Notes under the pieces: model-generated
What the model saw: only the letters and a program-made list of their open reading frames with translations
Database searches by the model: none
What the model was told of the DNA's origin: nothing
From: Clostridiales bacterium GWD2_32_19
GTDB lineage: Bacteria; Bacillota; Clostridia; Lachnospirales; UBA12420
NCBI GenBank assembly: GCA_001795385.1
Contig: MGOU01000006.1
Location: 1-59,665 of the forward strand
Direction of reading: 5' to 3'
DNA length: 59,665 nt
Made by a program: the position numbers and the translations under genes
In this document: piece by piece, positions 1 through 59,665 of the stretch
How positions within the stretch are numbered: the first letter of the stretch is position 1
How the letters are laid out: the number at the start of each line of letters is the position of its first letter

Positions 1-454
1 TACTCCGCTACCGCGTCACACGCACGATTGAGTGTAAGGTGCTTCGCTAATTTATTTGAAAGATAAAAGACTACAAGTTTTCAACCCCACATCCGTTATA
101 TCCCCTCCATAGGTATGTCCCGGCGTTCAGTACTCTTAAACGGAAAGGGCAGACCGTAAACAACCCCCATCCAAAATTAAATTATCTTTTTTCCTAATCC
201 GCAAACTGTTTGAGTAAGTGCAGCGCATGCGAAACGCACGAGTTCTTGCGGCTAGTCACCCAAGGATGGGGGTTAGGGGGTTGAGTTTTTTTGTTACCTT
301 TTTTTTGAAAAAAAGTAAATACACTATTGTTTTAGAACAACATCAACACTTCTCACATTAGTCAGTATACAAATATGAGTGGGAAGACACCTATGTTCCA
401 TTAGTGTCTTCCCACTCATATTACTCGCTTCTCTCAATGACGAAAATTTATAAT
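1..454. other. intergenic region with inverted repeats, no gene seen
   Basis: No convincing reading frame was found here. It contains an 11-bp inverted repeat (aacccccatcc at 162-172 and its complement at 264-274) separated by about 90 bases, and the perfect 19-bp hairpin listed separately at 372-422. The base composition is clearly richer in G and C than the neighbouring genes, which suggests a decayed element or a structured repeat rather than ordinary spacer. Confidence 0.5.
372..422 (-). terminator. 19-bp perfect hairpin downstream of the Rpn-type gene
   Basis: The arms 372-390 and 404-422 are exact reverse complements around a 13-base loop. It lies 33 bases past the stop of the minus-strand gene at 455-1411, so it probably ends that transcript. 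The T-run after it on the minus strand is weak, so an RNA-processing or repeat element is an alternative. Confidence 0.5.
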
Positions 455-1411
455 CTATTCTTCTTCGTTTTCTTCTACTGAATTTACTATTTTATTCACT
501 TCGTCTTCCCCTAGCCCTGTAAACACTACAATCTGTTCTACTGTACATTTATTTTTTATCATATTCCTTACTATTTTTTCTATTCCTTTCTGAATACCTT
601 TTTGCAAACCTTCTTGTCTTCCTTCTTGTCTTCCCTCTTGTCTTCCTCTTTCTTCTGCATATTTTTCTTTAAGTTGCACTATTCCCATAGGTTCTTCTAC
701 CTCCTTTAGCTCTTTTTTTCTTTCTTCTTCATATATTCTCTTTTCTTCTCCTGTTAGTTTTATTATATCTTCTATAAATTGAAATATGTACTGCATTTTT
801 TCTTTATCATATTTTCTTTCTTTCAATAATCTTATTAACTTTATTTTAAACCTATGTGCTTGCATTTTTGTTTCTTCTATTTTAATTGCATATAATCCTG
901 CTAACATCACTAAAGCGAATATGTTTTTATTTTGTGCCAGGTCATCTTCCTCTTGTTCTATTAACTTATATGTCTTATACTCATATGTAAGTTTTGTATC
1001 AAAAAATTTATATTCATATTTTTCTGGTTTGTAATTTTTATCTTCATCTGTAAATATTACTATTGTATTTATACTTTTGTTATGTCTGTCATATATTCTA
1101 TAGAAATACTTAAACATTCTTTCTGTAAAGTCTTTATCATAATATCCCTGTACTTCTATATGTATAAGTACCCATTTTTCTTCTCCATTTTTCAGATACA
1201 CTTTTACTAGTTTATCCGTTATTTTCTTTCCCATTTCTGATACTGTAAATAATCTTGCTAATTCTTGTTCTAGAAATTCATATTTCTTTGTGAAGTTTAT
1301 TTCATTATACATCTCTGGCATAAAATATTCCACAAACTCTTCAAATAAATCTTCTATTATAGCCTTCCACAACTCATCTGGACTTATTTCTACTACTTTT
1401 TGATCTGCCAC
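455..1411 (-). CDS. Rpn-family recombination-promoting nuclease / putative transposase
   Basis: The 318-residue product resembles the Rpn/transposase_31 family, which are PD-(D/E)XK-fold DNA endonucleases linked to RecA-independent recombination. The core motif is visible as LIHIEVQ near residue 82, followed by the family's DFTERMFKYFYRIYDR segment. The C-terminal part is a charged helix with short RQEG/QKGI repeats (about residues 255-280), as is common in these proteins. The start is a GTG preceded by AAGGAAGG with an 8-base spacer. Such genes are often scattered in many copies and are sometimes counted as accessory DNA; this one appears intact. The biological role is inferred from the family only. 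Confidence 0.8.
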   Translation of the reverse strand: MADQKVVEISPDELWKAIIEDLFEEFVEYFMPEMYNEINFTKKYEFLEQELARLFTVSEMGKKITDKLVKVYLKNGEEKWVLIHIEVQGYYDKDFTERMFKYFYRIYDRHNKSINTIVIFTDEDKNYKPEKYEYKFFDTKLTYEYKTYKLIEQEEDDLAQNKNIFALVMLAGLYAIKIEETKMQAHRFKIKLIRLLKERKYDKEKMQYIFQFIEDIIKLTGEEKRIYEEERKKELKEVEEPMGIVQLKEKYAEERGRQEGRQEGRQEGLQKGIQKGIEKIVRNMIKNKCTVEQIVVFTGLGEDEVNKIVNSVEENEEE

Positions 1412-1558
1412 TTATTTTACCTTCCTTTCACATCCTTGGTATATTAAAATTATATCAAACTTTTTAGTTTTCTTCAACTAATATTTTCTTTCTTTTATAT
1501 CTATGTATATATTATAACGATGAATACCCCAGGGGACTTTTCACCATCACCTTCTACT

Positions 1559-2296
1559 CTACTTCCCATACATCCTCATAATCTCCTCAGTGTAACTTCC
1601 TTCCTTATTATATATAATAAGAGGTTGGTCTATTACTAAGTATGGTTTTGCATGCTTTACTCCCTCTACTAAAATCATTGTTGGCGGTTTATCTATAGTA
1701 GGATATACATTTCTTAGTCTTTTTAGTTCTATTTTATATTTCTTCATTATATGTATTATGTCTGTCAGCCTATGGGGTCTGTGTATCATGTATATTCGCC
1801 CATTATGCGTTAGTACACTGCTTGCATTTGATATTATGTCTTCTAGGGTGCATAAGACCTCGTGTCGTGCAATTATTTTCTCGGTTATTTCGTTTTTGAG
1901 GCCTTTGTTATTCTCCATGTATGGTGGGTTACATGTTATGATGTCAAATTCTTTTTCTTTAAATATTTCTCTACTATCGTTTACATCTCCTTGTATGAAA
2001 CATACTTTATCTGTTTGTTCATTCATTTTTATACTTCTGTTTGCCATGTCTATGTTTTTTTCTAGTATGTCTATGCCTGTAATGTACTTTGCTTCTGTTT
2101 TTGCTTCTAGCAGCATTGCTATGACACCGTTGCCTGTACACATGTCTAGGACTGTATCATCTTTTTTTACTCTTGCGAAATCCGAAAGTAATACTGCATC
2201 TACGCCAAAGCAGAACATCTTTTTGTTTTGGATTATGTGATAGTTTTTTATCTCCAAATCATCGATACGCTCATCAGGAGAAATTATGTTGTTCAT
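1559..2296 (-). CDS. TrmN6-like tRNA1(Val) adenine-37 N6-methyltransferase (YabB family)
   Basis: This is a class I SAM-dependent methyltransferase of about 245 residues. Motif I is visible as VLDMCTGNGVIAMLL, and the N6-adenine catalytic motif as NPPY in ITCNPPYMEN. This combination and the length match the TrmN6/YfiC/YabB family, which methylates A37 of a valine tRNA in the cytoplasm. I chose the ATG at 2296: an ideal GGAGGTGA lies at 2302-2309, inside the slightly longer open frame that begins at 2311. It sits downstream of ricT and holB, as in the Bacillus yaaT-yabA-yabB region, which supports the assignment. Confidence 0.85.
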   Translation of the reverse strand: MNNIISPDERIDDLEIKNYHIIQNKKMFCFGVDAVLLSDFARVKKDDTVLDMCTGNGVIAMLLEAKTEAKYITGIDILEKNIDMANRSIKMNEQTDKVCFIQGDVNDSREIFKEKEFDIITCNPPYMENNKGLKNEITEKIIARHEVLCTLEDIISNASSVLTHNGRIYMIHRPHRLTDIIHIMKKYKIELKRLRNVYPTIDKPPTMILVEGVKHAKPYLVIDQPLIIYNKEGSYTEEIMRMYGK

Positions 2297-2362
2297 GTGT
2301 GTCACCTCCATGGGATGGATTTATAATTAGTGGGAGAGTTCCTTCATCTATATATTAAGAAA

Positions 2363-2387
2363 CAAGACAGGATTTTGTCCTGTCTTG
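2363..2387 (-). terminator. hairpin terminator after ricT
   Basis: A 10-bp perfect stem (caagacagga and its complement) with a 5-base loop lies 7 bases past the ricT stop and is followed on the minus strand by TTTCTT. It probably ends or attenuates the holB-ricT transcript before the methyltransferase gene. Confidence 0.55.
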
Positions 2388-2393
2388 CTATTT

Positions 2394-3329
2394 TTACTCG
2401 TCTAGTTTTTCTTCCGCGCCTTTTTTATCTTCTAGTGCTTTTAGTGCTTTTTCATCTACTTCTTCCATTTCATATTCATATTGATTTTTATGTGCACAAT
2501 TGCCTGCACATCCTACTACTTCTAGTTGTTCTGGGGTGTATACTCTTATTTCTGAATGCGTTTCTGTAGCGGTTTTGGTTAAAGAAACTCTTACTAACTC
2601 TTTTATACTATCTCTTCCTATTATAATGCCTTCTCTATTATCATCTGTTTTTACTTTACTTCCGATGTTTGGTATTCTCTTATTTACCTCTTCGTATAAA
2701 TCATTTTCATATGCTAGGCAGCACATAAGTCTTCCGCATATTCCTGATATTTTTACTGGGTTGAGAGATAAATTTTGTTCTTTTGCCATGTTGATAGACA
2801 CAGACTCAAAATTGTTTAGGTGAGTAGAACAACATAAGCATCTGCCACACATTCCTACTCCTCCGAGCATCTTTGTCTCGTCGCGTACCCCTATTTGCCT
2901 AAGCTCTATCCGTGTTTTAAACACTGCTGCTAGGTCTTTTACTAATTCTCTAAAATCCACCCTACCTGATGATACAAAGTAGAATATAAGCTTTGCGTTG
3001 TCAAATGTATACTTTACATCTATTAGTTTCATTTCTAATGAATGCTTTTGTACTTTTTTCTCGCAAATTACTAGTGCTTCTCTTTCTTTCTTTTTATTGA
3101 TCATATTTTGCTTTAGGTCGTTTTTATCTGCCGATCTTAATATGCTTTTTAGTGGAAGCTCTAACTCTTCCTCATTGACTTCTTTTCCTACAACGACTAT
3201 TTTACCAAACTCTAACCCTCTTACAGATTCAGCTATTACATTATAACCTACCTTTAACCTAGGATTATCATCACTGTAGTAATGAATCTTGCCATTCTTC
3301 CTGAACCGTACTCCATTTACTTTAATCAT
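2394..3329 (-). CDS. ricT: RicT / YaaT, PSP1-domain regulatory iron-sulfur protein
   Basis: The 311-residue product carries the PSP1 domain and its conserved cysteine cluster (GMCGRCLCC near residues 158-166 and GICGRLMCC near 194-202). In Bacillus, RicT acts with RicA and RicF, binds Fe-S clusters, and promotes RNase Y-dependent mRNA maturation and sporulation phosphorelay activity. Two further cysteines near residue 279 (CAGNCAHK) may also bind metal. The ATG at 3329 is preceded by CGGAGGT. It lies downstream of holB, the conserved Firmicutes arrangement. The gap between holB and ricT contains a 75-bp element duplicated elsewhere in the window. Confidence 0.93.
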   Translation of the reverse strand: MIKVNGVRFRKNGKIHYYSDDNPRLKVGYNVIAESVRGLEFGKIVVVGKEVNEEELELPLKSILRSADKNDLKQNMINKKKEREALVICEKKVQKHSLEMKLIDVKYTFDNAKLIFYFVSSGRVDFRELVKDLAAVFKTRIELRQIGVRDETKMLGGVGMCGRCLCCSTHLNNFESVSINMAKEQNLSLNPVKISGICGRLMCCLAYENDLYEEVNKRIPNIGSKVKTDDNREGIIIGRDSIKELVRVSLTKTATETHSEIRVYTPEQLEVVGCAGNCAHKNQYEYEMEEVDEKALKALEDKKGAEEKLDE

Positions 3330-3350
3330 ATTTGTACCTCCGTTGTGGAA

Positions 3351-3425
3351 AAGGTAGTATAAAATATTTATAGTACTAAATACTACACTATCCCTTTATA
3401 TTCAATATATTTTATCAGTATTATC
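3351..3425 (-). repeat. 75-bp leader element, copy 1 (upstream of ricT)
   Basis: The reverse complement of this stretch matches 42173-42247 with only two mismatches by eye. The element ends 21 bases before the ricT start codon. The other copy also ends 21 bases before its start codon, and in the same orientation relative to the gene. Part of it can fold into an imperfect hairpin closed by AAGG/CCTT ends. Confidence 0.85.
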
Positions 3426-3432
3426 ATCCCTT

Positions 3433-4419
3433 TTACCCCTTCACATTTAGCAGCATTACATGCGTTGCTAGTTTTGGATTTAGGTTTCTTTTTATGTTTT
3501 CCCTTATATATTGTATGTTTTCTATTATTCTGTTTAGATATGCATATGTGAGTTCTGTTGCTTGGTGGTTTAACTCTTCTGTTTTGTCTTTATTTATTAA
3601 ATGCTTTGTACTTATCTCGCTTTTTATGATATTTATATCTCTGTACCATATATATAGAAGATTTAGTATTTCTTCATATTTTTTTTCATTTTGCTCAAAG
3701 AATTTTTTTATTTTTATTATGTTTTCTATGTTAAGGTTTAAAAACATTCTTGTTGTTTCTATTAATTCATTTCTAAATTCAGTAAATTCTTTTGAGTTTA
3801 TTATGTTTTCTAGTTTTGATATGTTTCCTTCTGAGTAAGAAGAGTAGATATCCACATTTTCTATTTTCTTATTATAATTATCCACAATATATTTGTTCAT
3901 ATCCTCTATATTAATGGGTTTTAGATCTATTAATATACATCTCGACAGTATAGTTGGTAAAAACTTTTTATAATCTGTGGATGATAATATTAAAATTGCG
4001 TATTCGCAGGGTTCTTCAATCGTTTTTAGTATCGCATTTTGTGCTGATTCTGTCATGGTGTCAGCTTCTTTAATTATGTATATTTTGTATTTGTTTTGAT
4101 AAGGTCTTATGTTTATGTCAAAAATTAATTTTTCCCTTATCTGCTCTACTCCTATACTTTTTTTATCCTCACTATCTATATAAATAACATCTGGATTGTT
4201 TTGATGTTCAAATGTTTTGCATGATATGCAGTCATTACATGAATCAACACTCGACGCTTCACACATTAAGGTTTTTGCAAATGTTTGTACAACCATTTCC
4301 CTACTGATAGAGTCATCGCTATTAAATATATAGGCATGCGATATCTTATTTGCTGCTATGGAGTTTTTTATGCTTTTTATAGTATCGGCATGACCTGTTA
4401 TTTTATTAAACGAATACAT
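3433..4419 (-). CDS. holB: DNA polymerase III delta-prime subunit
   Basis: The product is a clamp-loader AAA+ protein of about 328 residues. It shows the zinc-binding cysteine group (CEASSVDSCNDCISC) and the AAA+ core with ESAQNAILKTIEEP and the SRC motif in TILSRCILIDLKP. The P-loop position reads NSDDSISREMV and lacks the GxxGxGK pattern, as expected for delta-prime, which loads the sliding clamp without hydrolysing ATP itself. I chose the ATG at 4419, because GGAG lies 9 bases upstream of it; the frame opens 5 codons earlier at 4434 but without a ribosome site. It is followed by ricT on the same strand. Confidence 0.9.
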   Translation of the reverse strand: MYSFNKITGHADTIKSIKNSIAANKISHAYIFNSDDSISREMVVQTFAKTLMCEASSVDSCNDCISCKTFEHQNNPDVIYIDSEDKKSIGVEQIREKLIFDINIRPYQNKYKIYIIKEADTMTESAQNAILKTIEEPCEYAILILSSTDYKKFLPTILSRCILIDLKPINIEDMNKYIVDNYNKKIENVDIYSSYSEGNISKLENIINSKEFTEFRNELIETTRMFLNLNIENIIKIKKFFEQNEKKYEEILNLLYIWYRDINIIKSEISTKHLINKDKTEELNHQATELTYAYLNRIIENIQYIRENIKRNLNPKLATHVMLLNVKG

Positions 4420-4467
4420 TTTTATCAACTCCATTTTAGTTGTAAGTTGTTAATCATTTAAATTATT

Positions 4468-4496
4468 CCCCTCTACCTTTGTTATAGGAAGAGGGG
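4468..4496 (-). terminator. hairpin between gyrA and holB
   Basis: An 11-bp stem with one mismatch (cccctctacct against aggaagagggg) and a 7-base loop lies about 70 bases past the gyrA stop. The minus-strand tail is AT-rich but not a pure T-run, so this is a probable rather than certain terminator. Confidence 0.5.
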
Positions 4497-4567
4497 TGAT
4501 CTGAGGATAGTTTTTAATTTTCAATTTTCAATTCTACCCTGAGATATTAAACATCTATATTATTTTC

Positions 4568-7087
4568 TTATTCAAATTCTGATAGGTCTCCGCATTCATC
4601 TATGTTTATGTCTTCGTCATCTATTTGGTCTAGTCTCACTCTAGTTACTGCTACTACTTTTACTTCTTTGTCGAGGTTGATTAGTTTTACTCCTTGTGTT
4701 GCTCTACCCATGTTTGAAATATCTTTTGCTCTTAATCTTATTATTATACCTTCTGATGTAATTATCATAAGTTCGTCTTCGTCACAAAGGATTCTTGCAT
4801 TTACTATTACTCCTGTTTTTGCAGTTACCTTATGAGTTTTTATTCCTTTTCCGCCTCTGTTTTGTAAGTGGAAATTGTCTACATTACATCTCTTACCTAG
4901 TCCGTTTTCTGTTACCATGAGTAGCTCTTTACCTTCTTCGAGTATTGTCATGTCTATGACTTCGTCTCCAGTTTTAAGTCTTATACCCCTTACACCTCTG
5001 GTGTTTCTTCCTGTATTTCTAACATCTTCTTCTCTAAATCTTATTCCCATACCCTTTTTAGTAGCTAGAAATATTTCCCTTGTTCCATCTGTAAGAGAAA
5101 CTCTTATTAGCTCATCATTATCCTGTAAGCTTACAGCTATAAGTCCACCTTTTCTTACATTTTGATATGCCATGATGCTTGTCCTTTTTACTAGTCCCAG
5201 TTTTGTTGACATCATTAGATACATGCCTTCTTCATAATTTGCAATTGGTATCACTGCACTTATTTTTTCTTCTGGATTTAATTCTAATAAATTTACTATG
5301 TTTGTACCTTTTGCAGTTCTTGCTGACTCTGGTATTTCATATGCTTTTAGTCTATAAACATTACCTTTATTTGTGAAGAACATCAGGTAGCTATGACTGC
5401 TCGCTATGAATATACTTTCTATAAAATCTTCTTCTCTCGTGTTCATTCCTTTTATACCTTTTCCACCTCTATGTTGTGCTTTATAAGTAGAAGCTGGAAG
5501 TCTTTTTATATATCCAAGATGTGTCATTGTTATAGCGCAATTTTCTCTTTTTATCATGTCTTCTATGTTTATTTCTGATGAATCATATGTTATTTCTGTT
5601 CTTCTGTTATCTCCATACTCATTTTTTATTCTTATAAGATCATTTTTTATAACTTCATATAATTTATTTTCATCACCCAATATTTCTTTTAATTCATTCA
5701 CTAATATTTCTAGTTCAGCAAACTCTGCATCTAATTTATCTCTTTCAAGACCTGTCAATGCTTTCAATCTCATGTCTACAATAGCTTGTGCTTGTATCTC
5801 AGTAAGACCAAACCTTTCAGCTAAGTTTAGCTTCGCTGTATTAGTATCATCAGATGCTCTTATTACTTTGATAACCTCATCTATATGATCAAGTGCTATA
5901 ATCAATCCTTCTAATATATGTTTTCTTGCTTCTGCTTTTGCTAAGTCGAATTTTATCCTTCTTGTCTCTACATCTTTTTGATGTGCAAGATAGTGGTCTA
6001 AAATCTGCTTCAAATTTAGCACCTTAGGCTCGTTATTTACAAGAGCGAGGCTATTCACCCCAAAAGACTCTTGAAGCTGTGTATGCTTATACAGCGTGTT
6101 CAGAACGATGTTTGCGTTTGCGTCCCTTTTTAATTCTATAACTATTCGTACTTTATTTTCTCTGTCAGATTCATCTCTAAGATCTGATATGCCTTCTATC
6201 TTCTTATCTTTTACTAGGTCTGCTATCTTTTCAATCAAATTGGCTTTGTTTACTTGATATGGTATTTCTGATACTACAATCCTTTGTTTTCCACTTTTAC
6301 CTTCTTCTATGTCGCATACTGACCTAATTACAAGTGATCCTCTTCCTGTTCTGTATGCATCTTTTATACCTTTTGTACCAAGTATAATTGCACCAGTTGG
6401 AAAATCTGGGCCTGTAACTATTTCCATCAATTCTTCTATATCCGTGTCAGCATTATTTTCTATATGATTATCAATTATTCTTATTACAGCATCGACTACT
6501 TCCCTTAAGTTATGAGGAGGTATCTTTGTCGCCATACCAACTGCTATCCCCATCGTTCCGTTAATTAACAAATTAGGAATTCTTGATGGTAATACTGTAG
6601 GTTCTTTTGTATCTTCAGAATAGTTAGGTTTAAAATCAACAGTATCTTTACCTATGTCTTTTAGTAATTCATCTGATATTTTACTAAGTCTTGCTTCCGT
6701 ATATCTCATAGATGCTGCACTATCCCCATCCATAGATCCAAAGTTACCATGCCCATCTATAAGCATATATCTTGTACTAAAGTCTTGTGCTAGATTTACT
6801 AGTGTATTATATATTGATGCGTCTCCATGTGGGTGATACTTACCCATTACTTCCCCGACAGTCATAGCACATTTTTTATAAGATTTATTACTGAAAAATC
6901 CTATTTGATGCATAGCATATATTATTCTTCTATGTACAGGCTTTAAACCATCTCTTACATCCGGTAAAGCTCTTGAAACTATTACACTCATAGCATAACT
7001 GATAAATGACTTTCTCATCTCATCTTCAACTTCGATTGTTATTATTTTATCCATGCTCTCATCGCCTGCATTTATATCTTCTGACAT
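4568..7087 (-). CDS. gyrA: DNA gyrase subunit A
   Basis: At 839 residues this is a full-length type IIA topoisomerase subunit A. It forms the A2B2 gyrase that introduces negative supercoils. The catalytic tyrosine is Y129 in MRYTEARLSK, and the C-terminal DNA-wrapping blades contain several GRxTxGV-like repeats, with the GyrA-box-like QNRGGKGIK near residue 740. The start ATG has GGAGG upstream. The quinolone-determining region is unusual: after HPHGD it reads ASIYN, so the positions equivalent to E. coli Ser83 and Asp87 are Ala and Asn. It follows gyrB, with a parS site between the two. Confidence 0.97.
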   Translation of the reverse strand: MSEDINAGDESMDKIITIEVEDEMRKSFISYAMSVIVSRALPDVRDGLKPVHRRIIYAMHQIGFFSNKSYKKCAMTVGEVMGKYHPHGDASIYNTLVNLAQDFSTRYMLIDGHGNFGSMDGDSAASMRYTEARLSKISDELLKDIGKDTVDFKPNYSEDTKEPTVLPSRIPNLLINGTMGIAVGMATKIPPHNLREVVDAVIRIIDNHIENNADTDIEELMEIVTGPDFPTGAIILGTKGIKDAYRTGRGSLVIRSVCDIEEGKSGKQRIVVSEIPYQVNKANLIEKIADLVKDKKIEGISDLRDESDRENKVRIVIELKRDANANIVLNTLYKHTQLQESFGVNSLALVNNEPKVLNLKQILDHYLAHQKDVETRRIKFDLAKAEARKHILEGLIIALDHIDEVIKVIRASDDTNTAKLNLAERFGLTEIQAQAIVDMRLKALTGLERDKLDAEFAELEILVNELKEILGDENKLYEVIKNDLIRIKNEYGDNRRTEITYDSSEINIEDMIKRENCAITMTHLGYIKRLPASTYKAQHRGGKGIKGMNTREEDFIESIFIASSHSYLMFFTNKGNVYRLKAYEIPESARTAKGTNIVNLLELNPEEKISAVIPIANYEEGMYLMMSTKLGLVKRTSIMAYQNVRKGGLIAVSLQDNDELIRVSLTDGTREIFLATKKGMGIRFREEDVRNTGRNTRGVRGIRLKTGDEVIDMTILEEGKELLMVTENGLGKRCNVDNFHLQNRGGKGIKTHKVTAKTGVIVNARILCDEDELMIITSEGIIIRLRAKDISNMGRATQGVKLINLDKEVKVVAVTRVRLDQIDDEDINIDECGDLSEFE

Positions 7088-7198
7088 TTAAAAACCTCCA
7101 TTCGTTACATTCTCTAAACTTCTTCTTTCGAGTTCTCCCTCTTCCCAGGTGAGAACTTTCTATATACTCTCTTATTCTACAGAGTGGATTTTCTAGTT

Positions 7199-7218
7199 CC
7201 TCCCTTGCGAAGAGGAGG
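7199..7218 (-). terminator. GC-rich hairpin between gyrB and gyrA
   Basis: A short imperfect stem of the form cctccc...ggagg stands out in an AT-rich spacer. Similar G/C-rich short hairpins occur at the edge of the repeat near 52490, so this may be a repeat fragment. It could attenuate gyrB-gyrA read-through. Confidence 0.3.
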
Positions 7219-7276
7219 TTAGGTGGGGTGTTCTTTACATACTCTTCAATTCTAACAAGGAGAACATTAACTATAA

Positions 7277-7292
7277 TGTTTCACGTGAAACA
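7277..7292. promoter_or_regulatory. parS site 1 (ParB/Spo0J binding), gyrB-gyrA spacer
   Basis: The 16-bp palindrome tgtttcacgtgaaaca is an exact match to the bacterial parS consensus. It lies just past the gyrB stop, about 8 kb from the proposed oriC. ParB, encoded in this window, would load and spread from here. Confidence 0.95.
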
Positions 7293-7303
7293 TTTATTAT
7301 CTA

Positions 7304-9205
<1,902 letters not shown>

Positions 9206-9245
9206 TTATGTTTTCACAACCTTTCTCTAAACTTATTCCTTAATA

Positions 9246-9274
9246 ATTATACCATAAATTAACTCCAATAGCAA
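9246..9274 (-). promoter_or_regulatory. sigma-A promoter of gyrB
   Basis: On the minus strand TTGCTA and TATAAT are separated by 17 bases, with the start codon about 40 bases downstream. Confidence 0.75.
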
Positions 9275-9277
9275 ATA

Positions 9278-9312
9278 AAAGGGATTAAATTTTTTTAAAA
9301 TTTAATCCCTTT
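9278..9312 (-). terminator. 16-bp hairpin upstream of gyrB
   Basis: The arms aaagggattaaatttt and its complement are perfect, with a 3-base loop. On the minus strand it is followed by TTTATTT, so it probably ends transcripts arriving from the upstream genes before the gyrB promoter. Confidence 0.65.
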
Positions 9313-9320
9313 AAAAATTA

Positions 9321-9530
9321 ATCTCTTAGGGTCAATTCCCCGCAGCTCTGCTGCGTGCGTCCTGTCATTGCAACATCCTAAAACTTGGTTTGTGTATTGT
9401 GCAAACCTAGACATAGGGGTCCTCTAGGAGGAGGTACGAAACAATCTTGTACTTAAGCTAAAAGAGAGATTGCTTCGTACCTCGCAATGACAAATAGATA
9501 CCCCGCAGATCTACTGCGGGGAGAATTCAT
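9321..9530. repeat. palindromic intergenic repeat, copy 1 (with an insertion)
   Basis: This fills most of the 368-base gap between gyrB and the next gene. It begins with cttagggtcaattccccgc, has a long inverted repeat built from gattgcttcgtacctcgc, and ends in ccccgcagatctactgcggg. Compared with the copies at 15785 and 52353 it has extra sequence in the middle (about 9370-9430), which itself resembles 42097-42163. No coding frame is seen. Confidence 0.8.
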
Positions 9531-9556
9531 TACTTTTTATTTGTGGATATTTAAAA

Positions 9557-9572
9557 TGTTTCACGTGAAACA
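9557..9572. promoter_or_regulatory. parS site 2
   Basis: A second exact tgtttcacgtgaaaca palindrome lies immediately past the stop of the minus-strand gene at 9575. It is about 6 kb from oriC. Confidence 0.95.
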
Positions 9573-9574
9573 TT

Positions 9575-10225
9575 TTAAATATAATTACTTAATTTCAATG
9601 TGACTTCTTCCATATCTTCTTCTAATTTTTTATTCTTTTGTTTTAAATTTTTAATTTCGCTTTTTAGTTCATTTATATCCTCTTCTTTATCTTGCTCTTG
9701 CTGTTTTAAATAACTATTTTCTTTTAATAAATGTTCTTCTTCTCCTAATTCAATTAACCAATTTTCTATGTTTTTTATTTCTCTTTTTAGTCCAGATATA
9801 TCATACATATAGTCAATTGAAGATATAACCAACATTGTTATTGCTACTATTGTTATTACCGAATATATAACCATTACTTCATCTTTTTTTGTAAGTCCAA
9901 CTACTGCCATAATCAACATAAATATTAATGCTACTATAAAAATAAGTTTTATAAAATCTTTTTTTTCTACTTCTTTTCTTAACACTTCTTCTTCTTTAAA
10001 TCTTTTAAGTTTTAAAATTACTTTATGCTTATCTTTAACATCTAAATTTTCTATATATTTTTGTATTATATATGAATGAGATAATAGATAATCTTTAGTT
10101 TTATCGATCCACTTATTCTTTTCTCTCGAATTTCTACTTTCTAATGTGCTATCTAACATATTAACATATTTTTTTACTGTTTCCTCTCCAACATTTTTAT
10201 TTTCTCCTTCTTTATCTTTATTCAT
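9575..10225 (-). CDS. coiled-coil membrane protein of unknown function
   Basis: I do not recognise a family. The protein of about 216 residues has a charged helical N-terminal part, two adjacent hydrophobic segments (around residues 93-112 and 118-138) that look like a transmembrane hairpin, and a C-terminal coiled coil rich in Glu and Lys (about 165-215). This suggests a membrane-anchored protein with both ends in the cytoplasm. The ATG at 10225 is chosen because AGGTGGT lies 7 bases upstream; the frame extends 4 codons further without support. It lies between gyrB and tsaC, and parS site 2 abuts its stop codon. A role in origin-region organisation would be speculation. Confidence 0.6.
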   Translation of the reverse strand: MNKDKEGENKNVGEETVKKYVNMLDSTLESRNSREKNKWIDKTKDYLLSHSYIIQKYIENLDVKDKHKVILKLKRFKEEEVLRKEVEKKDFIKLIFIVALIFMLIMAVVGLTKKDEVMVIYSVITIVAITMLVISSIDYMYDISGLKREIKNIENWLIELGEEEHLLKENSYLKQQEQDKEEDINELKSEIKNLKQKNKKLEEDMEEVTLKLSNYI

Positions 10226-10246
10226 TAATAGCACCACCTTTATAAA

Positions 10247-10298
10247 ATGAACCTCCCCGCAGCAAGCTGACGGGAAATTAACCCTTAGAGATTAAAAA
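10247..10298. repeat. short deleted copy of the intergenic repeat
   Basis: The reverse complement runs from ttttaatctctaagggt to ctgcggggaggttcatt, matching the two ends of the family repeat at 15785-15938 while the central palindrome is missing. It looks like a deletion derivative. Confidence 0.6.
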
Positions 10299-10335
10299 TA
10301 TAAGTTATACACACTAATAATGATAATTGTTATAT

Positions 10336-10977
10336 TTATAAACACTTATATACTTCTTCTTTTTTTATTACACCTTCTCTAATTATTTTTACCTCTTCTT
10401 TATCTATTTCAACAATTGTGGATGGTTTATTACTTTCAAGAGGTCCACCGTCTATATATATATCTACATTCAGCTTAAATTGAGATACTATCTGTTCTAT
10501 ATTATAACAATTTTCATAGTTTGAGATGTTTGCACTTGTTACAACAACAGGAAAATTGCATTTATTAAGAATTAGTTGTGCTACTCTGTTGCTTGTACAT
10601 CTTATTCCTACCTTTTCTGAACCATTAGTAATATAATAGGGTATTACCTTACTTTTATTTAAAACCAAAGATAATGGTCCTGGCCAAAATTTTTCAATTA
10701 GTTTTTTTGTATTTTCTCCTAAAACATCTGTATACTTATATATATCACCTATATTTCCAACAAGAACCATCATTGGTTTTTCATAGTCTCTTCTTTTTAT
10801 ATTGTAGAGTTTCTTTACACTTTCAATATTACTAGCATTACAAGCTATACCATATACCGTATCAGTAGGAAAAACTACTATTCCCCCCTGTTCTAACATA
10901 ATAATTATATTATCTATGTCATATGTTGTCAGTTTTTTAGAATCTAGTATTATACACTCTTCTTCTCTATTATACAT
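10336..10977 (-). CDS. tsaC: threonylcarbamoyl-AMP synthase (TsaC/YrdC family)
   Basis: The product is a single-domain Sua5/YciO/YrdC protein of about 213 residues. It would condense threonine, bicarbonate and ATP to threonylcarbamoyl-AMP for the t6A37 modification of ANN-decoding tRNAs. The family pattern is clear: GGIVVFPTDTVYGIACNA, KRRDYEKPMMVLV, FWPGPLSLVL, and VVTSANIS. It lacks the extra C-terminal Sua5 domain. I place the start at the ATG at 10977, with AGGTG 6 bases upstream; the frame also has a GTG at 10986. Its position between recF and gyrB is unusual for this gene. Confidence 0.88.
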   Translation of the reverse strand: MYNREEECIILDSKKLTTYDIDNIIIMLEQGGIVVFPTDTVYGIACNASNIESVKKLYNIKRRDYEKPMMVLVGNIGDIYKYTDVLGENTKKLIEKFWPGPLSLVLNKSKVIPYYITNGSEKVGIRCTSNRVAQLILNKCNFPVVVTSANISNYENCYNIEQIVSQFKLNVDIYIDGGPLESNKPSTIVEIDKEEVKIIREGVIKKEEVYKCL

Positions 10978-11035
10978 ACCATTCACCTATCTTTGCTTTT
11001 GAGTTCATCTCCTAGAGAAAGAGATATGTAGTCCT

Positions 11036-12103
11036 TTACACTATTTTACCTTCTTTTATATTGAATATCTTACCTATATTTAGCTCTTTCATTATGTTTT
11101 CATCAAACTCTGTTGTTGTTAATATTGTTTGCACTTTTTGTATGTATTTTATTAAATGTTTTTGTCTTTGATTATCTAACTCTGATAAAACATCATCTAA
11201 AAGTAATATAGGGTTTTCACCAGTAATATTTTTTATTAATTCTATTTCTGCAAACTTTAACGACAGTATAGCTGTTCTCTGCTGGCCCTGTGAACCATAT
11301 CTTTTAAGATCCTTATTATTTACTTTAAAACTATAATCGTCCTTATGAGGCCCTACCATTGTGTATCCATATTTCTTTTCTAATTCTAAACTGTTTTCTA
11401 ATTCCTTTTCAAAATCTTGTTCGCTTACATTATTATTATATATAAGCTCTATATCTTCTTTATTTGATGTTAATGATTTATGTATTTCAAAAATGATGTT
11501 TTGTAATTCTTTTACATACTCACTTCTTTTCCTTATTACTTCTTTCCCATACTGCATCAGTTGATGATCCCATACACATAAAGTTTCACGTGAAACATTT
11601 TTGTTTTTAAGAATATTATTCCTTTGTTTTACAATTTTGTAATATTTTTGTATATTTTCAAAATATACTCTATCTATTTGAGATATTTGAGCATCAAAGT
11701 ATTGTCTTCTCACATCCGGTCCATTTTTAAAAAATAGCAAATCATCTGGAGTAAAAATAACTATATTAATTATTCCTATTAATTTTATAAGTTTGTTTAT
11801 ATATAACTCATTAATAGATATTGTCTTTTTTTTATTTTTATTTATATATATATTTATATGTTCTTCTCTATATTTCTTAGTTAAAATAGTCTTTATATAT
11901 AAATCTTCTTTATCCCAATTTATTAATTCCATATCTTTATGTTCTTTATATGATTTACCGATAGCTAAAATATAGATAGATTCTAGTAAATTTGTCTTTC
12001 CTTGTGCATTGTTTCCTATAAAAATATTTAGACCTTTATCTAAATCTATGTCTAATAAATTATAGTTTCTAAAATTTTCTAATTTAAGATTATTTATATA
12101 CAT
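11036..12103 (-). CDS. recF: DNA replication and repair protein RecF
   Basis: This 355-residue SMC-like ABC ATPase loads RecA at single-strand gaps together with RecO and RecR. The Walker A is GNNAQGKT (about 30-37), the signature motif is GSQGQQRT, and the Walker B is PILLLDDVLSELD. No clear ribosome site precedes the ATG, so translation may be coupled to the upstream rlbA message. A parS site is embedded in the coding sequence, where it encodes VSRET. The order dnaA-dnaN-rlbA-recF is the standard Firmicutes one. Confidence 0.96.
   Translation of the reverse strand: MYINNLKLENFRNYNLLDIDLDKGLNIFIGNNAQGKTNLLESIYILAIGKSYKEHKDMELINWDKEDLYIKTILTKKYREEHINIYINKNKKKTISINELYINKLIKLIGIINIVIFTPDDLLFFKNGPDVRRQYFDAQISQIDRVYFENIQKYYKIVKQRNNILKNKNVSRETLCVWDHQLMQYGKEVIRKRSEYVKELQNIIFEIHKSLTSNKEDIELIYNNNVSEQDFEKELENSLELEKKYGYTMVGPHKDDYSFKVNNKDLKRYGSQGQQRTAILSLKFAEIELIKNITGENPILLLDDVLSELDNQRQKHLIKYIQKVQTILTTTEFDENIMKELNIGKIFNIKEGKIV
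11582..11597. promoter_or_regulatory. parS site 3, inside recF
   Basis: agtttcacgtgaaaca differs from the consensus only in its first base. It lies within the recF coding frame, so the site is constrained both as protein code and as a ParB target. Confidence 0.85.
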
Positions 12104-12166
12104 AGGCTTATAGATATTAGTTTTCAGATATTAATAACCAGTAAATTTTTACTTTCATTTTTATCT

Positions 12167-12379
12167 TTAACCTTTAACTATTTTATACTCCCCTTCCTGT
12201 ACTTTAATTATATCCCCGTCTCGTAGTTTTTTACCTCTTTGTAGTGCTATTTCATCATTTACTATTATAATACCTTCTAGTATCATTAATTTAGCTTCTA
12301 CACCCGATGTCGCAACACCTGCAAGTTTCAAAAGCTGTCCTAGTTTTATATATTCTGTATCTATTTTTATTTCCGTCAT
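12167..12379 (-). CDS. rlbA: S4-domain RNA-binding protein YaaA/RlbA
   Basis: A 70-residue protein consisting only of an S4 fold (IKLGQLLKLAGVATSG...VNDEIALQRGKKLRDGDII). It sits between dnaN and recF in almost all Firmicutes and is thought to act in ribosome biogenesis. The order and length match the family exactly. Confidence 0.92.
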   Translation of the reverse strand: MTEIKIDTEYIKLGQLLKLAGVATSGVEAKLMILEGIIIVNDEIALQRGKKLRDGDIIKVQEGEYKIVKG

Positions 12380-12463
12380 AGTTATCCTCTTTTCGTATTT
12401 TTATTATACTTTTTATAAACATACATTCATTATAACTCTTTTATTATTTTTTTTCAATATTTT

Positions 12464-12526
12464 TTTATTCTTATATAATAAAAAATACCAACCAATGGAT
12501 GATATTTTTTATTATATAAGAATAAA
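12464..12526. terminator. 24-bp perfect hairpin between dnaN and rlbA
   Basis: The arms 12464-12487 and 12503-12526 are exact complements of A/T-rich sequence with a 15-base loop. A second stem with one mismatch (ggacagttt, 12541-12569) lies just after the dnaN stop. Together they probably end or dampen dnaN transcription before rlbA-recF. T-runs on the minus strand are poor. Confidence 0.55.
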
Positions 12527-12584
12527 TTTTTATCTTTCTAGGACAGTTTCTTAAAATAAAAAACCGTCCCTTTTACTTTATTAT

Positions 12585-13688
12585 TTAATCATTTGCTCTT
12601 ACTGGTAAAACTAAATATTTATAATCATCAGAGTCTAATGGAACTATTATACATGGACTTAAAGCTGATGTGAAATGAATATTTATATATTCATCATCTA
12701 TAACTTTTAATGCATCAATCAAATATTTTGGATTGAATGCCATTTTTAATACTTCTCCCTCTTTTTGTATATCTACTTCTTCATATGCACTTCCTAAAAC
12801 TGTATTAGATTTAATAATAATCTTATTTTCCTCTATTTCTAATTTAACAGGCTCTTTTTTAGTTATGCTTGATATTAGTGATGCTCTTTCAAGCCCTGAT
12901 AAAAATTCTATTCTTTTTACTTTTACTTTTGTATTATAATTATCAGTGAATATTGGTTTATATGATAAAAATTCGCCTTCTAGTAGTCTAGAAATAACAA
13001 TGCTGTCATCTAAATCAAAAAGAATATGGTTTTTATCAAAATATAAAGTTACTTTCTTTTCTAAATCTGAACTTAATATTTTAATTATTTCGTTCATTGT
13101 TTTACCTGGAACAACAATTTTTATATTATCTTTTGATTCAACCATACTTTTTCTATAAGAAATTCTGTATCCATCTATTGCAACAATATTTATAAATCCT
13201 TCGTTTATTTCAATTAATTCACCTGTTAAAATAGGTTTTGACTCTTCCACTGCAACAGAAAATAATGTCTGTCTTATCATGTCTTTAAGTTCACTCTGAA
13301 ATATAGTAAAACCATTGTTTTTTTCTATAGTATTTGGTTTAGGATACTCATCACCTTTTTGACCCGCTATTTTATATTCAGACATATCGCATTTTATAAT
13401 AACAACATTTTTGTCGTCTGCTTCTATGTATATTTCTTTATCAGGCAACTTCTTTATTATTTCTGAAAAAATTTTAGAATTGATTGCAATTTTTCCATTT
13501 TCTTTTATATTTGCTTTTACTTTACTTATAATACCTATTTCTAAATCATTTCCCATTAAAACAAATTCGTTGTTATTACACTCTAAAAATAAACATTCGA
13601 GTATAGGCATAGATGTTCTATTAGAAATTGCTTTTGATGAAATATTAAGACCTTCTATTAAATCATTTTTTGTACATGTTAATATCAT
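12585..13688 (-). CDS. dnaN: DNA polymerase III beta sliding clamp
   Basis: The product is the ring-shaped processivity clamp of about 367 residues. The N-terminal start pattern MILTCTKNDLIEGLNISSK aligns with other DnaN proteins, and the hydrophobic-pocket C-terminus LVLPVRAND is intact. Although the frame opens at 13700, alignment with the family and AAGGAG 12 bases upstream favour the ATG at 13688. It is encoded downstream of dnaA across a 280-base AT-rich gap. Confidence 0.95.
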   Translation of the reverse strand: MILTCTKNDLIEGLNISSKAISNRTSMPILECLFLECNNNEFVLMGNDLEIGIISKVKANIKENGKIAINSKIFSEIIKKLPDKEIYIEADDKNVVIIKCDMSEYKIAGQKGDEYPKPNTIEKNNGFTIFQSELKDMIRQTLFSVAVEESKPILTGELIEINEGFINIVAIDGYRISYRKSMVESKDNIKIVVPGKTMNEIIKILSSDLEKKVTLYFDKNHILFDLDDSIVISRLLEGEFLSYKPIFTDNYNTKVKVKRIEFLSGLERASLISSITKKEPVKLEIEENKIIIKSNTVLGSAYEEVDIQKEGEVLKMAFNPKYLIDALKVIDDEYINIHFTSALSPCIIVPLDSDDYKYLVLPVRAND

Positions 13689-13968
13689 AGTTGTGGACAT
13701 CTCCTTTTTTAAAAAATTATATAATATATATTCTTTTTATAGCAGTAGTTATAGTAGGGCCTGTGGATATGTATATAAGTACTTCAAACCTTTATTCAGC
13801 AGCAATTATAGAGTCTTAAAACTGTGTTGATATCTTTTTAATTTTAGAGGTATAATTTTAACAATTGTTAGTAACTTTTTAGTATATGAAAACAATAAAC
13901 AAATTATACATAAGTTATCAGATAAAAAATATCAAATAATGTATAAAAATCAATAAAGTTAAATGTAT
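13689..13968. other. AT-rich dnaA-dnaN spacer, possible second half of the origin
   Basis: In Bacillus this spacer holds the DNA-unwinding element of a bipartite origin. Here it is strongly AT-rich and contains one near-match to a DnaA box (tgtggatat, 13762-13770, one mismatch on the reverse strand). I see no coding frame. Its role in unwinding is inferred from the family arrangement only. Confidence 0.45.
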
Positions 13969-15306
13969 TTAATTTCCTTTTATTCTATTTTCTAACAATT
14001 CTACAATTTTCTTAATTTCTAAACTATTGTTTATTTCTGTATATATTTTATCGTAACCGTGCATTACAGTAGTGTGGTCTCTTCCTCCGAACATTTCACC
14101 AATTTTGGGTAATGACATGTCTGTTAGACTTCTCGATAAGTACATAGCAATTTGTCTAGGATATGAAATGGCTCTATTTCTCTTTTTAGATTTAAAATCT
14201 TCTATTTTTAAATTATAATATGATGCAACTATTTCTTGTATATATTCTATTGTTATATTTTTAGGCCTTGCAGATATAAAATCTTTCAAAGATTCTTTTG
14301 CAAGATTTAAGTCTATCGGTAGGTTTTGAAGTTTGGAAAAAGCGAGTATTCTATTAATTGCTCCTTCAAGCTCTCTAATATTAGATTTTATAGAAGTTGC
14401 AACAAATACTAAAACATCATCAGGAATATTATATTTTTCTCCTTCAACTTTTTTCTTTAGGATAGCAATTCTTGTTTCTAAATCAGGAGCTTGTATATCA
14501 GCTATAAGTCCCCATTCAAATCTTGATATAAGCCTTTCTTCTAATGTTTCTATTTCTTTAGGAGGTCTATCACTTGATATAATAATTTGTTTATTTGCTT
14601 CATGTAAAGTGTTAAATGTATGGAAAAACTCTTCTTGAGTACCTGTTTTTCCAGCTATGAATTGAATATCATCTACTAATAATACGTCAATATTTCTATA
14701 TTTATTTCTAAAAGCTTCATTATTTTTTAACTGAATAGAATTAATAAGCTCATTAGTGAATGTCTCTGAAGAAATATATAATATACGAGCACTCGGATTT
14801 TGGGCTAATATAAAATGCCCTATAGAATGCATTAAGTGGGTTTTACCAAGCCCAACTCCTCCATATAAGAAAAGAGGATTATAAGCTTTTGATGGGGTTT
14901 CTGCTACTGCTAAAGATGCAGTATAAGCCATTCTGTTCCCTCCACCTATTACAAATGTTTCAAAAGTATATTTAGGATTCAAATTATTTTTTATGCTAAC
15001 TTCGTTAGTTAAAACAGGTGATTGGTTTGCACTCTTTTGTGTATTATTTACTTGATCTAAAACAGTAATTTTTACATCAAAATCCATATTAGTTACTTGA
15101 CGAATAGCGTTTTGTATAAGTAAACTATATCTTTGAGATATAATGCCTTGTGCAAATGTTTCAAAAGTTTGAAGGATTATTGTATTGTTTTTGATCTCTA
15201 TAGGAATAAGTGTTTTAAACCATGTAGTATAACTAACTACAGAAACTTCATTTTTTAATACTTCTAAGGCTTCATTCCATATTTGTAATATATCCATATT
15301 TTGCAT
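13969..15306 (-). CDS. dnaA: chromosomal replication initiator DnaA
   Basis: The product is a 445-residue AAA+ initiator that binds DnaA boxes at oriC. It has an N-terminal helicase-loading domain, the Walker A GGVGLGKT (149-156), the Walker B LVDDIQF (210-216), and the C-terminal DNA-binding helix-turn-helix with the DnaA signature [16 protein letters not shown] chose the ATG at 15306: AGGAGG lies 7 bases upstream, whereas the frame extends 14 codons further without family similarity. A sigma-A promoter at 15371-15399 and the oriC boxes lie directly upstream. Unlike the usual Firmicutes order, parB rather than rpmH is its upstream neighbour. Confidence 0.97.
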
Positions 15307-15370
15307 CAAAAGACCTCCTGTCTTACAATAACACCCGATTGCCATCATGGCATGTACGGATATATTTTAC

Positions 15371-15399
15371 ATTTTAACACAATTTTTTTAAATAATCAA
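15371..15399 (-). promoter_or_regulatory. sigma-A promoter of dnaA
   Basis: On the minus strand TTGATT and TAAAAT are spaced by 17 bases. The predicted transcript starts about 55-60 bases before the dnaA start codon, and the DnaA boxes lie upstream, allowing autoregulation. Confidence 0.75.
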
Positions 15400-15660
15400 T
15401 CAGTTTATTTTAAAAAATTGTTGATAAAAAACATGTTAATAATGTTAATACGGTGTATAGAAAAGAAAAAGGAAAAATAAACTATAAAAAACTAACAAAA
15501 TGTGTATAAGATTATTAACATTATAAATAGCATAAGTAAGATGTTTTTGAAAGTTATAAACAATATCAACAGTGTTATACACAGATATATATTGGTTTGT
15601 AAATGAATATTTTTATCCACATATTAACTATATAATATCAAAAAATCTGTGGATAAGCAA
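15400..15660. other. probable oriC with DnaA boxes
   Basis: This AT-rich segment lies upstream of dnaA. It holds two perfect DnaA boxes in opposite orientation (ttatccaca at 15613-15621, tgtggataa at 15648-15656) and two one-mismatch boxes (15575-15583 forward, 15501-15509 reverse). The remainder of the 641-base gap between dnaA and parB consists of a T-rich hairpin and an intergenic repeat. No coding frame is seen. Confidence 0.8.
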
Positions 15661-15661
15661 G

Positions 15662-15697
15662 AAAAAAACGATAAAAATTTTTTATCGTTTTTTTTTG
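15662..15697. terminator. bidirectional A/T hairpin beside oriC
   Basis: The sequence aaaaaaacgataaaaa is followed directly by its complement and a long T-run, so it can act as a terminator in either direction. It would stop parB transcripts before they enter oriC. Confidence 0.75.
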
Positions 15698-15784
15698 GAA
15701 ATATAATAAAGTATGCATATTATAAAAAAAAGTGTTTCCATTAGCCTCTCTTCGCATGAGGAACAAAAAAACATAGAATCTTTA

Positions 15785-15938
15785 ATCACTCAGAGTCAAT
15801 TACCCGTAGCTCTGTTGCGTGAGTCCTGTCATTGAGAGGAACGAAGCAATCCTGTTCTTTAAAAGACAAAAGAGAGATTGCTTCGTTCCTCTCAATGACA
15901 AAAAGATACCCCGCAGCTTTGCTGCGGGGAGGTTCATT
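15785..15938. repeat. palindromic intergenic repeat, copy 2
   Basis: It runs from atcactcagagtcaatt to gctgcggggaggttcatt. The centre is a long inverted repeat (aggaacgaagcaatc... agagattgcttcgttcct) that can form a cruciform or RNA hairpin. It lies just past the parB stop and is highly similar to 52353-52506. Confidence 0.85.
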
Positions 15939-15948
15939 AAAATATTTA

Positions 15949-16791
15949 TTACTTAGATATAATATCTACAATTCTCTGTAAATCATCATCACTGTAGTAT
16001 TCTATTTCTATTTTTCCTTTTGTTTGACCTTTTTTTATAGATATTTTTGTACCTAAAATATTTTTCAAGGTTTCTTCTACATCATTATAAATAGAAGAAG
16101 TTTTTGTTTTATTAGAAGTATTTTTTGGATTTTTATCAAATAGAGTTTTTACATATTCTTCTGTTTGTCTAACACTTAAACTTTTATCAATGATTATATC
16201 AGCAACTTTTTCTTGTAAATCATGATCTTCTATATTTACAATAGTTCTTGCATGGGCGTTCGAGATGTTTTTTTCTAGAAGATACATTTTTACTTTATCA
16301 CTTAATTTTAAAAGTCTAAGGGTATTTGCAACTGCAGATCTACTTTTGCCAATTTTTATGGCCATTTCCTCTTGTGTAATATCAAGTGTTTCTATAAGTT
16401 TTTGGTAAGCTTCTGCTTCTTCTAATGCATTGAGGTTTTCTCTTTGTATATTTTCGATTAAAGCTATTTGCATTGTTTCTTTAGGGTTATAATTTTTAAC
16501 GATAGATGGTATCTCTTTAAGACCTGCTATTTGAGATGCTCTATATCGACGCTCTCCGGCCACTATCTGATAGTGAGAAGCCATTTTTTTAACAATGATA
16601 GGTTGAATAACTCCATGTTCTTTTATTGAATCAGCAAGTTCATTTAGCTTGTCTTCATCAAATGACTTTCTGGGTTGATTTTTATTTGGCTTTATATCAT
16701 CAACAGGAATATTAATAATAGCTTCTTTTGCTTCTATATCAATATTATTTTCTATTAAAGCAGCAATTCCCTTACCTAGACCTTTTTTCAT
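15949..16791 (-). CDS. parB: chromosome-partitioning protein ParB/Spo0J
   Basis: The product of about 280 residues is the CTP-dependent DNA clamp that loads at parS and organises the origin. It has the N-terminal KKGLGKGIAALI motif, the CTPase motifs PNKNQPRKSFD and GERRYRAS, the helix-turn-helix (IGKSRSAVANTLRLLKL), and a C-terminal dimerisation domain. I chose the ATG at 16791, which has GGAGGT 7 bases upstream; the frame opens 12 codons earlier without a ribosome site. The cognate parS sites are found at 7277, 9557 and 11582. It is directly downstream of parA. Confidence 0.95.
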   Translation of the reverse strand: MKKGLGKGIAALIENNIDIEAKEAIINIPVDDIKPNKNQPRKSFDEDKLNELADSIKEHGVIQPIIVKKMASHYQIVAGERRYRASQIAGLKEIPSIVKNYNPKETMQIALIENIQRENLNALEEAEAYQKLIETLDITQEEMAIKIGKSRSAVANTLRLLKLSDKVKMYLLEKNISNAHARTIVNIEDHDLQEKVADIIIDKSLSVRQTEEYVKTLFDKNPKNTSNKTKTSSIYNDVEETLKNILGTKISIKKGQTKGKIEIEYYSDDDLQRIVDIISK

Positions 16792-16839
16792 AGTAGTTAC
16801 CTCCATTAAAAATCTTTTACTAGCCATCAGGTCTAGTAA

Positions 16840-17604
16840 CTAAACATTATTCCTAATAACTTCTTCTGCTAGTAATCTGTAACTCTCAGTACCTTTTGAA
16901 TTAGGGTCATATAAATTTATAGGTAATCCGTGACTAGGAGCTTCACCAAGCCGTACATTTCTTGGTATAATTGTTTTATACACATTTTCTTTTAAATGAT
17001 GTTTTACTTCTTCTACTACTTGTAGAGATAAGTTTGTACGAGCATCAAACATTGTAAAAATCATACCTTCTATATATAATTCAGGATTTAAACGCTTTTT
17101 AACTAAATTTATGGTATGCATCAGCTGTGTAAGGCCTTCAAGAGCATAATACTCACATTGAATAGGAACTAATACTGTATCGCATGCTGTCATTGCATTT
17201 AAGGTAAGCATACTAAGAGATGGAGGACAATCGACTATTATGAAGTCATAATCATCCCTTACTTTTTCTAATACTTGTTTAAGTAAGTATTCACGATTTT
17301 CAATACCTATGAATTCTATTTCAGAACCTGATAAGTCCATATTTGCAGGGGCAATAGTAAGATTTTTTTGTTTTGTTTTTAAGAGTATTTTATCTAAGCT
17401 TATTTCACTTAATAATACATTATATATAGTGCGTTTTAGTTTTGATTTGTCAATGCCAAGTCCAGTACTTGTATTGCCTTGTGGATCAAGGTCTACTATA
17501 AGTACCTTTTTTCCAGCTTCTGCTAGACATGCAGACAAGTTAACAGAGGTAGTCGTTTTACCAACTCCACCTTTTTGATTAGTTATAGAAATTATACGAC
17601 TCAT
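16840..17604 (-). CDS. parA: chromosome-partitioning ATPase ParA/Soj
   Basis: The 254-residue deviant-Walker ATPase has KGGVGKTTT at residues 11-19, the A-prime motif VLIVDLDPQGN, and FIIVDCPPSL. With ParB it helps origin segregation and, in Bacillus, regulates DnaA and sporulation. GGAGTGAT precedes the start. It belongs to an rsmG-parA-parB transcription unit. No noc gene is present, which is normal for Clostridia. Confidence 0.96.
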   Translation of the reverse strand: MSRIISITNQKGGVGKTTTSVNLSACLAEAGKKVLIVDLDPQGNTSTGLGIDKSKLKRTIYNVLLSEISLDKILLKTKQKNLTIAPANMDLSGSEIEFIGIENREYLLKQVLEKVRDDYDFIIVDCPPSLSMLTLNAMTACDTVLVPIQCEYYALEGLTQLMHTINLVKKRLNPELYIEGMIFTMFDARTNLSLQVVEEVKHHLKENVYKTIIPRNVRLGEAPSHGLPINLYDPNSKGTESYRLLAEEVIRNNV

Positions 17605-17683
17605 TTTATCACTCCGTTCCAGTATGCAAAGTACATAGATTTTGCTATATTATAACATAAAAGAAAAATTTAAACAAGCGAAG

Positions 17684-18397
17684 TTATTTTTTTATTTTTG
17701 ATATAGTTCTAGGGAACTTTTGAGGTGTATCTTTGATTTTTTTTATAAATACAATATTGTGACTTATATTAGTAGTAGGAACGACGTAAGTTTCTGTTTT
17801 TTCATAAGCTCCTCCTAGCTCGCTTATGATAGGGAGAGTAGCCTCTATCTCTTCGTTAATATTTGAAGGGCCTTTCATAGCTAGAAAATATCCGTTTTTA
17901 CATACAAAAGGGATACAAAACTCGGATAAAACGGGCAAATATGCTACTGCACGAGATGTACACATATCAAATTGTTCTCTATATTCTTTATTTTGTCCCA
18001 AAACTTCAGCGCGTGCATGCAGACATTCTACATTTTCAAGTGAAAGCTCACGACAAATATCCTTCAAAAAATTAATACGTTTATTTAATGAATCAACAAT
18101 AGTTATAGGTAAATCAGGCAGTAAAATTTTAAGTGGAATTGCAGGAAAACCGGCTCCAGAGCCTATATCTATCATGTTTTTTATTGCATTAAAATCAAAA
18201 AAACTTACTAGTGACATACAATCAATAAAATGTTTAAGAATTATATCTTTTTCATCTGTAATAGCAGTGAGATTGAATTTTTTATTGGTTTCTAGTAGCA
18301 TATTTTTATACATTATGAATTTATGAACCTGTTCAGGTGTTAAAAAAATATTAAATTGTTCGGCACTTGATTTTAATAAAAATTCTAATTCATTCAT
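17684..18397 (-). CDS. rsmG: 16S rRNA (guanine-527 N7)-methyltransferase
   Basis: The product of about 237 residues (GidB) methylates G527 of 16S rRNA. The SAM-binding motif is MIDIGSGAGFPAIPLKI, with VDSLNKRINFL and the later TSRAVAYL element. The ATG at 18397 follows GGAGGT by 6 bases; the frame extends 7 codons upstream without support. Its usual upstream neighbour mnmG is here 32 kb away, on the far side of the plus-strand secretion block. Confidence 0.95.
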   Translation of the reverse strand: MNELEFLLKSSAEQFNIFLTPEQVHKFIMYKNMLLETNKKFNLTAITDEKDIILKHFIDCMSLVSFFDFNAIKNMIDIGSGAGFPAIPLKILLPDLPITIVDSLNKRINFLKDICRELSLENVECLHARAEVLGQNKEYREQFDMCTSRAVAYLPVLSEFCIPFVCKNGYFLAMKGPSNINEEIEATLPIISELGGAYEKTETYVVPTTNISHNIVFIKKIKDTPQKFPRTISKIKK

Positions 18398-18499
18398 TAT
18401 GTACCTCCATTTTCTCATCTTGTCATTGTGAAGAGCTTTTTTTCTTTGATATTATTCAATTCTAAATTATTACAAAATGTTTAAATATTTCAAAAAGTA

Positions 18500-18528
18500 T
18501 TGATTTTTTTAAAATATTATACTATAAT
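18500..18528 (+). promoter_or_regulatory. sigma-A promoter opening the secretion-like block
   Basis: TTGATT and TATAAT are separated by exactly 17 bases. The predicted start is about 125 bases before the first pilin-like gene. The leader contains a small hairpin (gaacagt/actgttc near 18592-18609). Confidence 0.75.
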
Positions 18529-18659
18529 CATGATTAGATTGCAATATAGTATAATATAATTATAAGAAGTAGAGAAAATAGCACCATAAAATGAACAGTT
18601 TTTACTGTTCGCACTGTGCATTTTTTGCATTTGTGAATTAATTAAGGGGAGGAATACAT

Positions 18660-19010
18660 ATGTTGAAAAAATTAATGATAAGCGTTAATGTTCTTTTTTT
18701 ACTTGCTAGCACAACACTTTTAGCGAGGGCAGAATCAGTAATAGTTACTACAGAATCTTCGGAAGAAGTAGGGGATTTTATATCAAATCTTATAAGTAAA
18801 ATAATGCCACTTGCATATCAAATAGGAGCATTTTTAATTTTTCTTGCAGTTGTGGTAGCGGGTTTTGACATGATAAAGCATAGAAAAGATGCGGATAAAA
18901 GAAAAGAGGTACTTCATTCGTTTTTATGGCTTGCTGTAGGAGCTTTTATAATAGGAAGTGCAGTAGTAATAGCGGGTATGATATGGAATGGAACAGTTAA
19001 AATGTCATAA
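18660..19010 (+). CDS. VirB2/TrbC-like small pilin protein 1
   Basis: The 116-residue protein has an N-terminal signal peptide (about 1-24, ending in ARA), a short extracellular linker, and two transmembrane helices (about 54-72 and 87-109) joined by a basic cytoplasmic loop (KHRKDADKRKE). This is the topology of VirB2/TrbC-type pilins of type IV secretion systems. GGGGAGG precedes the ATG. It is paralogous to the next gene, sharing the pattern GxFLIFxAV...GF and SxLWLAVGAFxIG. Function as a pilus or channel subunit is inferred from topology and neighbours, not from a strong family match. Confidence 0.72.
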   Translation: MLKKLMISVNVLFLLASTTLLARAESVIVTTESSEEVGDFISNLISKIMPLAYQIGAFLIFLAVVVAGFDMIKHRKDADKRKEVLHSFLWLAVGAFIIGSAVVIAGMIWNGTVKMS

Positions 19011-19043
19011 TATAATAAATAACAACATTTTAAATGCAAAATA

Positions 19044-19072
19044 TTGACAAATGTCAAATAAAGTATTATAAT
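19044..19072 (+). promoter_or_regulatory. consensus sigma-A promoter of pilin 2
   Basis: TTGACA and TATAAT match the consensus perfectly with a 17-base spacer. Just downstream, the leader carries an 8-bp inverted repeat (tgtaatat at 19091-19098 with its complement at 19104-19111) that could stabilise the mRNA or serve as an operator. Confidence 0.88.
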
Positions 19073-19135
19073 ATACATATGAAACAAAAATGTAATATAG
19101 TCAATATTACATTTAACTTGAAAGGGGATGAAAAC

Positions 19136-19534
19136 ATGAAAAAAATATTAGCAAAATTATCTTTAATGTCTTTAGGGATAATGGGATTATCATCTAGTGT
19201 AGTTTTGGCAGATGGTCCTGTAACAGGAGTAGAATTAAGTACTACTCTCTCGACTATTATAACTACTATAAACACTTTTGCAACACCAATAGGATCGTTT
19301 TTAATATTTATAGCTGTTTTAATGGTAGGATTTAGTATTCTTAAAAATAAAGACAAAGCAGATGAAAGATCAAAATCAATGGAGTCTTTATTATGGCTGG
19401 CAGTGGGAGCTTTTGTTATAGGTGCGGCTTTAACAATTGCTGGAGTATTAATAAAACCAGCTGATGATAGTACTTTAAAGAATACAACAACACCATATAA
19501 CACGGAAATACAAGCAGGAAACTTTATAATATAA
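19136..19534 (+). CDS. VirB2/TrbC-like small pilin protein 2
   Basis: The 132-residue protein has a signal peptide (about 1-25, ending VLA), two transmembrane helices (about 52-69 and 84-106) with a charged loop, and a polar C-terminal tail of about 25 residues. I chose the ATG at 19136 because AAAGGGGATG lies just upstream; the frame opens 34 codons earlier inside the promoter region. It has its own perfect promoter and its own strong terminator, which suggests it is made in larger amounts than the rest of the system, as expected for a major subunit. It is a paralogue of the gene at 18660. Confidence 0.74.
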   Translation: MKKILAKLSLMSLGIMGLSSSVVLADGPVTGVELSTTLSTIITTINTFATPIGSFLIFIAVLMVGFSILKNKDKADERSKSMESLLWLAVGAFVIGAALTIAGVLIKPADDSTLKNTTTPYNTEIQAGNFII

Positions 19535-19558
19535 TTTCCAGAAATATTAATTAATTTT

Positions 19559-19588
19559 AAGATTAGGTATTAAGCCTAATCTTTTTTT
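19559..19588 (+). terminator. rho-independent terminator after pilin 2
   Basis: A 9-bp perfect stem (aagattagg and complement) with a 7-base loop is followed by a run of T residues to 19588. It is one of the clearest terminators in the window. Confidence 0.9.
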
Positions 19589-19607
19589 GTTATTTTGTGT
19601 TTTTGTA

Positions 19608-19636
19608 TTGAATTTGTAAGAGAAATGTTGTAAAAT
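19608..19636 (+). promoter_or_regulatory. sigma-A promoter before the VirB3-like gene
   Basis: TTGAAT and TAAAAT with a 17-base spacer, about 110 bases before the VirB3-like start codon. It restarts transcription after the pilin 2 terminator. Confidence 0.65.
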
Positions 19637-19755
19637 ATAAATAAGCATTGTTGCTATATTTGCTATAAAAAAGGTGAACATGGATATAAGGAAAAAATTT
19701 TACATAGTAGTATTGTGAATTGTGTATATCATGTAATAAATGGGGGTGTGTTTAT

Positions 19756-20073
19756 ATGAGAATGTTTGGAGTACCTTTTGATATAAATGAAGAGGATAAG
19801 CTTATAGGTGGGTATTTGTCTCTTAGACAAGCAGGGTGGCTTGCAATTCCACTGACAGTATTAGTAGTAGAATTTGTGGCAGATATGAGTTATATTACAC
19901 ATGTTAATGCGTTGGCAATGATTATAAAGATTTTAGTTCTTTTTGTAACTATTGTTATTGCAGGATTTATGGCGTTTGGGTCAATGGACTCTATGAATGC
20001 TGATCAGTATGTTTTTAAGATGATAAAGTTTAAATATAGGAAAAAGGTGATAATGTATAACGATAAGGTCTAG
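19756..20073 (+). CDS. PrgI/VirB3-like inner-membrane protein
   Basis: The 105-residue protein opens with VPFDINEEDKLIGGYLSLRQAGWL, the pattern of the PrgI family found beside VirB4 in Gram-positive type IV secretion systems. Two transmembrane helices follow (about 28-48 and 52-75), then a basic tail. In related systems this VirB3-like subunit anchors the VirB4 ATPase at the membrane. The start at 19756 has TGGGGGTG upstream; the frame's first ATG, 12 codons earlier, has no ribosome site. It directly precedes the VirB4-type genes, as in pCF10-like and Tn-type systems. Confidence 0.8.
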   Translation: MRMFGVPFDINEEDKLIGGYLSLRQAGWLAIPLTVLVVEFVADMSYITHVNALAMIIKILVLFVTIVIAGFMAFGSMDSMNADQYVFKMIKFKYRKKVIMYNDKV

Positions 20074-20116
20074 TATATAATTTAATATAAATTATAACTT
20101 TCAAGGGGGCATTTCT

Positions 20117-20899
20117 ATGAGTATTAGTGATATTATAACAATGATTATGATTTTTGCATCGGTAGCTACAGCAATAGGGTTTTATATAGTTTATACAAAG
20201 CAAACAGGTGCAGGTGTTAACATTAGTATAGGTAAGTTTGATTTAAATCCTAATGGTGGTGGGAAGGTAAGAAATATACAAAAAGAAGAAGTAGAGAGAA
20301 GTAAACTTCAAGAATATCTAGAAATAGATGATATCGAAAATTCTATCATAAAATTAAAAAGAAACAACAGCCTTAGAATTATTCTTTCCATATCTTCACC
20401 TGACTTTGCACTTCTAAATGAAGATGAAAAAGGTGTTTTTGAGAATGCACTACTTGACTTGGGGCTTTCTCTTAATTTTCCTATTCAGTTTTTTACTACT
20501 GCTACAAAGGTAGATACGAAAGCTTCGGCTGAAAAAGCACTTGCTGTAACGAAAGACAGTGATGAAGCAATAGATTCAAAACTAAAAGAGTATGCTAATT
20601 TATTATATGATAGACTTCTTGAACTAGAGAATTCAAGAGATGTGTATGTTAGAAAAAGCTATTGTATAGTAGGTATAGACGGTGTTTATGATAAAAAAAG
20701 ATCGATTTCAGAACTTAGAAATAGAGTAGAAACAGTTGTGGGAGCACTTACAATGGCAAAAATGAGAGTTAATGTATTAGAAAAAGAAAAGATAGCACAA
20801 TTATTTGCAAATGTTTTGAACAAAGGTTCAAATATTTCGATAGAACATATGTTAGAACATGATGTGTTGAGTGCATATAGTGTGGGAGACAAGACATAG
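20117..20899 (+). CDS. stand-alone VirB4 N-terminal-like (TraC-type) protein
   Basis: The 260-residue protein has one N-terminal transmembrane helix (about 5-26). It then has a domain whose pattern (LQEYLEIDDIENSIIKLK, ILSISSPDFALLNEDE, LGLSLNFPIQFF, RLLELENSRDVYVRKSYCIV) resembles the N-terminal, nucleotide-free domain of VirB4/TraC proteins. No Walker motif is present. In many systems this domain is fused to, or placed just before, the VirB4 motor, and here the VirB4 ATPase follows after 155 bases. The ribosome site is AAGGGGGC. Family assignment is by recognisable pattern rather than a search, so it is moderate. Confidence 0.62.
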   Translation: MSISDIITMIMIFASVATAIGFYIVYTKQTGAGVNISIGKFDLNPNGGGKVRNIQKEEVERSKLQEYLEIDDIENSIIKLKRNNSLRIILSISSPDFALLNEDEKGVFENALLDLGLSLNFPIQFFTTATKVDTKASAEKALAVTKDSDEAIDSKLKEYANLLYDRLLELENSRDVYVRKSYCIVGIDGVYDKKRSISELRNRVETVVGALTMAKMRVNVLEKEKIAQLFANVLNKGSNISIEHMLEHDVLSAYSVGDKT

Positions 20900-21054
20900 A
20901 TAAACATGGAGAATATAGATATAAACAGGTATATAATGGACAAAGGATTATAAAAACATATAGTGCATTAGGAAGAGAGTAAACATGCATCAGTGAAGTA
21001 GTAACTATACTATGTAACTCGAAGCACGCAACTATTTAAACGGGGGTGTAACTT

Positions 21055-22887
21055 ATGAATATTGATAAGAAGGTAACCAAAACACAAGAAAATGCACAAG
21101 AGGATGAAAGAAAGTTTATGGCTAGACATGATTTAATAGATTTGTTTTTGCCAGATGTATTTGAGGAAAATAAAGACCATATATACGCAGGACCAGGTAA
21201 ATATGCTAGACTTTATGTTATAGATAAATATCCAAGAAAGATGCATATTGGTATTTTGAACGATTTGTTTGAAATAGACAATATAAGTATAAGCTCATAT
21301 GTAGAAAACATACCTGACGCGCAAGTTGTTAGGAAATTAACAAGTAAATTGGTTTCTTATCAGTCTAATATGTATATGCAACAAAAAAGAGGACACATGA
21401 TAGATTATGGTACACAACAAGCAGTAGCGGACCTAGATAATATGAGAGAATTAGTTCAAACAAATAGAGACAGGATGAGCTATGTTCAAATTATGATTAC
21501 AGTGTGGGGGAAAACACTAGAGGAGTTAGATCAGAAAGGTGAATGGTTGGAAGACATTTGTGCTAGAAAAGGTATGAGGCCAAGAGTATGCGTGTATGAC
21601 CAAGCAAAAGCTTACATAACATCACTTCCATATAGAAATATAAAATACATGGGCAACATGAGAAATGCGGTAATAGGTGTAGTTGCGAGTTTAGTACCTA
21701 TTGGTAATACAGAAATGTCTCATCCGGGTGGGATCTATTTGGGTAACAACCTTTATACGAATTCACCTGTATTTTTTGATAGTTTTATAGGGCCACCACT
21801 ACTAACCAACCCGATGATGGCTATATTTGGTATGGCTGGAGCAGGAAAGTCTGTTACCATGAAAACAATTGCATCTCGTGCTGCAGCAACAGGAGAATGG
21901 ATTATCATACTTGACCCAGAAAATGAATATGAAAAGCTTATAAAGTTCCTGGGCGGACAGTATTTTGAGATAAAATCAGGGCAGTTTTCAGGAATAAATC
22001 CATTTGAGTTAGAGGTAGAAGAAGATGAAAAAGGACAAGTAGTAGATATATATAGTAAGTTGTCAGAAATAAGAGAGCTACTCTCTATGTTCTGTCAAAA
22101 GTTTAGAGAACAACCTCTACGCGGACAAGAAATATCAGCTGTGGAAGAAGCAATAAATATTTTATATGCAAATAAGGGTATAACAAGAGATCCAGAATCT
22201 TTATATAGAGAAGTAACAGAAGAAGTTGATGGTAAATTTTTTACAGGAAGAATAAAGAAAGATATGCCAACTCTTTCTGATTTAAGAGAAGAGCTTTCTA
22301 AAAATGAGGCAACTTTTGGGTTATCAGAAATGATGAAAATATTGGTTGATGGAAGGTCATTATCAATGTTTGACGGACAAACCAAAATAGATTTAAGTAA
22401 AAGATTAATAGGTATAAACCTAAAACATTTGACAGACGAGTTTATGAAATTCTTTGCGGTTGTAAATGTAATGTCATGGATTTGGGGTAAATTTTCTAAC
22501 TGGAAGTTTAAAGGAATACATAAACGTGTTATAGTAGATGAAGGTTGGTTGTTTGCAAAATATCCTCAGGCAGCTGTATTCCTAGAATCAATAGCAAGAC
22601 GTGGTCGTAAATATAGAATATCTCTTCTTATAGCATCTCAACAAATGAATGAATTTTTATCATCAGAATCAGGGAAAGCAATTATAAACCAATGTGCGAC
22701 GAAATTTATAATGAAACAAGACCCAAATGTAGCAAGAGAAGTTGCGGCGTATTTGTCATTATCTGAGTCGTGCAAAGAAATGATATCCTCATTTAGTCAA
22801 GGAGAAGGTCTGCTCATGACAGATACGGATTTAGTAGTAATGAGAATGGTTCCATTCGATTTCGAATGGGATTATGTAATAACATAA
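21055..22887 (+). CDS. VirB4-type secretion ATPase
   Basis: The 610-residue motor has the Walker A GMAGAGKS at residues 259-266 and the Walker B VIVDEGW at 492-498, followed by the VirB4-typical RRGRKYRISLLIASQQ and the conserved DPENEYEKLIKFLGGQ near 285. VirB4 proteins power pilus assembly and substrate transfer at the cytoplasmic face of the channel. The ribosome site ACGGGGGTG precedes the ATG. Length is somewhat short for VirB4 because part of the N-terminal region appears to be supplied by the preceding gene. No VirD4/TcpA coupling ATPase is present nearby. Confidence 0.9.
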   Translation: MNIDKKVTKTQENAQEDERKFMARHDLIDLFLPDVFEENKDHIYAGPGKYARLYVIDKYPRKMHIGILNDLFEIDNISISSYVENIPDAQVVRKLTSKLVSYQSNMYMQQKRGHMIDYGTQQAVADLDNMRELVQTNRDRMSYVQIMITVWGKTLEELDQKGEWLEDICARKGMRPRVCVYDQAKAYITSLPYRNIKYMGNMRNAVIGVVASLVPIGNTEMSHPGGIYLGNNLYTNSPVFFDSFIGPPLLTNPMMAIFGMAGAGKSVTMKTIASRAAATGEWIIILDPENEYEKLIKFLGGQYFEIKSGQFSGINPFELEVEEDEKGQVVDIYSKLSEIRELLSMFCQKFREQPLRGQEISAVEEAINILYANKGITRDPESLYREVTEEVDGKFFTGRIKKDMPTLSDLREELSKNEATFGLSEMMKILVDGRSLSMFDGQTKIDLSKRLIGINLKHLTDEFMKFFAVVNVMSWIWGKFSNWKFKGIHKRVIVDEGWLFAKYPQAAVFLESIARRGRKYRISLLIASQQMNEFLSSESGKAIINQCATKFIMKQDPNVAREVAAYLSLSESCKEMISSFSQGEGLLMTDTDLVVMRMVPFDFEWDYVIT

Positions 22888-22901
22888 TATTTTGCCAAAT
22901 C

Positions 22902-22930
22902 TTGACAAATTAGCAAAAACAATGTATAAT
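22902..22930 (+). promoter_or_regulatory. consensus sigma-A promoter of the VirB6-like gene
   Basis: TTGACA and TATAAT with a 17-base spacer, 48 bases before the start codon. Flanking ttttgc/gcaaaa sequences form an inverted repeat over the -35 element, a possible operator. Confidence 0.85.
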
Positions 22931-22977
22931 AATGTAAAAAGAATGTAATTTAATTTGAAAGATGGTGGTGAAAAGAT

Positions 22978-25900
22978 ATGGATAAAATAAAGAGAATAGG
23001 GTCGGTCGTAATACTTGTGTTATTAATGATTAATGTGTTAGGATTTAGTCGCGTATATGCGGGTGATGTTGAACTGGCAATTACTACATTTTACACTGTC
23101 TATATGGATTTAGATATGCTTTCAGGGACTCCTGAGGATGATAGCCCAGGAGAATATGAACTTAATTATGGGTACTATGCTATCCCTGAAGATAGTAATA
23201 GCTCAAGAACTTTTTTTTATAGTAATACTGATGCATCAACGTATCTAGTTAGTGATTCCTTGTATGATACTTTGGTAAAGACATCACTAGATTCAGGTAC
23301 AGAATTTTCTGAATATACAAGTAAAAACAGAGCAGTTACTAAAAAAATTATTAAGCTACTCTATCGTAGTGATTTATATGGAGGTACTGTCTATGATGAT
23401 GATGATCTATCGGATGATGAAGTAATGGATAGTGAAGCTGCTATCGATGCATTAGTGGATGATACGGCAGGGACTTCAATCTTAGATGAAAATACACTTT
23501 TGCATGATCTTTATTATAAGGATCCTCCTGTAATAGGATATGCAAATTATTTCAGAGGCGGTATAAGTAATGAATTCCTAGTAGATTTAGATATAGCGGA
23601 CAGAGCGTTTTGCGCCTCTGCGGGTAATACTGCACATTTAACTCCTGTGGGGTTATTTAAAGAAGAGACATTAGCAACTTTGGAAGAACAAGAAGAAATA
23701 ACAGAAGAAGCAGTAATAACTGGAAATACAATAAATCCATGGGGACTAGATAGAAGTGGTACCTATAAAGCTAATATGGATAAGCTAGTAGGATGGATAA
23801 AATCGATGGCTTTTCCAGCTTTGGGATTTTTGGTTTTTATTGCGGTTATTATTACAGGTTTTAAAGCAATAGGAAATGCTACAAGGGAAAATCCAAAAGA
23901 GCGTATAGAGTTAATGCAAAGCTTTAAAAATATTCTTATTGGTGTTATTGTAGTGACTTTTGCGGTGGGAATAGTTACAATTGCTTTTAATGTAATGCAG
24001 GGTTCCTTGCAAGAAATTTCAAGCACAGAATATACACCTGAACCGCTAGAGGATGCTAAACCAGACGGTATTATTTCAGCTATTGCGTATTTGTTTAATG
24101 GTCTTGTTACATTTATAGTGGATGGAGTAAGAGGATTTTTACATTTGATTCCTGGATATAATTCTATAGAACAATTAATAACACTTAGAGATATAGGCGG
24201 CACGTTAGATGTTACTGATAATGTTTATATATCCCCATTTAATAGCGATGGCAATGTGAAAATGGGACTATATACTGCGGCGTATGTTTTAATTGCTTCT
24301 ATATGTCTTCCTATAATGGTTATAGCTGTTTTAAAATCTGGATTTATGTATATAGTTTATGCAAATAACTATGGGCAAGTTTCTCAGATAAAGGACGACA
24401 TAAGAAGATTTTTTATAGCAGTTTTATTTGTTGTTATAGGACCATATATTTTTCAAGCGATATTAATGTTTTTTAATATGATGACAATGTTGATACCTTT
24501 TAAGTATAGTTATAGTATAACAGAAAATTTTGACACAGGAAATGCCATAGGAAATTTAATTGGTGGACTCTGGCTTATGTATATAGAAGTAACCATAACA
24601 TTTATATTCATAGTAAGAGAGGTTACTCTTACTGTTATGTACATTGTAACTCCTTTAGTAGCCTTTGCATGGGCATTAACTTCTAAGCATAAGCTTTTAC
24701 AAATATGGTGGGGTGAGGTAGTAACAAATGCATCTACCCAGTTTATATATGCTATAGTTTTCTTCATTGCTACTATAGGACTCGGAAATATTACATCAAA
24801 TAGTCACTGGTTAATATATTTAGTATGGATGACAATGGTTATAAAACTTGCTAAAGCTCTTAAAGAAGGATTACAAGGTGGATACCTCGCATCACTTTCA
24901 GGTATTAATGAAGAGGGTATTGCAGAGGGACTTACAAAGTCTACAATGTCAAAGGTAGAAGGTGGAGCAAAGGGACTTTCCAATGCTGCACTTGACAATG
25001 CAAATACTAAATTTAATTTAGACGGGAAGAATTTTGCGTTAAATTCACTTTCAAATATTAGAGGTGCAAATAGAGTCTTACATGGTGCAAAGGCTAAAGA
25101 TGCTGGTTTTTCACCGGGTTTAAGAGGGGAGTATGCTAAAACTCAGAAAGAAAGTTATAAGAATACACTACAGGAAAATGCAAACCTTGTAACGGTATCA
25201 GAAGCAACAGGACGAAGCGTAGAGGAAGAAAGTGTAAGGGCACTTAATATGGCAGGGGTAAAAGATGTAAAAGTATTTGAGGATACAGCTAAAAGAGCAG
25301 GAAGATTTAAAGAGATAGATCCAAGAACAGGAACAAGAGCTGCATTTAACTCTGGAGCTAATAGCGTAACTCAAAGAAAACTAAATAATATAATAGGATT
25401 AATGTCACCAGGACCAACTGGTGGAGGTGGTGGATCAAGCGGAGGCGGGACGAATACAACTTCACCTTTAATAGTGCCACCATCAACAACGAGAAACCCA
25501 AGAACTGGCAACCCAACTATTAGTCAGTCTATAGCAAGTGGAATTACACCTCAGCAGTTTGGAGTAGGAACTCAAGTTCATGATGAGCTCAATGAAGGGT
25601 TACAATCTACGAATATTGGCGGAACTAGAAGGGCAGAGATAGAAAAACTAGATGGAGAAGGTAATGTAGCCTCTAGAAATACTAAGTTGGAAGAAATGGC
25701 AAATACAGATTATAATAAATATGCAACAGAAATAAGAGAAGCGCAAAATCAAAAAGAGGCATATATTAAAGAAATGAAGGGTCACGGAGCAGAAGTTGAT
25801 GGTCAAAATTTTAAAGAAAGTGCAAGAATGAAGGATTATGATAGTCAGATAAACAGTAAGAAAGCAGATTTAAATAATACAGATGCTGTTAAGGCAGGAC

Positions 25901-26103
25901 AAGCACTTAAGGAAAAAAAGGTACAATTTATGAAGGAACTAGATGGAGAAAAGAGAAACAAACTATCTAAAGAAATTGAAAAGATTCGTAAGAATAATCC
26001 AGACATAGTAATGGATACAGAAAAACTAATAAATTCAAAGATAACAGAAACAATTTTAAATAAGCAAAGAGAACTAAATAGTAGAGGCTCGTATAACATT
26101 TAA
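22978..26103 (+). CDS. large polytopic VirB6/TrbL-like channel protein with an embedded pilin-like segment
   Basis: The 1041-residue protein has a signal peptide (about 1-28, ending VYA), an extracellular acidic domain of about 240 residues, and a set of transmembrane helices. The first pair (277-343) closely resembles the small pilins, with GFLVFIAVIITGF followed by a basic loop and SF...IGVIVV. Further helices span about 355-640, including the VirB6-like VTPLVAFAWALTSKHKLLQIWWGEVV. The C-terminal 400 residues are soluble, with a Gly/Ser-rich linker near 810-835 and charged coiled coil to the end. VirB6/TrbL proteins form the membrane channel of type IV secretion systems. GGTGGTG precedes the ATG. 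Confidence 0.7.
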   Translation: MDKIKRIGSVVILVLLMINVLGFSRVYAGDVELAITTFYTVYMDLDMLSGTPEDDSPGEYELNYGYYAIPEDSNSSRTFFYSNTDASTYLVSDSLYDTLVKTSLDSGTEFSEYTSKNRAVTKKIIKLLYRSDLYGGTVYDDDDLSDDEVMDSEAAIDALVDDTAGTSILDENTLLHDLYYKDPPVIGYANYFRGGISNEFLVDLDIADRAFCASAGNTAHLTPVGLFKEETLATLEEQEEITEEAVITGNTINPWGLDRSGTYKANMDKLVGWIKSMAFPALGFLVFIAVIITGFKAIGNATRENPKERIELMQSFKNILIGVIVVTFAVGIVTIAFNVMQGSLQEISSTEYTPEPLEDAKPDGIISAIAYLFNGLVTFIVDGVRGFLHLIPGYNSIEQLITLRDIGGTLDVTDNVYISPFNSDGNVKMGLYTAAYVLIASICLPIMVIAVLKSGFMYIVYANNYGQVSQIKDDIRRFFIAVLFVVIGPYIFQAILMFFNMMTMLIPFKYSYSITENFDTGNAIGNLIGGLWLMYIEVTITFIFIVREVTLTVMYIVTPLVAFAWALTSKHKLLQIWWGEVVTNASTQFIYAIVFFIATIGLGNITSNSHWLIYLVWMTMVIKLAKALKEGLQGGYLASLSGINEEGIAEGLTKSTMSKVEGGAKGLSNAALDNANTKFNLDGKNFALNSLSNIRGANRVLHGAKAKDAGFSPGLRGEYAKTQKESYKNTLQENANLVTVSEATGRSVEEESVRALNMAGVKDVKVFEDTAKRAGRFKEIDPRTGTRAAFNSGANSVTQRKLNNIIGLMSPGPTGGGGGSSGGGTNTTSPLIVPPSTTRNPRTGNPTISQSIASGITPQQFGVGTQVHDELNEGLQSTNIGGTRRAEIEKLDGEGNVASRNTKLEEMANTDYNKYATEIREAQNQKEAYIKEMKGHGAEVDGQNFKESARMKDYDSQINSKKADLNNTDAVKAGQALKEKKVQFMKELDGEKRNKLSKEIEKIRKNNPDIVMDTEKLINSKITETILNKQRELNSRGSYNI

Positions 26104-26109
26104 TTAACA

Positions 26110-26138
26110 AACTAGAAGAACCAGTGGTTCTTCTAGTT
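26110..26138 (+). terminator. hairpin between the VirB6-like gene and the next gene
   Basis: A 13-bp perfect stem (aactagaagaacc and its complement) with a 3-base loop begins just after the stop codon. It lacks a T-run, so it may attenuate or protect the 3-prime end rather than stop transcription fully. Confidence 0.5.
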
Positions 26139-26167
26139 ATCGTTATTAAAAAGGTAGGTGGATAAGT

Positions 26168-28510
26168 ATGTCAAGTGGAATCGACAGTGGGGAAGAAGAA
26201 AGAAAAAAGAAAGGAAACGGTTCCCTTTTAAAGAGAGCAAGTGGAGTTTTTAATAAAGGAAAAAAATTTGGTAAGGACAAAATAAAAGGATTAGTTAGGA
26301 AACAACTAATTAAATGGTTATTAGCAGCAGGATGGCCAGCTGTAGCAGTGTTGGTAATTTTTGTATTTCTTGTACTTGTTATTCAAGTGCCCAGTGCTAG
26401 TGCTGATATTGCAACTAAAAACATAGAGAAATTATATATGGATTTTAGTGAGGAACCTTACCTTATTGAGGAAATTGACATAGTACAAAAAGCAGAGAAT
26501 AAGATGACCCCTAAGACCATGGAGAAATATGCAGATTTGTTTATAATGTATAGAGGTGCTATGGAAGGTGATACAGATGATGTTGCAACAAAGAAGATAA
26601 AAGATAATTTGACAGATGCATTACGTGAACAAGGTATTTTAGCGAATACAATAGATGAAATACCTTTCTTTCTTAAATTTGAAAGAGAATCGTATGCGTG
26701 GTCCTATCCAAAATGGGAGCCGATAACAAATGCAACAGAGAAAAAAATTTTTGATATGTATAGTAACATATACAGGAAAGAAAATGTAGCTGGAAATGGC
26801 TATATAATTAGGGATATGAATGGAAATGTTAAAAAGAAGATATATACTTTTCATGATCTTAGCTCGTCAGATATTTACGACGAATACAAGAAAACTTTTA
26901 GCAAAGAAGATATAGTGTTAAAGAAGAATAATTTGTTTAAAGGAACACATGTAGCTGTAACAGATCCCAGCGTCAAAAAGCAAATATTAAAGAAACAATT
27001 TGACATGTTGTATAATAATGTTATGACTAAATATGAAAAGTATTTTAAGTTAATGCAAAAATGCGATGAGGCATATTTTGGTACATATAACGATAAATTT
27101 ATAAGTACAGATGAAAATGAAAACATGGTATATTTAGCAAATGCTGATGGAGATCCTCTAGAGGTATATATGAGACGTTCTCTTATTAATAGATTTTTAA
27201 TCTTTAATGAAGTAGTGAGATTAGTTTATGAAATGACGGGATATCCGTTAAATACTGCTACTACAGACAATGACCTAAAATATAATGACGCAGATGTTCA
27301 AGATATGATTAAGAAAGGATCTTATAAAAAGTCAATATCAAGAAGCTATACAGATACTCTTTTAGATCTTCAAGAAATAGAGTATAAAAATAGGTTAAGT
27401 TGGCATTATATTGGATCAGTTTTGGCTGAAAAGGCTAAAAAAGAAGATGAGATAAAGCTTCTAGCTGGGGGAAAATCAGGAATACCAGAGACAGTAAATT
27501 TAAAGAAAGAATTGGACGAGTATAATGTTTTAAATGATGTACTTTCTACATCAACACCATATTTTAAATATGTATATCCAAGTAATATGAGCGCATTAGT
27601 AAAAGAAAATGATACAAAAGTAGGAATAATGGCAAAATATGGAGACGAGTATGAAGATTTTGATATAAAAGATGGACCTTGTGCTCCTATTATTCCTCGA
27701 GAGATGTTTAATGGAGAATACAAGACTGACAATACAGATTTTCCAGCCGGGTATATAGAAATAAACGAAGAAGAGATAAAAGATAAATTAAGCGATATGA
27801 ATGATCTTGATAGTTGGTTAAGTAATATAATAAAAACAATGAAAGCTTTTGAAAAGTCACCGCTTGTATATATGAAAGAAGAATTTATTCCAATGGCTCT
27901 GGTAGCATATAACGCGAGGAATCACGAGATAAGTGAAGCCTTTAATGTTTTAGATTATTATGTAACACATAAATTACATATGGATAATTCAAGCGAAGAA
28001 CTTTATGCATACGATTCTTGGTCGGATGGATATCAAATACTACGAGATAAGGAAGTTAAATACCATAATATAATTGTTAGTGATGAAGAATTAAAGTCAA
28101 AAGGCGATGTAGTAAATATAACAGAGACTATTAGATTAGAGTATAAATGTTATGAAGAAATGAATTCTCAACCGGATGCTGTGGTTGCTAATAATATTCT
28201 TAGGGTTAATAGACAAGTAAGTAGAACGCTGCCAAGCCTTAAGGCCGATAAGACAAGTAATATTTTTTATTCAAAAGTAAACACATATTCTGAAAGTGTT
28301 ATTAATCCAATGCCAGTAGTGGAGGAAGATTTAGATAAAACAAAGTCATATGTAGAGCATATAGATAAACATTGGGAGGCATATAATTACGAGGGAGAAC
28401 CTCCTGAACTGGAACCTGCAGGTAGTGGAGATGCAATTGATGCTGAGCTGATATATCATAATATATACAATAAACCATGGACTGTGATGAACGGATCAAA
28501 ATCGAAATGA
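26168..28510 (+). CDS. single-pass membrane protein with a large extracellular domain, unknown family
   Basis: I do not recognise the family. The 780-residue protein has a basic cytoplasmic N-terminus (about 1-48), one transmembrane helix (about 50-74), and about 700 mostly hydrophilic residues that should lie outside the cell. The outer part is rich in Lys, Asp, Glu and Tyr and has no obvious repeats or catalytic motif. Only a few cysteines are present. Its place between the VirB6-like channel and the VirB1-like hydrolase suggests a cell-wall-spanning scaffold of the same machine. A distant relation to the membrane-anchored proteins next to CD1108-type hydrolases in Clostridia mobile elements is possible but unproven. 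Confidence 0.6.
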   Translation: MSSGIDSGEEERKKKGNGSLLKRASGVFNKGKKFGKDKIKGLVRKQLIKWLLAAGWPAVAVLVIFVFLVLVIQVPSASADIATKNIEKLYMDFSEEPYLIEEIDIVQKAENKMTPKTMEKYADLFIMYRGAMEGDTDDVATKKIKDNLTDALREQGILANTIDEIPFFLKFERESYAWSYPKWEPITNATEKKIFDMYSNIYRKENVAGNGYIIRDMNGNVKKKIYTFHDLSSSDIYDEYKKTFSKEDIVLKKNNLFKGTHVAVTDPSVKKQILKKQFDMLYNNVMTKYEKYFKLMQKCDEAYFGTYNDKFISTDENENMVYLANADGDPLEVYMRRSLINRFLIFNEVVRLVYEMTGYPLNTATTDNDLKYNDADVQDMIKKGSYKKSISRSYTDTLLDLQEIEYKNRLSWHYIGSVLAEKAKKEDEIKLLAGGKSGIPETVNLKKELDEYNVLNDVLSTSTPYFKYVYPSNMSALVKENDTKVGIMAKYGDEYEDFDIKDGPCAPIIPREMFNGEYKTDNTDFPAGYIEINEEEIKDKLSDMNDLDSWLSNIIKTMKAFEKSPLVYMKEEFIPMALVAYNARNHEISEAFNVLDYYVTHKLHMDNSSEELYAYDSWSDGYQILRDKEVKYHNIIVSDEELKSKGDVVNITETIRLEYKCYEEMNSQPDAVVANNILRVNRQVSRTLPSLKADKTSNIFYSKVNTYSESVINPMPVVEEDLDKTKSYVEHIDKHWEAYNYEGEPPELEPAGSGDAIDAELIYHNIYNKPWTVMNGSKSK

Positions 28511-28593
28511 TAATTTAGAGGCAATAACAAGTGATTATAGAGTGTGGCACGTATATGGACAAACTAAAATAATCATTGGAAGGACTGACGTCT

Positions 28594-30093
28594 ATGATAA
28601 AAAGATTGAAAATTGTAGGTATTGTAATAGGCTTGATTTTTATTAATATGATAGTTTCTCACGCAGATGGAATAGATGAAATAGCGAAAAATTCTGTTGG
28701 CTTTAACAATATGCTCAAACGAATTGATCTTATAGAAGAAAATTTTACTGAAAAGCAGAAAGAAGTTGCAAGGAGTAATTTAACAAGACAACGCATGATT
28801 TTTCAACCTGGAGGGGAGATAGCACTAAACCAGATGATGAATCTGAAGGATGATAGCGATAGCACTAGTGGAAGCGAAAATAATGGCGGAGGATCTGGGG
28901 GAGGATTTTCTGGAGATTTACCTAATTTTAAAAAGATGGTTGATGATGGAAATCCATTGGTTGATGTGCTTAGTGCCATGCAACCAGGCGCTGTGTTAAA
29001 CCCACTGACATGGCAAAGGTTAATAGATTTTGATACAAATTATAATTATGATGAATCTATAATGAAAGCAGCAAAGGAGCATGAGATAGATCCTCTTATG
29101 ATAAAACTAATAATAATAAAAGAAACTAACGGAAAGTTAGATGCTCATTCTTATGACGGGGGATTTGGGCTTATGCAATGTACAAATTCAGGATTTGATG
29201 AAGCACGATTACTTACAGATGCTGAATATTCAATAGACTGTGGAACGATTATATTAAAAAGTAAAGTAGGAATAGCTAAAAACGATTCAGGAGGATCAAC
29301 TATACGAAATGTATTTGTAAGGTATAATGGTTATGGAATAGGTCCAGGATATAATGCATTTGAATATGGAGATGACTTGGCAAGGTGGTATTCTGCTATA
29401 AGAAAAGTTGATGCATTTACTACAGATATAGATAATGTTTTTTTTGGTGGATATCCAACAGAACTTTCTAGTAAAACTGAATTTACAAGGGATGATTTAG
29501 TGAAAGTGGCAAAAGCGCTTTTGGATATAAATACAAGTGAGACAGGAGGTCAACCAGTACCATATTTTTGGGGTGGTAATCATGGCGGTTATTACTTTAC
29601 GGAACGAAACTTTGATCCTACATGGTTAACACAACAGCCTATACAGGCAGGAGGTAGTACTGTTACGCCAGTAGGAGCAATGAGGCCATATGGAATAGAT
29701 TGTAGTGGTTATGTAGGATGGATATATAATCAGTTACCAGATAATCAAAGAAATGCACTGCCTGCAGGATTTACTACTGGAGTTGTCTCTAGTCAAGCAG
29801 CAGCGTCTACACCGATTACAGTTGATCAATTAAAACCCGGAGATATAGGGACTAAGAGTGGGTTACATATTGGTATGTGTATAGGAAAAGACACTGATGG
29901 AACACCTTTATTCATACACGCAGGAACAGGAAGTGTTCCTGATTATGATGATGGAACATATGTAAATGGAAGAGTTATGATATCGCGACTTAATGTTGGA
30001 AATTATTTATGGGAAGTTAATGGTAATGTACAAGAAAACTCAGCTGTAAGTTTTTCAACTTTTTATAGAGTAATGGATTTCCCAGGGGATTGA
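28594..30093 (+). CDS. VirB1-like bifunctional wall hydrolase: lytic transglycosylase plus NlpC/P60
   Basis: The product of about 499 residues has a signal sequence (about 1-24). A lysozyme-like transglycosylase domain follows (about 155-270), with a candidate catalytic Glu177 in IKETNGK and the motif GGFGLMQC. The C-terminal NlpC/P60 peptidase (about 310-495) has Cys370 in DCSGYVGW and His425 in LHIGMCIG. This pairing matches CwlT/PrgK-type proteins that open the wall for type IV secretion. I chose the ATG at 28594 with GGAAGG upstream; the frame opens at a TTG 6 codons earlier. It follows the 780-residue membrane protein. Confidence 0.85.
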   Translation: MIKRLKIVGIVIGLIFINMIVSHADGIDEIAKNSVGFNNMLKRIDLIEENFTEKQKEVARSNLTRQRMIFQPGGEIALNQMMNLKDDSDSTSGSENNGGGSGGGFSGDLPNFKKMVDDGNPLVDVLSAMQPGAVLNPLTWQRLIDFDTNYNYDESIMKAAKEHEIDPLMIKLIIIKETNGKLDAHSYDGGFGLMQCTNSGFDEARLLTDAEYSIDCGTIILKSKVGIAKNDSGGSTIRNVFVRYNGYGIGPGYNAFEYGDDLARWYSAIRKVDAFTTDIDNVFFGGYPTELSSKTEFTRDDLVKVAKALLDINTSETGGQPVPYFWGGNHGGYYFTERNFDPTWLTQQPIQAGGSTVTPVGAMRPYGIDCSGYVGWIYNQLPDNQRNALPAGFTTGVVSSQAAASTPITVDQLKPGDIGTKSGLHIGMCIGKDTDGTPLFIHAGTGSVPDYDDGTYVNGRVMISRLNVGNYLWEVNGNVQENSAVSFSTFYRVMDFPGD

Positions 30094-30104
30094 GGTGATG
30101 TAAT

Positions 30105-30632
30105 ATGAGAGACAACATTATAATACAAAAGATAATAGAATTTATTGAAGATTTTTTTAGAATTAGAGTGATACAATATTTGGCAATATTTTTGATTTCC
30201 GCTTTGATTATGTCTTGGATAATATCTCTTAATCCACCAGAGGATTCTAAAAAAAGAATAGAAGAAGTTAAGAAGGATAATATAGAAAAATTTAATGCTA
30301 TTAATGACCTTTCATGGGAAGAAAGTAATAATATTGTAATAGGTATATATCATGAAATTACTGCAATTAAAAACAGAGACAGTCTTAATGAAACAGAAGG
30401 TAAGATAAAAGAAATATTTGATTTACAGGAAGAAGAATATGAATTAAATATAAATAAAGTTAAAAAAATAAAGGGAAATGAATATAGTGCATATATTATA
30501 ATGTATAAATGGGAAAATACAATGGGTGGAGAAAGCACCACAAAGAAGTACGCTTCAGCCACTATAGGTGTTCATTATACAAATAAAAAGATAAGCATAT
30601 CTAAAATAATAGACTATAAAAAAGAAAACTAA
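30105..30632 (+). CDS. small bitopic protein at the VirB8 position
   Basis: The 175-residue protein has a short cytoplasmic N-terminus, one transmembrane helix (about 22-42), and an outer domain of about 130 residues with alternating charged helix and strand patterns (YSAYIIMYKWENTM, SATIGVHYTNKKISISKII). This layout matches VirB8/PrgL/TcpC-type proteins, which are bitopic with an NTF2-like outer domain. There is no sequence signature I can rely on, so the link is positional: it follows the VirB1-like gene, as prgL follows prgK. The start is 11 bases past the previous stop, with GAGGTGA as ribosome site. Confidence 0.5.
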   Translation: MRDNIIIQKIIEFIEDFFRIRVIQYLAIFLISALIMSWIISLNPPEDSKKRIEEVKKDNIEKFNAINDLSWEESNNIVIGIYHEITAIKNRDSLNETEGKIKEIFDLQEEEYELNINKVKKIKGNEYSAYIIMYKWENTMGGESTTKKYASATIGVHYTNKKISISKIIDYKKEN

Positions 30633-30681
30633 TCTTGATTCTGTAACAAAAACTTAACATAATTTTCAAAATAAAATTTGA

Positions 30682-30732
30682 CAATCCTACTTGTATTATG
30701 TAGCATTATGCTATATAATACAAGTAGGATTG
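30682..30732. promoter_or_regulatory. 51-bp near-perfect palindrome at the boundary of the two gene sets
   Basis: The outer arms of 18 bp (30682-30699 and 30715-30732) are exact complements. Inside them lies a second palindrome, tagcattatgcta. The -35-like TTGACA (30678-30683) and TTGTAT (30691-30696) and the -10-like TATAAT (30714-30719, 17 bases after TTGTAT) overlap the arms. It could be an operator over the promoter of the Tad-like operon, or a terminator of the preceding one; no T-run follows. Confidence 0.75.
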
Positions 30733-30794
30733 CGTATTTATAAGGATTTAAATACATTTTTATGTAAATTTGTAATTACAAGGGAGTTGAATTT

Positions 30795-32294
30795 ATGATA
30801 GCTATAGCAACAGGGATAGATGCACTTGATCAAAGAATTAAGCAAAAATTTGAGGAAAACAACATAAAGGATTTTATGATTGTTAATTATAGAGAGTTTT
30901 TACTTAAATCAAATTTTGATGTTGTTATTATATCAAAGAAGCTAATTGGAAATATAGAGCTTGAATATTTGATCTTAACATTAAGAGAAAAAGATATTAG
31001 AATTATGTATTTAACAAATAAAGATGCAGTAGGTGAAATAAGATTATGTTTTAAATATGGTATAAATGATATTCTGACTGATCCTATAGATGCTGAACTT
31101 GTTGTTAATGTATATAAAGAGCCTAAGAAATTTAGTGATGTAAAAAAACTTTTTCTTATGGTAAATAGTAAAAATGCAACAGATAAAACTGTCGATTTTG
31201 ACAGACTAATGGAAATATCAGAAGAACAAAACAGAATTAAGCCAACAATAGATACCAAGGGATCTAATTCGAAAAAAGAAGTAAAATATGAAGTAAAAAA
31301 AGAAATAAAAAAAGAAAAAGAAGTTAAAGAATATGAAAGAATACTTAGAATGAAGGAAGAACAAGAAATAGAAGAAGAACCAGTACATATACCAGAAACA
31401 GTAGTAAAAACAGTTGAAAAAGAGAAACATTTTGCTGGTAAAGAAGATTTGTCAAGATATAATAAGAAGGAAGTTATTAGAGAAACGATACAGGAAACTG
31501 TATATAGAGTGCCAAGCGACTATAAAAAAGTAATTGTAATTCTGGGTACAGAACCAACAGGGAAAACAACAATAGCTGTTAATATGGCATGGTGTTTCAG
31601 TCAACAACATATAAAAACAATACTAATAGATACAGATTTTAAGAAAAAAGATGTTTATTTTCATTTTGATAAGAACTTCAGTAACTGCTTAAATAGGTTG
31701 GCAGAAGAAGAGAATGTTATAAATTTAGGAATAGATGTTAATCCGAATTTGAAGATATTTACAGAAAACAAGGATTGTGAAGTCGAGTTCGGTCAATATG
31801 ATATTATGAAACTAATAGTTTCTGCAAAAAATCATGCACAAGTTGTGATAATAGATTTGAGTCACGATTTAGACGAAGATACAGTAAGAAACATTTTAGA
31901 AATTGCAGATAATTCTATAGTAGTTGTTGACCAAAAGGTAACGACTTTAAATAGAGTGCCTGAAGATTTAGCAAAATTTAGAGGACAACTCCATAACATG
32001 AGTATTATTATAAACAGATATTATCCATTAAGGCACTTAGAATCAGATGAGATAAAATCAAAATTTTTCGAAGATGTAGATCTTCCAAGTGGTAAGGAAT
32101 TTAATTACATTGTGGATAAAGTTCATACTGTAAGTGACGATGCAAAGTCGGTTCTACAGGGCTTGGCAAATAGGATTCCAGCCATGGAATTAAAGAATAA
32201 TTTCATAGCAGATGATATTAAAAAGATATGTAAATACTATTATGTTGCAAAAGATATGCAGCAGAAGAAAAAAGGATTTATGTTTTTTAAATGA
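30795..32294 (+). CDS. TadZ/CpaE-like MinD-family ATPase 1
   Basis: The 499-residue protein has three parts. Residues 1-115 look like a degenerate response-regulator receiver fold (FDVVIISKK, IRIMYLTN, ILTDPID), as in CpaE/TadZ. Residues 140-235 are a charged linker. From 245 on there is a deviant-Walker MinD/ParA ATPase with GTEPTGKT at 251-258 and TILIDTDFKKKDV. TadZ proteins position the Tad secretion apparatus in the cell. The C-terminal domain is clearly paralogous to that of the next gene. The start follows AAGGGAG, and the 51-bp palindrome is upstream. Confidence 0.75.
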   Translation: MIAIATGIDALDQRIKQKFEENNIKDFMIVNYREFLLKSNFDVVIISKKLIGNIELEYLILTLREKDIRIMYLTNKDAVGEIRLCFKYGINDILTDPIDAELVVNVYKEPKKFSDVKKLFLMVNSKNATDKTVDFDRLMEISEEQNRIKPTIDTKGSNSKKEVKYEVKKEIKKEKEVKEYERILRMKEEQEIEEEPVHIPETVVKTVEKEKHFAGKEDLSRYNKKEVIRETIQETVYRVPSDYKKVIVILGTEPTGKTTIAVNMAWCFSQQHIKTILIDTDFKKKDVYFHFDKNFSNCLNRLAEEENVINLGIDVNPNLKIFTENKDCEVEFGQYDIMKLIVSAKNHAQVVIIDLSHDLDEDTVRNILEIADNSIVVVDQKVTTLNRVPEDLAKFRGQLHNMSIIINRYYPLRHLESDEIKSKFFEDVDLPSGKEFNYIVDKVHTVSDDAKSVLQGLANRIPAMELKNNFIADDIKKICKYYYVAKDMQQKKKGFMFFK

Positions 32295-32315
32295 AATAAA
32301 GCAAGAAGGTGATCT

Positions 32316-34637
32316 TTGATGTATGTGACAATAATTGCACAAAACTATATAATAGCTAATGCACCAATAGGTGCTAGCAACGAGATAGAAGTACCATCGT
32401 ATTTTTATTATACAGTTGTAATTATAGCTTTAATTTTCTTCGGTATGGCTATATTTCAAAAGTTGCTGAGAGATTCTAAGGTAAGGGAATCAGACAGAAA
32501 AAGATTGGAAAGGCTTAAAGATCAAAGAGAAAAGCTTACAAGACAAAAAATAGTAACAGATCATTGTGAGGTTAATCAAAGTAGCACAAAAAACAAGAAA
32601 CATATAATGCTAAACGGGCAAAATATTGTAGTTAATGATAAGACCAGAGAAAAACATCATAATGAGATTAAAAATATAAATATTCAAGTTGAAGAAAATA
32701 AAAAGGAAGAAACATCTGTAAAAAAAGAACCACAGGTTATGGATAGTACATACATTAAACAATTACAAGAAGAAATACATAAAAGAATGTTACAAGAGAA
32801 ACGAATTGAAGAAGATAATATGATAAAAGAAGAACAAAAGGCACAAAAAATAAATAAAGAAGATGAAGAAGAAAATGAAAAGAAAACATATGAGATACAG
32901 CAGAAGATAATATTAGAAGTAATAAACCGAGAAGAGTCAAGACAAGAAGAGTTGATAAAAGAAGAATTAAAACAGAAAGAGCTAAGACAAGAAGAGTTAA
33001 GACAGGAAGAGTTAAGGCAAGAAGAAGCAAAGAAAATAGAACCAAATGTTAAGCACAATCTTATGAATATGTTAAGTAGATTGAAACCACCAAATGAAGT
33101 AAGACAGGAAGAAGTAAGACTAGAAGAAGCAAGACTAGAAGAAGCAAGACTGGAAGAAGCAAGACTGGAAGAAGTAAGACTGGAAGAAGTAAGACAGGAA
33201 GAAGTAAGACTAGAAGAAGCAAGACTAGAAGAAGCAAGACTAGAAGAAATAAGACAGGAAGAAGTAAGACTGGAAGAAGCAAGACTGGAAGAAGCAAGAC
33301 TAGAAGAAATAAGACAGGAAGAAGTAAGACTAGAAGAAGCAAGACTAGAAGAAATAAGACGGGAAGAAGTAAGACTAGAAGAAGCAAGACTGGAAGAAGT
33401 AAGACTGGAAGAAATAAGACGGGAAGAAGTAAGACTGGAAGAAGTAAGACTAGAAGAAGCAAGACTAGAAGAAGCAAGACTGGAAGAAGCAAGACTAGAA
33501 GAAGCAAGACTGGAAGAAGCAAGAATAGAAGAAATAAGACTGGAAGAAGTAAGACTGGAAGAAGTAAGACTAGAAGAAATAAGACTGGAAGAAATAAGAC
33601 TGGAAGAAATAAGACTGGAAGAAATAAGACTGGAAGAAATAAGACTGGAAGAAGTAAGACTGGAAGAAATAAGACAGGAAGAAGCAAGACAGGAAGAAGC
33701 AAGACTGGAAGAAAAAGTACCAGAAGAGATAAAATTAGAAGACGAGAAAAAATCTGAAGAGGTACCTAAAGATGAAATACTAAATGAAGATTATAAAAGA
33801 CAAGTCAGAGAAAAAACAAAAAGTATTTTGGAACAGATAAGCTTTGAAGAAATAGATTATGATTTAAATAAGGATTTTTCAAGTCATAAAATAATATTGC
33901 TGCTAAGCCCAGAAAAAACAGGAAAAACAACTATTGCTGTTAATTTAGCAGAGGAAATAGCTAGCAGAGGCATAAAAACAACGCTTATAGACACAGATAC
34001 TATAAGACAAGATGCATATTACTATTTCAATACAGAAGAGAAAGGTTGCTTGAGTAAATTATCAAGTGTTAAAATTCTTAGCGATGTATATGACTTAGGT
34101 TTAGAAGTAAATAAAAATTTAAAACTATTTTCAGAGCATAAAGGCGTAGATGTACATGTAAGCACAGATGATATAATAAAACTTGTTAAAATATCAGCAA
34201 AACATTCAGAAATAATAATTGTGGACTGTGCAAACTTTTTAGATTCTAACATAGTTAACAAACTTATAGAAATGGCAAGTGGAATTTTTATAGTTACGAA
34301 TAAGCAAGTAAATATGGCCTCTAGACTCCCTATAAAGTTATATGACCAGAGAAGAGTGCTACAAAATAAAAAAGTTGATTTAATTATAAACATGGATGAA
34401 GAAATAGACTATTTTAAAAAATCTGTAGTAGTGAATTTTTTTAAGAATATTACTTCACCACTTTATCCTATGGAGAAATATACAATACCAATAAACGAAG
34501 TATTTTCTATAGCATATGATTTAAAATCTATAATAATAGGATTGACTGCACCAAGACAATCTGCAATAAAAGTAAAAGGTAATAAAATACATGCTGGTAT
34601 AAAACAGTTAGCAGAACATGTAATTAATAGAAAATAA
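32316..34637 (+). CDS. membrane-anchored TadZ-like ATPase 2 with a 41-unit pentapeptide rod
   Basis: The 773-residue protein has a short N-terminus and a transmembrane helix at about 31-50. A charged coiled-coil region runs to about 255, then a tract of 41 pentapeptides of the form EExRL (x is A, V or I) covers residues 260-464. A MinD/ParA-like ATPase domain starts near 520, with SPEKTGKTT at 531-539 and TTLIDTDTIRQDA. The pentapeptide tract should form one continuous, charge-stabilised helix, roughly 30 nm if fully extended (205 residues at 0.15 nm). It is a paralogue of the previous gene through the ATPase domain. Such a membrane-tethered ATPase on a rod is not a Tad component I know. Confidence 0.68.
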   Translation: MMYVTIIAQNYIIANAPIGASNEIEVPSYFYYTVVIIALIFFGMAIFQKLLRDSKVRESDRKRLERLKDQREKLTRQKIVTDHCEVNQSSTKNKKHIMLNGQNIVVNDKTREKHHNEIKNINIQVEENKKEETSVKKEPQVMDSTYIKQLQEEIHKRMLQEKRIEEDNMIKEEQKAQKINKEDEEENEKKTYEIQQKIILEVINREESRQEELIKEELKQKELRQEELRQEELRQEEAKKIEPNVKHNLMNMLSRLKPPNEVRQEEVRLEEARLEEARLEEARLEEVRLEEVRQEEVRLEEARLEEARLEEIRQEEVRLEEARLEEARLEEIRQEEVRLEEARLEEIRREEVRLEEARLEEVRLEEIRREEVRLEEVRLEEARLEEARLEEARLEEARLEEARIEEIRLEEVRLEEVRLEEIRLEEIRLEEIRLEEIRLEEIRLEEVRLEEIRQEEARQEEARLEEKVPEEIKLEDEKKSEEVPKDEILNEDYKRQVREKTKSILEQISFEEIDYDLNKDFSSHKIILLLSPEKTGKTTIAVNLAEEIASRGIKTTLIDTDTIRQDAYYYFNTEEKGCLSKLSSVKILSDVYDLGLEVNKNLKLFSEHKGVDVHVSTDDIIKLVKISAKHSEIIIVDCANFLDSNIVNKLIEMASGIFIVTNKQVNMASRLPIKLYDQRRVLQNKKVDLIINMDEEIDYFKKSVVVNFFKNITSPLYPMEKYTIPINEVFSIAYDLKSIIIGLTAPRQSAIKVKGNKIHAGIKQLAEHVINRK
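33093..33707 (+). repeat. 15-bp tandem repeat, 41 in-frame units
   Basis: Units read gaagaagtaagactg with variation mainly at the x codon (gca, gta, ata) and at the last codon (ctg, cta, cag, cgg). The period is a multiple of three, so unit gain or loss changes rod length without breaking the frame. Because every unit lacks stops on the opposite strand, a spurious leucine-rich frame appears there. Confidence 0.95.
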
Positions 34638-34640
34638 AAA

Positions 34641-34662
34641 TCAATTCAAAAAATTGAATTGA
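34641..34662 (+). promoter_or_regulatory. hairpin before the CpaB-like gene
   Basis: A 9-bp perfect stem (tcaattcaa and its complement) with an AAAA loop ends a few bases before AGGAGG of the next gene. It may influence mRNA stability or translation of the downstream cistron. Confidence 0.4.
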
Positions 34663-34677
34663 ATAGGAGGTTTTAAG

Positions 34678-35721
34678 ATGAAGGATCAAAAGGTTTGGTT
34701 AGTAATAGGTATATCTTGTTTAATATTTGGTATTATGGTAGCATATATAACAAAAGGGTATTTACCAGCAAAAAACAAGGAAATAGAGGCTCGTTATGCA
34801 AAAGATTATGCAGCTGTGAGTGTTTTTATGATTGCAGATGAAGCAGGATTGTACTCAAATACTATGGTAACTGAAGAGTTATTCACTCAAAAAACAATAG
34901 TACCAGTTCTAGTTCCTACAAAATTTATACCAACAGACAGTTCTGGATTTTTAGTATATACTGAAGGTGAAAAAGCTGATATGTTACAGAAAAGGACTAA
35001 TGTTGAACTTGTAAAGGGAGCATTTGTACTAAAAAAATCAATTGGAGAATCTACATATCCAGATGATTTGCAATATAAAAGAAGGAAGGAATATACATTT
35101 AAAAATAATGTAGCAGGAGAAGTTAAAACTGGAAGTATGATAGACGTACTAGTAAACTACCTAACGGGAGATTATGATGTAGTTATACCTAAAATAAAGG
35201 TTGAAAAGGTTGTAGCAGGGGTTGATGGAACGGCTGCAGTAGCTGGTGAGGCCACAACAGATGCTATTTCTACCTTGGGACAAATCACTGTAATATTGTC
35301 AGTGGATGAGATGCAATTTAGGGATATTGAATTAGCAGAAAAGATGGGAAATCTTCAGTCTAGGGTTTATGAAGATGAGGAACAGGCTCCATCATTACAA
35401 ACATTTAAGTATTCAGAAATGAAGAATCTTGTTAAACAAATTGCAGATCTTAAAAACTTAAGTGGTGATATTGATAGTTATAGTTCAAGTGCATACATAG
35501 GTTTTTATGGAGATAAGTGGGATATTAAAGAAAAACTAGCTGGTGAACTAAGTAAATATAAAGAGTCACAAAGAATTAAGAGAGAATTAGAACAGCAAAA
35601 GGCTGATGCTGCAGCTGCAGCAAAAAAATCTACAACAGTAAAAACAGTAACACCAGTAAAATCAGTGAAGACAGCAACACCAATAGTACCAGAAACACAA
35701 GAAACACCAGTGGCACAGTGA
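34678..35721 (+). CDS. CpaB/RcpC-like SAF-domain pilus assembly protein
   Basis: The 347-residue protein has one N-terminal transmembrane helix (about 8-28). A SAF-like region follows (VTEELFTQKTIVPVLVPTKFIP) and the CpaB-typical NVAGEVKTGSMIDVLVNY near residues 143-160. The rest is a helical region and a low-complexity Ala/Lys/Thr/Pro tail that could thread the wall. CpaB proteins are envelope components of Tad pili. AGGAGG precedes the ATG. It lies between two ATPase genes in the same operon. Confidence 0.72.
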   Translation: MKDQKVWLVIGISCLIFGIMVAYITKGYLPAKNKEIEARYAKDYAAVSVFMIADEAGLYSNTMVTEELFTQKTIVPVLVPTKFIPTDSSGFLVYTEGEKADMLQKRTNVELVKGAFVLKKSIGESTYPDDLQYKRRKEYTFKNNVAGEVKTGSMIDVLVNYLTGDYDVVIPKIKVEKVVAGVDGTAAVAGEATTDAISTLGQITVILSVDEMQFRDIELAEKMGNLQSRVYEDEEQAPSLQTFKYSEMKNLVKQIADLKNLSGDIDSYSSSAYIGFYGDKWDIKEKLAGELSKYKESQRIKRELEQQKADAAAAAKKSTTVKTVTPVKSVKTATPIVPETQETPVAQ

Positions 35722-35782
35722 TAAGTTTAAATATAATAGTAAGAATATATATATAATTTAATTACATCTGAAAGAAAGGGGG

Positions 35783-36646
35783 ATGGTGAAAGTGCTTATA
35801 ACAGTTACCGCACCAAAAAAGGGATTAGGCCAGACAACAACAGCAATAAACATTGCTGCAATGATAGCGAAGTATTTTAAGTCAGAGGGAAAAGAAGATA
35901 AAGTAATTTTACTTGATATCAATAAATACTGTAAAGATATAGAATATTATCTTTGTGATACAGCGGCTACGAGAGGACTTGATGATTTTTGTAGCTTATT
36001 TAAATCAAAACTGATTAATCATGAATCTTATAAAACTTGTGTAAAAAGCATAAATTCTCATATGGATATAATGGCAACAAATGATTATTTTGAATTGGAT
36101 AAAGATGCAGCAGAGGCTTTGATTGAGTATTCATCAAATGCATATTCTTTCACAGTACTTGACGCTGTTGGGGCTAGTAATGTGCCTTCAATGGCAGAGC
36201 CTTTTTATGAAAAGTCAGATATAATAGTAGTTGTTATCAACCAAATAAAAAGCGTTATGCAATTAATGTATGAAAGAGATACATATAGAAAATATAAGGA
36301 CAAGATAATCTTTGTATTAAATAAAAATATTGATGAAACTGATACCGGTATGATGGAGTACAGTTTAAAAACCATTAGGAAAGAACTACAAGCGTTAGAA
36401 TATCAAAATCAAGTATTTCCTCTCAATTTTGATGTAGAAGTAATTAACGCAAGCAACTATGGTTCTATACTAGGGCTTGTAATGGGAGAGTCAAAAGAAA
36501 AAAGACAATATACAATACAACTCAAGGAGATAGTGAAGTGTATTATAGCAAATGACAAGGTTCATTATGGATTGATAAAAGATGAAGATGGAAAAAAAGA
36601 AAACACAGGTGACCTCTTGTTAAAAATTTTTCACAAAAGTAAATAA
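35783..36646 (+). CDS. MinD/ParA-like ATPase 3 with an altered Walker A
   Basis: The 287-residue protein resembles MinD/ParA (ITVTAPKKGLGQTTTAINIAAMI, VILLDINKYCKDIEYYL, VLDAVGASNVPSMAEPF). The loop that should read KGGxGKTT is KGLGQTT, so the conserved P-loop lysine is glutamine, which should weaken or abolish hydrolysis. It is probably the locus' third TadZ-like positioning protein. The ATG at 35783 touches the AAAGGGGG ribosome site; the in-frame GTG at 35792 has better spacing and may be the real start. Confidence 0.68.
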   Translation: MVKVLITVTAPKKGLGQTTTAINIAAMIAKYFKSEGKEDKVILLDINKYCKDIEYYLCDTAATRGLDDFCSLFKSKLINHESYKTCVKSINSHMDIMATNDYFELDKDAAEALIEYSSNAYSFTVLDAVGASNVPSMAEPFYEKSDIIVVVINQIKSVMQLMYERDTYRKYKDKIIFVLNKNIDETDTGMMEYSLKTIRKELQALEYQNQVFPLNFDVEVINASNYGSILGLVMGESKEKRQYTIQLKEIVKCIIANDKVHYGLIKDEDGKKENTGDLLLKIFHKSK

Positions 36647-36710
36647 AGTTGATAAAGGTACACACATAACAAAGTACTTTTGATTTAAAATGATTTAAAG
36701 GGGTGATTTA

Positions 36711-38399
36711 ATGCCAAAATTTTTTGATACTCAAACATATGACACTATAACTAAAAAACTTGACGAAGCATATAGTAGTCCAGATAAGTATGCTGAAATA
36801 TATGATATACCACGTGAACAAGCGGAAAGAGAAATAGCTAGCTATACAAATCTAAAGGATGCAGCATCACTAGGGGACATAGGCGCAAGAGAGTATTTAA
36901 TAAATCAATATTCAAAATTCTTGATGTATTTTATGAAAAAGAATAGAATTAATATTGATGATTTGGTGGATTTCGAGAATATTCAAAATAATATTATTGT
37001 CATAGCTTTTGAAATTTTAATGAATGTGGCAGATATAGGAGATATAATTAAAAAGTATAAAATTGTAATTAGGGTTACAGAAGAAGAAATGAGAGATATA
37101 ATAGAAAAAGAAATGCCTATAATAAAAGAGTTTTTAAGCAATCCAATGAATAGAGTCAAAATTATTGCGACCCTTGTATATACGCGTGAATATGGACAAG
37201 ACTGTGTTGACACTATTCAACATCATAATATTAATGAAATAGGTATACTTGATATGGATTATATATATGTAATTAAGGGAGATAAAATACATTTAAAGTT
37301 TTTAAAATTTGAAAATGAGGATGTAATCCTTAACATACAGAAGAAAACGACTCAAGATTCACCAAATAATTATGATCAACATAATCCATTTCTTGTTGCT
37401 GCAAAGAGAAATTCAAGTCGTATAACGGTTGCAGGCTATGGATGTACACCAGCACACGATTTGTATTACAATGAGCGTATATTTAACTTGTCTAAAATAT
37501 CATTAGAAGAGATGAGAGATAGTTATAATACAATTGATGAACTTATGTGTAGATTTGGATGCTTAAATCAAAAAGGAAGAGGTTCACACTTTATTACAGG
37601 TTCTGACATGGGTGTTGGTAAGTCAACATTCCTGCTTGCTATGCTTGAAAAAGTGCCTGATGAATGGGGGATAGGAATACTAGATACGCAAAACGAGTTG
37701 CAAGCTAGAAGGAAATACCCAAGAAAGAATGCACTTACATTAATAGAAACAGAAACAATGGACATAAAAAGATGTTTTCAGATAATGCTTAAGATGGCCA
37801 GAGATGTATTATATGTAGGTGAAATCACAAAGCCAGAGGAAGTAGGAGAACTTATAAATGCCAGTTTGCGTCTTAATTCAGGGGTAGGAGGAACACTCCA
37901 CTCATTGTCACCATACGAGGTTGTTACGAACCTAAGAAACCTTATGCTTAGAACGGATATGTATAGTGATGGTCCTATAGCTGAGGCGGATATAGCAAGA
38001 GGACTCGACACTATATTCCATTTAGCAAAACTACCCAACGGTAGGATAATTGTTGAATATGTAGTTGAAGTAGAATACGTAGAACAAGACCATTATGTGG
38101 ATAAAATAGAGGAAGGAACTTTTAAGGAAAGAATTATGAGCTTCCTAAAATTAGGACAAATGGCGTTATCAAAATATTTGTACACAAAAGCGTACAAGTA
38201 TAATACGATAATACAATTTGATAGAGATTATGATATATGGGTACCAAAAAATCTACCATCGGAACAATATTTTAGTAAGATAAAGAAGTATATGACTCAA
38301 GAAGAAATAGACGACTTTAAAAATTATTTTTGGGAAGAAAAAGAAAGAGTAGAAAAAATAATAGAAGAAAGAAAAAAAGAAATGGCAAAGAAGGTGTAA
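36711..38399 (+). CDS. TadA/CpaF-family secretion ATPase
   Basis: This 562-residue member of the VirB11/PilT/GspE superfamily would drive assembly of the Tad-like pilus. The Walker A is GSDMGVGKS (297-305). The aspartate-box region follows in GILDTQNELQARRKYP, the Walker B is DVLYVGEITKPEEV, and the His box is GGTLHSLSP. The N-terminal about 250 residues contain the usual helical adaptor. GGGGTGATTTA lies before the ATG. The TadB-like gene begins 3 bases after the stop, indicating tight coupling. As a VirB11 relative it could in principle also serve the neighbouring type IV secretion-like set; this is inference. Confidence 0.88.
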   Translation: MPKFFDTQTYDTITKKLDEAYSSPDKYAEIYDIPREQAEREIASYTNLKDAASLGDIGAREYLINQYSKFLMYFMKKNRINIDDLVDFENIQNNIIVIAFEILMNVADIGDIIKKYKIVIRVTEEEMRDIIEKEMPIIKEFLSNPMNRVKIIATLVYTREYGQDCVDTIQHHNINEIGILDMDYIYVIKGDKIHLKFLKFENEDVILNIQKKTTQDSPNNYDQHNPFLVAAKRNSSRITVAGYGCTPAHDLYYNERIFNLSKISLEEMRDSYNTIDELMCRFGCLNQKGRGSHFITGSDMGVGKSTFLLAMLEKVPDEWGIGILDTQNELQARRKYPRKNALTLIETETMDIKRCFQIMLKMARDVLYVGEITKPEEVGELINASLRLNSGVGGTLHSLSPYEVVTNLRNLMLRTDMYSDGPIAEADIARGLDTIFHLAKLPNGRIIVEYVVEVEYVEQDHYVDKIEEGTFKERIMSFLKLGQMALSKYLYTKAYKYNTIIQFDRDYDIWVPKNLPSEQYFSKIKKYMTQEEIDDFKNYFWEEKERVEKIIEERKKEMAKKV

Positions 38400-38402
38400 A
38401 AC

Positions 38403-39410
38403 ATGAATAGTATTGTAGAAAAACTTAGGCCAGTTATTATGAATATTATATCATTACTTACACCTCAAAATATAGTTTGGCTAACATTGGTTATAACGGG
38501 TTTAGTCTTAATATTCAATTACATGTATGATCACTATAAGTATAGAAAAAATGTAATGAGATATTTGATAAAAAAAGATAAAAAATCCATGATGCATGTA
38601 CTCACAATAAGACTATCCAAGATTCAGATAGTGTACAAGATTATTAGAAAGCTTGCGATAAAAATAGGGATGTTTACACAATATTCTTATGAGAAAAACT
38701 TAGAATATGCCACAAGGGCTTTGATTTCATCAATATTTGGTTCTGTTTTTATAATAATGGTACTAGTTCCAGGAAACAGGTTTTGGTATATATCTATGTT
38801 TTACTTTTTTATAGCAGTAATAGTTATTACGGTAATATTTTATATGTTTTTTGCTATGGCAAGAATGAACTTTATAAAAAAGTTGCCAGATACATTTAAA
38901 ATACTTAACAGTAGATACATAAGTAAGGGTAATATACTAAAAGCGATTCATGTTTCAATGGAAGATTTTGATAAAGTTATAAGAAAAGAAATGATAAAAA
39001 TATATAACGTATTAAAGAAAAATAATATGGAAGAAATAGATTATGTATTAGAAAGTATAGATGAAACATATAAAGATGAATTTTTAACAATTCTTTTAAG
39101 CCTTATAAAACAAGCGCATTATAAAGGCGGAAATGTAATGATAAAAGAGCAATTTGAAACACTTACTGAAGAAATACTCGAAGAAATAGAAAATAGAGCA
39201 GACCTCGCTTCAGCGAGTAAATCATATATATTTTTAGCTTTGTTTATACCGCCTTGTATACCATTAATTCAGAAATTTAATGCTGATTCTATTGGTGAAA
39301 AAGCAGGGGAGTTCTATCAATCAGCATTAGGTGAAAAGCTACCTATTATGATGATAGCTGCTATGCTAGCTTATATAGGGTTGCTACTATTTATGGAAAG
39401 ATCAGCCTAG
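38403..39410 (+). CDS. TadB-like membrane platform protein
   Basis: The 335-residue protein has four hydrophobic segments: about 18-40, two adjacent near 110-150, and one near 310-330. Between them is a cytoplasmic helical domain with the T2SSF-like order (LPDTFKILNSRYISKGNILKAI... EEILEEIENRADLA). TadB and TadC form the inner-membrane platform on which the CpaF ATPase acts. It overlaps functionally with the TadA-like gene upstream, only 3 bases away. Assignment is by topology, partial pattern and context. Confidence 0.75.
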   Translation: MNSIVEKLRPVIMNIISLLTPQNIVWLTLVITGLVLIFNYMYDHYKYRKNVMRYLIKKDKKSMMHVLTIRLSKIQIVYKIIRKLAIKIGMFTQYSYEKNLEYATRALISSIFGSVFIIMVLVPGNRFWYISMFYFFIAVIVITVIFYMFFAMARMNFIKKLPDTFKILNSRYISKGNILKAIHVSMEDFDKVIRKEMIKIYNVLKKNNMEEIDYVLESIDETYKDEFLTILLSLIKQAHYKGGNVMIKEQFETLTEEILEEIENRADLASASKSYIFLALFIPPCIPLIQKFNADSIGEKAGEFYQSALGEKLPIMMIAAMLAYIGLLLFMERSA

Positions 39411-39416
39411 GAAGAC

Positions 39417-39531
39417 AAATGACAAAGAACAAAGAACTAAGTACAAAGATAAGAGTTGTTTAAGTTATATGTACTTTGTAGTTATATTTTGTATTTATAC
39501 TTTGTTATTTGTTCTTTGAACTTTGTACTTT
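39417..39531 (+). repeat. imperfect long inverted repeat between TadB- and TadC-like genes
   Basis: The left part (about 39417-39451, rich in acaaagaacaaag) and the right part (about 39499-39531, rich in ctttgttctttg) are largely complementary, so the mRNA could fold into a long imperfect hairpin. Similar caaag/ctttg-rich spacer occurs at 55740-55812. It might attenuate expression of the TadC-like gene. Confidence 0.45.
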
Positions 39532-39553
39532 GTATTTATTGGGGGTTTTATTT

Positions 39554-40714
39554 ATGGATATTTTGATTCAAGCAACTTACTCGTTATTAATTATAATAGG
39601 AGTATATTTAATAGGGTACTATATCATAAATCAGGAGTGGTTTATGAAGATGATTACAGATTTAGAGAAGAGTATCGTCTTTAATTATATGCGAGCAAAA
39701 AAGGCATATAAAGATTTTATGAGAAGATATATATATAAAGAAGATGGGCCATTATATGTGTGGTACAAGAAATTTCTTATGCACACAAAATTTTCAGTTG
39801 AAGGATTTATGAATATAAAAGTTGCTTTGTTTGTAATTACAATATTCATTAGTATGTCGGTAAAAACCACAGATATATTGGTATACACAGATGAATTATA
39901 TACGAAGTTTCAATATGAGCAAGATGAAATAATGAAAAACTATAAACCACTAGAGCCAGACGAGTTGGAAGTAACGGCGGAGTTTAAAAAAGTTATTTTA
40001 AAACAGTCATTACTTAGTATTAATAAAGAAAAATTCGAAAGTATGGACAAGAACGAAACACAAGATTATATAATAAAAATAGTAAAAGAACTAAAAAACC
40101 CTACTCCAATTTCTGACGAAACATTGTCAAATGAAGTTTACTATAAATTGAAAAAATTCTATGATATAAGAAAAATTGATTTTGGCTCGTACCTTATGAT
40201 AGCAGCGGCAGTGTTTTTCGTTCCAGAGATTTTCATATTATTATATAATTTTTTTATAAAAGTTGATGCAAGAAGAGAACTTGCTTTCATGAAACGGCTT
40301 ATAATAATGAATGGAAGTATAAAGCCAGTAGACTTTATGGAAGTGCTAAAATATTTGATTAAAAAATCCACATTTTACACAAAAATTCTAGAAGAAATAC
40401 AGGATAAAAATAAAAAGAATTACTTACCAAATACACAAATATATCTACCATATATAAGAAAATCAAAATCTATAACAGAAAAATTGTTTTTTGAGAAACT
40501 AGATGAAGCCAATAACTATGACTTTGATCAAGCGATACAGAATATAAAAAACGAATTTAATCTAGATAAAAGAACACAAGGAAGAAAGATAAAAAAGACA
40601 GTAGAAGTAATACATATATGGGGAATAGTTGGATTTATGGGACTTATAGTTTTTATAATAATGTATTTAATATTGCCATGGATGTCAGCATATAAGATGG
40701 ATACACTAATGTAA
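39554..40714 (+). CDS. TadC-like membrane platform protein
   Basis: The product of about 386 residues has an N-terminal transmembrane helix (about 4-24), a hydrophobic segment near 96-110, a central membrane segment near 217-238, a cytoplasmic helical domain, and a C-terminal helix (IWGIVGFMGLIVFIIMYLILPWM). This resembles the second platform subunit of Tad systems. I chose the ATG at 39554 with GGGGG 8 bases upstream; the frame opens 15 codons earlier within the inverted repeat. Sequence similarity to known TadC is low, so context carries much of the weight. Confidence 0.62.
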   Translation: MDILIQATYSLLIIIGVYLIGYYIINQEWFMKMITDLEKSIVFNYMRAKKAYKDFMRRYIYKEDGPLYVWYKKFLMHTKFSVEGFMNIKVALFVITIFISMSVKTTDILVYTDELYTKFQYEQDEIMKNYKPLEPDELEVTAEFKKVILKQSLLSINKEKFESMDKNETQDYIIKIVKELKNPTPISDETLSNEVYYKLKKFYDIRKIDFGSYLMIAAAVFFVPEIFILLYNFFIKVDARRELAFMKRLIIMNGSIKPVDFMEVLKYLIKKSTFYTKILEEIQDKNKKNYLPNTQIYLPYIRKSKSITEKLFFEKLDEANNYDFDQAIQNIKNEFNLDKRTQGRKIKKTVEVIHIWGIVGFMGLIVFIIMYLILPWMSAYKMDTLM

Positions 40715-40847
40715 TTTAAGTTCAAATGTAAATAATATAGGATAAACTGCTAAAAGAAATAAAAGATTTATTTAAAGAAAATGAAACAGATAAATATTAG
40801 TCATTATATATTGCATTTTATAAAATGAAAGACTCAATAAAAAAGTA

Positions 40848-40876
40848 TTGATTATTATCATAAAAAGTGATATAAT
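40848..40876 (+). promoter_or_regulatory. sigma-A promoter of the pilin-like cluster
   Basis: TTGATT and TATAAT with a 17-base spacer, about 35 bases before the first pilin-like gene. It gives the pilin-like genes transcription independent of the ATPase/platform operon. Confidence 0.78.
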
Positions 40877-40910
40877 TAGATGAATAAGCAATATACAAGG
40901 AAGTGGATAA

Positions 40911-41294
40911 ATGAATGAATTAGCGTTTGATATATTTGTTGGAATATTAATACTGAGCACAATAGTAGTTGTAGTTAATTTGTTTGACAGTAATTTAAAA
41001 ATTATAAACACATCAACAAATGATAAAAATACAGAAATATCTCAAATAAATGACGAACAAGTTACTAATGAACACAGTTTATATTATACGGGAGCAGATG
41101 TGCTTGCATATATAAATGATAGCAAAACATCGACAACTATATATATAAAATATTCAGAATCACTCATTTATAAAATAGATAATATTAATAGACAAATAGA
41201 CATACAAAATGCAAGTTCATATATAAAAGTTAATAACTACTTAACAGATAAATATTCATTTGATAGAGTAAGTTATACATTCTTAAAAACCTAG
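40911..41294 (+). CDS. small leaderless pilin-like protein A
   Basis: The 127-residue protein starts directly with a transmembrane helix (about 5-25) with no basic leader, then has a polar outer domain. It shares the motif GADVLAY (about residues 62-68) with the genes at 42269 (GADVISF) and 42715 (GSEVISF). This N-terminal helix plus globular domain layout is that of mature type IV pilins or pseudopilins. It has its own promoter and the ribosome site AAGGAAGTGG. Function as a minor pilin is inferred from layout and position in the Tad-like locus. Confidence 0.6.
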   Translation: MNELAFDIFVGILILSTIVVVVNLFDSNLKIINTSTNDKNTEISQINDEQVTNEHSLYYTGADVLAYINDSKTSTTIYIKYSESLIYKIDNINRQIDIQNASSYIKVNNYLTDKYSFDRVSYTFLKT

Positions 41295-41372
41295 GTAGAG
41301 ATATACTTACGAGTTTAGTGAGTATATTTATATAGATACATAGATTGTTTTATAAAAAGGAGGTGAAACATA

Positions 41373-41825
41373 ATGGAAAAGATTATAGCCGTAGTAATAA
41401 TGATAGTTATAGTTATTGCACTTATAGCGACTGTAGTAATGCCTCAAAGCCAACAGGTAGCAAACATGGGAGAAAATGCAAATACTCAAATGGACCAATT
41501 TCAAATGGGAATGCAAGATGGTAAAAGTTTAGGATCAGCAGTTATAGCTGACTTTAAAATGGGAGCTATTAATGACAATTTAATAGTTGTAATAGATGAC
41601 GATTCTGACGCAACAAAAGCTTTGTTGACAATATCTGCTACTGATGGTACAATAGCTGTAACAGCAGATACATCAAACATATCTTCTGATACAATAACAG
41701 GTGGAACAGTAACTCTACCAACAGCATTAACAATTGATAAAAATGCTGTTTACCAAAAATCAGAAAAAATCAATTCTAACAATGTAAGACATGTTTTATA
41801 TGTTAGGGTAAATACAGCTCAATAA
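41373..41825 (+). CDS. small leaderless pilin-like protein B, probable major subunit
   Basis: The 150-residue protein begins MEKIIAVVIMIVIVIA, a hydrophobic helix from residue 4 to about 22, followed by a Gln/Asn/Met-rich helix and a Thr/Asp/Ala-rich beta-like domain with little charge (residues 65-135). It keeps a degenerate GSAVIADF form of the family motif at residue 54. The ribosome site AAAGGAGGTGA is a full anti-Shine-Dalgarno match with a 6-base spacer, and two tandem terminators follow, so it is probably the most highly expressed product of the cluster. A pilus role is inferred. Confidence 0.65.
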   Translation: MEKIIAVVIMIVIVIALIATVVMPQSQQVANMGENANTQMDQFQMGMQDGKSLGSAVIADFKMGAINDNLIVVIDDDSDATKALLTISATDGTIAVTADTSNISSDTITGGTVTLPTALTIDKNAVYQKSEKINSNNVRHVLYVRVNTAQ

Positions 41826-41860
41826 TGTATTGAAATGTAGGATATTTGTCAATAGTGGAG

Positions 41861-41941
41861 GCGTATGAAATTTGAAAAAGTTTTATGCGCTTTTTATTAT
41901 AAAAGAAAATAACAATATATTAAAATATATTGTTATTTTTT
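41861..41941 (+). terminator. two tandem terminators after pilin-like gene B
   Basis: The first hairpin pairs 41861-41870 with 41881-41890 (10 bp, two wobble pairs) and is followed by TTTTTATT. The second pairs 41906-41920 with 41925-41939 (15 bp, perfect) and runs into a T-tract. Together they isolate the upstream pilin-like genes from those downstream. Confidence 0.88.
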
Positions 41942-42172
41942 ATCTAAAGGTATTTAAAAATTAAGGTAAAAGTGATATAATATATATAAGTAAATTATTT
42001 TAAAATGTTTAGTTTAACAAAATTACTGCTACTGCATCATGAGTAGAGTGTTATTCGTATATTGGATTTGATTTTAAGGTAAACTACATTTTCAACATCT
42101 ACGAGAACCCTATAAAAAGTTTGTAAAATACAAAACCAAGTATTAGGATGTCGCAATGATAGGGAGAGGGAA
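41942..42172. other. non-coding spacer with a decayed dispersed repeat
   Basis: This is part of a 443-base gap. The reverse complement of about 42097-42163 resembles 9361-9427 (both read cctNtcattgcNacatccta, then acttggttt). No coding frame with a ribosome site is seen. The 75-bp leader element follows directly. Confidence 0.6.
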
Positions 42173-42247
42173 GATAATACTGATAAGATATATTGAATAT
42201 AAAGGGATAGTGTAGTATTTAGTACTATAAATATTTTACACTACCTT
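42173..42247 (+). repeat. 75-bp leader element, copy 2 (upstream of pilin-like gene C)
   Basis: This is near-identical, in inverted orientation on the chromosome, to 3351-3425 upstream of ricT. It ends 21 bases before the start codon. From 42202 it can fold as an imperfect hairpin (aagggatagtgta pairing towards tacactacctt). Confidence 0.85.
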
Positions 42248-42268
42248 ATTTACAGAGGGGGAGATTTA

Positions 42269-42682
42269 ATGGAAAAGATAGTATATATCATTGTTTCAAG
42301 TGTGGCTATATTAGCAATTATGGGTGTCATATTAAATTTATTTAGAACAGATCATGCTGTTTTATATGCAGTAACAACTCAAACAGATGATATGAAAAAA
42401 GTTAATGCAGATGGGATGACTAATACAAATACATACATAGGAGCAGATGTAATATCTTTTTTAAGGTATAATAAAGATAGCGACATGACAATTGATGTAG
42501 ATTTCCTAGCAGGTGACATAAGGACTGTAGATACAATTGATAGAAATGAAGATATAAATATTATAGTCAAAAAAATTAGAGAGGGAAGTAAAATGGTTGG
42601 AATTAATGAAGTAGCTTATACTGATTTAAATTTTAGTGTTGAGGTTGCAACACAAAATCTGTATAAATTTAAAATTAATTAA
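42269..42682 (+). CDS. small leaderless pilin-like protein C
   Basis: The 137-residue protein starts with a transmembrane helix (about 4-24), then a polar domain containing YIGADVISFLRYNKD (about 56-70), shared with proteins A and D. There is no basic leader or prepilin cleavage motif. The ribosome site is GGGGGAG. The 75-bp duplicated leader lies directly upstream, so its control may differ from the rest of the locus. A minor pilin role is inferred. Confidence 0.6.
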   Translation: MEKIVYIIVSSVAILAIMGVILNLFRTDHAVLYAVTTQTDDMKKVNADGMTNTNTYIGADVISFLRYNKDSDMTIDVDFLAGDIRTVDTIDRNEDINIIVKKIREGSKMVGINEVAYTDLNFSVEVATQNLYKFKIN

Positions 42683-42714
42683 CAATTATATTTTTAAGTG
42701 GAGGAGGAGATTTT

Positions 42715-43149
42715 GTGGATAATATTCTGTATGATGTGGTTGTAGGAGTTATAATTTTAGGAGTAGTAGTAATTACATTTAATATGTCAAAGCAAAGCAC
42801 CGAAAATATGCAACAGTCTATAAATCAATCATCACAAATAGAAGAACAAAAACTTGAAGGTTTTGCATTTGAAGATTTAGACAACTATGAAATTCAAGAT
42901 AAAAAGTTTATGGGTAGTGAAGTTATATCTTTCATGAGATATTATTCAAATAGCAGTGTACTTAGTGAAATAAAGGTTATAACTAAATATCCAAGTACAT
43001 ACACAACATATAAAACAGATAATTTAGGAATAAAGATTGAAGAAATAGAAGAAAAGTTAAAAAGTGGAATGTATAATGAGATTTCTCTATACGAAGTAAA
43101 GTTTGACTTTAGGTATGATAAGAATCTCGGAATTGTATGGTTTGAATGA
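42715..43149 (+). CDS. small leaderless pilin-like protein D
   Basis: The 144-residue protein has an N-terminal helix (about 5-24), a Gln/Ser/Glu-rich linker, and KFMGSEVISFMRYYSN (about 65-80), the family motif. The start is GTG with GGAGGAGGAG upstream. It is the third clear paralogue in the cluster, 32 bases past the previous gene. Same inferred role as proteins A and C. Confidence 0.6.
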   Translation: MDNILYDVVVGVIILGVVVITFNMSKQSTENMQQSINQSSQIEEQKLEGFAFEDLDNYEIQDKKFMGSEVISFMRYYSNSSVLSEIKVITKYPSTYTTYKTDNLGIKIEEIEEKLKSGMYNEISLYEVKFDFRYDKNLGIVWFE

Positions 43150-43176
43150 AGGTAGTGAATAGAGGAGGTGTAGGGT

Positions 43177-44145
43177 ATGATAGGTAGACTTTTAAATACT
43201 ATTGTAAATATTTTATTTATGATTTATATGGTCCTATTAATATCATTTTTTTTCTTACATGAGAGTTTAAAAAATAATATTAATGAAATTAATTACTCCA
43301 TACTTGATGGTATAGCAACTACGGGAGTTTTCTCAGAAGATACATATAATTATCTTAAACAGCAGGCATTTAAGTATAGTGGAGGAAGTTCTTATCAATT
43401 AGTTGTAAAATATGAGAAAAAGGTTAAGCCAGGGGTTTATGATACACATTGGAAAAAGGATTGGATATTACCAACCGATTTATCTAATATTGATGCAAGT
43501 GGAGATACAAAATCGGATGAAATACTAACGAGGTTAGGAAGGCCTATACCAATGCACATTGGGGACAAGGTGAGTATATATCTTGAGGATCAGAACCAGA
43601 CATTGTTTGTAAAGCTACTCAATGCACCGTTTTTAGGAATGCTTAATGAATATATGGATATGAGAATTAAGTCGCTAAAGACAGTAATTGTGGGTAGAAA
43701 TGCAAAGAGTATAGTAAAAGGTTATGAATTAAAAACGGAACTACAACAAAAAGCTACCTCGCCTACTCCATGGACGAATGGTATGGTACCAGCTAGGCCT
43801 ATTGCTGTGAAGGTGCTGACTGAAGCAAATGTTGCAGGGACACCATCGACACCAGGTCAAATTTATACAAGGGCGGGTATCATGGTCATAAATCTAAATA
43901 ATATTTCTTTTATTGTGGGAAATACAGTAACTATTGATTCAATAACATATCCATGGAGAACTAGCTACGATGAGATTGAAGATAATATGAAATATAATGC
44001 ATCTACAAAACAACTAGGAGAAAACCATATATTTAACACAGCAGAATTTTATAGACAGGTAACTGAGTATTACGACATGAGTGGAATGTTAGATACAGAA
44101 GAAGTATCAGATTATGAAAAGGTAATAGAATTCACACAAAAGTAG
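43177..44145 (+). CDS. larger pilin-like / TadE-position membrane protein 1
   Basis: I do not recognise a family. The 322-residue protein has an N-terminal helix (about 9-28) and an outer domain of about 290 residues with mixed strand and loop patterns. The topology matches TadE/TadF-like minor pilins or a tip protein, but it is longer. GGAGGTG with a 6-base spacer precedes the ATG. It is followed after 8 bases by a protein of the same topology, so the two may form a pair at the tip or base of the pilus-like structure. Confidence 0.52.
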   Translation: MIGRLLNTIVNILFMIYMVLLISFFFLHESLKNNINEINYSILDGIATTGVFSEDTYNYLKQQAFKYSGGSSYQLVVKYEKKVKPGVYDTHWKKDWILPTDLSNIDASGDTKSDEILTRLGRPIPMHIGDKVSIYLEDQNQTLFVKLLNAPFLGMLNEYMDMRIKSLKTVIVGRNAKSIVKGYELKTELQQKATSPTPWTNGMVPARPIAVKVLTEANVAGTPSTPGQIYTRAGIMVINLNNISFIVGNTVTIDSITYPWRTSYDEIEDNMKYNASTKQLGENHIFNTAEFYRQVTEYYDMSGMLDTEEVSDYEKVIEFTQK

Positions 44146-44153
44146 GTGATGAA

Positions 44154-45206
44154 ATGGAACAGTCTTTAACGGCTATAGTAATTTCGATATTTATAATATT
44201 TTTATTTGTGCCTACTGTGTTTTTAAAGACAAATAACACAGATAGGGAAAACATGAAACAAAATTTACATTTTGCTACTATGGCAATTGCAGATTGTATA
44301 GAGATTGCAGATGATACAGGAGCAAGTATTAATTTTGATGAATTGTCAAAAGGTTACATGAGGTATATAGAGAATTTTGATGCTAGCAAGTCTAATATTG
44401 CAATAGATGAAAAAAAGTTGCTTTTGGAGTTCAATAATATATTATTTAAAAGTTGTCAAGATCCTGAATTGTATGCAAAAGCGCAAGCAAGTATAGTAGC
44501 AAAAATACTTATATACAATAACCAGTTTATAATGGCTGGAGGGAGTATTAGAGACGGAGATTATGACTATAAAGCTGAGTTAGACGAGTATACTGATCCG
44601 ACTAAAATAGGCAAATTTAACCCAGCACATTATTTCACTACTGATCCTGATCCCGTAACAGGCAAGGTTTATTATCTTAACACAAAAAATGATCAGTTGT
44701 ATGATGAAAATAAAAAGATAATTAATTATACGCATAATGTCGCATTGGGGGGAGGAATACCAACAACAGATCCTAATGTTATAAAATATGTTCTAAATGT
44801 TGACAATATTGGAACCAAGGATTATTATTTAAATATGTTAAACAATAAAATTTATAATAAGTTAATAAACCCGACGGATGATGATCAAGTAGGGTATCGT
44901 GATGTAATTAGTAATGAGTTATTGATTCCTCGTAGTATTAAATTTATAAGTCTTACAAAAGAAGCTAAAAACGATATTATAATAAAAAAGATAAATCAGG
45001 TTATATCAGACTATACAGGTGGAATGACTGTAAACTTTCCGAATCCAGAAAATGTTATTTCAAGGGTTAATATGAAACAGAAGGACTTGAATTTTTTTGA
45101 GGGAACTACATTTATGGTTATATACAAAGAGAATAATTATCTTGATGTAAGAAATGAAGTTATGGAATTTAAAAATTATGTTGTAGCAGGATATACATTG
45201 AAGTAG
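44154..45206 (+). CDS. larger pilin-like / TadF-position membrane protein 2
   Basis: The 350-residue protein opens MEQSLTAIVISIFIIFLF, a single N-terminal helix (about 6-24), then a long polar outer region with several Tyr/Asp/Asn-rich loops (DPDPVTGKVYYLNTKNDQLYDE). I see no catalytic motif or known domain. It begins 8 bases after the previous stop with TAGGTGATG, so the two genes are probably translationally coupled. As the last structural gene it could be an adhesin or tip protein; this is inference from size and position. Confidence 0.5.
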   Translation: MEQSLTAIVISIFIIFLFVPTVFLKTNNTDRENMKQNLHFATMAIADCIEIADDTGASINFDELSKGYMRYIENFDASKSNIAIDEKKLLLEFNNILFKSCQDPELYAKAQASIVAKILIYNNQFIMAGGSIRDGDYDYKAELDEYTDPTKIGKFNPAHYFTTDPDPVTGKVYYLNTKNDQLYDENKKIINYTHNVALGGGIPTTDPNVIKYVLNVDNIGTKDYYLNMLNNKIYNKLINPTDDDQVGYRDVISNELLIPRSIKFISLTKEAKNDIIIKKINQVISDYTGGMTVNFPNPENVISRVNMKQKDLNFFEGTTFMVIYKENNYLDVRNEVMEFKNYVVAGYTLK

Positions 45207-45211
45207 ATAAC

Positions 45212-45246
45212 AAATAACAGGTTTATAACCTGTTATTTGAATTTTA
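45212..45246 (+). terminator. terminator at the end of the pilin-like cluster
   Basis: A 12-bp perfect stem (aaataacaggtt and its complement) with a 3-base loop is followed by gaatttt. It starts 5 bases past the stop codon. Confidence 0.8.
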
Positions 45247-45261
45247 GGGGTGGTTAAATTT

Positions 45262-46086
45262 ATGAATCGGGCTATTCGGGCTACATTGTTTATAATATTT
45301 GTTATTGCTTTGTTTTATACCGCACCTCGCTTTTTAAACAACACATTATGGGCAAGTATACATGTTAGTATAGCTGTAGAGGATATAATTACAAAGATAC
45401 TGATTGTAGTTTTACCTTGTTTAGCATATATATATATGTATAAAAGGGATATAAATATACGAGAATGTTTAAAACCCAATAAAATATCAATAAAGCAAAT
45501 AGTTATACTTGTTTTAATGGGATTTTTCATTCAGCCGTTTGCTATGCTTATCAGTAGTATAACAAGCCTATTTTTTGAAAATAAAGTAATAGAGTATATG
45601 AATGCATTTGTGGGAATACCATTTTGGCTTATTCTAATCTCGATGGCGATAATGCCAGCAATTATGGAAGAAGTGATGATGAGAGGTATAGTTTTGTATG
45701 AATCGAGGGATTTAGGTATTAAAACAGCAGCGATACTTAATGGCTTTCTGTTTGGACTCTTGCATAGGAATTTTTCACAGTTTTTTTATGCAGTTGTGTT
45801 AGGTATGCTATTTGTGTATATAGTAAGGATAACTAATTCTCTATATAGCACAATCATTATACATTTTATAATAAACGGTACACAAGTCGTTTTAATGCAA
45901 ATGATGCCTGTACAGAATATAATAGAAAGTAATGTCATTGAAGATATAGCCTTACTCCAAAAGATAAGTGGAATAGGTTTTATAGCAATTATTTGTATGA
46001 TATGTCTACCCATTTTTGTTTATCTGATTAAAGTTCTAATAAAAGTTTCAAAACACAAAAAAAGATTAAACAGCGAAATTGTTTAA
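45262..46086 (+). CDS. CPBP-family intramembrane metalloprotease (CAAX/Abi type)
   Basis: The polytopic protein of about 274 residues has some seven hydrophobic segments. The CPBP motif 1 is visible as MEEVMMRGIV near residue 137, then FGLLHRNFSQFF and IIIHFIING, supplying the Glu-Glu, Arg and two His of the active site. Bacterial members cleave membrane proteins or confer immunity to peptides. The start at ATG 45262 follows AGGGGTGG; the frame opens at a GTG 4 codons earlier. It sits at the end of a Tad-like locus that lacks a prepilin peptidase, so a processing role is conceivable but untested. Confidence 0.78.
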   Translation: MNRAIRATLFIIFVIALFYTAPRFLNNTLWASIHVSIAVEDIITKILIVVLPCLAYIYMYKRDINIRECLKPNKISIKQIVILVLMGFFIQPFAMLISSITSLFFENKVIEYMNAFVGIPFWLILISMAIMPAIMEEVMMRGIVLYESRDLGIKTAAILNGFLFGLLHRNFSQFFYAVVLGMLFVYIVRITNSLYSTIIIHFIINGTQVVLMQMMPVQNIIESNVIEDIALLQKISGIGFIAIICMICLPIFVYLIKVLIKVSKHKKRLNSEIV

Positions 46087-46101
46087 TCTTTTTTTGTGTT
46101 T
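46051..46101. terminator. 22-bp bidirectional terminator
   Basis: The arms 46051-46072 and 46080-46101 are perfect complements with A-runs and T-runs on both sides, so it can stop the protease transcript (overlapping its last codons) and the convergent AbrB-type transcript. It marks the right end of the plus-strand block. Confidence 0.92.
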
Positions 46102-46119
46102 AAAACAACATTACATTCC

Positions 46120-46404
46120 TTATAAAGTTGTTTTGTTAGGTCTACCTGTTATTTCAAATCCTGCTGCAATAGCCATAGCTTTAATAGCTTCTAATGATAC
46201 TTTCTTTCCATTATAGTCAATTAAGTCATCCATCGAACCTGTATGAACACAAGCAGGTTGGTATTTTTGTAGTATAACCCCGTGATCATTAACAAAGATT
46301 TCTAATGAATCTTTAACGTTTATATCTAAGTTACGTCTTAACTCAATAGGTAAAACAATTCTTCCTAATTCGTCAACTTTTCTAACAATTCCTGTAGATT
46401 TCAT
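46120..46404 (-). CDS. AbrB/SpoVT-family transition-state regulator
   Basis: The 94-residue protein has the AbrB DNA-binding swapped-hairpin domain at its N-terminus (STGIVRKVDELGRIVLPIELRRNL) and a short C-terminal dimerisation region. These regulators repress stationary-phase genes in spore formers. The start at 46404 follows AGGAGG; the longer open frame above it is promoter and leader. It has a clean promoter of its own and faces the end of the plus-strand block, so it could regulate that block, but no direct evidence exists. Confidence 0.9.
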   Translation of the reverse strand: MKSTGIVRKVDELGRIVLPIELRRNLDINVKDSLEIFVNDHGVILQKYQPACVHTGSMDDLIDYNGKKVSLEAIKAMAIAAGFEITGRPNKTTL

Positions 46405-46450
46405 ATAATAGCCTCCTAATAAAGTAAATTCAACAAAGTTTACATTTATT

Positions 46451-46479
46451 ATGATACCATATCTGTAATATAATGTCAA
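46451..46479 (-). promoter_or_regulatory. sigma-A promoter of the AbrB-type gene
   Basis: On the minus strand TTGACA and TATCAT are separated by 17 bases, about 40 bases before the start codon. Confidence 0.8.
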
Positions 46480-46541
46480 TAGGAAAAAAATAAATATAAT
46501 ATTATTTGTATAATTTTCTGGTTATTTGTAAAGTTATGGGA

Positions 46542-47657
46542 TTACTTCAAGTTTTCAGGATTTAAACATGCAAGTTCAGGTAGTATAAATAGGCCATCTT
46601 TGCGTATTAAGACATCATCAAAGTATATTTCTCCGCCACCGTACTCAGGTGTTTGTATTAATACCAAATCCCAGTGAATATCAGATTTATTACCGTTTGG
46701 GGCATTATCATAACAACAACCTGGGGTGAAGTGAATAGAGCCTGCAATTTTCTCATCAAATAATATTTCGCACATTGCTTTTGTTACATATGGGTTGACA
46801 CCAATTGCAAATTCGCCTACATATCTTGCGCCTTCATCGGTGTTAAATATTTTGTTGATTCTATCAGTGTTATTAGCTGTTGCATTTATTATTTTGCCAT
46901 CTTTAAATTCGAGGCGAACATTTTCAAATTTGAACCCTTGATATTCAGAAGGAGTGTTATAAGTTATTACGCCATTTATTGAGGTGCGTACAGGGGCTGT
47001 ATAGACTTCTCCATCTGGTATATTTAATTCGCCAGCACATTTAATGGCAGGGATTTCTTTAATTGAGAATGTTAAATCAGTATCCTTTGCTACGAGTCTA
47101 ACTTTATCTGTCTTTTCCATGAGAGCAACTAGTGGATCCATAGATGTTGACATCTTTGAGTAGTCTAGAGTACAAACTTTGTAATAAAATTCTTCAAATG
47201 CTTCTGAACTCATTTCAGCTTTTTGAGCAGTAGATGGAGATGGATACCGTAGCACAACCCATCTTGTTTTGGCCACGCGTATATCGTGGTGAACCTTACC
47301 GAAAATATGTTTTGTATATAGATCCATATTTGGTTGTGGCACATCTGAGTTTTCATATGAATTATTTTTATATCTTAGACCTACATAAGCATCCATGTTT
47401 GACATGACTGTCGCTTGATGAGTTGACTCCATAAGCATTTGTTCCTCAGAGCAACCAAGTAATAAAGTACGCTCAATAGTTTCGTCTACAAGGCGGACAA
47501 ACGGCAAACCACCTACATCATAAGTTTTTGCTATTATGGCATTAATTAAGTCCTTGCACTCAGTTGTAGATTCTATAAGAATCTTCTCGCCTTTTTTAAT
47601 TTTACATGAGTAGTTGACAATAACATCAGCTAATTTTAAATTTTCTACGCTTATCAT
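46542..47657 (-). CDS. M29-family metal-dependent aminopeptidase
   Basis: The 371-residue cytoplasmic enzyme resembles AmpS/PepS thermophilic aminopeptidases, which remove N-terminal residues using two metal ions. Typical segments are GELNIPDGEVYTAPV (acidic metal ligands), GEFAIGVNP, and the C-terminal NKSDIHWDLV with YGGGEIYFDDVLIRKDG. GGGGG precedes the ATG. A probable promoter (TATAAT with a weak TTCATA -35) lies about 60 bases upstream. It is a general peptide-turnover enzyme, with no evident link to the secretion block. Confidence 0.9.
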   Translation of the reverse strand: MISVENLKLADVIVNYSCKIKKGEKILIESTTECKDLINAIIAKTYDVGGLPFVRLVDETIERTLLLGCSEEQMLMESTHQATVMSNMDAYVGLRYKNNSYENSDVPQPNMDLYTKHIFGKVHHDIRVAKTRWVVLRYPSPSTAQKAEMSSEAFEEFYYKVCTLDYSKMSTSMDPLVALMEKTDKVRLVAKDTDLTFSIKEIPAIKCAGELNIPDGEVYTAPVRTSINGVITYNTPSEYQGFKFENVRLEFKDGKIINATANNTDRINKIFNTDEGARYVGEFAIGVNPYVTKAMCEILFDEKIAGSIHFTPGCCYDNAPNGNKSDIHWDLVLIQTPEYGGGEIYFDDVLIRKDGLFILPELACLNPENLK

Positions 47658-47850
47658 AAGAAACCCCCTAATTTAGATGTTTTATAATGATTAATAAATA
47701 TAACATTCATTATTATACCATATTAAGGTACTACTATGAAAGGTTTATATAAAATATTTTAGTTTTCAATTTGAATAAAACTACAAATCTAGCAAACAAT
47801 AGAAGTATGAGATAATGTAGAAGTTAGCATATAAGAAAGGAAGGTAGAAT

Positions 47851-48777
47851 ATGAAGGAAAGAAGAATTGGTTATATAATTTTAGTTAGTATAATGATAAT
47901 AGTTATAACAATATCAATTAATATAGTAAATCTTAGTATGGTTAATGTTGTGGCGTATACTTGGGGATCAAGAGGAACCATGGTGCAACAGATACAACAG
48001 AAGTTAATTGAATGGGGGTACTATAATAAGGAAGTTGATGGGGTGTATGGATATGATACATGGTATGCAGTGAAGACCTTTCAACAAAAGAACAATATAC
48101 TTGCAGACGGTATAGTTGGGAATGCTACTTTATCAAAGATGGGTATATTCTCAGGCAATGTTGCCTATGCAGCAACTGAAAAAGGCAATTTATATACTTG
48201 GGGTTCTACAGGTGAAAAGGTAAAAGAAATACAGAGGAAGCTGAAAGAATGGGATTATTACAATGGGGGAATAGATGGAGACTATGGATATAATACATGG
48301 CTTGCAGTTAGAAAGTTTCAAGGTAAGAATGGACTAAAGGTGGATGGTATTGCGGGAGGAAATACACTGGAAAAGATAGGGATAAGAACTAGCGCGAAAA
48401 CAAGTAAAAGTTCTGCTGGAAATGTAAGTAGAGATGTAAATATACTTGCAGCAGCAATACATGGGGAAGCTAGAGGTGAACCTTATGAGGGGATGGTCGC
48501 TGTGGGAGCGGTAATATTAAATAGAACTAAAAGTGGTAAATTTCCAAGTACTGTAGCAGGGGTTATATATCAACCAGGAGCTTTTGATGCTGTAGATGAT
48601 GGTCAGATAAATCTAGCACCAGGAAAGCAGGCTATAAGTGCTGCAAAGGACGCTCTAAGCGGTTGGGACCCATCTAGTGGCTGTATATATTACTGGAACC
48701 CAGCAACGGCTACAAGCAAGTGGATATGGTCAAGAGATATAGTCGCAAAGATAGGAAATCATTACTTTGGTAAGTGA
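47851..48777 (+). CDS. sleB: spore cortex-lytic enzyme SleB
   Basis: The 308-residue protein has an N-terminal membrane or signal segment (about 8-30), two peptidoglycan-binding type 1 domains (about 43-105 and 120-180, each with WGYYN/WDYYNG...DGxYGYxTW), and a C-terminal SleB/CwlJ hydrolase domain with HGEARGEPYEGMVAV near 213. SleB degrades cortex muramic-delta-lactam peptidoglycan during germination. AAGGAAGG precedes the ATG. The doubled binding domain is more than the single copy in Bacillus SleB. It is paired with ypeB. Confidence 0.9.
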   Translation: MKERRIGYIILVSIMIIVITISINIVNLSMVNVVAYTWGSRGTMVQQIQQKLIEWGYYNKEVDGVYGYDTWYAVKTFQQKNNILADGIVGNATLSKMGIFSGNVAYAATEKGNLYTWGSTGEKVKEIQRKLKEWDYYNGGIDGDYGYNTWLAVRKFQGKNGLKVDGIAGGNTLEKIGIRTSAKTSKSSAGNVSRDVNILAAAIHGEARGEPYEGMVAVGAVILNRTKSGKFPSTVAGVIYQPGAFDAVDDGQINLAPGKQAISAAKDALSGWDPSSGCIYYWNPATATSKWIWSRDIVAKIGNHYFGK

Positions 48778-48874
48778 TAATAATTAGTTTTTGAATGTGG
48801 AATTATGAGTTTAGGCATTCGGCTTTCGATACACATTTCAAAGGCAAGCAGTAAAACAAGAGGAGAGATTAACA

Positions 48875-50335
48875 ATGCCAGATAAAAAGATAGAAGATAG
48901 ACAAACAAATAAGGATAATTTCTTACTTAGGTTAAAGAAAAAGTTATCAGATAGACATATTTATAGTGTATTTGTTGTAATAATTGCAGTTATGATTGGA
49001 ATAGGAGTATATATATATAAAGAAAAAGCAAACTACGAGACATACTTACAAAATACTTTCCAAAATTCTTTTTATGAAGGAGCAAAGTATATAGATGATG
49101 TCGATAATTTGCTAGCAAAGATAAATGTAACAAATAAACCTAACCAAAGAGTAAAAATATTTACTGATTTATATAGAGAGGCAGCTTCTGCCCAGACTAA
49201 TATGGGTAGACTTCCATATAATCAAGAAACAATGTCCACAGTGTTAAAATTTTTAACTCAACTTAGTGATTTTTCATATGCTATGCTTATAAAGTCGGCA
49301 GATAATCAGGACCTAACTAAGGAAGAGGTAAAACAGATAAATGATTTATCAAAGTATGCAACGGTTTTATCAACTAAAATGGCACAAATAAAGCAAGATG
49401 TTAGTGATGGAAATAGGATAAACTGGGGTGAAATACAAAAAGAAGGAGAGCAGACTATGAATATGAAAGGGTCTGCATCAACAAAGGCAGTAGCAGGTTC
49501 TATTTCAGGAGTGAAGAAAGATTTTCAGAATTATCCTACACTAATATATGATGGTCCATTCTCTGATCACATACAAAAGATGGAGCCAGAGTTTCTGAAA
49601 GACAAAGCATATATAAAAAAAGATGAAGCATTAAAAATAGCAAAAGATTTTATAGGACAAGACAAAATATCTAAAATAGATATGACATTTGTAACAGACA
49701 CTAAACAAAAATATGTAATACCAGTGTATAGGTTTGCAGCAAAAATGAAGAATGATACTAATAAAGAAAGAGATTATAGCGTGATTCTAGACATAACACA
49801 GCAGGGGGGCAAGCCTTTGTGGATGTTAAATTATAATGAGATACCACAAACTAACAAAGAATTAAAGCTAGAAGATTTAAGTGCTAAGACAAAGGACTTT
49901 CTTAATAATAAAGGATATCCTAATATGGAAGTAAACTATTATGAAATAGTCGACGGTGCAGTTGTTTTTAATTTTGCCTATGAGCAGGATGGTGTTACTA
50001 TATATTCAGATTTAATAAAGGTAAAAGTCTCGCTTGTAGATGGTGATGTGGTTGGCTTCGAATCACAAGGATATGCGATGACACATAAAGAAAGAGAGTT
50101 ACCGATACCAAAAATAACTGCGGAACAAGCAAAGAAAGAAGTGAGCAACACATTTAAAATAGAAAGGGTAAAATTAACATTAATACCACTGAATTCAAAG
50201 AGAGAAGTATTATGCTATGAGCTAAAAGGGAAAAACGGAGAAAAAGATTTTCTGGTGTATGTAAATGCTTTGACGGGTAAACATGAAAATATATTAGAAG
50301 TTATAAAGAATGAAAATGGAGTGTTTACACAATAA
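48875..50335 (+). CDS. ypeB: germination protein YpeB
   Basis: The 486-residue protein has one N-terminal transmembrane helix (about 32-52), a helical region, and PepSY/YPEB repeats in the C-terminal half (for example KKDEALKIAKDFIG, ITAEQAKKEVSNTF). YpeB is needed to store and stabilise SleB in the spore. The pairing with sleB 97 bases upstream is the standard operon. GAGGAGAG precedes the ATG. Together they show that the organism makes endospores. Confidence 0.93.
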   Translation: MPDKKIEDRQTNKDNFLLRLKKKLSDRHIYSVFVVIIAVMIGIGVYIYKEKANYETYLQNTFQNSFYEGAKYIDDVDNLLAKINVTNKPNQRVKIFTDLYREAASAQTNMGRLPYNQETMSTVLKFLTQLSDFSYAMLIKSADNQDLTKEEVKQINDLSKYATVLSTKMAQIKQDVSDGNRINWGEIQKEGEQTMNMKGSASTKAVAGSISGVKKDFQNYPTLIYDGPFSDHIQKMEPEFLKDKAYIKKDEALKIAKDFIGQDKISKIDMTFVTDTKQKYVIPVYRFAAKMKNDTNKERDYSVILDITQQGGKPLWMLNYNEIPQTNKELKLEDLSAKTKDFLNNKGYPNMEVNYYEIVDGAVVFNFAYEQDGVTIYSDLIKVKVSLVDGDVVGFESQGYAMTHKERELPIPKITAEQAKKEVSNTFKIERVKLTLIPLNSKREVLCYELKGKNGEKDFLVYVNALTGKHENILEVIKNENGVFTQ

Positions 50336-50367
50336 AAAAGAATGGCTATTGTTTAGCCATTCTTTTT
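50335..50367. terminator. bidirectional terminator between ypeB and mnmG
   Basis: The 14-bp perfect stem aaaaagaatggcta with its complement and a 5-base loop has A- and T-runs at its edges. It overlaps the last codons of mnmG and serves the convergent ypeB transcript. Confidence 0.88.
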
Positions 50368-52235
50368 ACTTGCTCTAAATAGATAAGAAGTACAGATATA
50401 TCAGCGGGTGAAACACCTGATATTCTGGATGCTTGGCCTACCGAGGTAGGCTTTATTTCGTTTAGTTTTTGTATTGCTTCAGTTCTTAAGCTGGGTATTT
50501 TCGAGTAGTCGATTTCTATTGATAAAAGCTTTCTTTCGAGTTTTTTAAAGTGGTCTACTTGTTCTTTTTGTTTTTGTACATACCCTTCATATTTAAAGAA
50601 TATGTTTATTTGATCTACGATATCTTCGGTGAGATCTGGACGTTCTTTATCAATTAGTGCAAGCATTTCATAGGTTAACTCAGGGCGTCTTATTAAGCTT
50701 GAAAGAGTTATACCTGATACAAGTTCTACACTATTATTTGCTTTAAGGAAGTCCTGAATCTCAGGTTTGGTTCCTACGTGAGTAGTTTCTAGCCTATCTA
50801 CTTCTTGAGCAATTACTTGTTTTTTATGCAAGAATCTTTGATATCTATCTTCAGGTATTAAACCGACATCATGACCTTTTTCTAACAGACGCATATCTGC
50901 ATTATCTTGTCTGAGAAGTAGTCTATATTCGGCACGTGAAGTCATCATTCTATAGGGCTCTTCAGTACCTTTTGTTACAAGGTCGTCTATAAGCACACCG
51001 ATATAAGCATCAGAACGATCAAGTATGAGAGGATCTTTGTTTTCTATCTTCATAGCCGCATTAATACCTGCTATAATGCCTTGTGCAGCAGCTTCTTCAT
51101 ATCCTGAACTTCCGTTAATTTGACCTGCGGTAAAAAGACCTTCAACATTTTTAAGTTCGAGAGATAATTTGAGTTGAGTAGGATTAATGCAATCATATTC
51201 TATTGCGTAGCCGATTCTCGTAACTTCACAGTTTTCGAGCCCTGATACAGTTCGAAGCATATCTATTTGCACATCTTCAGGTAATGAAGATGACATGCCT
51301 TGAACATATATTTCATTGCTATTTTCACCTTCAGGTTCAAGAAAGATTTGGTGACGCTCTTTATCCTGAAATCTAACGAGCTTGGTTTCAATAGATGGAC
51401 AGTATCTCGGACCAACACCTGCAATACTCCCATTATATAAAGGTGATCGGTTTAGATTATCAAGAATTACTTTGTGAGTATTAGCATTAGTATATGTTAG
51501 ATGACAAGGTAATTGTTCACGAGAGATAACTTTTCCGTAGTTTTCAAAAGAAAAAGGAATTACTTTTTCATCACCCGGGTGCATATCTATTTTTGAAAAG
51601 TCTATAGTGTTTTTATCGATACGGCAGGGAGTTCCAGTCTTGAAACGATAGATTTCAATGCCTAAGTCGATAAGAGAATCGGTCAAATAATTTGCTGACT
51701 GTAGACCACATGGGCCACTATTTACAGTATAATCTCCTGTGATGCAAATAGATTTAAGATATGTTCCGGTCGCAAGAATTATACATTTAGCTTTATATAT
51801 TGAATCAGTAGCAGTTCTAACACCGGTAACTTTGCTGTTTTCTGATAAAATTTGTACAACTTCACCTTGCTTTAATTTTAGATTAGGTGTGTTTGTAACA
51901 ATCTTTGTCATTTCTTCGCTGTATCTTTTTTTGTCAGCTTGTGCACGTAAGGAGTGAACAGCTGGTCCTTTGCTTGTGTTGAGCATTTTTATTTGGAGGT
52001 ATGTTTTATCTATATTTTTCCCCATCTCACCACCAAGAGCGTCGAGTTCGCGCACTAAGTGACCCTTACTAGTACCACCTATGCTGGGGTTGCAAGCCAT
52101 CATGGCTACACTATCTAAATTTATGGCAAACAGTATCGTACTGTGTCCAAGTCTTGCGGTAGCAAGCGCAGCTTCACAACCTGCATGTCCTGCACCAACT
52201 ACGATAACATCTACTTCATCTGCTATATATGGCAT
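50346..52235 (-). CDS. mnmG: tRNA uridine-5-carboxymethylaminomethyl modification enzyme MnmG
   Basis: This FAD-binding protein of about 629 residues (GidA) works with MnmE to modify U34 of certain tRNAs. The dinucleotide-binding motif [19 protein letters not shown] is at the N-terminus, with [23 protein letters not shown] and the conserved [18 protein letters not shown] near residue 450. I chose ATG 52235, which has AAGGA about 10 bases upstream; the frame opens at GTG 52244. In other Firmicutes rsmG follows immediately; here ypeB and the secretion-like block intervene. Confidence 0.96.
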
Positions 52236-52352
52236 GAAAATCACATCCTTTTAAGTTGTATATAAGAAGGAAAAAATTAAAAAATCCCTGTTTATTATAC
52301 TATTATATAATAAAACAAAGAAATCGTCAAATGGTAATAAAATATTTGTTTT

Positions 52353-52506
52353 TAATATCTCAGGGTCAATTCCCCGCAGCTCTGCTGCGAGCTAAATTTG
52401 TCATTGCGAGGAACGAAGCAATCTCGTTCTTTAAAAGACAAAAGAGAGATTGCTTCGTTCCTCGCAATGACAACATGATACCCCGTCCCCCTGCGAAGGG
52501 GAGGAA
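52353..52506. repeat. palindromic intergenic repeat, copy 3
   Basis: It runs from taatatctcagggtcaatt to ctgcgaaggggaggaacc. The centre is the near-perfect inverted repeat cattgcgaggaacgaagc... with a loop containing ttctttaaaagacaaaag, the same as in copy 2. It lies between mnmE and mnmG, which are usually adjacent, and would form a strong RNA hairpin within their transcript. Confidence 0.88.
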
Positions 52507-52515
52507 CCGAAAAGT

Positions 52516-53895
52516 TTATTTACCTAAACAGAATCTGCTAAAGATACTGTGTATTATATCTTCGCTTACTGATTCTCCTGTTATCTCGCCTAAATATCGA
52601 TATGCATTTTGCAAGTCAATAGCTAGAAGCTCTTGAGTATGAAGGAGTTTTATACTAGTTAAGACATTAGATAGGCTTTCCTCAGCCTTATTTAATGCAT
52701 TCTTGTGTCTTACATTTGTTAAAATAACTTCATTGTTTACATCAATTTCGCCGGACATAAATATTTTCTTTATTGTTTTCTCAAGATCATCAAGTCCTGT
52801 GTTTTGTGTAATAGAAAGCTTTATGATAGGAACATTATTTATGGAGTCACCAAGAATAGAAAAGTCAATAGCCTCGGGTAAGTCGGATTTATTTAAAATT
52901 ATTATATGTTTTTTATCTTTTATTCTTTCTAAGATGCTAATATCTTCGTCTGATATGGGTGATGAGTTATCTAGAATAAATAAAATCAGCTCAGCTGAAT
53001 CAATCGCTCTTCTTGATAGATCAACGCCTATTTTCTCAACAACATCTTCTGTTTCACGGATACCTGCTGTATCAACGAGTTTTAGAGGAATTCCATGTAA
53101 GTTAACATATTCTTCAATTAAATCTCTAGTAGTACCAGGTATATCAGTTACAATAGCTCGCTGTTCGCCAATTAAGGCATTGAGTAGAGAAGACTTGCCA
53201 ACATTTGGCTTTCCTACTATTGCAGTTGAGATACCTTCACGAATTATTTTACCTGTATCCGAAGTTGTGAGTAATGATTTTATTTCAGTGTTTATTTGGA
53301 TGACGGTAGTTTCTATTGTATCAATAGATAGCTGCTCAATATCGTATTCGGGATAATCTATATTTACTTCTATGTGAGAAAGTAAATCTGCAACGCTATT
53401 TTTAAGAGCAGATATTTTATGAGATAGAGAGCCCTCAAGTTGATTTACGGCAGATTGGCGTGAAAGGTCTGTTTTAGCAGTTATTAAGTCAATTACGGAC
53501 TCTGCTTGTGACAAATCGAGTCTTCCGTTTAAGAACGCACGCTTGGTAAATTCACCGGGTTCTGCGAGGTCAGCACCATATTTAAGAACTGCATCAAGTA
53601 CTCTTTGTGTAGGAATAATACCGCCGTGGCAGTTTATTTCAACAATATCCTCCTTGGTGTAAGTATTAGGCTTTTTCATCACAGATACAAGCACTTCGTC
53701 AATAGTTTTGCCTTCATCAGCAATTATTCCAAAGTGAATGGTATGGGATTTTGCTTCTGATATATCCTTTGTATGTTTAGGTACAAATATTTTTTTAATG
53801 ATAGTAAATGCATTCTCACCACTTATCCTAATAATAGATATACCGCCACTCCCAACAGGGGTGGATATTGCTGCAACAGTTAAGCTGTTTTCCAT
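52516..53895 (-). CDS. mnmE: tRNA modification GTPase MnmE
   Basis: At 459 residues this is a full-length MnmE (TrmE). It has an N-terminal tetrahydrofolate-binding domain, a helical domain, an inserted G domain (GKPNVGKSSLLNAL near 224, DIPGTTRD, DTAGIRETED), and the invariant C-terminal FCLGK that carries the catalytic cysteine. It forms the MnmEG complex with mnmG. TAGGAGGT precedes the ATG. Confidence 0.97.
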   Translation of the reverse strand: MENSLTVAAISTPVGSGGISIIRISGENAFTIIKKIFVPKHTKDISEAKSHTIHFGIIADEGKTIDEVLVSVMKKPNTYTKEDIVEINCHGGIIPTQRVLDAVLKYGADLAEPGEFTKRAFLNGRLDLSQAESVIDLITAKTDLSRQSAVNQLEGSLSHKISALKNSVADLLSHIEVNIDYPEYDIEQLSIDTIETTVIQINTEIKSLLTTSDTGKIIREGISTAIVGKPNVGKSSLLNALIGEQRAIVTDIPGTTRDLIEEYVNLHGIPLKLVDTAGIRETEDVVEKIGVDLSRRAIDSAELILFILDNSSPISDEDISILERIKDKKHIIILNKSDLPEAIDFSILGDSINNVPIIKLSITQNTGLDDLEKTIKKIFMSGEIDVNNEVILTNVRHKNALNKAEESLSNVLTSIKLLHTQELLAIDLQNAYRYLGEITGESVSEDIIHSIFSRFCLGK

Positions 53896-54003
53896 AAATA
53901 ATGACCTCCTAAGTAAACTTTTGACACTATCGAAAAATAAGATCTTTCACTACTATCATCTAGTGTAGTGAAAGATCCATTTTCAGATATCAGTAACTAA
54001 TAT

Positions 54004-54627
54004 CTACCCCACATACTCCACTGCGACTTTTCTATCCGGTTCGTCGCCGATGCTTGAAGTTTTAATGTTTTTAGTATTTTGTAGTGCCGCGTGTATAATT
54101 TTTCTTTCTTGTGATTTCATTGGCTCAAAAACATAGGTAGTCTTTGAGTTTTTAACTTTTACTGCAATATTTTGGGCTAGTCTTTGTAAAGTTTCACGCC
54201 TTGTTTGCAAGTAGTTTCCTATATTCAAAGTGATATATAAATGATAAGGACTCTGTCTGTTTATTGAAAGATTAATTAAATGCTCTAGAGCATTTAGAGT
54301 GCTACCGTGTTTACCTATGAGGTAACCGAGACCTTCATCTTTTATTTCTACGAGAACATGTGAATCCGACTGCTTAATAACTTCTACTTGTGAATTAATA
54401 TTCATATTTTTTAAATAAGAATACATCAGCGTTTCTATAGTACTAATGGTATCAAATTTTGGGTAAACCTTCACAGAAGCATCTTTTTTTCCAAAGAGAC
54501 CTAAAAATCCAGCTGAACCTTCACTTAGAATTTTAACATCTACCTTTTCGAGAGTAGTTTTTAGTTCTTCTAAAGCTAAGCCTATAGCCTCATTTACGCT
54601 TTTTCCTTGTTTTATTATGTACTTCAT
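54004..54627 (-). CDS. khpB: RNA-binding protein KhpB/Jag
   Basis: The product of about 207 residues has the Jag N-terminal domain (MKYIIKQGKSVNEAIGLAL), a KH domain with GYLIGKHGSTLNALEHLINL, and an R3H domain (RRETLQRLAQNIA...RKIIHAALQ). KhpB binds many small RNAs and mRNAs and affects cell division. The ATG at 54627 follows GGGTGGTG, and it lies inside the 3-prime end of yidC (38-base overlap), indicating translational coupling. Confidence 0.94.
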   Translation of the reverse strand: MKYIIKQGKSVNEAIGLALEELKTTLEKVDVKILSEGSAGFLGLFGKKDASVKVYPKFDTISTIETLMYSYLKNMNINSQVEVIKQSDSHVLVEIKDEGLGYLIGKHGSTLNALEHLINLSINRQSPYHLYITLNIGNYLQTRRETLQRLAQNIAVKVKNSKTTYVFEPMKSQERKIIHAALQNTKNIKTSSIGDEPDRKVAVEYVG

Positions 54628-55720
54628 TTTTAACACCACCCTTTTTAGTAACGCGTGTAGGTATATCAGATTTAACAGCATCTTTAGTAGTAACGCGTGT
54701 AGCTATATCTGATATTTCACGAGTTTCAGTTTTAATAGCATTTTTTGTAGAAACGGTTACATATTTATCAAAGTATAGTTGTTGGAAAATCGAAAATATG
54801 TTTCCTAGCATCCAGTATATACCTAAACCAGATGGAAAGCTAAACGCTGTAATGAAGATAAGCCCTGGTATAAAGTATATCATAGTAGCCATCGAACGTT
54901 CGATTTGAGAAGCTGTATCATCAACAGCGGCCTTTGGATCTTTATCTGACTTATTTGATGCACTTGTAACCTTAATTGATAAATATGTGGTTAAAGCAGT
55001 AATTACAGGTATAAGAATACTTATATCAGTGTAATTGGGAACATTTGTTAAATTTATTGTAAAAAAACCTTCTATATGATTTTTTGTGGTTATTAAACTA
55101 GGTAGAACAGAAGCAACACTATCTGGCATTTTAGTAAGTAATGTTGCCCACTCAGTGTTATTAATACTTGAAGTCAGTGTTTTTAAATTATCAATACTAT
55201 CAATATCTTTTATAAGTAAATTCTTTGTTTTAAGCAATGGCTCAAATAATTCGTTGTAGTTAGGTAAAGTCATGATCTTTGTAGCAATTTCATTGTAGAT
55301 TTCAGACAATTTTGATATGTAGTTATAAGCTTCACGAAGAACATTAAACAATGCAAAAATGATAGGTATTTGAATAATCGCTGGCAAACATCCGCCGAAA
55401 GGACTAGTGCCATGATGTGCATACAATGCATTCATTTCTGCAACCATTTTTTGCTGAGATTCTTGATCTTTTAGATTCTTATACTTATCTTGAATTATCT
55501 TCATTTTAGGTTGAATGACTTTCATTTTTTTAGTCGATGTATATTGCTTTAATGCAAGAGGTAATAATAAAACCTTTATTAAGATTGTAAATAATATTAT
55601 CGTAATGCCTAACGAATATACAGGGGTAATATTATAAATAAAGTCAAAGATTACATTTAAAATTTTAGAGAAAAAATTTTCTAAAATTCCTGGTTGTGAA
55701 CTAAGTAAGATGTATGGCAT
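54590..55720 (-). CDS. yidC: membrane protein insertase YidC/Oxa1/SpoIIIJ
   Basis: The 376-residue polytopic insertase has an N-terminal membrane segment and then five helices in all. The conserved arginine region is in LPLALKQYTSTKKMKVIQPKM. It then has FGGCLPAIIQIPIIFALFNVLREA and the late FSFPSGLGIYWMLGNIF. An extracellular insertion of about 90 residues (145-235) separates helices two and three. The C-terminal tail is basic with repeated TRVTTKD/TRVTKKG units. It belongs to the rpmH-rnpA-yidD-yidC-khpB operon. Confidence 0.95.
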   Translation of the reverse strand: MPYILLSSQPGILENFFSKILNVIFDFIYNITPVYSLGITIILFTILIKVLLLPLALKQYTSTKKMKVIQPKMKIIQDKYKNLKDQESQQKMVAEMNALYAHHGTSPFGGCLPAIIQIPIIFALFNVLREAYNYISKLSEIYNEIATKIMTLPNYNELFEPLLKTKNLLIKDIDSIDNLKTLTSSINNTEWATLLTKMPDSVASVLPSLITTKNHIEGFFTINLTNVPNYTDISILIPVITALTTYLSIKVTSASNKSDKDPKAAVDDTASQIERSMATMIYFIPGLIFITAFSFPSGLGIYWMLGNIFSIFQQLYFDKYVTVSTKNAIKTETREISDIATRVTTKDAVKSDIPTRVTKKGGVKNEVHNKTRKKRK

Positions 55721-55812
55721 GTTTTAGACCTCCGGTTTTTTCAAAGTACAAATTAATTTAAAGTACAGAGTAGAAAGTTAATATAACTTTATTCCTTATT
55801 ATTTGTACTTTG

Positions 55813-56022
55813 TTATTTCAATGGATCATATCCTCCCTTGTGAAAAGGATGACATTTTAGAATACGTAGTATTGCGAGCGCAGAACCTTTGAATATACCA
55901 TATTTTTTTATCGCTTGATATGAATATTGTGAGCAGGTAGGTATAAATCTGCAAGTTCTGGGAGTAAAAGGCGAAATATATTTTTGGTACAGTGATATTA
56001 AAAACAGAAAAACATGTCTCAT
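55813..56022 (-). CDS. yidD: membrane protein insertion efficiency factor YidD
   Basis: A 69-residue protein with the YidD signature ([31 protein letters not shown] and [10 protein letters not shown]). It assists YidC in membrane insertion. Its ATG overlaps the rnpA stop by 4 bases (ATGA), indicating coupling. Confidence 0.96.
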
Positions 56023-56354
56023 TTCAGTAAGTTTGTCTTTTTAAATAGATTCAACATAGCGCCCTCTATGTCCTTATATGCTTTATTGGTAATATCATTA
56101 CGTGCAATAAAAAGTATATTATAGCCTAGCTTGACAGATGTCTCATGTAGTCTGTAGGACTCACGTATGAGCCTTGTGGCTCGGTGTCTTACAACACTAT
56201 TGCCTACCTTTTTACTAACTGAGATGCCTAAATGATTAATAGTTGATTTATCACACAAAGTATACATCACTAATAAATTATTTGCAATAGATTTCCCAGA
56301 TTTATATACTTTATTAAAATGTTGTTGTTTTTTCAAAGACTCTGTATAATTCAT
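56019..56354 (-). CDS. rnpA: ribonuclease P protein component
   Basis: A basic protein of about 111 residues that supports the RNase P RNA in maturing the 5-prime ends of tRNAs. The family signature is [28 protein letters not shown] chose the ATG at 56354 with AGAAGG upstream; the frame opens 13 codons earlier without support. It lies between rpmH and yidD. Confidence 0.95.
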
Positions 56355-56405
56355 ACTAAAACCTTCTTCTCTAATTTTATAAAAAAAGACCACATTACGC
56401 GGCCA

Positions 56406-56540
56406 TTATGCTGATAGTTTATGTCTTCCTTTTTTTCTCCTAGCTGCAAGCACTCTTCTACCGTTGGCAGTACTCATTCTCGCTCTAAAACCGTGTACTT
56501 TACTTCTTTGTCTCTTTTTGGGTTGATATGTTCTTTTCAT
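56406..56540 (-). CDS. rpmH: 50S ribosomal protein L34
   Basis: The 44-residue, highly basic protein reads [18 protein letters not shown] and then the L34 core [17 protein letters not shown], ending [14 protein letters not shown] lies 7 bases before the ATG. In most Firmicutes this gene borders oriC and dnaA; here it borders a Xer-like gene and lies 41 kb from dnaA. A T-run follows a short hairpin between rpmH and rnpA, possibly attenuating the downstream operon. Confidence 0.98.
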
Positions 56541-56588
56541 GACAGAACCTCCTTAAATCAATTCACAATATACAGTGAAAAAATAAAT

Positions 56589-56618
56589 ATTATAATTTTT
56601 TTAATTATCAATTATCAA
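56589..56618 (-). promoter_or_regulatory. sigma-A promoter of the rpmH operon
   Basis: On the minus strand TTGATA (56613-56618) and TATAAT (56589-56594) are spaced by 18 bases, in a very AT-rich region upstream of rpmH. Confidence 0.65.
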
Positions 56619-56729
56619 ATAAAAAATTAATATACACCTTTCGCGTGCCTTTACATTATATAAGAAAACAAGCAATAAGTCAAGTGGTTTTTATGGAAAA
56701 AGTTACATTTTATTTTATGTAACTCGTTA

Positions 56730-56758
56730 TTGACTTTAGATGGAATATTTTGTACAAT
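56730..56758 (+). promoter_or_regulatory. sigma-A promoter of the Xer-like gene
   Basis: TTGACT and TACAAT with a 17-base spacer, 24 bases before the start codon. Confidence 0.75.
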
Positions 56759-56782
56759 AGAACAAGAAAGAAGGTGTAATAA

Positions 56783-57526
56783 ATGGAAAAATACATAAGG
56801 ATTTTTATAGAAGAAGGGTTAAAAGATAAAACGATTAATACAATAGAAGCATATAAAAGAGATTTAGATAATTTTATTATATATATAAAGAGTAAAGGAA
56901 TTTTGGATTTTGAGAAGCTTTCGGATATAGATATAATGATGTATTTTATAAACCTTGAAAAAACAGGAAAATCCAGAAATAGTATAGTAAGATATGTTGC
57001 AGTGATTAGGTCATTTCTTGATTTTTTATATAAAAGAGGGTTATTTACAAAAAAAATTGATTTTGAAAAATATAAGCCAAGAGTTGAAAAAATAGAAAGA
57101 AATATTTTATCAATGAAAGAATTTGAAAGATTAATAGATTCTATAAATATAGAGAAGAATATAGGACTTAGAGACAAAATAATAATACTGTTTATGTATT
57201 ATCATGGACTAAAGCCCACAAGTTTAGTTGAGATAAAATTAACAGATTTAGATTTAAATTTGGGTATAGTAATAATAAAAAATAAAAGAATATCAATAAA
57301 TAAGGAAGTTATGCCGCTAATTAAAGCGTATGTTATGCTATCGCGAAAGGAACTAATGAAAGGTAATGACAGTGAATATCTGTTTACAGGGTATGGGGAG
57401 GTTCGCCTAACTAGACAGTCTGTATGGAAAATAGTAAATAAGTATAGAAAAATAGCAAATATAGATATAGAGATAACATCTAATGTTTTATATGACTCAC
57501 AGAGATATCACAGAGTAGAGAAGTAG
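56783..57526 (+). CDS. degenerate, truncated XerC/XerD-like tyrosine recombinase
   Basis: The 247-residue protein has the N-terminal core-binding SAM-like domain (about 1-90) and the start of the catalytic domain (about 105-230) of Xer recombinases. The first catalytic arginine, normally in GLRxSE, is lysine at residue 144 (HGLKPTSL). The protein stops near the second box, where HxLRHS is replaced by SNVLYDS, so the conserved His/Arg and the active-site tyrosine region are missing. No remnant of the C-terminus is seen downstream. It occupies the place where xerD often sits beside nudF and punA. It probably cannot recombine DNA but may still bind it. Confidence 0.8.
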   Translation: MEKYIRIFIEEGLKDKTINTIEAYKRDLDNFIIYIKSKGILDFEKLSDIDIMMYFINLEKTGKSRNSIVRYVAVIRSFLDFLYKRGLFTKKIDFEKYKPRVEKIERNILSMKEFERLIDSINIEKNIGLRDKIIILFMYYHGLKPTSLVEIKLTDLDLNLGIVIIKNKRISINKEVMPLIKAYVMLSRKELMKGNDSEYLFTGYGEVRLTRQSVWKIVNKYRKIANIDIEITSNVLYDSQRYHRVEK

Positions 57527-57565
57527 GAAGCAATACAAAATGGATAAAACAGGAGGGTAATAATA

Positions 57566-58084
57566 ATGGATAAAATAGTATATAATGGATTTCATAAGGT
57601 TTGGCAAACGGAAGTTGAAATAAAGGGTGTAAAGAGGATATATGAAAAATTAGATATACATAATGCTGTTGCAGGTTTGGTGACAGATGAAGATGGGAAG
57701 ATTTGCCTCGTTACACAATATAGAATAGGAGCAGGAAGAAACATTAAAGAGATACCTGCCGGGCTAATAGACAAGAATCTTACAAACAAGGAAGTATTGA
57801 TTGAAGAATTGATTGAGGAGTGCGAGATAGATGAAAAGGACATAACATATATTTCAGAAAATCCCATATTATCATATTTCATGGTTGTTGGTAGCTCAGA
57901 GTGTATTTTAGAAATATATGAAGTAAAAGTAAAAAGGCAACATACAAAAACAGTAAATGATGTAGATGTAGAGTTGGTTGAATGGATAACCGAAGAACAA
58001 TTTGATGAGCATGTGAAAAATGGAGAAATAGTGGACAATAAAACATTGCTTTCATACTACTATATGAAGAATGAAGGAAAGTAA
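57566..58084 (+). CDS. nudF: NUDIX hydrolase, ADP-ribose pyrophosphatase type
   Basis: The 172-residue protein matches the ADP-ribose pyrophosphatase branch (AVAGLVTDEDGKICLVTQYR, EIPAGLID). The NUDIX box is partly altered: the Glu expected 6 residues after the first Gly is Leu, the Arg of REUxEE is Glu, and the final Gly is Glu (AGLIDKNLTNKEVLIEEL, then IEECEID). The metal-binding EExxEE core remains, so it may still be active with changed specificity. AGGAGGG precedes the ATG, 40 bases after the Xer-like gene. Confidence 0.82.
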   Translation: MDKIVYNGFHKVWQTEVEIKGVKRIYEKLDIHNAVAGLVTDEDGKICLVTQYRIGAGRNIKEIPAGLIDKNLTNKEVLIEELIEECEIDEKDITYISENPILSYFMVVGSSECILEIYEVKVKRQHTKTVNDVDVELVEWITEEQFDEHVKNGEIVDNKTLLSYYYMKNEGK

Positions 58085-58221
58085 AAGACTTTTTCGAATG
58101 GTATAAACTAGAGATAGGTTCCTCGCCTCTATCAGGGAGAGGACATTAACATAAGCTTTTGCTAATTTTAATAAGGTATTAAAAAAGTAACACAGATACT
58201 ATGAAGTACAGGAGGTTAAAT

Positions 58222-59055
58222 ATGGATACAATAGAAAAAGATTTAATAACCAAAATCGAAGAAGCAAAGAAGTATATAGAAGATAGAATAAAAGTAAAGC
58301 CTGAGGTGGGTATTGTGCTAGGTTCGGGATTAGGTGACCTAGCTGAAGAAGTTGATGATGCTGTAATGATACAATATAGTGATATACCACACTTTAAGAC
58401 ATCCACAGTAATAGGGCATGAAGGAGTGCTTATACTAGGGACATTTATGAATAAAAATGTGGTAATGATGAAAGGTAGGGTGCATTTTTACGAGGGATAT
58501 TCGATGCAAGAGATAACATTCCCAACTAGAGTAATGAAAGCATTAGGTGTTTCAAATATTATAGTTACTAATGCTGCAGGTGCAGTGAATAAAGAATTCT
58601 TCCCAGGTGAATTAATGATAATAAATGATCATATAAATATGGTAGGAATAAATCCATTGATAGGTAAAAATTTTGACGAACTTGGTACGCGTTTTCCAGA
58701 CATGACAAGTCAGTATAATAAAGAGCTTATAAGTATAGCAAACGATATAGCTTTTAATCTGAAATTAAAAATAAAAGAAGGAATATACGCATATATGTCA
58801 GGACCTAACTATGAGACAAAGGCAGAAATAAATATGCTTAGGATATTAGGTGCGGACGCAGTAGGAATGTCAACAGTACCAGAAGTCATAGTAGCAAAGC
58901 ATGCGGGTATGGATGTGCTAGGGATATCATGCATTACTAATATGGCATCAGGCATATTAGGCACTCCACTAAATCATGAAGAAGTTATAGAAGTAAGTAA
59001 TATAGTAAAAGATAAATTTAAAACTTTTATAAGAGAAATTGTAGAAAAAATGTAA
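58222..59055 (+). CDS. punA: purine-nucleoside phosphorylase (trimeric type)
   Basis: This cytosolic enzyme of about 277 residues splits purine ribonucleosides with phosphate in the salvage pathway. The family motifs are GIVLGSGLGDLAEEV (phosphate loop), the HEG motif in IGHEGVLILG, GRVHFYEGY, and TNAAGAV with MSGPNYETKAE. The ATG at 58222 follows AGGAGG; the frame opens 7 codons earlier. The neighbourhood nudF-punA after an xerD-like gene matches the Bacillus nudF-xerD-drm-punA region. Confidence 0.94.
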   Translation: MDTIEKDLITKIEEAKKYIEDRIKVKPEVGIVLGSGLGDLAEEVDDAVMIQYSDIPHFKTSTVIGHEGVLILGTFMNKNVVMMKGRVHFYEGYSMQEITFPTRVMKALGVSNIIVTNAAGAVNKEFFPGELMIINDHINMVGINPLIGKNFDELGTRFPDMTSQYNKELISIANDIAFNLKLKIKEGIYAYMSGPNYETKAEINMLRILGADAVGMSTVPEVIVAKHAGMDVLGISCITNMASGILGTPLNHEEVIEVSNIVKDKFKTFIREIVEKM

Positions 59056-59138
59056 ATGAAACCATATAAGAGTTTCAGGTTCTCCTCATGGGAGGGGGGA
59101 AATTCACACGATAAAGATAGGTATAGGTTGGTGAGCAT

Positions 59139-59516
59139 GTGAAACACAAAGAAATCATATATGTCTTTATAATTACTACATTAACAGGTGTGTGGGGATT
59201 TGAAAATATAGATACTTCAAAAATAGAAATTATTCAATCGTCTGTAGTGCAAAACAATATTGAAAAACCAAGTGAGAGCGAGCCGAAAAAACAAGAAAAT
59301 TTGACAATGCCAAGTCAAAGTAATATAATAAATATAAATACATCATCAAAGAGAGAACTAGATATATTATATAAAGTAGGGCCAAAGACTGCAGACAAGA
59401 TAATTGAGTATAGAGAAAAGAATGGAAAATTTAAAACTAAAGAAGAAATAATGAATGTAAAAGGAATAGGCGAAAAAATATACGAAAAGATAAAAGATGG
59501 TATAAGCGTAGAGTGA
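59139..59516 (+). CDS. ComEA-like helix-hairpin-helix protein
   Basis: The 125-residue protein has an N-terminal signal or membrane segment (about 4-20), a polar linker, and a C-terminal double helix-hairpin-helix domain (NINTSSKRELDILYKVGPKTADKIIEYREKNG... VKGIGEKIYEKIKDGI) typical of the ComEA DNA receptor. The SLBB domain present in Bacillus ComEA is absent. The start is GTG with AGGTTGGTG upstream. It may bind DNA at the cell surface, but no other competence genes are visible in the window. Confidence 0.78.
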   Translation: MKHKEIIYVFIITTLTGVWGFENIDTSKIEIIQSSVVQNNIEKPSESEPKKQENLTMPSQSNIININTSSKRELDILYKVGPKTADKIIEYREKNGKFKTKEEIMNVKGIGEKIYEKIKDGISVE

Positions 59517-59603
59517 AGATAAAGAACAAGGAATATAAAAGTAAGAATATAAAATGGTTGTGAATTGATTAAGACCAGTTAATAAATGTCAAGTAGTTTT
59601 GTA

Positions 59604-59625
59604 AAAAAACTCTAAAAAGTTTTTT
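59604..59625 (+). terminator. terminator-like hairpin after the ComEA-like gene
   Basis: An 8-bp stem (aaaaaact and its complement) with a 6-base loop ends in a T-run. It lies about 90 bases past the stop codon. The rest of 59517-59665 has no visible gene. Confidence 0.6.
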
Positions 59626-59665
59626 ATGCTAAAAATGTGCATAGCAAACAAAGCAATAATAAAGC

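Follow-up and report, generated by a model that had tools for sequence, protein, structure and literature searches.

A VirB-type and Tad-type gene block beside the replication origin of uncultured Clostridia as a possible domesticated cell-contact apparatus

Introduction

To our knowledge, nearly all of the type IV secretion systems (T4SSs) described from Gram-positive bacteria serve mobile elements as machines for DNA conjugation. The chromosome of Clostridiales bacterium GWD2_32_19 (Bacillota; Clostridia; Lachnospirales; UBA12420) raises the question of whether, in a monoderm cell, a T4SS and a Tad pilus can make up one machine, and if so, what cargo such a machine would carry. We analyzed positions 1 to 59,665 on the forward strand of contig MGOU01000006.1 (GCA_001795385.1; this genome is designated as G000), the whole of which is termed the window below.

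Gene content and boundaries of the block

The preliminary description placed a VirB-type set followed by a Tad-type set on the plus strand between rsmG and mnmG, and the Pfam and NCBIfam matches agree with this arrangement. The block spans positions 18660-46086 (+). Its first part is of the VirB type and encodes two VirB2-like pilins, PrgI, a split VirB4, a VirB6-like protein, an SLT plus NlpC/P60 hydrolase, and a VirB8-like candidate. A divergent Tad set follows, with MinD-like proteins, CpaB, CpaE, TadA, TadB, TadC, pilin-like proteins, and two minor-pilin-like proteins (Table 1). The block adjoins the replication origin (oriC) and is flanked on both sides by minus-strand genes, namely rsmG-parA-parB-dnaA-dnaN on one side and mnmG-mnmE-jag-yidC on the other. 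The bidirectional terminator described at the block end was recognized as an inverted repeat whose arms are A-rich and T-rich. On the other hand, sleB-ypeB, formerly counted among the members of the block, are ordinary sporulation genes located outside of it (47851-50335), with abrB-like and M29 peptidase genes on the minus strand in between. The case for a promoter style common to the two halves turned out to be weak, as promoter-like sites were not enriched over shuffled sequences (80 vs 76.3; 84 vs 98.5) and sites matching the consensus at 12/12 positions were found only at 19044 and 22902, both in the VirB half, and at 59301. The gaps between the block genes reach 443 bp, suggesting several transcripts. 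Scanning the window for Rfam families and tRNAs gave no matches.

Table 1. Features of the block and the matches or other grounds for their assignment.
Feature	Positions	Strand	Grounds
VirB2-like pilin 1	18660..19010	+	PF18895 1.6e-9, PF04956 1.1e-6 (T4SS_pilin/TrbC)
VirB2-like pilin 2	19136..19534	+	PF18895 8e-9; ORF opening at 19034
PrgI family, VirB3-like	19720..20073	+	PF12666 5e-13
Split VirB4, N-terminal part	20117..20899	+	NF045975 match at 93-285/894
VirB4 ATPase domain, Walker A GMAGAGKS	21055..22887	+	PF19044 8e-22; CD1110/VirB4 families 1.7e-70
VirB6-like multi-spanning membrane protein (candidate)	22978..26103	+	position; profile match to proteins that follow VirB4 on plasmids
Membrane-anchored large extracellular protein (780 aa)	26168..28510	+	conserved in clade
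VirB1-like hydrolase, SLT + NlpC/P60	28576..30093	+	PF01464 4e-6, PF00877 1.5e-4
VirB8/TcpC-like candidate, one TM helix + NTF2-like fold	30105..30632	+	model pLDDT 75; Foldseek
CpaE/MinD-like ATPase with N-terminal extension	30795..32294	+	PF01656 1e-6 (CbiA/MinD domain)
MinD-like protein with repeats	32316..34637	+	CbiA/MinD domain; about 41-50 copies of 15-bp repeat
CpaB/RcpC-like	34678..35721	+	PF16976 0.0045, below cut-off
CpaE/MinD-like	35783..36646	+	PF13614 0.0029
TadA/CpaF ATPase (T2SSE)	36711..38399	+	PF00437 2.6e-5; PDB CpaF 9.5e-12
TadB-like membrane protein (T2SSF)	38403..39410	+	PF00482 0.03, weak
TadC-like membrane protein	39509..40714	+	gene order, related operons
Four small N-terminal-TM pilin-like genes (40911, 41373, 42269, 42715)	40911..43149	+	conserved positions
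Two minor-pilin-like proteins (322 and 350 aa)	43177..45206	+	conserved in clade and stand-alone Tad operons
CPBP/Rce1-like membrane protease	45250..46086	+	PF02517 3.6e-16; also in G001, G002
Bidirectional terminator-like inverted repeat	about 46051-46101	.	A- and T-rich arms in sequence

In the VirB half, a perfect (12/12) promoter at 19044-19072 suggests that Met at 19136 is the true start of the second VirB2-like pilin. The 21055 protein matches NF045975 at 274-875/894 and complements the product of the upstream gene at 20117, so that VirB4 is split but both parts are present; in plasmid pESS17301a, VirB4 is a single fused protein of 871 aa. The 22978 protein is a VirB6-like candidate by its position and profile. 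The 30105 protein is tentatively regarded as VirB8/TcpC-like, as its model matched NTF2 folds including 3ub1 in the Foldseek search (E 0.028), a likeness at the level of the fold only.

Regarding the Tad half, the repeat unit in the 32316 protein amounts to five residues, and its C-terminus resembles the 30795 protein. In Tad operons that stand alone, the clade profile of the 34678 protein retrieved the protein at the CpaB position, and TadB and TadC were assigned from a weak Pfam match, the gene order, and related operons. The four pilin-like genes, which gave no match to the Flp family of Pfam, keep their positions in two related genomes (G001 and G002) and partly in two others (G004 and G021), and a small pilin starting with MEK is also present in stand-alone Tad loci. 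The AlphaFold model of the 322-aa minor-pilin-like protein was too low in confidence for use (pLDDT 38.6). The half was initially called a full Tad set; this is true of TadA, TadB, TadC, CpaB, and CpaE-like proteins, but the locus itself lacks a prepilin peptidase gene, and a peptidase of the A24 family is encoded elsewhere in the genome (G000:C8).

Co-inheritance of the two halves

Strong VirB4, TadA, and VirD4 sequences were all detected in the same five of the 246 genomes of the order, namely G000, G001, G002, G004, and G021, and VirB4 was additionally found in two Vallitalea genomes. All of the carriers are MAGs of uncultured Clostridia, G004 being 69% complete. The VirD4 coupling protein gene lies outside the window (G000:C15:42254-43873), and an unlinked ortholog is present in 5/5 carriers. 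This protein, which matched the CD1115 family at 1.5e-73, just under the cut-off of that family, belongs with the system of the block. The GyrA tree allows the five carriers to be one clade, albeit with weak support (51/70) when G021 is included. Among the 391 genomes of the class, VirB4 occurred in 16 and TadA in 10, and both occurred only in the genome with the window. The halves are co-inherited within the clade, while outside it they are mostly apart, a finding that the preliminary description had named as counting against its view. The phylogenetic profile led us to reject chance pairing inside the clade, but this profile effectively amounts to a single independent event.

The two halves are adjacent in G000, G002, and G021. 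In G001, the contigs break between them in a manner compatible with adjacency. In G004, the contigs with the Tad core are not those with VirB, and the VirB cluster begins with the Tad minor-pilin-like genes, directly upstream of a VirB pilin. The fixed position between rsmG and mnmG postulated earlier applies to G000, G001, and probably G021, but the Tad end lies elsewhere in G002 and this position was not seen in G004.

These data bear on the idea of two independent neighboring machines, an adhesive Tad pilus and a relaxase-less T4SS, with an ancient linkage near oriC. Each half occurs alone in other families, and since Tad operons of the window type and VirB sets stand alone elsewhere, each can work without the other. 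The internal promoters and gaps permit separate expression, and most of the data fit two machines without physical coupling. Nevertheless, we consider this idea rather unlikely in light of the perfect co-retention in the clade, the adjacency of the halves in two families, and the rearranged order in G004, where the minor-pilin-like genes of the Tad set adjoin VirB pilins.

Phylogeny, selection, and mobility

The VirB4 tree reproduced the branching order of the GyrA tree, (G021,(G004,(G002,(window,G001)))). In the VirB4 tree, the window clade joined the Tad-linked clostridial plasmid VirB4 with a support of 100; the latter were the nearest relatives among those tested, and the matches in a phage collection were only about 23-27% identical. 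The Tad half has a different affinity, being closest to chromosomal Tad operons rather than to plasmid Tad, which fits the idea of two independent machines. An origin from plasmid Tad was not supported, as at 1e-3 the clade TadA profile matched Tad-like paralogs on chromosomes but none of the plasmid TadA proteins, although branches in the TadA tree are long. The dN/dS values of VirB4 (0.043) and TadA (0.048) are comparable to that of gyrA (0.058), indicating purifying selection on both halves, and that of VirD4 is 0.074. The outward-facing proteins evolve fast, with values of 0.375 for the VirB6-like protein, 0.354 for the 780-aa protein, and within 0.35-0.38 for the hydrolase.

The plasmid affinity of VirB4 and the plasmids on which VirB lies next to Tad, in some cases together with VirD4 and a replication-relaxation protein, would suit an integrated conjugative plasmid or an ICE, either intact or in decay. 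We regard this as highly improbable, given the vertical inheritance, the purifying selection, and the unlinked VirD4. Furthermore, no relaxase of PF03432 or PF02486 was found in the five carrier genomes by searches that recovered their positive controls. The genome search for PF13814 (Replic_Relax) gave no match but no positive control either, and is uninformative. No integrase was found in the block; the sole integrase seen (56783-57523) lies beyond rnpA, with a 247-aa ORF at the corresponding place in G001.

A proposed domesticated cell-contact apparatus

Because the two halves and VirD4 are co-inherited in one clade and both halves are under purifying selection, one joint apparatus, as proposed in the preliminary description, is the best reading, although joint assembly itself is what we infer from these observations. 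On balance, we lean toward the block being a chromosomally domesticated, vertically inherited cell-contact apparatus; the machine, whose DNA- or protein-exporting part would have been taken over from plasmid conjugation, has probably become a permanent device of its host. The Tad pilus would extend and retract to hold a neighboring cell or surface, and the SLT/NlpC hydrolase would open the cell wall. The conduit may be built from the VirB2-like pilins, PrgI, and the VirB6-like and VirB8-like proteins. VirD4 would load the substrate and VirB4 would drive its export, perhaps with TadA acting like VirB11. As no relaxase of PF03432 or PF02486 was found, a protein, or chromosomal DNA handled non-canonically, is more likely to be the substrate than a plasmid.

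The same parts could work in the opposite direction, with the Tad pilus capturing DNA and the VirB set taking it up. Such import has precedents in the ComB system of H. pylori and in Tad-dependent transformation in Micrococcus and Liberibacter (PMC5696575 among the sources), and the window VirB4 weakly matches the import ATPase CedB (2.4e-11). However, the co-inherited VirD4 coupling protein points to export, and we find competence an improbable function of the block. The HHH-motif protein at 59139 is no evidence for import, since such genes are widespread.

Comparison with known systems

The preliminary description knew of no described system pairing these two machines at this locus, yet VirB4-type and Tad genes are known together on plasmids of Bacillota and Cutibacterium (PMC5696575). 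In Vallitalea pVpro, Clostridioides pESS17301a, Geobacillus pGspE55-1, Paenibacillus pSC2, and other Bacillota plasmids, the transfer regions carry PrgI, split or fused VirB4, a VirB6-like protein, and a cell-wall hydrolase alongside CpaB/CpaE/TadA/TadB/TadC. These regions differ from the chromosomal block in their location, their VirB4 is 28-44% identical to that of the window, and their Tad ATPase is of another lineage that the window TadA profile does not match. In the linear plasmids of Cutibacterium acnes, the tad locus likewise adjoins VirB4- and TcpC-like conjugation genes (PMC5696575), but these are actinobacterial plasmids with an FtsK-like translocase.

Chromosomal relaxase-less T4SSs near oriC are also known, in Patescibacteria. 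These monoderm systems have VirB2-like pilins, mostly lack a relaxase, are often near dnaA, and have a mostly unlinked T4CP; in one species, a type IV pilus is also required for epibiotic growth (PMC12102498; PMC12857230). The block shares the chromosomal location near dnaA/oriC, the several pilins, the unlinked T4CP, and the lack of a detected PF03432/PF02486 relaxase. It differs in phylum, Tad is not mentioned in PMC12102498, and the likeness drawn here is one of gene content and location. A relaxase-less, vertically inherited VirB/D4 system near oriC, together with Tad, extends the patescibacterial situation to Bacillota. It is possible, though doubtful, that the chimeric VirB/D4-Tad machine is a permanent chromosomal organ for Tad-dependent delivery of protein or chromosomal DNA to neighbors, and that it arose independently of both the plasmid VirB and Tad regions and the patescibacterial T4SS. 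If so, evolution in monoderm bacteria would have led repeatedly to domesticated T4SSs close to oriC.

IncI plasmids (R64) and the PAPI-1 island combine a type IV pilus with a VirB4/VirD4 transfer machine on one element (PMC12857230), but these are mobile, Gram-negative, and their pilus is not Tad. The tip locus of pXO16 in B. thuringiensis differs from the block in being plasmid-borne. The virulence plasmid pXO1 carries similar genes. The tip locus resembles the block by its description, in which its relaxase and oriT are unidentified and it moves chromosomal DNA (PMC9673590). The closest relatives of the Tad half, including the 322-aa protein, are the stand-alone chromosomal Tad operons of other Clostridia (G260, G414, G573, G347, and G556), which differ in that the contigs retrieved for them carry no VirB genes. 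In G260, the operon is headed by a protein kinase gene, and similar-looking ORFs are found there in others.

Gene Arrangement Around the Replication Origin

The VirB/Tad block lies in the oriC region of a Clostridia genome of 1.97 Mb in 47 contigs (G000). Because of the DnaA-box-like cluster, the parS sites and the turn in cumulative GC skew, the likely origin is placed approximately 3 kb from the block start, and the block is transcribed co-directionally with replication. The preliminary description had counted sleB-ypeB in the block, which the layout contradicts, as minus-strand abrB-like and M29 genes stand between the two.

Features of the window and of related loci
Feature	Location	Strand
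gyrA, gyrB, recF, dnaN, dnaA, parB, parA, rsmG	window, left to right, before the block	minus
parS consensus sites	window 7277 and 9557	
DnaA-box-like cluster	window 15501-15648	
parB-to-rnpA segment including the block	window 15949-56393	
Turning point of cumulative GC skew	window ~18 kb	
VirB/Tad block, 23 genes	window 18660-46086	plus
MinD-like repeat protein	window 32316-34637	
15-bp repeat, ~41 copies	window 33096-33713	
abrB-like and M29 genes	window, after the block	minus
sleB-ypeB	window, after abrB-like/M29 genes	plus
mnmG, mnmE, jag, yidC	window, after sleB-ypeB	minus
Orthologous VirD4	G000:C15:42254-43873	
Second VirD4-like gene, G021	L020:8005-9981 (G021:C22:48005-49981)	
Second VirD4-like gene, G000	L081:9745-11700 (G000:C43)	
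Second VirD4-like gene, G002	L082:3902-5452 (G002:C25)	
Other Tad-like locus	G000:C33 (L045 10771-15829; L046)	
SLH-domain and other large proteins, G021	L018:6423-13412; L020:910-2928	
VirB sets near oriC, family f80	G582 (L103/L104), G615 (L101/L102), G405 (L147), G360 (L149), G383:C32 (L150/L152), G599 (L151)	

Composition of the Two Halves

The VirB half comprises two VirB2-like pilins, PrgI, VirB4, a VirB6-like protein, a 780-aa anchored extracellular protein, an SLT+NlpC/P60 hydrolase and a 175-aa protein. VirB4 is divided between two genes, whose 260-aa and 610-aa products align with successive stretches (93-285 and 274-875) of a single 894-aa family model; it is a single 871-aa protein in the Clostridioides plasmid pESS17301a. 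The 175-aa protein contains a TM helix and, by prediction, an NTF2-like domain, and its weak Foldseek matches included 3ub1 (E 0.028), the NTF2-like plasmid conjugation protein TcpC of pCW3; this likeness is suggestive only.

The Tad half comprises CpaE/MinD-like proteins, CpaB, TadA, TadB, TadC, small pilin-like genes, two minor-pilin-like proteins and a CPBP protease. TadA matched solved CpaF structures at 1e-11, and TadB, TadC and CpaB, of which the Pfam matches were weak, were identified from gene order and clade profiles in stand-alone Tad operons. The repeats in one MinD-like protein encode R-L-E-E-A/V units, and its relatives range from 584 to 1149 aa. Another Tad-like locus in the same genome (C33) carries a kinase-like gene and TadE-like proteins; among the loci searched, the nearest extra-clade homologues of the window set are the TadA-, TadB- and TadC-like proteins encoded there.

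Co-occurrence and Inheritance

VirD4 (E<=1e-75), window-type TadA and strong VirB4 were found in the same five of the 246 genomes of the order, all other TadA matches in the order being weaker than 1e-35. The carriers belong to families f1, f3 and f20 and comprise the public MAGs UBA12072, GWE2_32_10, Horse_feces368 and McD1.13 together with G000. VirB4 alone was found in two further Vallitalea-group genomes, in one of them on plasmid pVpro. Among 391 genomes of the class, 16 had VirB4 (1e-60 or better) and 10 had TadA (1e-40 or better), and only G000 had both; outside the carriers, the two halves mostly occur separately.

The GyrA tree permits the carriers to be one clade (support of 100/98 for f1+f3 and a weak 51/70 for the join of f20), and their VirB4 proteins branch in the same order, with VirB4 from clostridial plasmids or contigs that carry linked Tad genes as the nearest outgroup (support 100). 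Between G000 and G001, dN/dS of VirB4 (0.043), TadA (0.048) and VirD4 (0.074) was comparable to that of gyrA (0.058) and dnaA (0.057), and reached 0.35-0.38 in the VirB6-like protein, the 780-aa protein and the hydrolase. From this pattern, we infer a working machine of which the outward parts are diversifying.

Each carrier possesses one orthologous VirD4, remote from the block, with 55-94% identity to the G000 protein and intact Walker motifs. As VirD4 is co-inherited, we favor export over import, and as neither PF03432 nor PF02486 relaxases were found in the five carrier genomes, we favor protein or non-canonical DNA as the substrate rather than plasmid transfer. PF13814, searched with no positive control, gave no hit. 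A second, diverged VirD4-like gene occurs in G021 (after parB), G000 (beside SLH-domain genes) and G002, with no relaxase genes seen nearby.

Position of the Block

The block had been described as fixed between rsmG and mnmG. It adjoins rsmG, divergently, in G000, G001 and G021, and sleB-ypeB-mnmG in G000 and G001. G021 mnmG, near the end of a separate contig, is consistent with the same site, albeit not proof of it. The Tad end in G002 borders abrB, followed by GGDEF, SLH and typA-like genes instead of mnmG; in G004, the two minor-pilin-like genes precede the VirB pilin, whereas the genes of the Tad core are found on separate contigs that are broken. The location thus appears to be ancestral, without being fixed.

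With respect to dnaA, G000 and G001 carry the parB-to-rnpA segment, block included, in an orientation opposite to that of G021, in which mnmE-mnmG has the usual orientation; the window segment is likewise inverted in comparison with the f80 genomes. As a result of the inversion, rsmG and mnmG face replication head-on, and the block is co-directional with it. In G021, large secreted-looking proteins, SLH-domain proteins among them, are encoded on either side of the block and are possible surface partners or substrates.

Origin of the Two Halves and Known Systems

The window-type Tad operon occurs alone in families f37, f39, f40 and f89, with VirB genes absent from the retrieved contigs. Its first gene encodes a protein kinase in G260, and ORFs of similar size take that place in others. 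VirB and Tad are paired on seven of eight Bacillota plasmids examined, the Pontibacillus plasmid having VirB without Tad nearby. Close kinship of the plasmid Tad proteins with those of the window was not supported, as the clade TadA profile matched chromosomal Tad-like paralogs but no plasmid TadA at 1e-3. In the simplest reading, a plasmid-type VirB set would have been joined to a chromosomal Tad operon within the clade, in parallel to the plasmid pairing, although the long branches of the TadA tree make this reading less than certain.

Full-text searches of open-licence papers returned no chromosomal Clostridia VirB+Tad system. Known neighbors are the C. acnes plasmids with Tad/VirB4 (PMC5696575), the pilus plus T4SS systems IncI and PAPI-1 (PMC12857230) and pXO16 (PMC9673590). 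The T4SSs of Patescibacteria, which are reported to be chromosomal, for the most part relaxase-less, often near dnaA and mostly unlinked to their T4CP (PMC12102498), are the closest functional parallel, the block being likewise chromosomal, near dnaA, with an unlinked T4CP and no PF03432 or PF02486 relaxase found. The block therefore extends a known kind of system, as both VirB+Tad pairing on plasmids and relaxase-less chromosomal T4SSs have precedents.

In an unrelated Clostridia genus (family f80; genomes of 1.3-2 Mb), each of the six genomes with readable flanks possesses a VirB set without Tad, located at oriC shortly downstream of parB; that of G582 comprises four pilin-like genes, PrgI, VirB4, VirB6-like and NlpC/M15 genes. 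This set is a second, independent oriC-proximal T4SS.

Follow-up and report, generated by a model that had tools for sequence, protein, structure and literature searches.

The window analysed here, the whole stretch of 59,665 nucleotides that is contig C6 of a 1.97-Mb draft genome (G000), holds two near-identical copies of a 75-base sequence. They lie on opposite strands at 42173-42247 (+) and 3351-3425 (-), with two differences per 75 bases, and each precedes a start codon, at 42269 (+) and 3329 (-). All of this had been noticed in the sequence-only reading, which placed the copies 21 bases before the two starts. The spacing is indeed equal at both genes, but the true end of the element is the shared end at 42245 and 3353 (...CACTACC), which places both copies 23 nt before their start codons. 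Only these two places in the window are matched by patterns of 43 and 31 bases with up to three mismatches (mean of 0 in 100 shuffles), and the homology of both copies reaches leftward past the 75 bases, to about 42161 and about 3431.

The copy on the forward strand ends in a 40-bp nearly palindromic core, GATAGTGT...ACACTACC (42206..42245, +), which is the right end of the element and its smallest commonly found form. The core is preceded by a left extension, AGGGAGAGGGAAGATAATACTGATAAGATATATTGAATATAAAGG (42161..42205, +), common to most other copies; the left end of the element was not recognised in this copy (42161-42245). Further to the left lies a diverged copy, identified by eye, of another dispersed repeat (...AACCAAGTATTAGGATGTCGCAATGA; 42101..42159, +) that adjoins many element copies on this side. 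A 23-nt spacer with the Shine-Dalgarno sequence AGGGGG at 42256-42261 (42246..42268, +) separates the element from an open reading frame of 137 amino acids (42269..42682, +), previously described as the pilin-like gene C, for which a Pfam search gave no match. In the second copy, the left extension (3393..3431, -) begins directly after the stop codon of holB, and the 40-bp core (3353..3392, -) is followed by a 23-nt spacer with the Shine-Dalgarno sequence CGGAGG (3330..3352, -). The gene behind it, ricT (2394..3329, -), encodes a PSP1 domain protein, and its earlier label is supported by the PSP1 match (E 2e-35). Elsewhere in the window, TTTGTACTTTG repeats at about 39454-39553 (+) and about 55721-55815 (-) stand upstream of two genes, both at -32 from the start codon; possibly they are a simple-sequence leader repeat or another family.

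A search of the whole genome for further copies, as had been proposed, revealed a family of at least 63, that is, at least 61 beyond the two of the window. The core pattern (up to three mismatches) matched 53 times in the own genome and its reversed control 0 times, the left-end pattern matched 19 times and a shorter form of it 28 times. The right-end pattern gave 67 matches versus 9 for its reversed control. These 67 comprise 59 copies, one left end on the opposite strand (next to L030) and seven matches set aside as chance (L230, L232, L233 and L235-L238), which lack the remaining parts of the element and do not stand at a gene start; calling these seven chance is a judgement, made with the 9 matches of the reversed control in view. 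The working set of 63 consists of the 59 copies and of L031, L044, L059 and L068, which the right-end pattern missed. A core-like match without element ends (L016, position 2667) is excluded from all counts. An event limited to two copies, or linked to an inversion between 3351 and 42247, is ruled out by the presence of at least 63 copies across many contigs. Along the right-hand 61 nt, similarity to the consensus exceeds 85% in 38 copies, whose mean pairwise identity is 0.95. The left end stands alone at six sites (L174, L175, L176, L177, L190 and L197), one of which is a relic in the window (GATAGTGTCAAAAGT; 53917..53931, -), directly before the Shine-Dalgarno sequence of the open reading frame 52516-53895 (-). 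Other dispersed repeats adjoin the left part in many copies. At many loci, for example L003, L007, L029 and L030, and in the window at 42101-42159, a second dispersed repeat (CTATGTCTAGGTTTGCACAATACACAAACCAAGTCTTAGGATGTCGCAATGAC and GTCATTGCGAG...) is often found next to or within the left part of the element, and it occurs in both orientations.

A start codon lies 21-26 nt behind the right end in 61 of the 63 copies (56 ATG, 3 TTG and 2 GTG), and the orientation relative to the gene is identical in all 61. The distance is 21 nt in one copy, 22 in five, 23 in 45, 24 in eight, and 25 and 26 in one each, so that 58 of the 61 fall at 22-24 nt. The start was taken as the ATG nearest to 23 within 19-27 nt, or else as GTG or TTG, a rule that favours 23 in a few ambiguous cases. 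By base composition, an ATG is expected at one given position in only about 1/63 of cases (hand estimate), and the rule therefore cannot create the peak at 23. Downstream open frames are very short at L019 and L066. Two copies, L031 and L034, have no start codon at this distance. L031 (G000 C32:10000-13900, at about 1942) lies in a transposase-like remnant that resembles a gene of the sister species, beside the Shine-Dalgarno-like motif GAGGTGG, which would fit targeting by sequence only. Judged by its residues, the sister homologue of this remnant resembles a transposase of the Y1/RAYT type. The sequence-only reading had held that many copies at random positions relative to genes would tell against a functional leader; copies are many, but 61 of 63 stand at a start codon, and the fixed distance to unrelated genes, as opposed to random placement, holds genome-wide.

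The architecture of the copies is that of a mobile element. Full copies carry a left end, GATAGTGTCAAAA, and a right end, TTTKACACTACC, which are imperfect inverted repeats, as expected for the termini of a MITE. When the 8 bases just outside each end were compared, 14 of the 63 copies had perfect 8-bp target duplications and 3 more matched at 7 of 8 bases, again in line with the fixed-length duplications of MITEs. In 2000 shuffles with re-paired flanks, perfect duplications had a mean of 0.33 and a maximum of 4, and those of 7/8 or better a mean of 0.73 and a maximum of 4. The other 46 copies have no duplication of 7/8 or better, mostly because their left end is lost or recombined. The 17 duplication-flanked copies are 21, 26, 28, 34, 40 (three copies), 43, 69, 71, 90, 98, 108, 130, 188, 260 and 329 bp long; with this range, no coding capacity and at least 63 copies, the element is as short and as multicopy as a MITE should be. 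Right ends are common to copies of different length. The 40-bp unit, a nearly perfect palindrome that folds as a hairpin, has perfect 8-bp target duplications by itself at L061, L063 and L072. The 21-35-bp forms have probably arisen from longer ones by internal deletion across short repeats.

A partner transposon sharing the element ends, which is also expected for a MITE, was not found in searches of three transposase families in the draft assembly: PF00872, PF01610 and PF12762 (IS256, ISL3 and IS1595 transposases) had no match in the own draft genome. A lost or unassembled autonomous partner remains compatible with these negatives. In 294 other genomes of the order, a 21-mer of the terminal inverted repeat had four single chance-like matches only, all in or beside other genes without a transposon; the own genome was matched as well. 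An IS200/IS605-derived element or a REP, moved by a Y1 transposase and leaving no target duplication, was also considered and rejected, since 8-bp duplications are present.

The distribution of the element points to a young age. It was not found in the sister genome G001, whose RicT is 94% identical, apart from one weak 27-base match, and in about 637 kb of G001 compared, none of 15 orthologous gene starts carries it (L002, L009, L013, L015, L016, L020, L021, L022, L023, L026, L039, L055, L063, L071 and L185; L019, L024, L031 and L034 were left out, their alignments being short of the start). At L185, AAATCAAA stands once in the empty sister site and flanks the element on both sides in the filled one. 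At ricT, the two species can be aligned again from precisely the right end of the element onward (3330..3352), although G001 has another short insert there. The sister in turn has a REP-like hairpin repeat of its own, CCCCTTCGCAGGGG, which precedes several genes by varying distances (loci L118-L137); one lies near the sister's ricT and another near its metG, two sites that are filled by the element in the own genome. Weak matches in G001, G012, G030 and G035 were judged by inspection not to be copies, an inspection that covered all of them but L074 and L077. A k-mer test for sequences at fixed positions before starts found no such family in G001 (286 kb; top count 2 of 215 starts) or in G002 (358 kb; top count 3 of 281), against 28 of 167 at the own loci, which had been selected because they carry the element. 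A collection of genomes from 84,980 species, which may exclude the own genome of the window, does not contain the exact 23-mer core. A 21-mer of the core, and nothing beyond it, is shared by two IMG/VR contigs (L101:7968-7988, -, and L102:5489-5509, -). Both matches sit just before a start codon and contain TATAAATA, which resembles the late promoters of T4-type phages. There are no 8-bp duplications and no element ends on these viral contigs, a phage origin was rejected, and the match is read as coincidence. The element family is young and species-specific.

Target genes share no common function. Among the 61, 30 were chosen for length or interest and put to Pfam, which gave matches in 28 (none for L003 and L001). 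They include tRNA synthetases (valS, metG and pheS types), PGK, PFK, PlsX-like, HolA, FabH-like and HflX-like proteins, an AP endonuclease, DapF, BacA, a pseudouridine synthase, an amino acid kinase family protein that reads as PyrH, ScpB, XseB, FliJ, ribulose-phosphate epimerase, transporters and others. Copies often lie inside operons, and in 14 of 54 an upstream stop codon on the same strand is no more than 60 nt away from where the core starts, for example that of holB, the gene preceding ricT, or that of the gene before xseB; the address is therefore independent of promoters. Five loci were searched for T-box leaders, and three had one on the upstream side of the element, at L009:1165-1416 (valS), L004:1766-2047 (pheS) and L071:1638-1818 (metG); in each case the element separates the T-box from the start codon. 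Upstream promoter-like sequence is, by eye, conserved in the sister at L039 and L020. Given these T-boxes, stop codons and promoter-like sequences upstream, the element probably sits within the transcribed leader.

Both the start codon and the Shine-Dalgarno sequence stand out in a logo of the right flank, with GGRGG at +12 to +16, the start codon at +24 to +26, and no pyrimidine at +13, +15 and +16 among 54 copies. Over the 61 copies, the variance is 0.48 from element end to start codon, 1.52 from element end to Shine-Dalgarno sequence and 1.29 from Shine-Dalgarno sequence to start codon. When the last of these distances was re-paired among copies in 20000 permutations, none reached 0.48 (mean 2.81, minimum 1.47). 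The Shine-Dalgarno sequence was placed by base-pairing to the 16S tail, and errors in this placement inflate its variance, so that the result is strong but not absolute; an anchor free of parameters, the last GG, gave a variance of 1.92. In the 16 copies that have both a start codon and a duplication of 7/8 or 8/8, the distance is 23 nt in 14 and 24 nt in two, with a variance of 0.11 against 1.48 for the Shine-Dalgarno sequence. Shine-Dalgarno spacing itself is alike in target genes and others (38 vs 147 starts, KS p 0.80). The start codon, and not the Shine-Dalgarno sequence, is the tighter ruler, a conclusion of the strength just given.

These observations can be set against the explanations that have been, or could be, offered for the leader in the window. 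The sequence-only reading preferred a functional 5′ cassette, that is, a common promoter or RNA regulator marking out a regulon, with copies that selection or gene conversion keeps identical. The fixed distance and orientation, the mean pairwise identity of about 95% over 61 nt in 38 copies, and the stable hairpin of the 75-mer (-14 kcal/mol, z -1.9) are what such a cassette would show. However, it is hard to reconcile with genes that lack a common function, with native leaders lying upstream of the element, with perfect 8-bp duplications around many copies, and with sister orthologues that do without it. In addition, a search of Rfam with the element, whose family is confined to one species, gave no match to a structured cis-regulatory RNA, a simple scan for sigma-70-like sites on the strand of the gene found none (the core does contain TATAAATA), and core-only and 21-35-bp copies keep the address though the rest is lost. 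A cassette of this kind is thus highly improbable. The alternative named in the same reading, a recent small mobile insertion, agrees with the inverted ends, the 8-bp target duplications and the absence from the sister species. Read from the DNA alone, transposition would account for all three, and we consider it likely that the leader in the window is the right-hand part of a small non-autonomous MITE-like element that has recently spread in one species and is guided to translation-start regions.

How the address arises can be explained in several ways. Insertion might be random or weakly biased and be followed by very strict selection for one orientation at 22-24 nt before the start. Only the ribosome reads a start codon, so selection on translation could use such a ruler, and a hairpin nearer than about 22 nt would clash with the ribosome. 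There is no obvious reason, however, why copies at 26-60 nt should be removed, and apart from L031 and L034 no copies are found between genes, in dispensable genes or reversed. The duplication-flanked copies are also the tightest, as expected if insertion itself sets the address, and such filtering after insertion appears quite unlikely. Plain sequence specificity, in which the transposase reads the Shine-Dalgarno sequence (GGRGG, 11-15 bp away from the cut) and the position of the start codon is a passive consequence, would explain the strong GGRGG signal with its excluded pyrimidines and the position of L031 at a Shine-Dalgarno-like motif without a start codon. Recognition of the Shine-Dalgarno sequence by itself is at odds with the spacing, which varies less to the start codon than to the Shine-Dalgarno sequence (none of the 20000 permutations was as tight). 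Moreover, 8-mers of the window that score at least as high as the median target number 45 within genes and 28 in intergenic sequence away from starts, compared with 28 at starts (located with simple gene calls); a Shine-Dalgarno-like motif alone would therefore offer many other sites, yet 61 of 63 copies are at starts. This explanation is rather unlikely, and a composite DNA motif of Shine-Dalgarno sequence and ATG, read by the transposase, is a further possibility.

For the guided insertion that we favour, the following course may be envisaged. The target duplications would place a cut with an 8-bp stagger, made by a putative transposase, in the interval from about -23 to -16 counted from the start codon, and this transposase would be directed in a polar way to translation-start regions. 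Insertion there would spare the promoter, the Shine-Dalgarno sequence and the coding sequence, so that copies could be tolerated even before essential genes, and the inserted element would then probably be transcribed as a hairpin in the 5′ untranslated region. A candidate for the ruler is RNA polymerase paused at the start codon, with its rear edge close to the cut; in a hand calculation from polymerase footprints, this edge would lie near -16, where it would touch the cut. In E. coli, according to passages of PMC10268239, start codons are enriched in pauses of the type -10G, -1Y and +1G, and PMC5234074 attributes start-codon pausing to both E. coli and B. subtilis. When the pause consensus is aligned with the target logo, the Shine-Dalgarno guanines come close to position -10, and -1/+1 is taken by the TG of the start codon. 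Against this model, pauses occur inside genes too, and the pause sequences of B. subtilis differ from the E. coli consensus, as stated in a section of a review (PMC7819879). Integration guided by RNA polymerase paused at start codons, or by a coupled 30S/RNA polymerase complex, and not by a DNA motif, is thus put forward as a proposal and not as a result; it is a tentative idea that may well prove wrong, and it would be the bacterial counterpart of the polymerase-guided integration of Ty3 and TRE5.

Several known systems share some of these properties. Tn7 (at attTn7 of glmS) and other site-directed bacterial transposons also insert in a specific orientation at a fixed distance from a recognised site. 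Tn7 uses a single site per genome and makes 5-bp duplications, whereas the present element has about sixty sites and 8-bp duplications. Mobile promoters and REP-REPIN sequences are likewise short dispersed repeats upstream of genes; for the element, the simple scan showed no promoter-like site on the strand of the gene, and the REP-like repeat of the sister stands at variable distances. Bacterial MITEs such as BOX, RUP, SPRITE, Correia elements and Nezha, as described in parts of PMC3049150, are also short, AT-rich and non-autonomous, with terminal inverted repeats, a strong hairpin, target duplications and many copies. In contrast to the element, pneumococcal MITE-like repeats are given no fixed start-codon distance in those parts (PMC3049150). 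The minimal forms of the element are also much shorter, and no partner IS was found among the three transposase families searched. Ty3 of yeast and DGLT-A and TRE5 of Dictyostelium also have a fixed address upstream of genes, a safe site in a compact genome: in passages of PMC5006619, Ty3 is located 1-4 bp from tRNA start sites via TFIIIB, DGLT-A at about 15 bp and TRE5 at about 50 bp, and contact with the bound transcription machinery is one explanation for such retrotransposons targeting tRNA genes. These are, however, eukaryotic retrotransposons that read Pol III promoters, whereas here a DNA element of bacteria takes its distance from the start codon of protein genes, whatever the position of the promoter.

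No element at a fixed distance from start codons was found in the open-access literature searched, and an address 23 nt before start codons would be new for a mobile element. If the targeting is confirmed, translation starts would be the safe landing sites of this mobile element in a dense genome, and its copies could serve as a natural annotation of start codons. The steering of bacterial transposition by paused or coupled transcription-translation complexes would then become testable, and the transposase would be a candidate tool for bringing cargo into the 5′ leaders of many genes without breaking them.

Follow-up and report, generated by a model that had tools for sequence, protein, structure and literature searches.

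Why does a bacterium keep a xerD-like gene whose product appears, from its sequence, unable to cut DNA? The stretch of DNA analyzed here, which we call the window, comprises 59,665 nucleotides of Clostridiales bacterium GWD2_32_19 (contig MGOU01000006.1; genome G000). A sequence-only reading of the window had described one of its genes, hereafter xerD′, as encoding a Xer-like recombinase without catalytic residues behind a good promoter. We asked what this gene has lost, whether selection has acted on it since, and what a protein of this kind might still do.

Results

A truncated xerD homologue in a XerD-type chromosomal place

Rereading the sequence confirmed the ORF, its coordinates, and Lys144 as originally described, and the promoter (TTGACT-17 bp-TACAAT, by eye) is conserved in the two species that carry the gene, G000 and G002 (locus L010). 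The features of the region are as follows.

56406..56540, − strand: rpmH, divergent neighbor of xerD′ (adjoins PNP directly in G001)
56730..56735, + strand: −35 box TTGACT of xerD′ (by eye; identical in L010)
56753..56758, + strand: −10 box TACAAT of xerD′, 17 bp from the −35 box (by eye; identical in L010)
56770..56776, + strand: ribosome-binding site GAAGGTG of xerD′ (by eye; identical in L010)
56783..57526, + strand: xerD′, gene for a XerD homologue cut short at 247 aa, its active site destroyed (ORF, profiles, relatives)
57212..57214, + strand: codon of Lys144, which replaces the first catalytic Arg (Lys in both species)
57479..57520, + strand: last predicted helix, residues 233–246, after which the protein stops (structure model and alignment)
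57482..57496, + strand: degenerate HxxRH box NVLYD, residues 234–238 (alignment; identical in both species)
57566..58084, + strand: Nudix hydrolase gene, downstream of xerD′ (missing jointly with xerD′ in G001)
58222..59055, + strand: purine-nucleoside phosphorylase (PNP) gene, with an internal ATG as its start (profile match, G001 locus)

Judged by the Nudix and PNP genes, the order xerD′–nudix–PNP is a XerD-type chromosomal place. xerD lies directly upstream of the PNP gene in genome G021, a xerD–PNP order is found in locus L173, and L103 (G037) reads Nudix–SpoIIM-like–xerD, an order that differs from that of the window (labels by eye).

Elsewhere in the window, about 26 kb (19034–45206) between dnaA-parB-parA-rsmG and mnmG-mnmE-jag-yidC-rnpA-rpmH hold secretion- or pilus-type genes and a few others, labeled by reading alone: a VirB4-like ATPase, a large membrane protein, a transglycosylase-like protein, CpaE/TadA-like ATPases, and pilin-like small proteins. 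The middle of a 773-aa protein (32316–34637) is a long run of EEARLEE/EEVRLEE-type repeats. Between mnmG and mnmE, a short ORF (52256–52636) reads VIARNEAI...CFVPRNDN, which we take to resemble a widespread dispersed repeat.

Loss of the recombinase active site

XerD′ contains the N-terminal SAM-like core-binding domain (PF02899, 41.4 bits, cut-off 22.3) and matches PF00589 (55.2 bits, cut-off 27.1), a match that stops at profile position 131 of 172. Its best NCBIfam model is XerD (TIGR02225, 137 bits; XerC 92, XerS 32), and its nearest solved structure by sequence is XerD 1a0p (E 4.4e-18). The score falls short of the curated XerD threshold of 329.6 bits, a strict cut-off that is exceeded in only 4/14 control genomes.

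The description as a Xer-like recombinase without catalytic residues stands: the XerD catalytic set (R, K, H, R, H/W, Y) is broken by K144, N234, and Y237 and by the absence of the second His and the Tyr, and none of the catalytic positions that can be aligned (Arg, Glu, His, and Arg) retains its residue. The accompanying claim that the protein ends before its remaining active-site residues holds for the second His and the Tyr, the only residues physically missing beyond the stop. It does not hold for the HxxR box, which is present yet mutated, with N234 for the His and Y237 for the Arg. The C-terminal residues ITSNVLYDSQRYHRVE align with the ITPHxLRHSFAxHLxE segment of full-length XerDs, and the stop coincides with the end of the predicted HxxR-box helix. 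Relative to the aligned XerDs the hairpin lacks five residues, which leaves the catalytic Lys without an assignable counterpart.

The same reading had reported no trace of the lost C-terminus, and a tblastn search of window positions 57401–59665 with five XerD C-termini agreed, finding nothing better than E 0.02 (an antisense match inside the Nudix gene). No C-terminus displaced into another frame was thus found in this downstream stretch.

Retained residues and predicted fold

To count conserved residues we used 72 sequences in which five catalytic positions are all intact (L161 and L162 excluded; L158, L160, and four Ignavibacteria rows included), in which 85 columns are ≥90% conserved. XerD′ residues face 67/85 of these columns, and the conserved residue is kept at 11/17 in the N-domain and 20/50 in the C-domain. 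Changed positions include 144, 147, and, in the box, 233, 234, 237, and 238. Those kept include R130-D131, R188, R211-Q212, W215-K216, and Y221, and the R211-Q212...W215-K216 stretch touches DNA in Xer proteins.

A structure model (mean pLDDT 82.6, pTM 0.56, six-row alignment) predicts that the fold is kept. The C-domain is for the most part confidently modeled, ends at helix 233–246, and superposes on XerD 5dcf with Z 15.8 (rmsd 2.9, 139 residues). The domain placement is unsure because the pTM is only 0.56 on a six-row alignment; over the whole chain the rmsd to XerD 1a0p exceeds 10, the two domains being placed differently or unsurely. Comparison with structures of MrpR/SroF type gave Z 10.8 (rmsd 13.9, 214 residues) for 8a0a and Z 13.6 (rmsd 5.8, 222 residues) for 9rd5. 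As modeled, XerD′ shares its fold with these repressors, as do all tyrosine recombinases.

Purifying selection after the truncation

The genus is sampled by three genomes: G000, which contains the window; G002, a second species (locus L010); and G001, a third. The G002 orthologue has 247 aa, 83% identity, and the same substitutions, NVLYD box, stop, promoter, and flanking genes on both sides. Neither XerD′ nor the Nudix protein had a match in a search of the G001 genome; at the locus PNP directly adjoins rpmH-rnpA, so that xerD′ and the Nudix gene are cleanly lost. Its absence from G001 means that xerD′ is dispensable within the genus.

Between G000 and G002, xerD′ shows dN 0.087 and dS 0.930 (NG86), a dN/dS of 0.094 (0.110 for residues 1–105 and 0.082 for residues 106–247), with 27, 15, and 84 nucleotide differences at codon positions 1, 2, and 3. 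This ratio is the third lowest among nine regional genes (mnmG 0.047, jag 0.079, others 0.110 to 0.217), a constraint comparable to that on adjacent housekeeping genes. The truncation being common to both species, this purifying selection postdates it. When the 126 nucleotide differences were reshuffled neutrally, the frame stayed open in 1/2000 trials, and amino-acid changes averaged 86 with a minimum of 72, against 42 observed. On the tree, the stem of the two-species xerD′ is long (2.35 changes per column) and its tips are short (0.12 and 0.10), a pattern that, as far as branch lengths tell, is one of shift followed by constraint.

The suggested check of conservation and selection in relatives thus points to a kept gene: the truncation is common to two species, dN/dS is 0.094, and the promoter is conserved. 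Among the genomes searched, no close relative has a full-length active version, which would have marked a fresh pseudogene; the sole close relative with the gene, G002, is likewise truncated, and full-length versions occur only in other families. The truncated 247-aa form was found in two sequences only. The shared truncation and the low dN/dS rule out a fresh pseudogene, and an assembly error is unlikely, as the same stop is present in two separate assemblies.

A companion 353-aa recombinase

All three genus genomes encode a separate XerS/XerC-like tyrosine recombinase of 353 aa, whose motifs (GIRVSE, RKGG, HKLR, GHKD, and the C-terminal Tyr) appear intact by eye, its HxxR box having been checked in the genus proteins only. 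This bears out the suggestion, at the level of motifs, that an active Xer protein may exist elsewhere in the genome. Identity to the G000 protein is 94% in G002, 86% in G001, and 39–64% in 29 other loci (the best-scoring XerS-model loci). With the XerS model the three score 186.6, 190.1, and 176.7 bits, all below the cut-off of 267. Four other tyrosine recombinases of G000 were scanned; none passes a cut-off, and two score 127–151 bits with Xer models. One tyrosine recombinase of G000 (L004 and L031; G000:C21:70148-71112) is broken into a 140-aa and a 203-aa ORF.

No conserved inverted repeat resembling a dif site was seen by eye in ~300 bp upstream of the 353-aa gene in the three species, and such a site may lie elsewhere. 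Upstream blocks common to 353-aa-gene loci of different families appeared coding where inspected, among the matches listed. A 28-base Bacillus-type dif pattern was found with ≤3 mismatches in 0/196 genomes, including those with intact XerD, and is uninformative on the genus. SMC scores above its cut-off in all three genomes.

Changed active sites recur in the order

Across the order, 84/196 sampled genomes have a xerD orthologue, called from the top-scoring match (E ≤ 1e-15) rather than from synteny genome by genome; 112/196, drafts included, have none at that threshold. We tallied five catalytic positions (first Arg, first His, second Arg, second His, and Tyr; Lys was left out) in 81 readable orthologues, namely 80 tabulated, with truncated ones counted as changed, plus G005 (L144), which gave no local tblastn match and was read by eye. 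Contig ends (G024 and G026) and G092 were excluded. The five positions are complete in 69/81 and changed in 12/81. The first Arg is Lys in 9/81, which takes no fewer than four substitutions on the tree, and the first His changed at least six times; the tree omits L104 and L158–L162 (fragments or duplicates), and some of its forks are weak.

Five of the nine Arg-to-Lys cases form one clade, made up of 5/6 g6 genomes of family f6 (G061, G007, G082, G133, and G149; loci L128, L136, L152, L153, and L154). These are full-length XerD orthologues that retain the Tyr, with Lys as first Arg, Phe or Tyr as first His in 4/5, and Tyr or Phe as second His. The only g6 pair close enough for comparison, G061 and G007, shows dN 0.017 and dS 0.27. 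At two g6 loci (L171 and L172) the neighbors are atypical for xerD, being aminotransferase-like and diaminopimelate decarboxylase-like by eye. PDB titles report Tn1549 integrase R225K–DNA complexes, from which it follows that such a mutant can bind DNA, and nothing more.

Matches to the XerS model occur in 185/196 genomes at E 0.001, none over the cut-off and other tyrosine recombinases included, and in 170/196 at E 1e-37 or better (our own table count). The XerC model matches in 186/196, again with none over the cut-off, and its top matches are xerD loci; further XerC-model proteins at ~190–250 bits may represent a second Xer of canonical size (~300 aa) in some genomes. For three of the five Arg-to-Lys g6 genomes (G007, G061, and G149) the XerS-model matches are all weaker (E 9e-33 to 2e-32), which speaks against coupling xerD decay in a simple way to the presence of a second recombinase.

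A similar end is found in family f23, where the xerD of G037 (L103:1530–2297 and L170) encodes 255 aa that stop nearly as XerD′ does. Two serine recombinase genes adjoin it, and no C-terminus was found in 19 kb downstream. The xerD of G024, of the same family, runs off its contig. The tree joins f23 (G024 and G037) with the window genus (96/93), with both stems long and thus under a warning of long-branch joining, and dS between G024 and G037 exceeds 1.6, near saturation. A common truncated ancestor of the f23 and window-genus genes is possible on this phylogenetic evidence.

Discussion

Relation to known systems

XerD′ resembles XerD (TIGR02225; PDB 1a0p, 5dcf) in its two domains, best family score, PNP neighbor, and fold, and differs in its score (137 against 329.6 bits), its changed Arg, His, and Arg positions, and its missing second His and Tyr. 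The streptococcal XerD-like protein (NF002685/PRK02436, 245 positions) is likewise a short XerD derivative, catalytically decayed and present beside a XerS system. XerD′ scores only 39.1 bits with that model (cut-off 178), matches it only to position 200 of 245, and has a genomic place unlike that of the streptococcal gene, which belongs to the scpAB neighborhood. The streptococcal protein is one instance of a recombinase fold turned DNA-binding protein.

MrpR and TnsF are others already known. MrpR (YopR) of prophage SPbeta is no longer a functional recombinase and acts as a DNA-binding repressor (PMC10516654). SroF of phage phi3T, titled a repressor in the PDB, and MrpR share the tyrosine-recombinase fold with XerD′; they are phage-borne, have ~320 residues, and are related to XerD′ at the fold level only, and MrpR still has the Lys and the C-terminal Tyr. 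TnsF of the Tn7-like element Tn6022 selects target DNA with an inactivated tyrosine-recombinase domain whose catalytic domain is shortened, as in XerD′ (PMC10293859). TnsF differs in being transposon-borne, having zinc fingers, and lacking helix K, whereas the last helix of XerD′ carries the HxxR box and is, by our own assignment, helix K. The companion protein of 353 aa (177–190 bits with the XerS model) matches XerS and XerH in size (356 and 354–362 aa; PMC5357621); it differs in scoring below the XerS cut-off of 267 and in that no conserved site was seen beside its gene. In the open-licence literature we recognized no description of a retained catalytically dead XerD in Clostridia. Less usual than the known cases are a chromosomal xerD probably so converted with xerD neighbors still around it, and changed active sites recurring in one order.

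A retained, probably DNA-binding protein

Taken together, our results suggest that this xerD probably lost its active site before the two species split, and that purifying selection has since maintained it as a pseudo-recombinase that binds DNA. XerD′ is most likely preserved because it still binds DNA. The N-terminal core-binding domain and the shortened C-terminal domain would clamp a XerD-type half-site as a monomer, without cutting; the binding surface may differ from that of XerD because 30/50 conserved positions in the C-domain and 6/17 in the N-domain have changed. Chromosome dimers would be resolved by the separate 353-aa recombinase, an assignment that we infer, since two other tyrosine recombinases of G000 also score 127–151 bits with Xer models. 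Candidate jobs for bound XerD′ are a terminus- or SMC-related role, transcription control, a scaffold role, and occupancy of a dif half-site.

A chromosome-organizing role seems to us marginally more plausible than local repression, and we hold each with considerable doubt. It is conceivable, if somewhat doubtful, that XerD′ keeps a terminus function independent of recombination, occupying XerD sites and unloading SMC as in Bacillus subtilis. SMC unloading by XerD reportedly does not require catalysis. XerD is a site-specific SMC unloader in B. subtilis (PMC8242196, PMC12322038). SMC is over its cut-off in 3/3 genus genomes and changed catalytic positions with the gene retained recur in the order, but G001 has SMC without xerD′. 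Slightly less probable is a local transcription regulator acting, for example, on the Nudix-PNP genes or on its own gene; MrpR of prophage SPbeta, a tyrosine-recombinase fold turned repressor (PMC10516654), offers a precedent. That xerD′ and the Nudix gene are both missing at the G001 locus would fit such a tie, although this joint absence may be a single deletion.

We consider it unlikely that XerD′ serves as a silent partner, occupying one half-site of a dimer-resolution site while the 353-aa recombinase cuts. The partner's motifs are intact in 3/3 genomes, but the C-terminal helices, which normally link subunits of Xer recombinases, are gone from XerD′; G001 carries the 353-aa protein without xerD′; and across the order 112/196 genomes lack a xerD orthologue (E 1e-15) while 170/196 have a XerS-model match (E 1e-37). 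A precedent comes from CTX phage integration, where XerD contributes without catalysis, probably to synapsis (PMC5357621). The missing helices and the absence of the gene from G001 make a classical partner role less likely. Very improbable, in our estimation, is a decaying pseudogene whose frame is still open by chance: the stop before the catalytic Tyr and the absence of the gene from G001 are what such decay would leave, but the dN/dS of 0.094 after a shared truncation, the neutral reshuffles (open in 1/2000 and never with as few as 42 changes), and the conserved promoter argue against it.

Implications for XerD

Beyond the genus, retention of xerD′ leads us to a broader and clearly more tentative proposal, that across the order XerD has a second, recombination-independent chromosome function that stays under selection after catalysis is lost. 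If this speculative reading were right, one release would have had separate outcomes in the genus (the truncation), in g6 (five cases), and in f16 and f20 (single cases), at least in genomes where a second recombinase handles dimers. Were XerD repeatedly stripped of catalysis yet kept, a famous DNA-cutting enzyme would have a separable job that evolution has isolated, and nature would have supplied, in the 247-aa protein, a separation-of-function form with which to probe the non-recombination roles of XerD, including its reported unloading of SMC.
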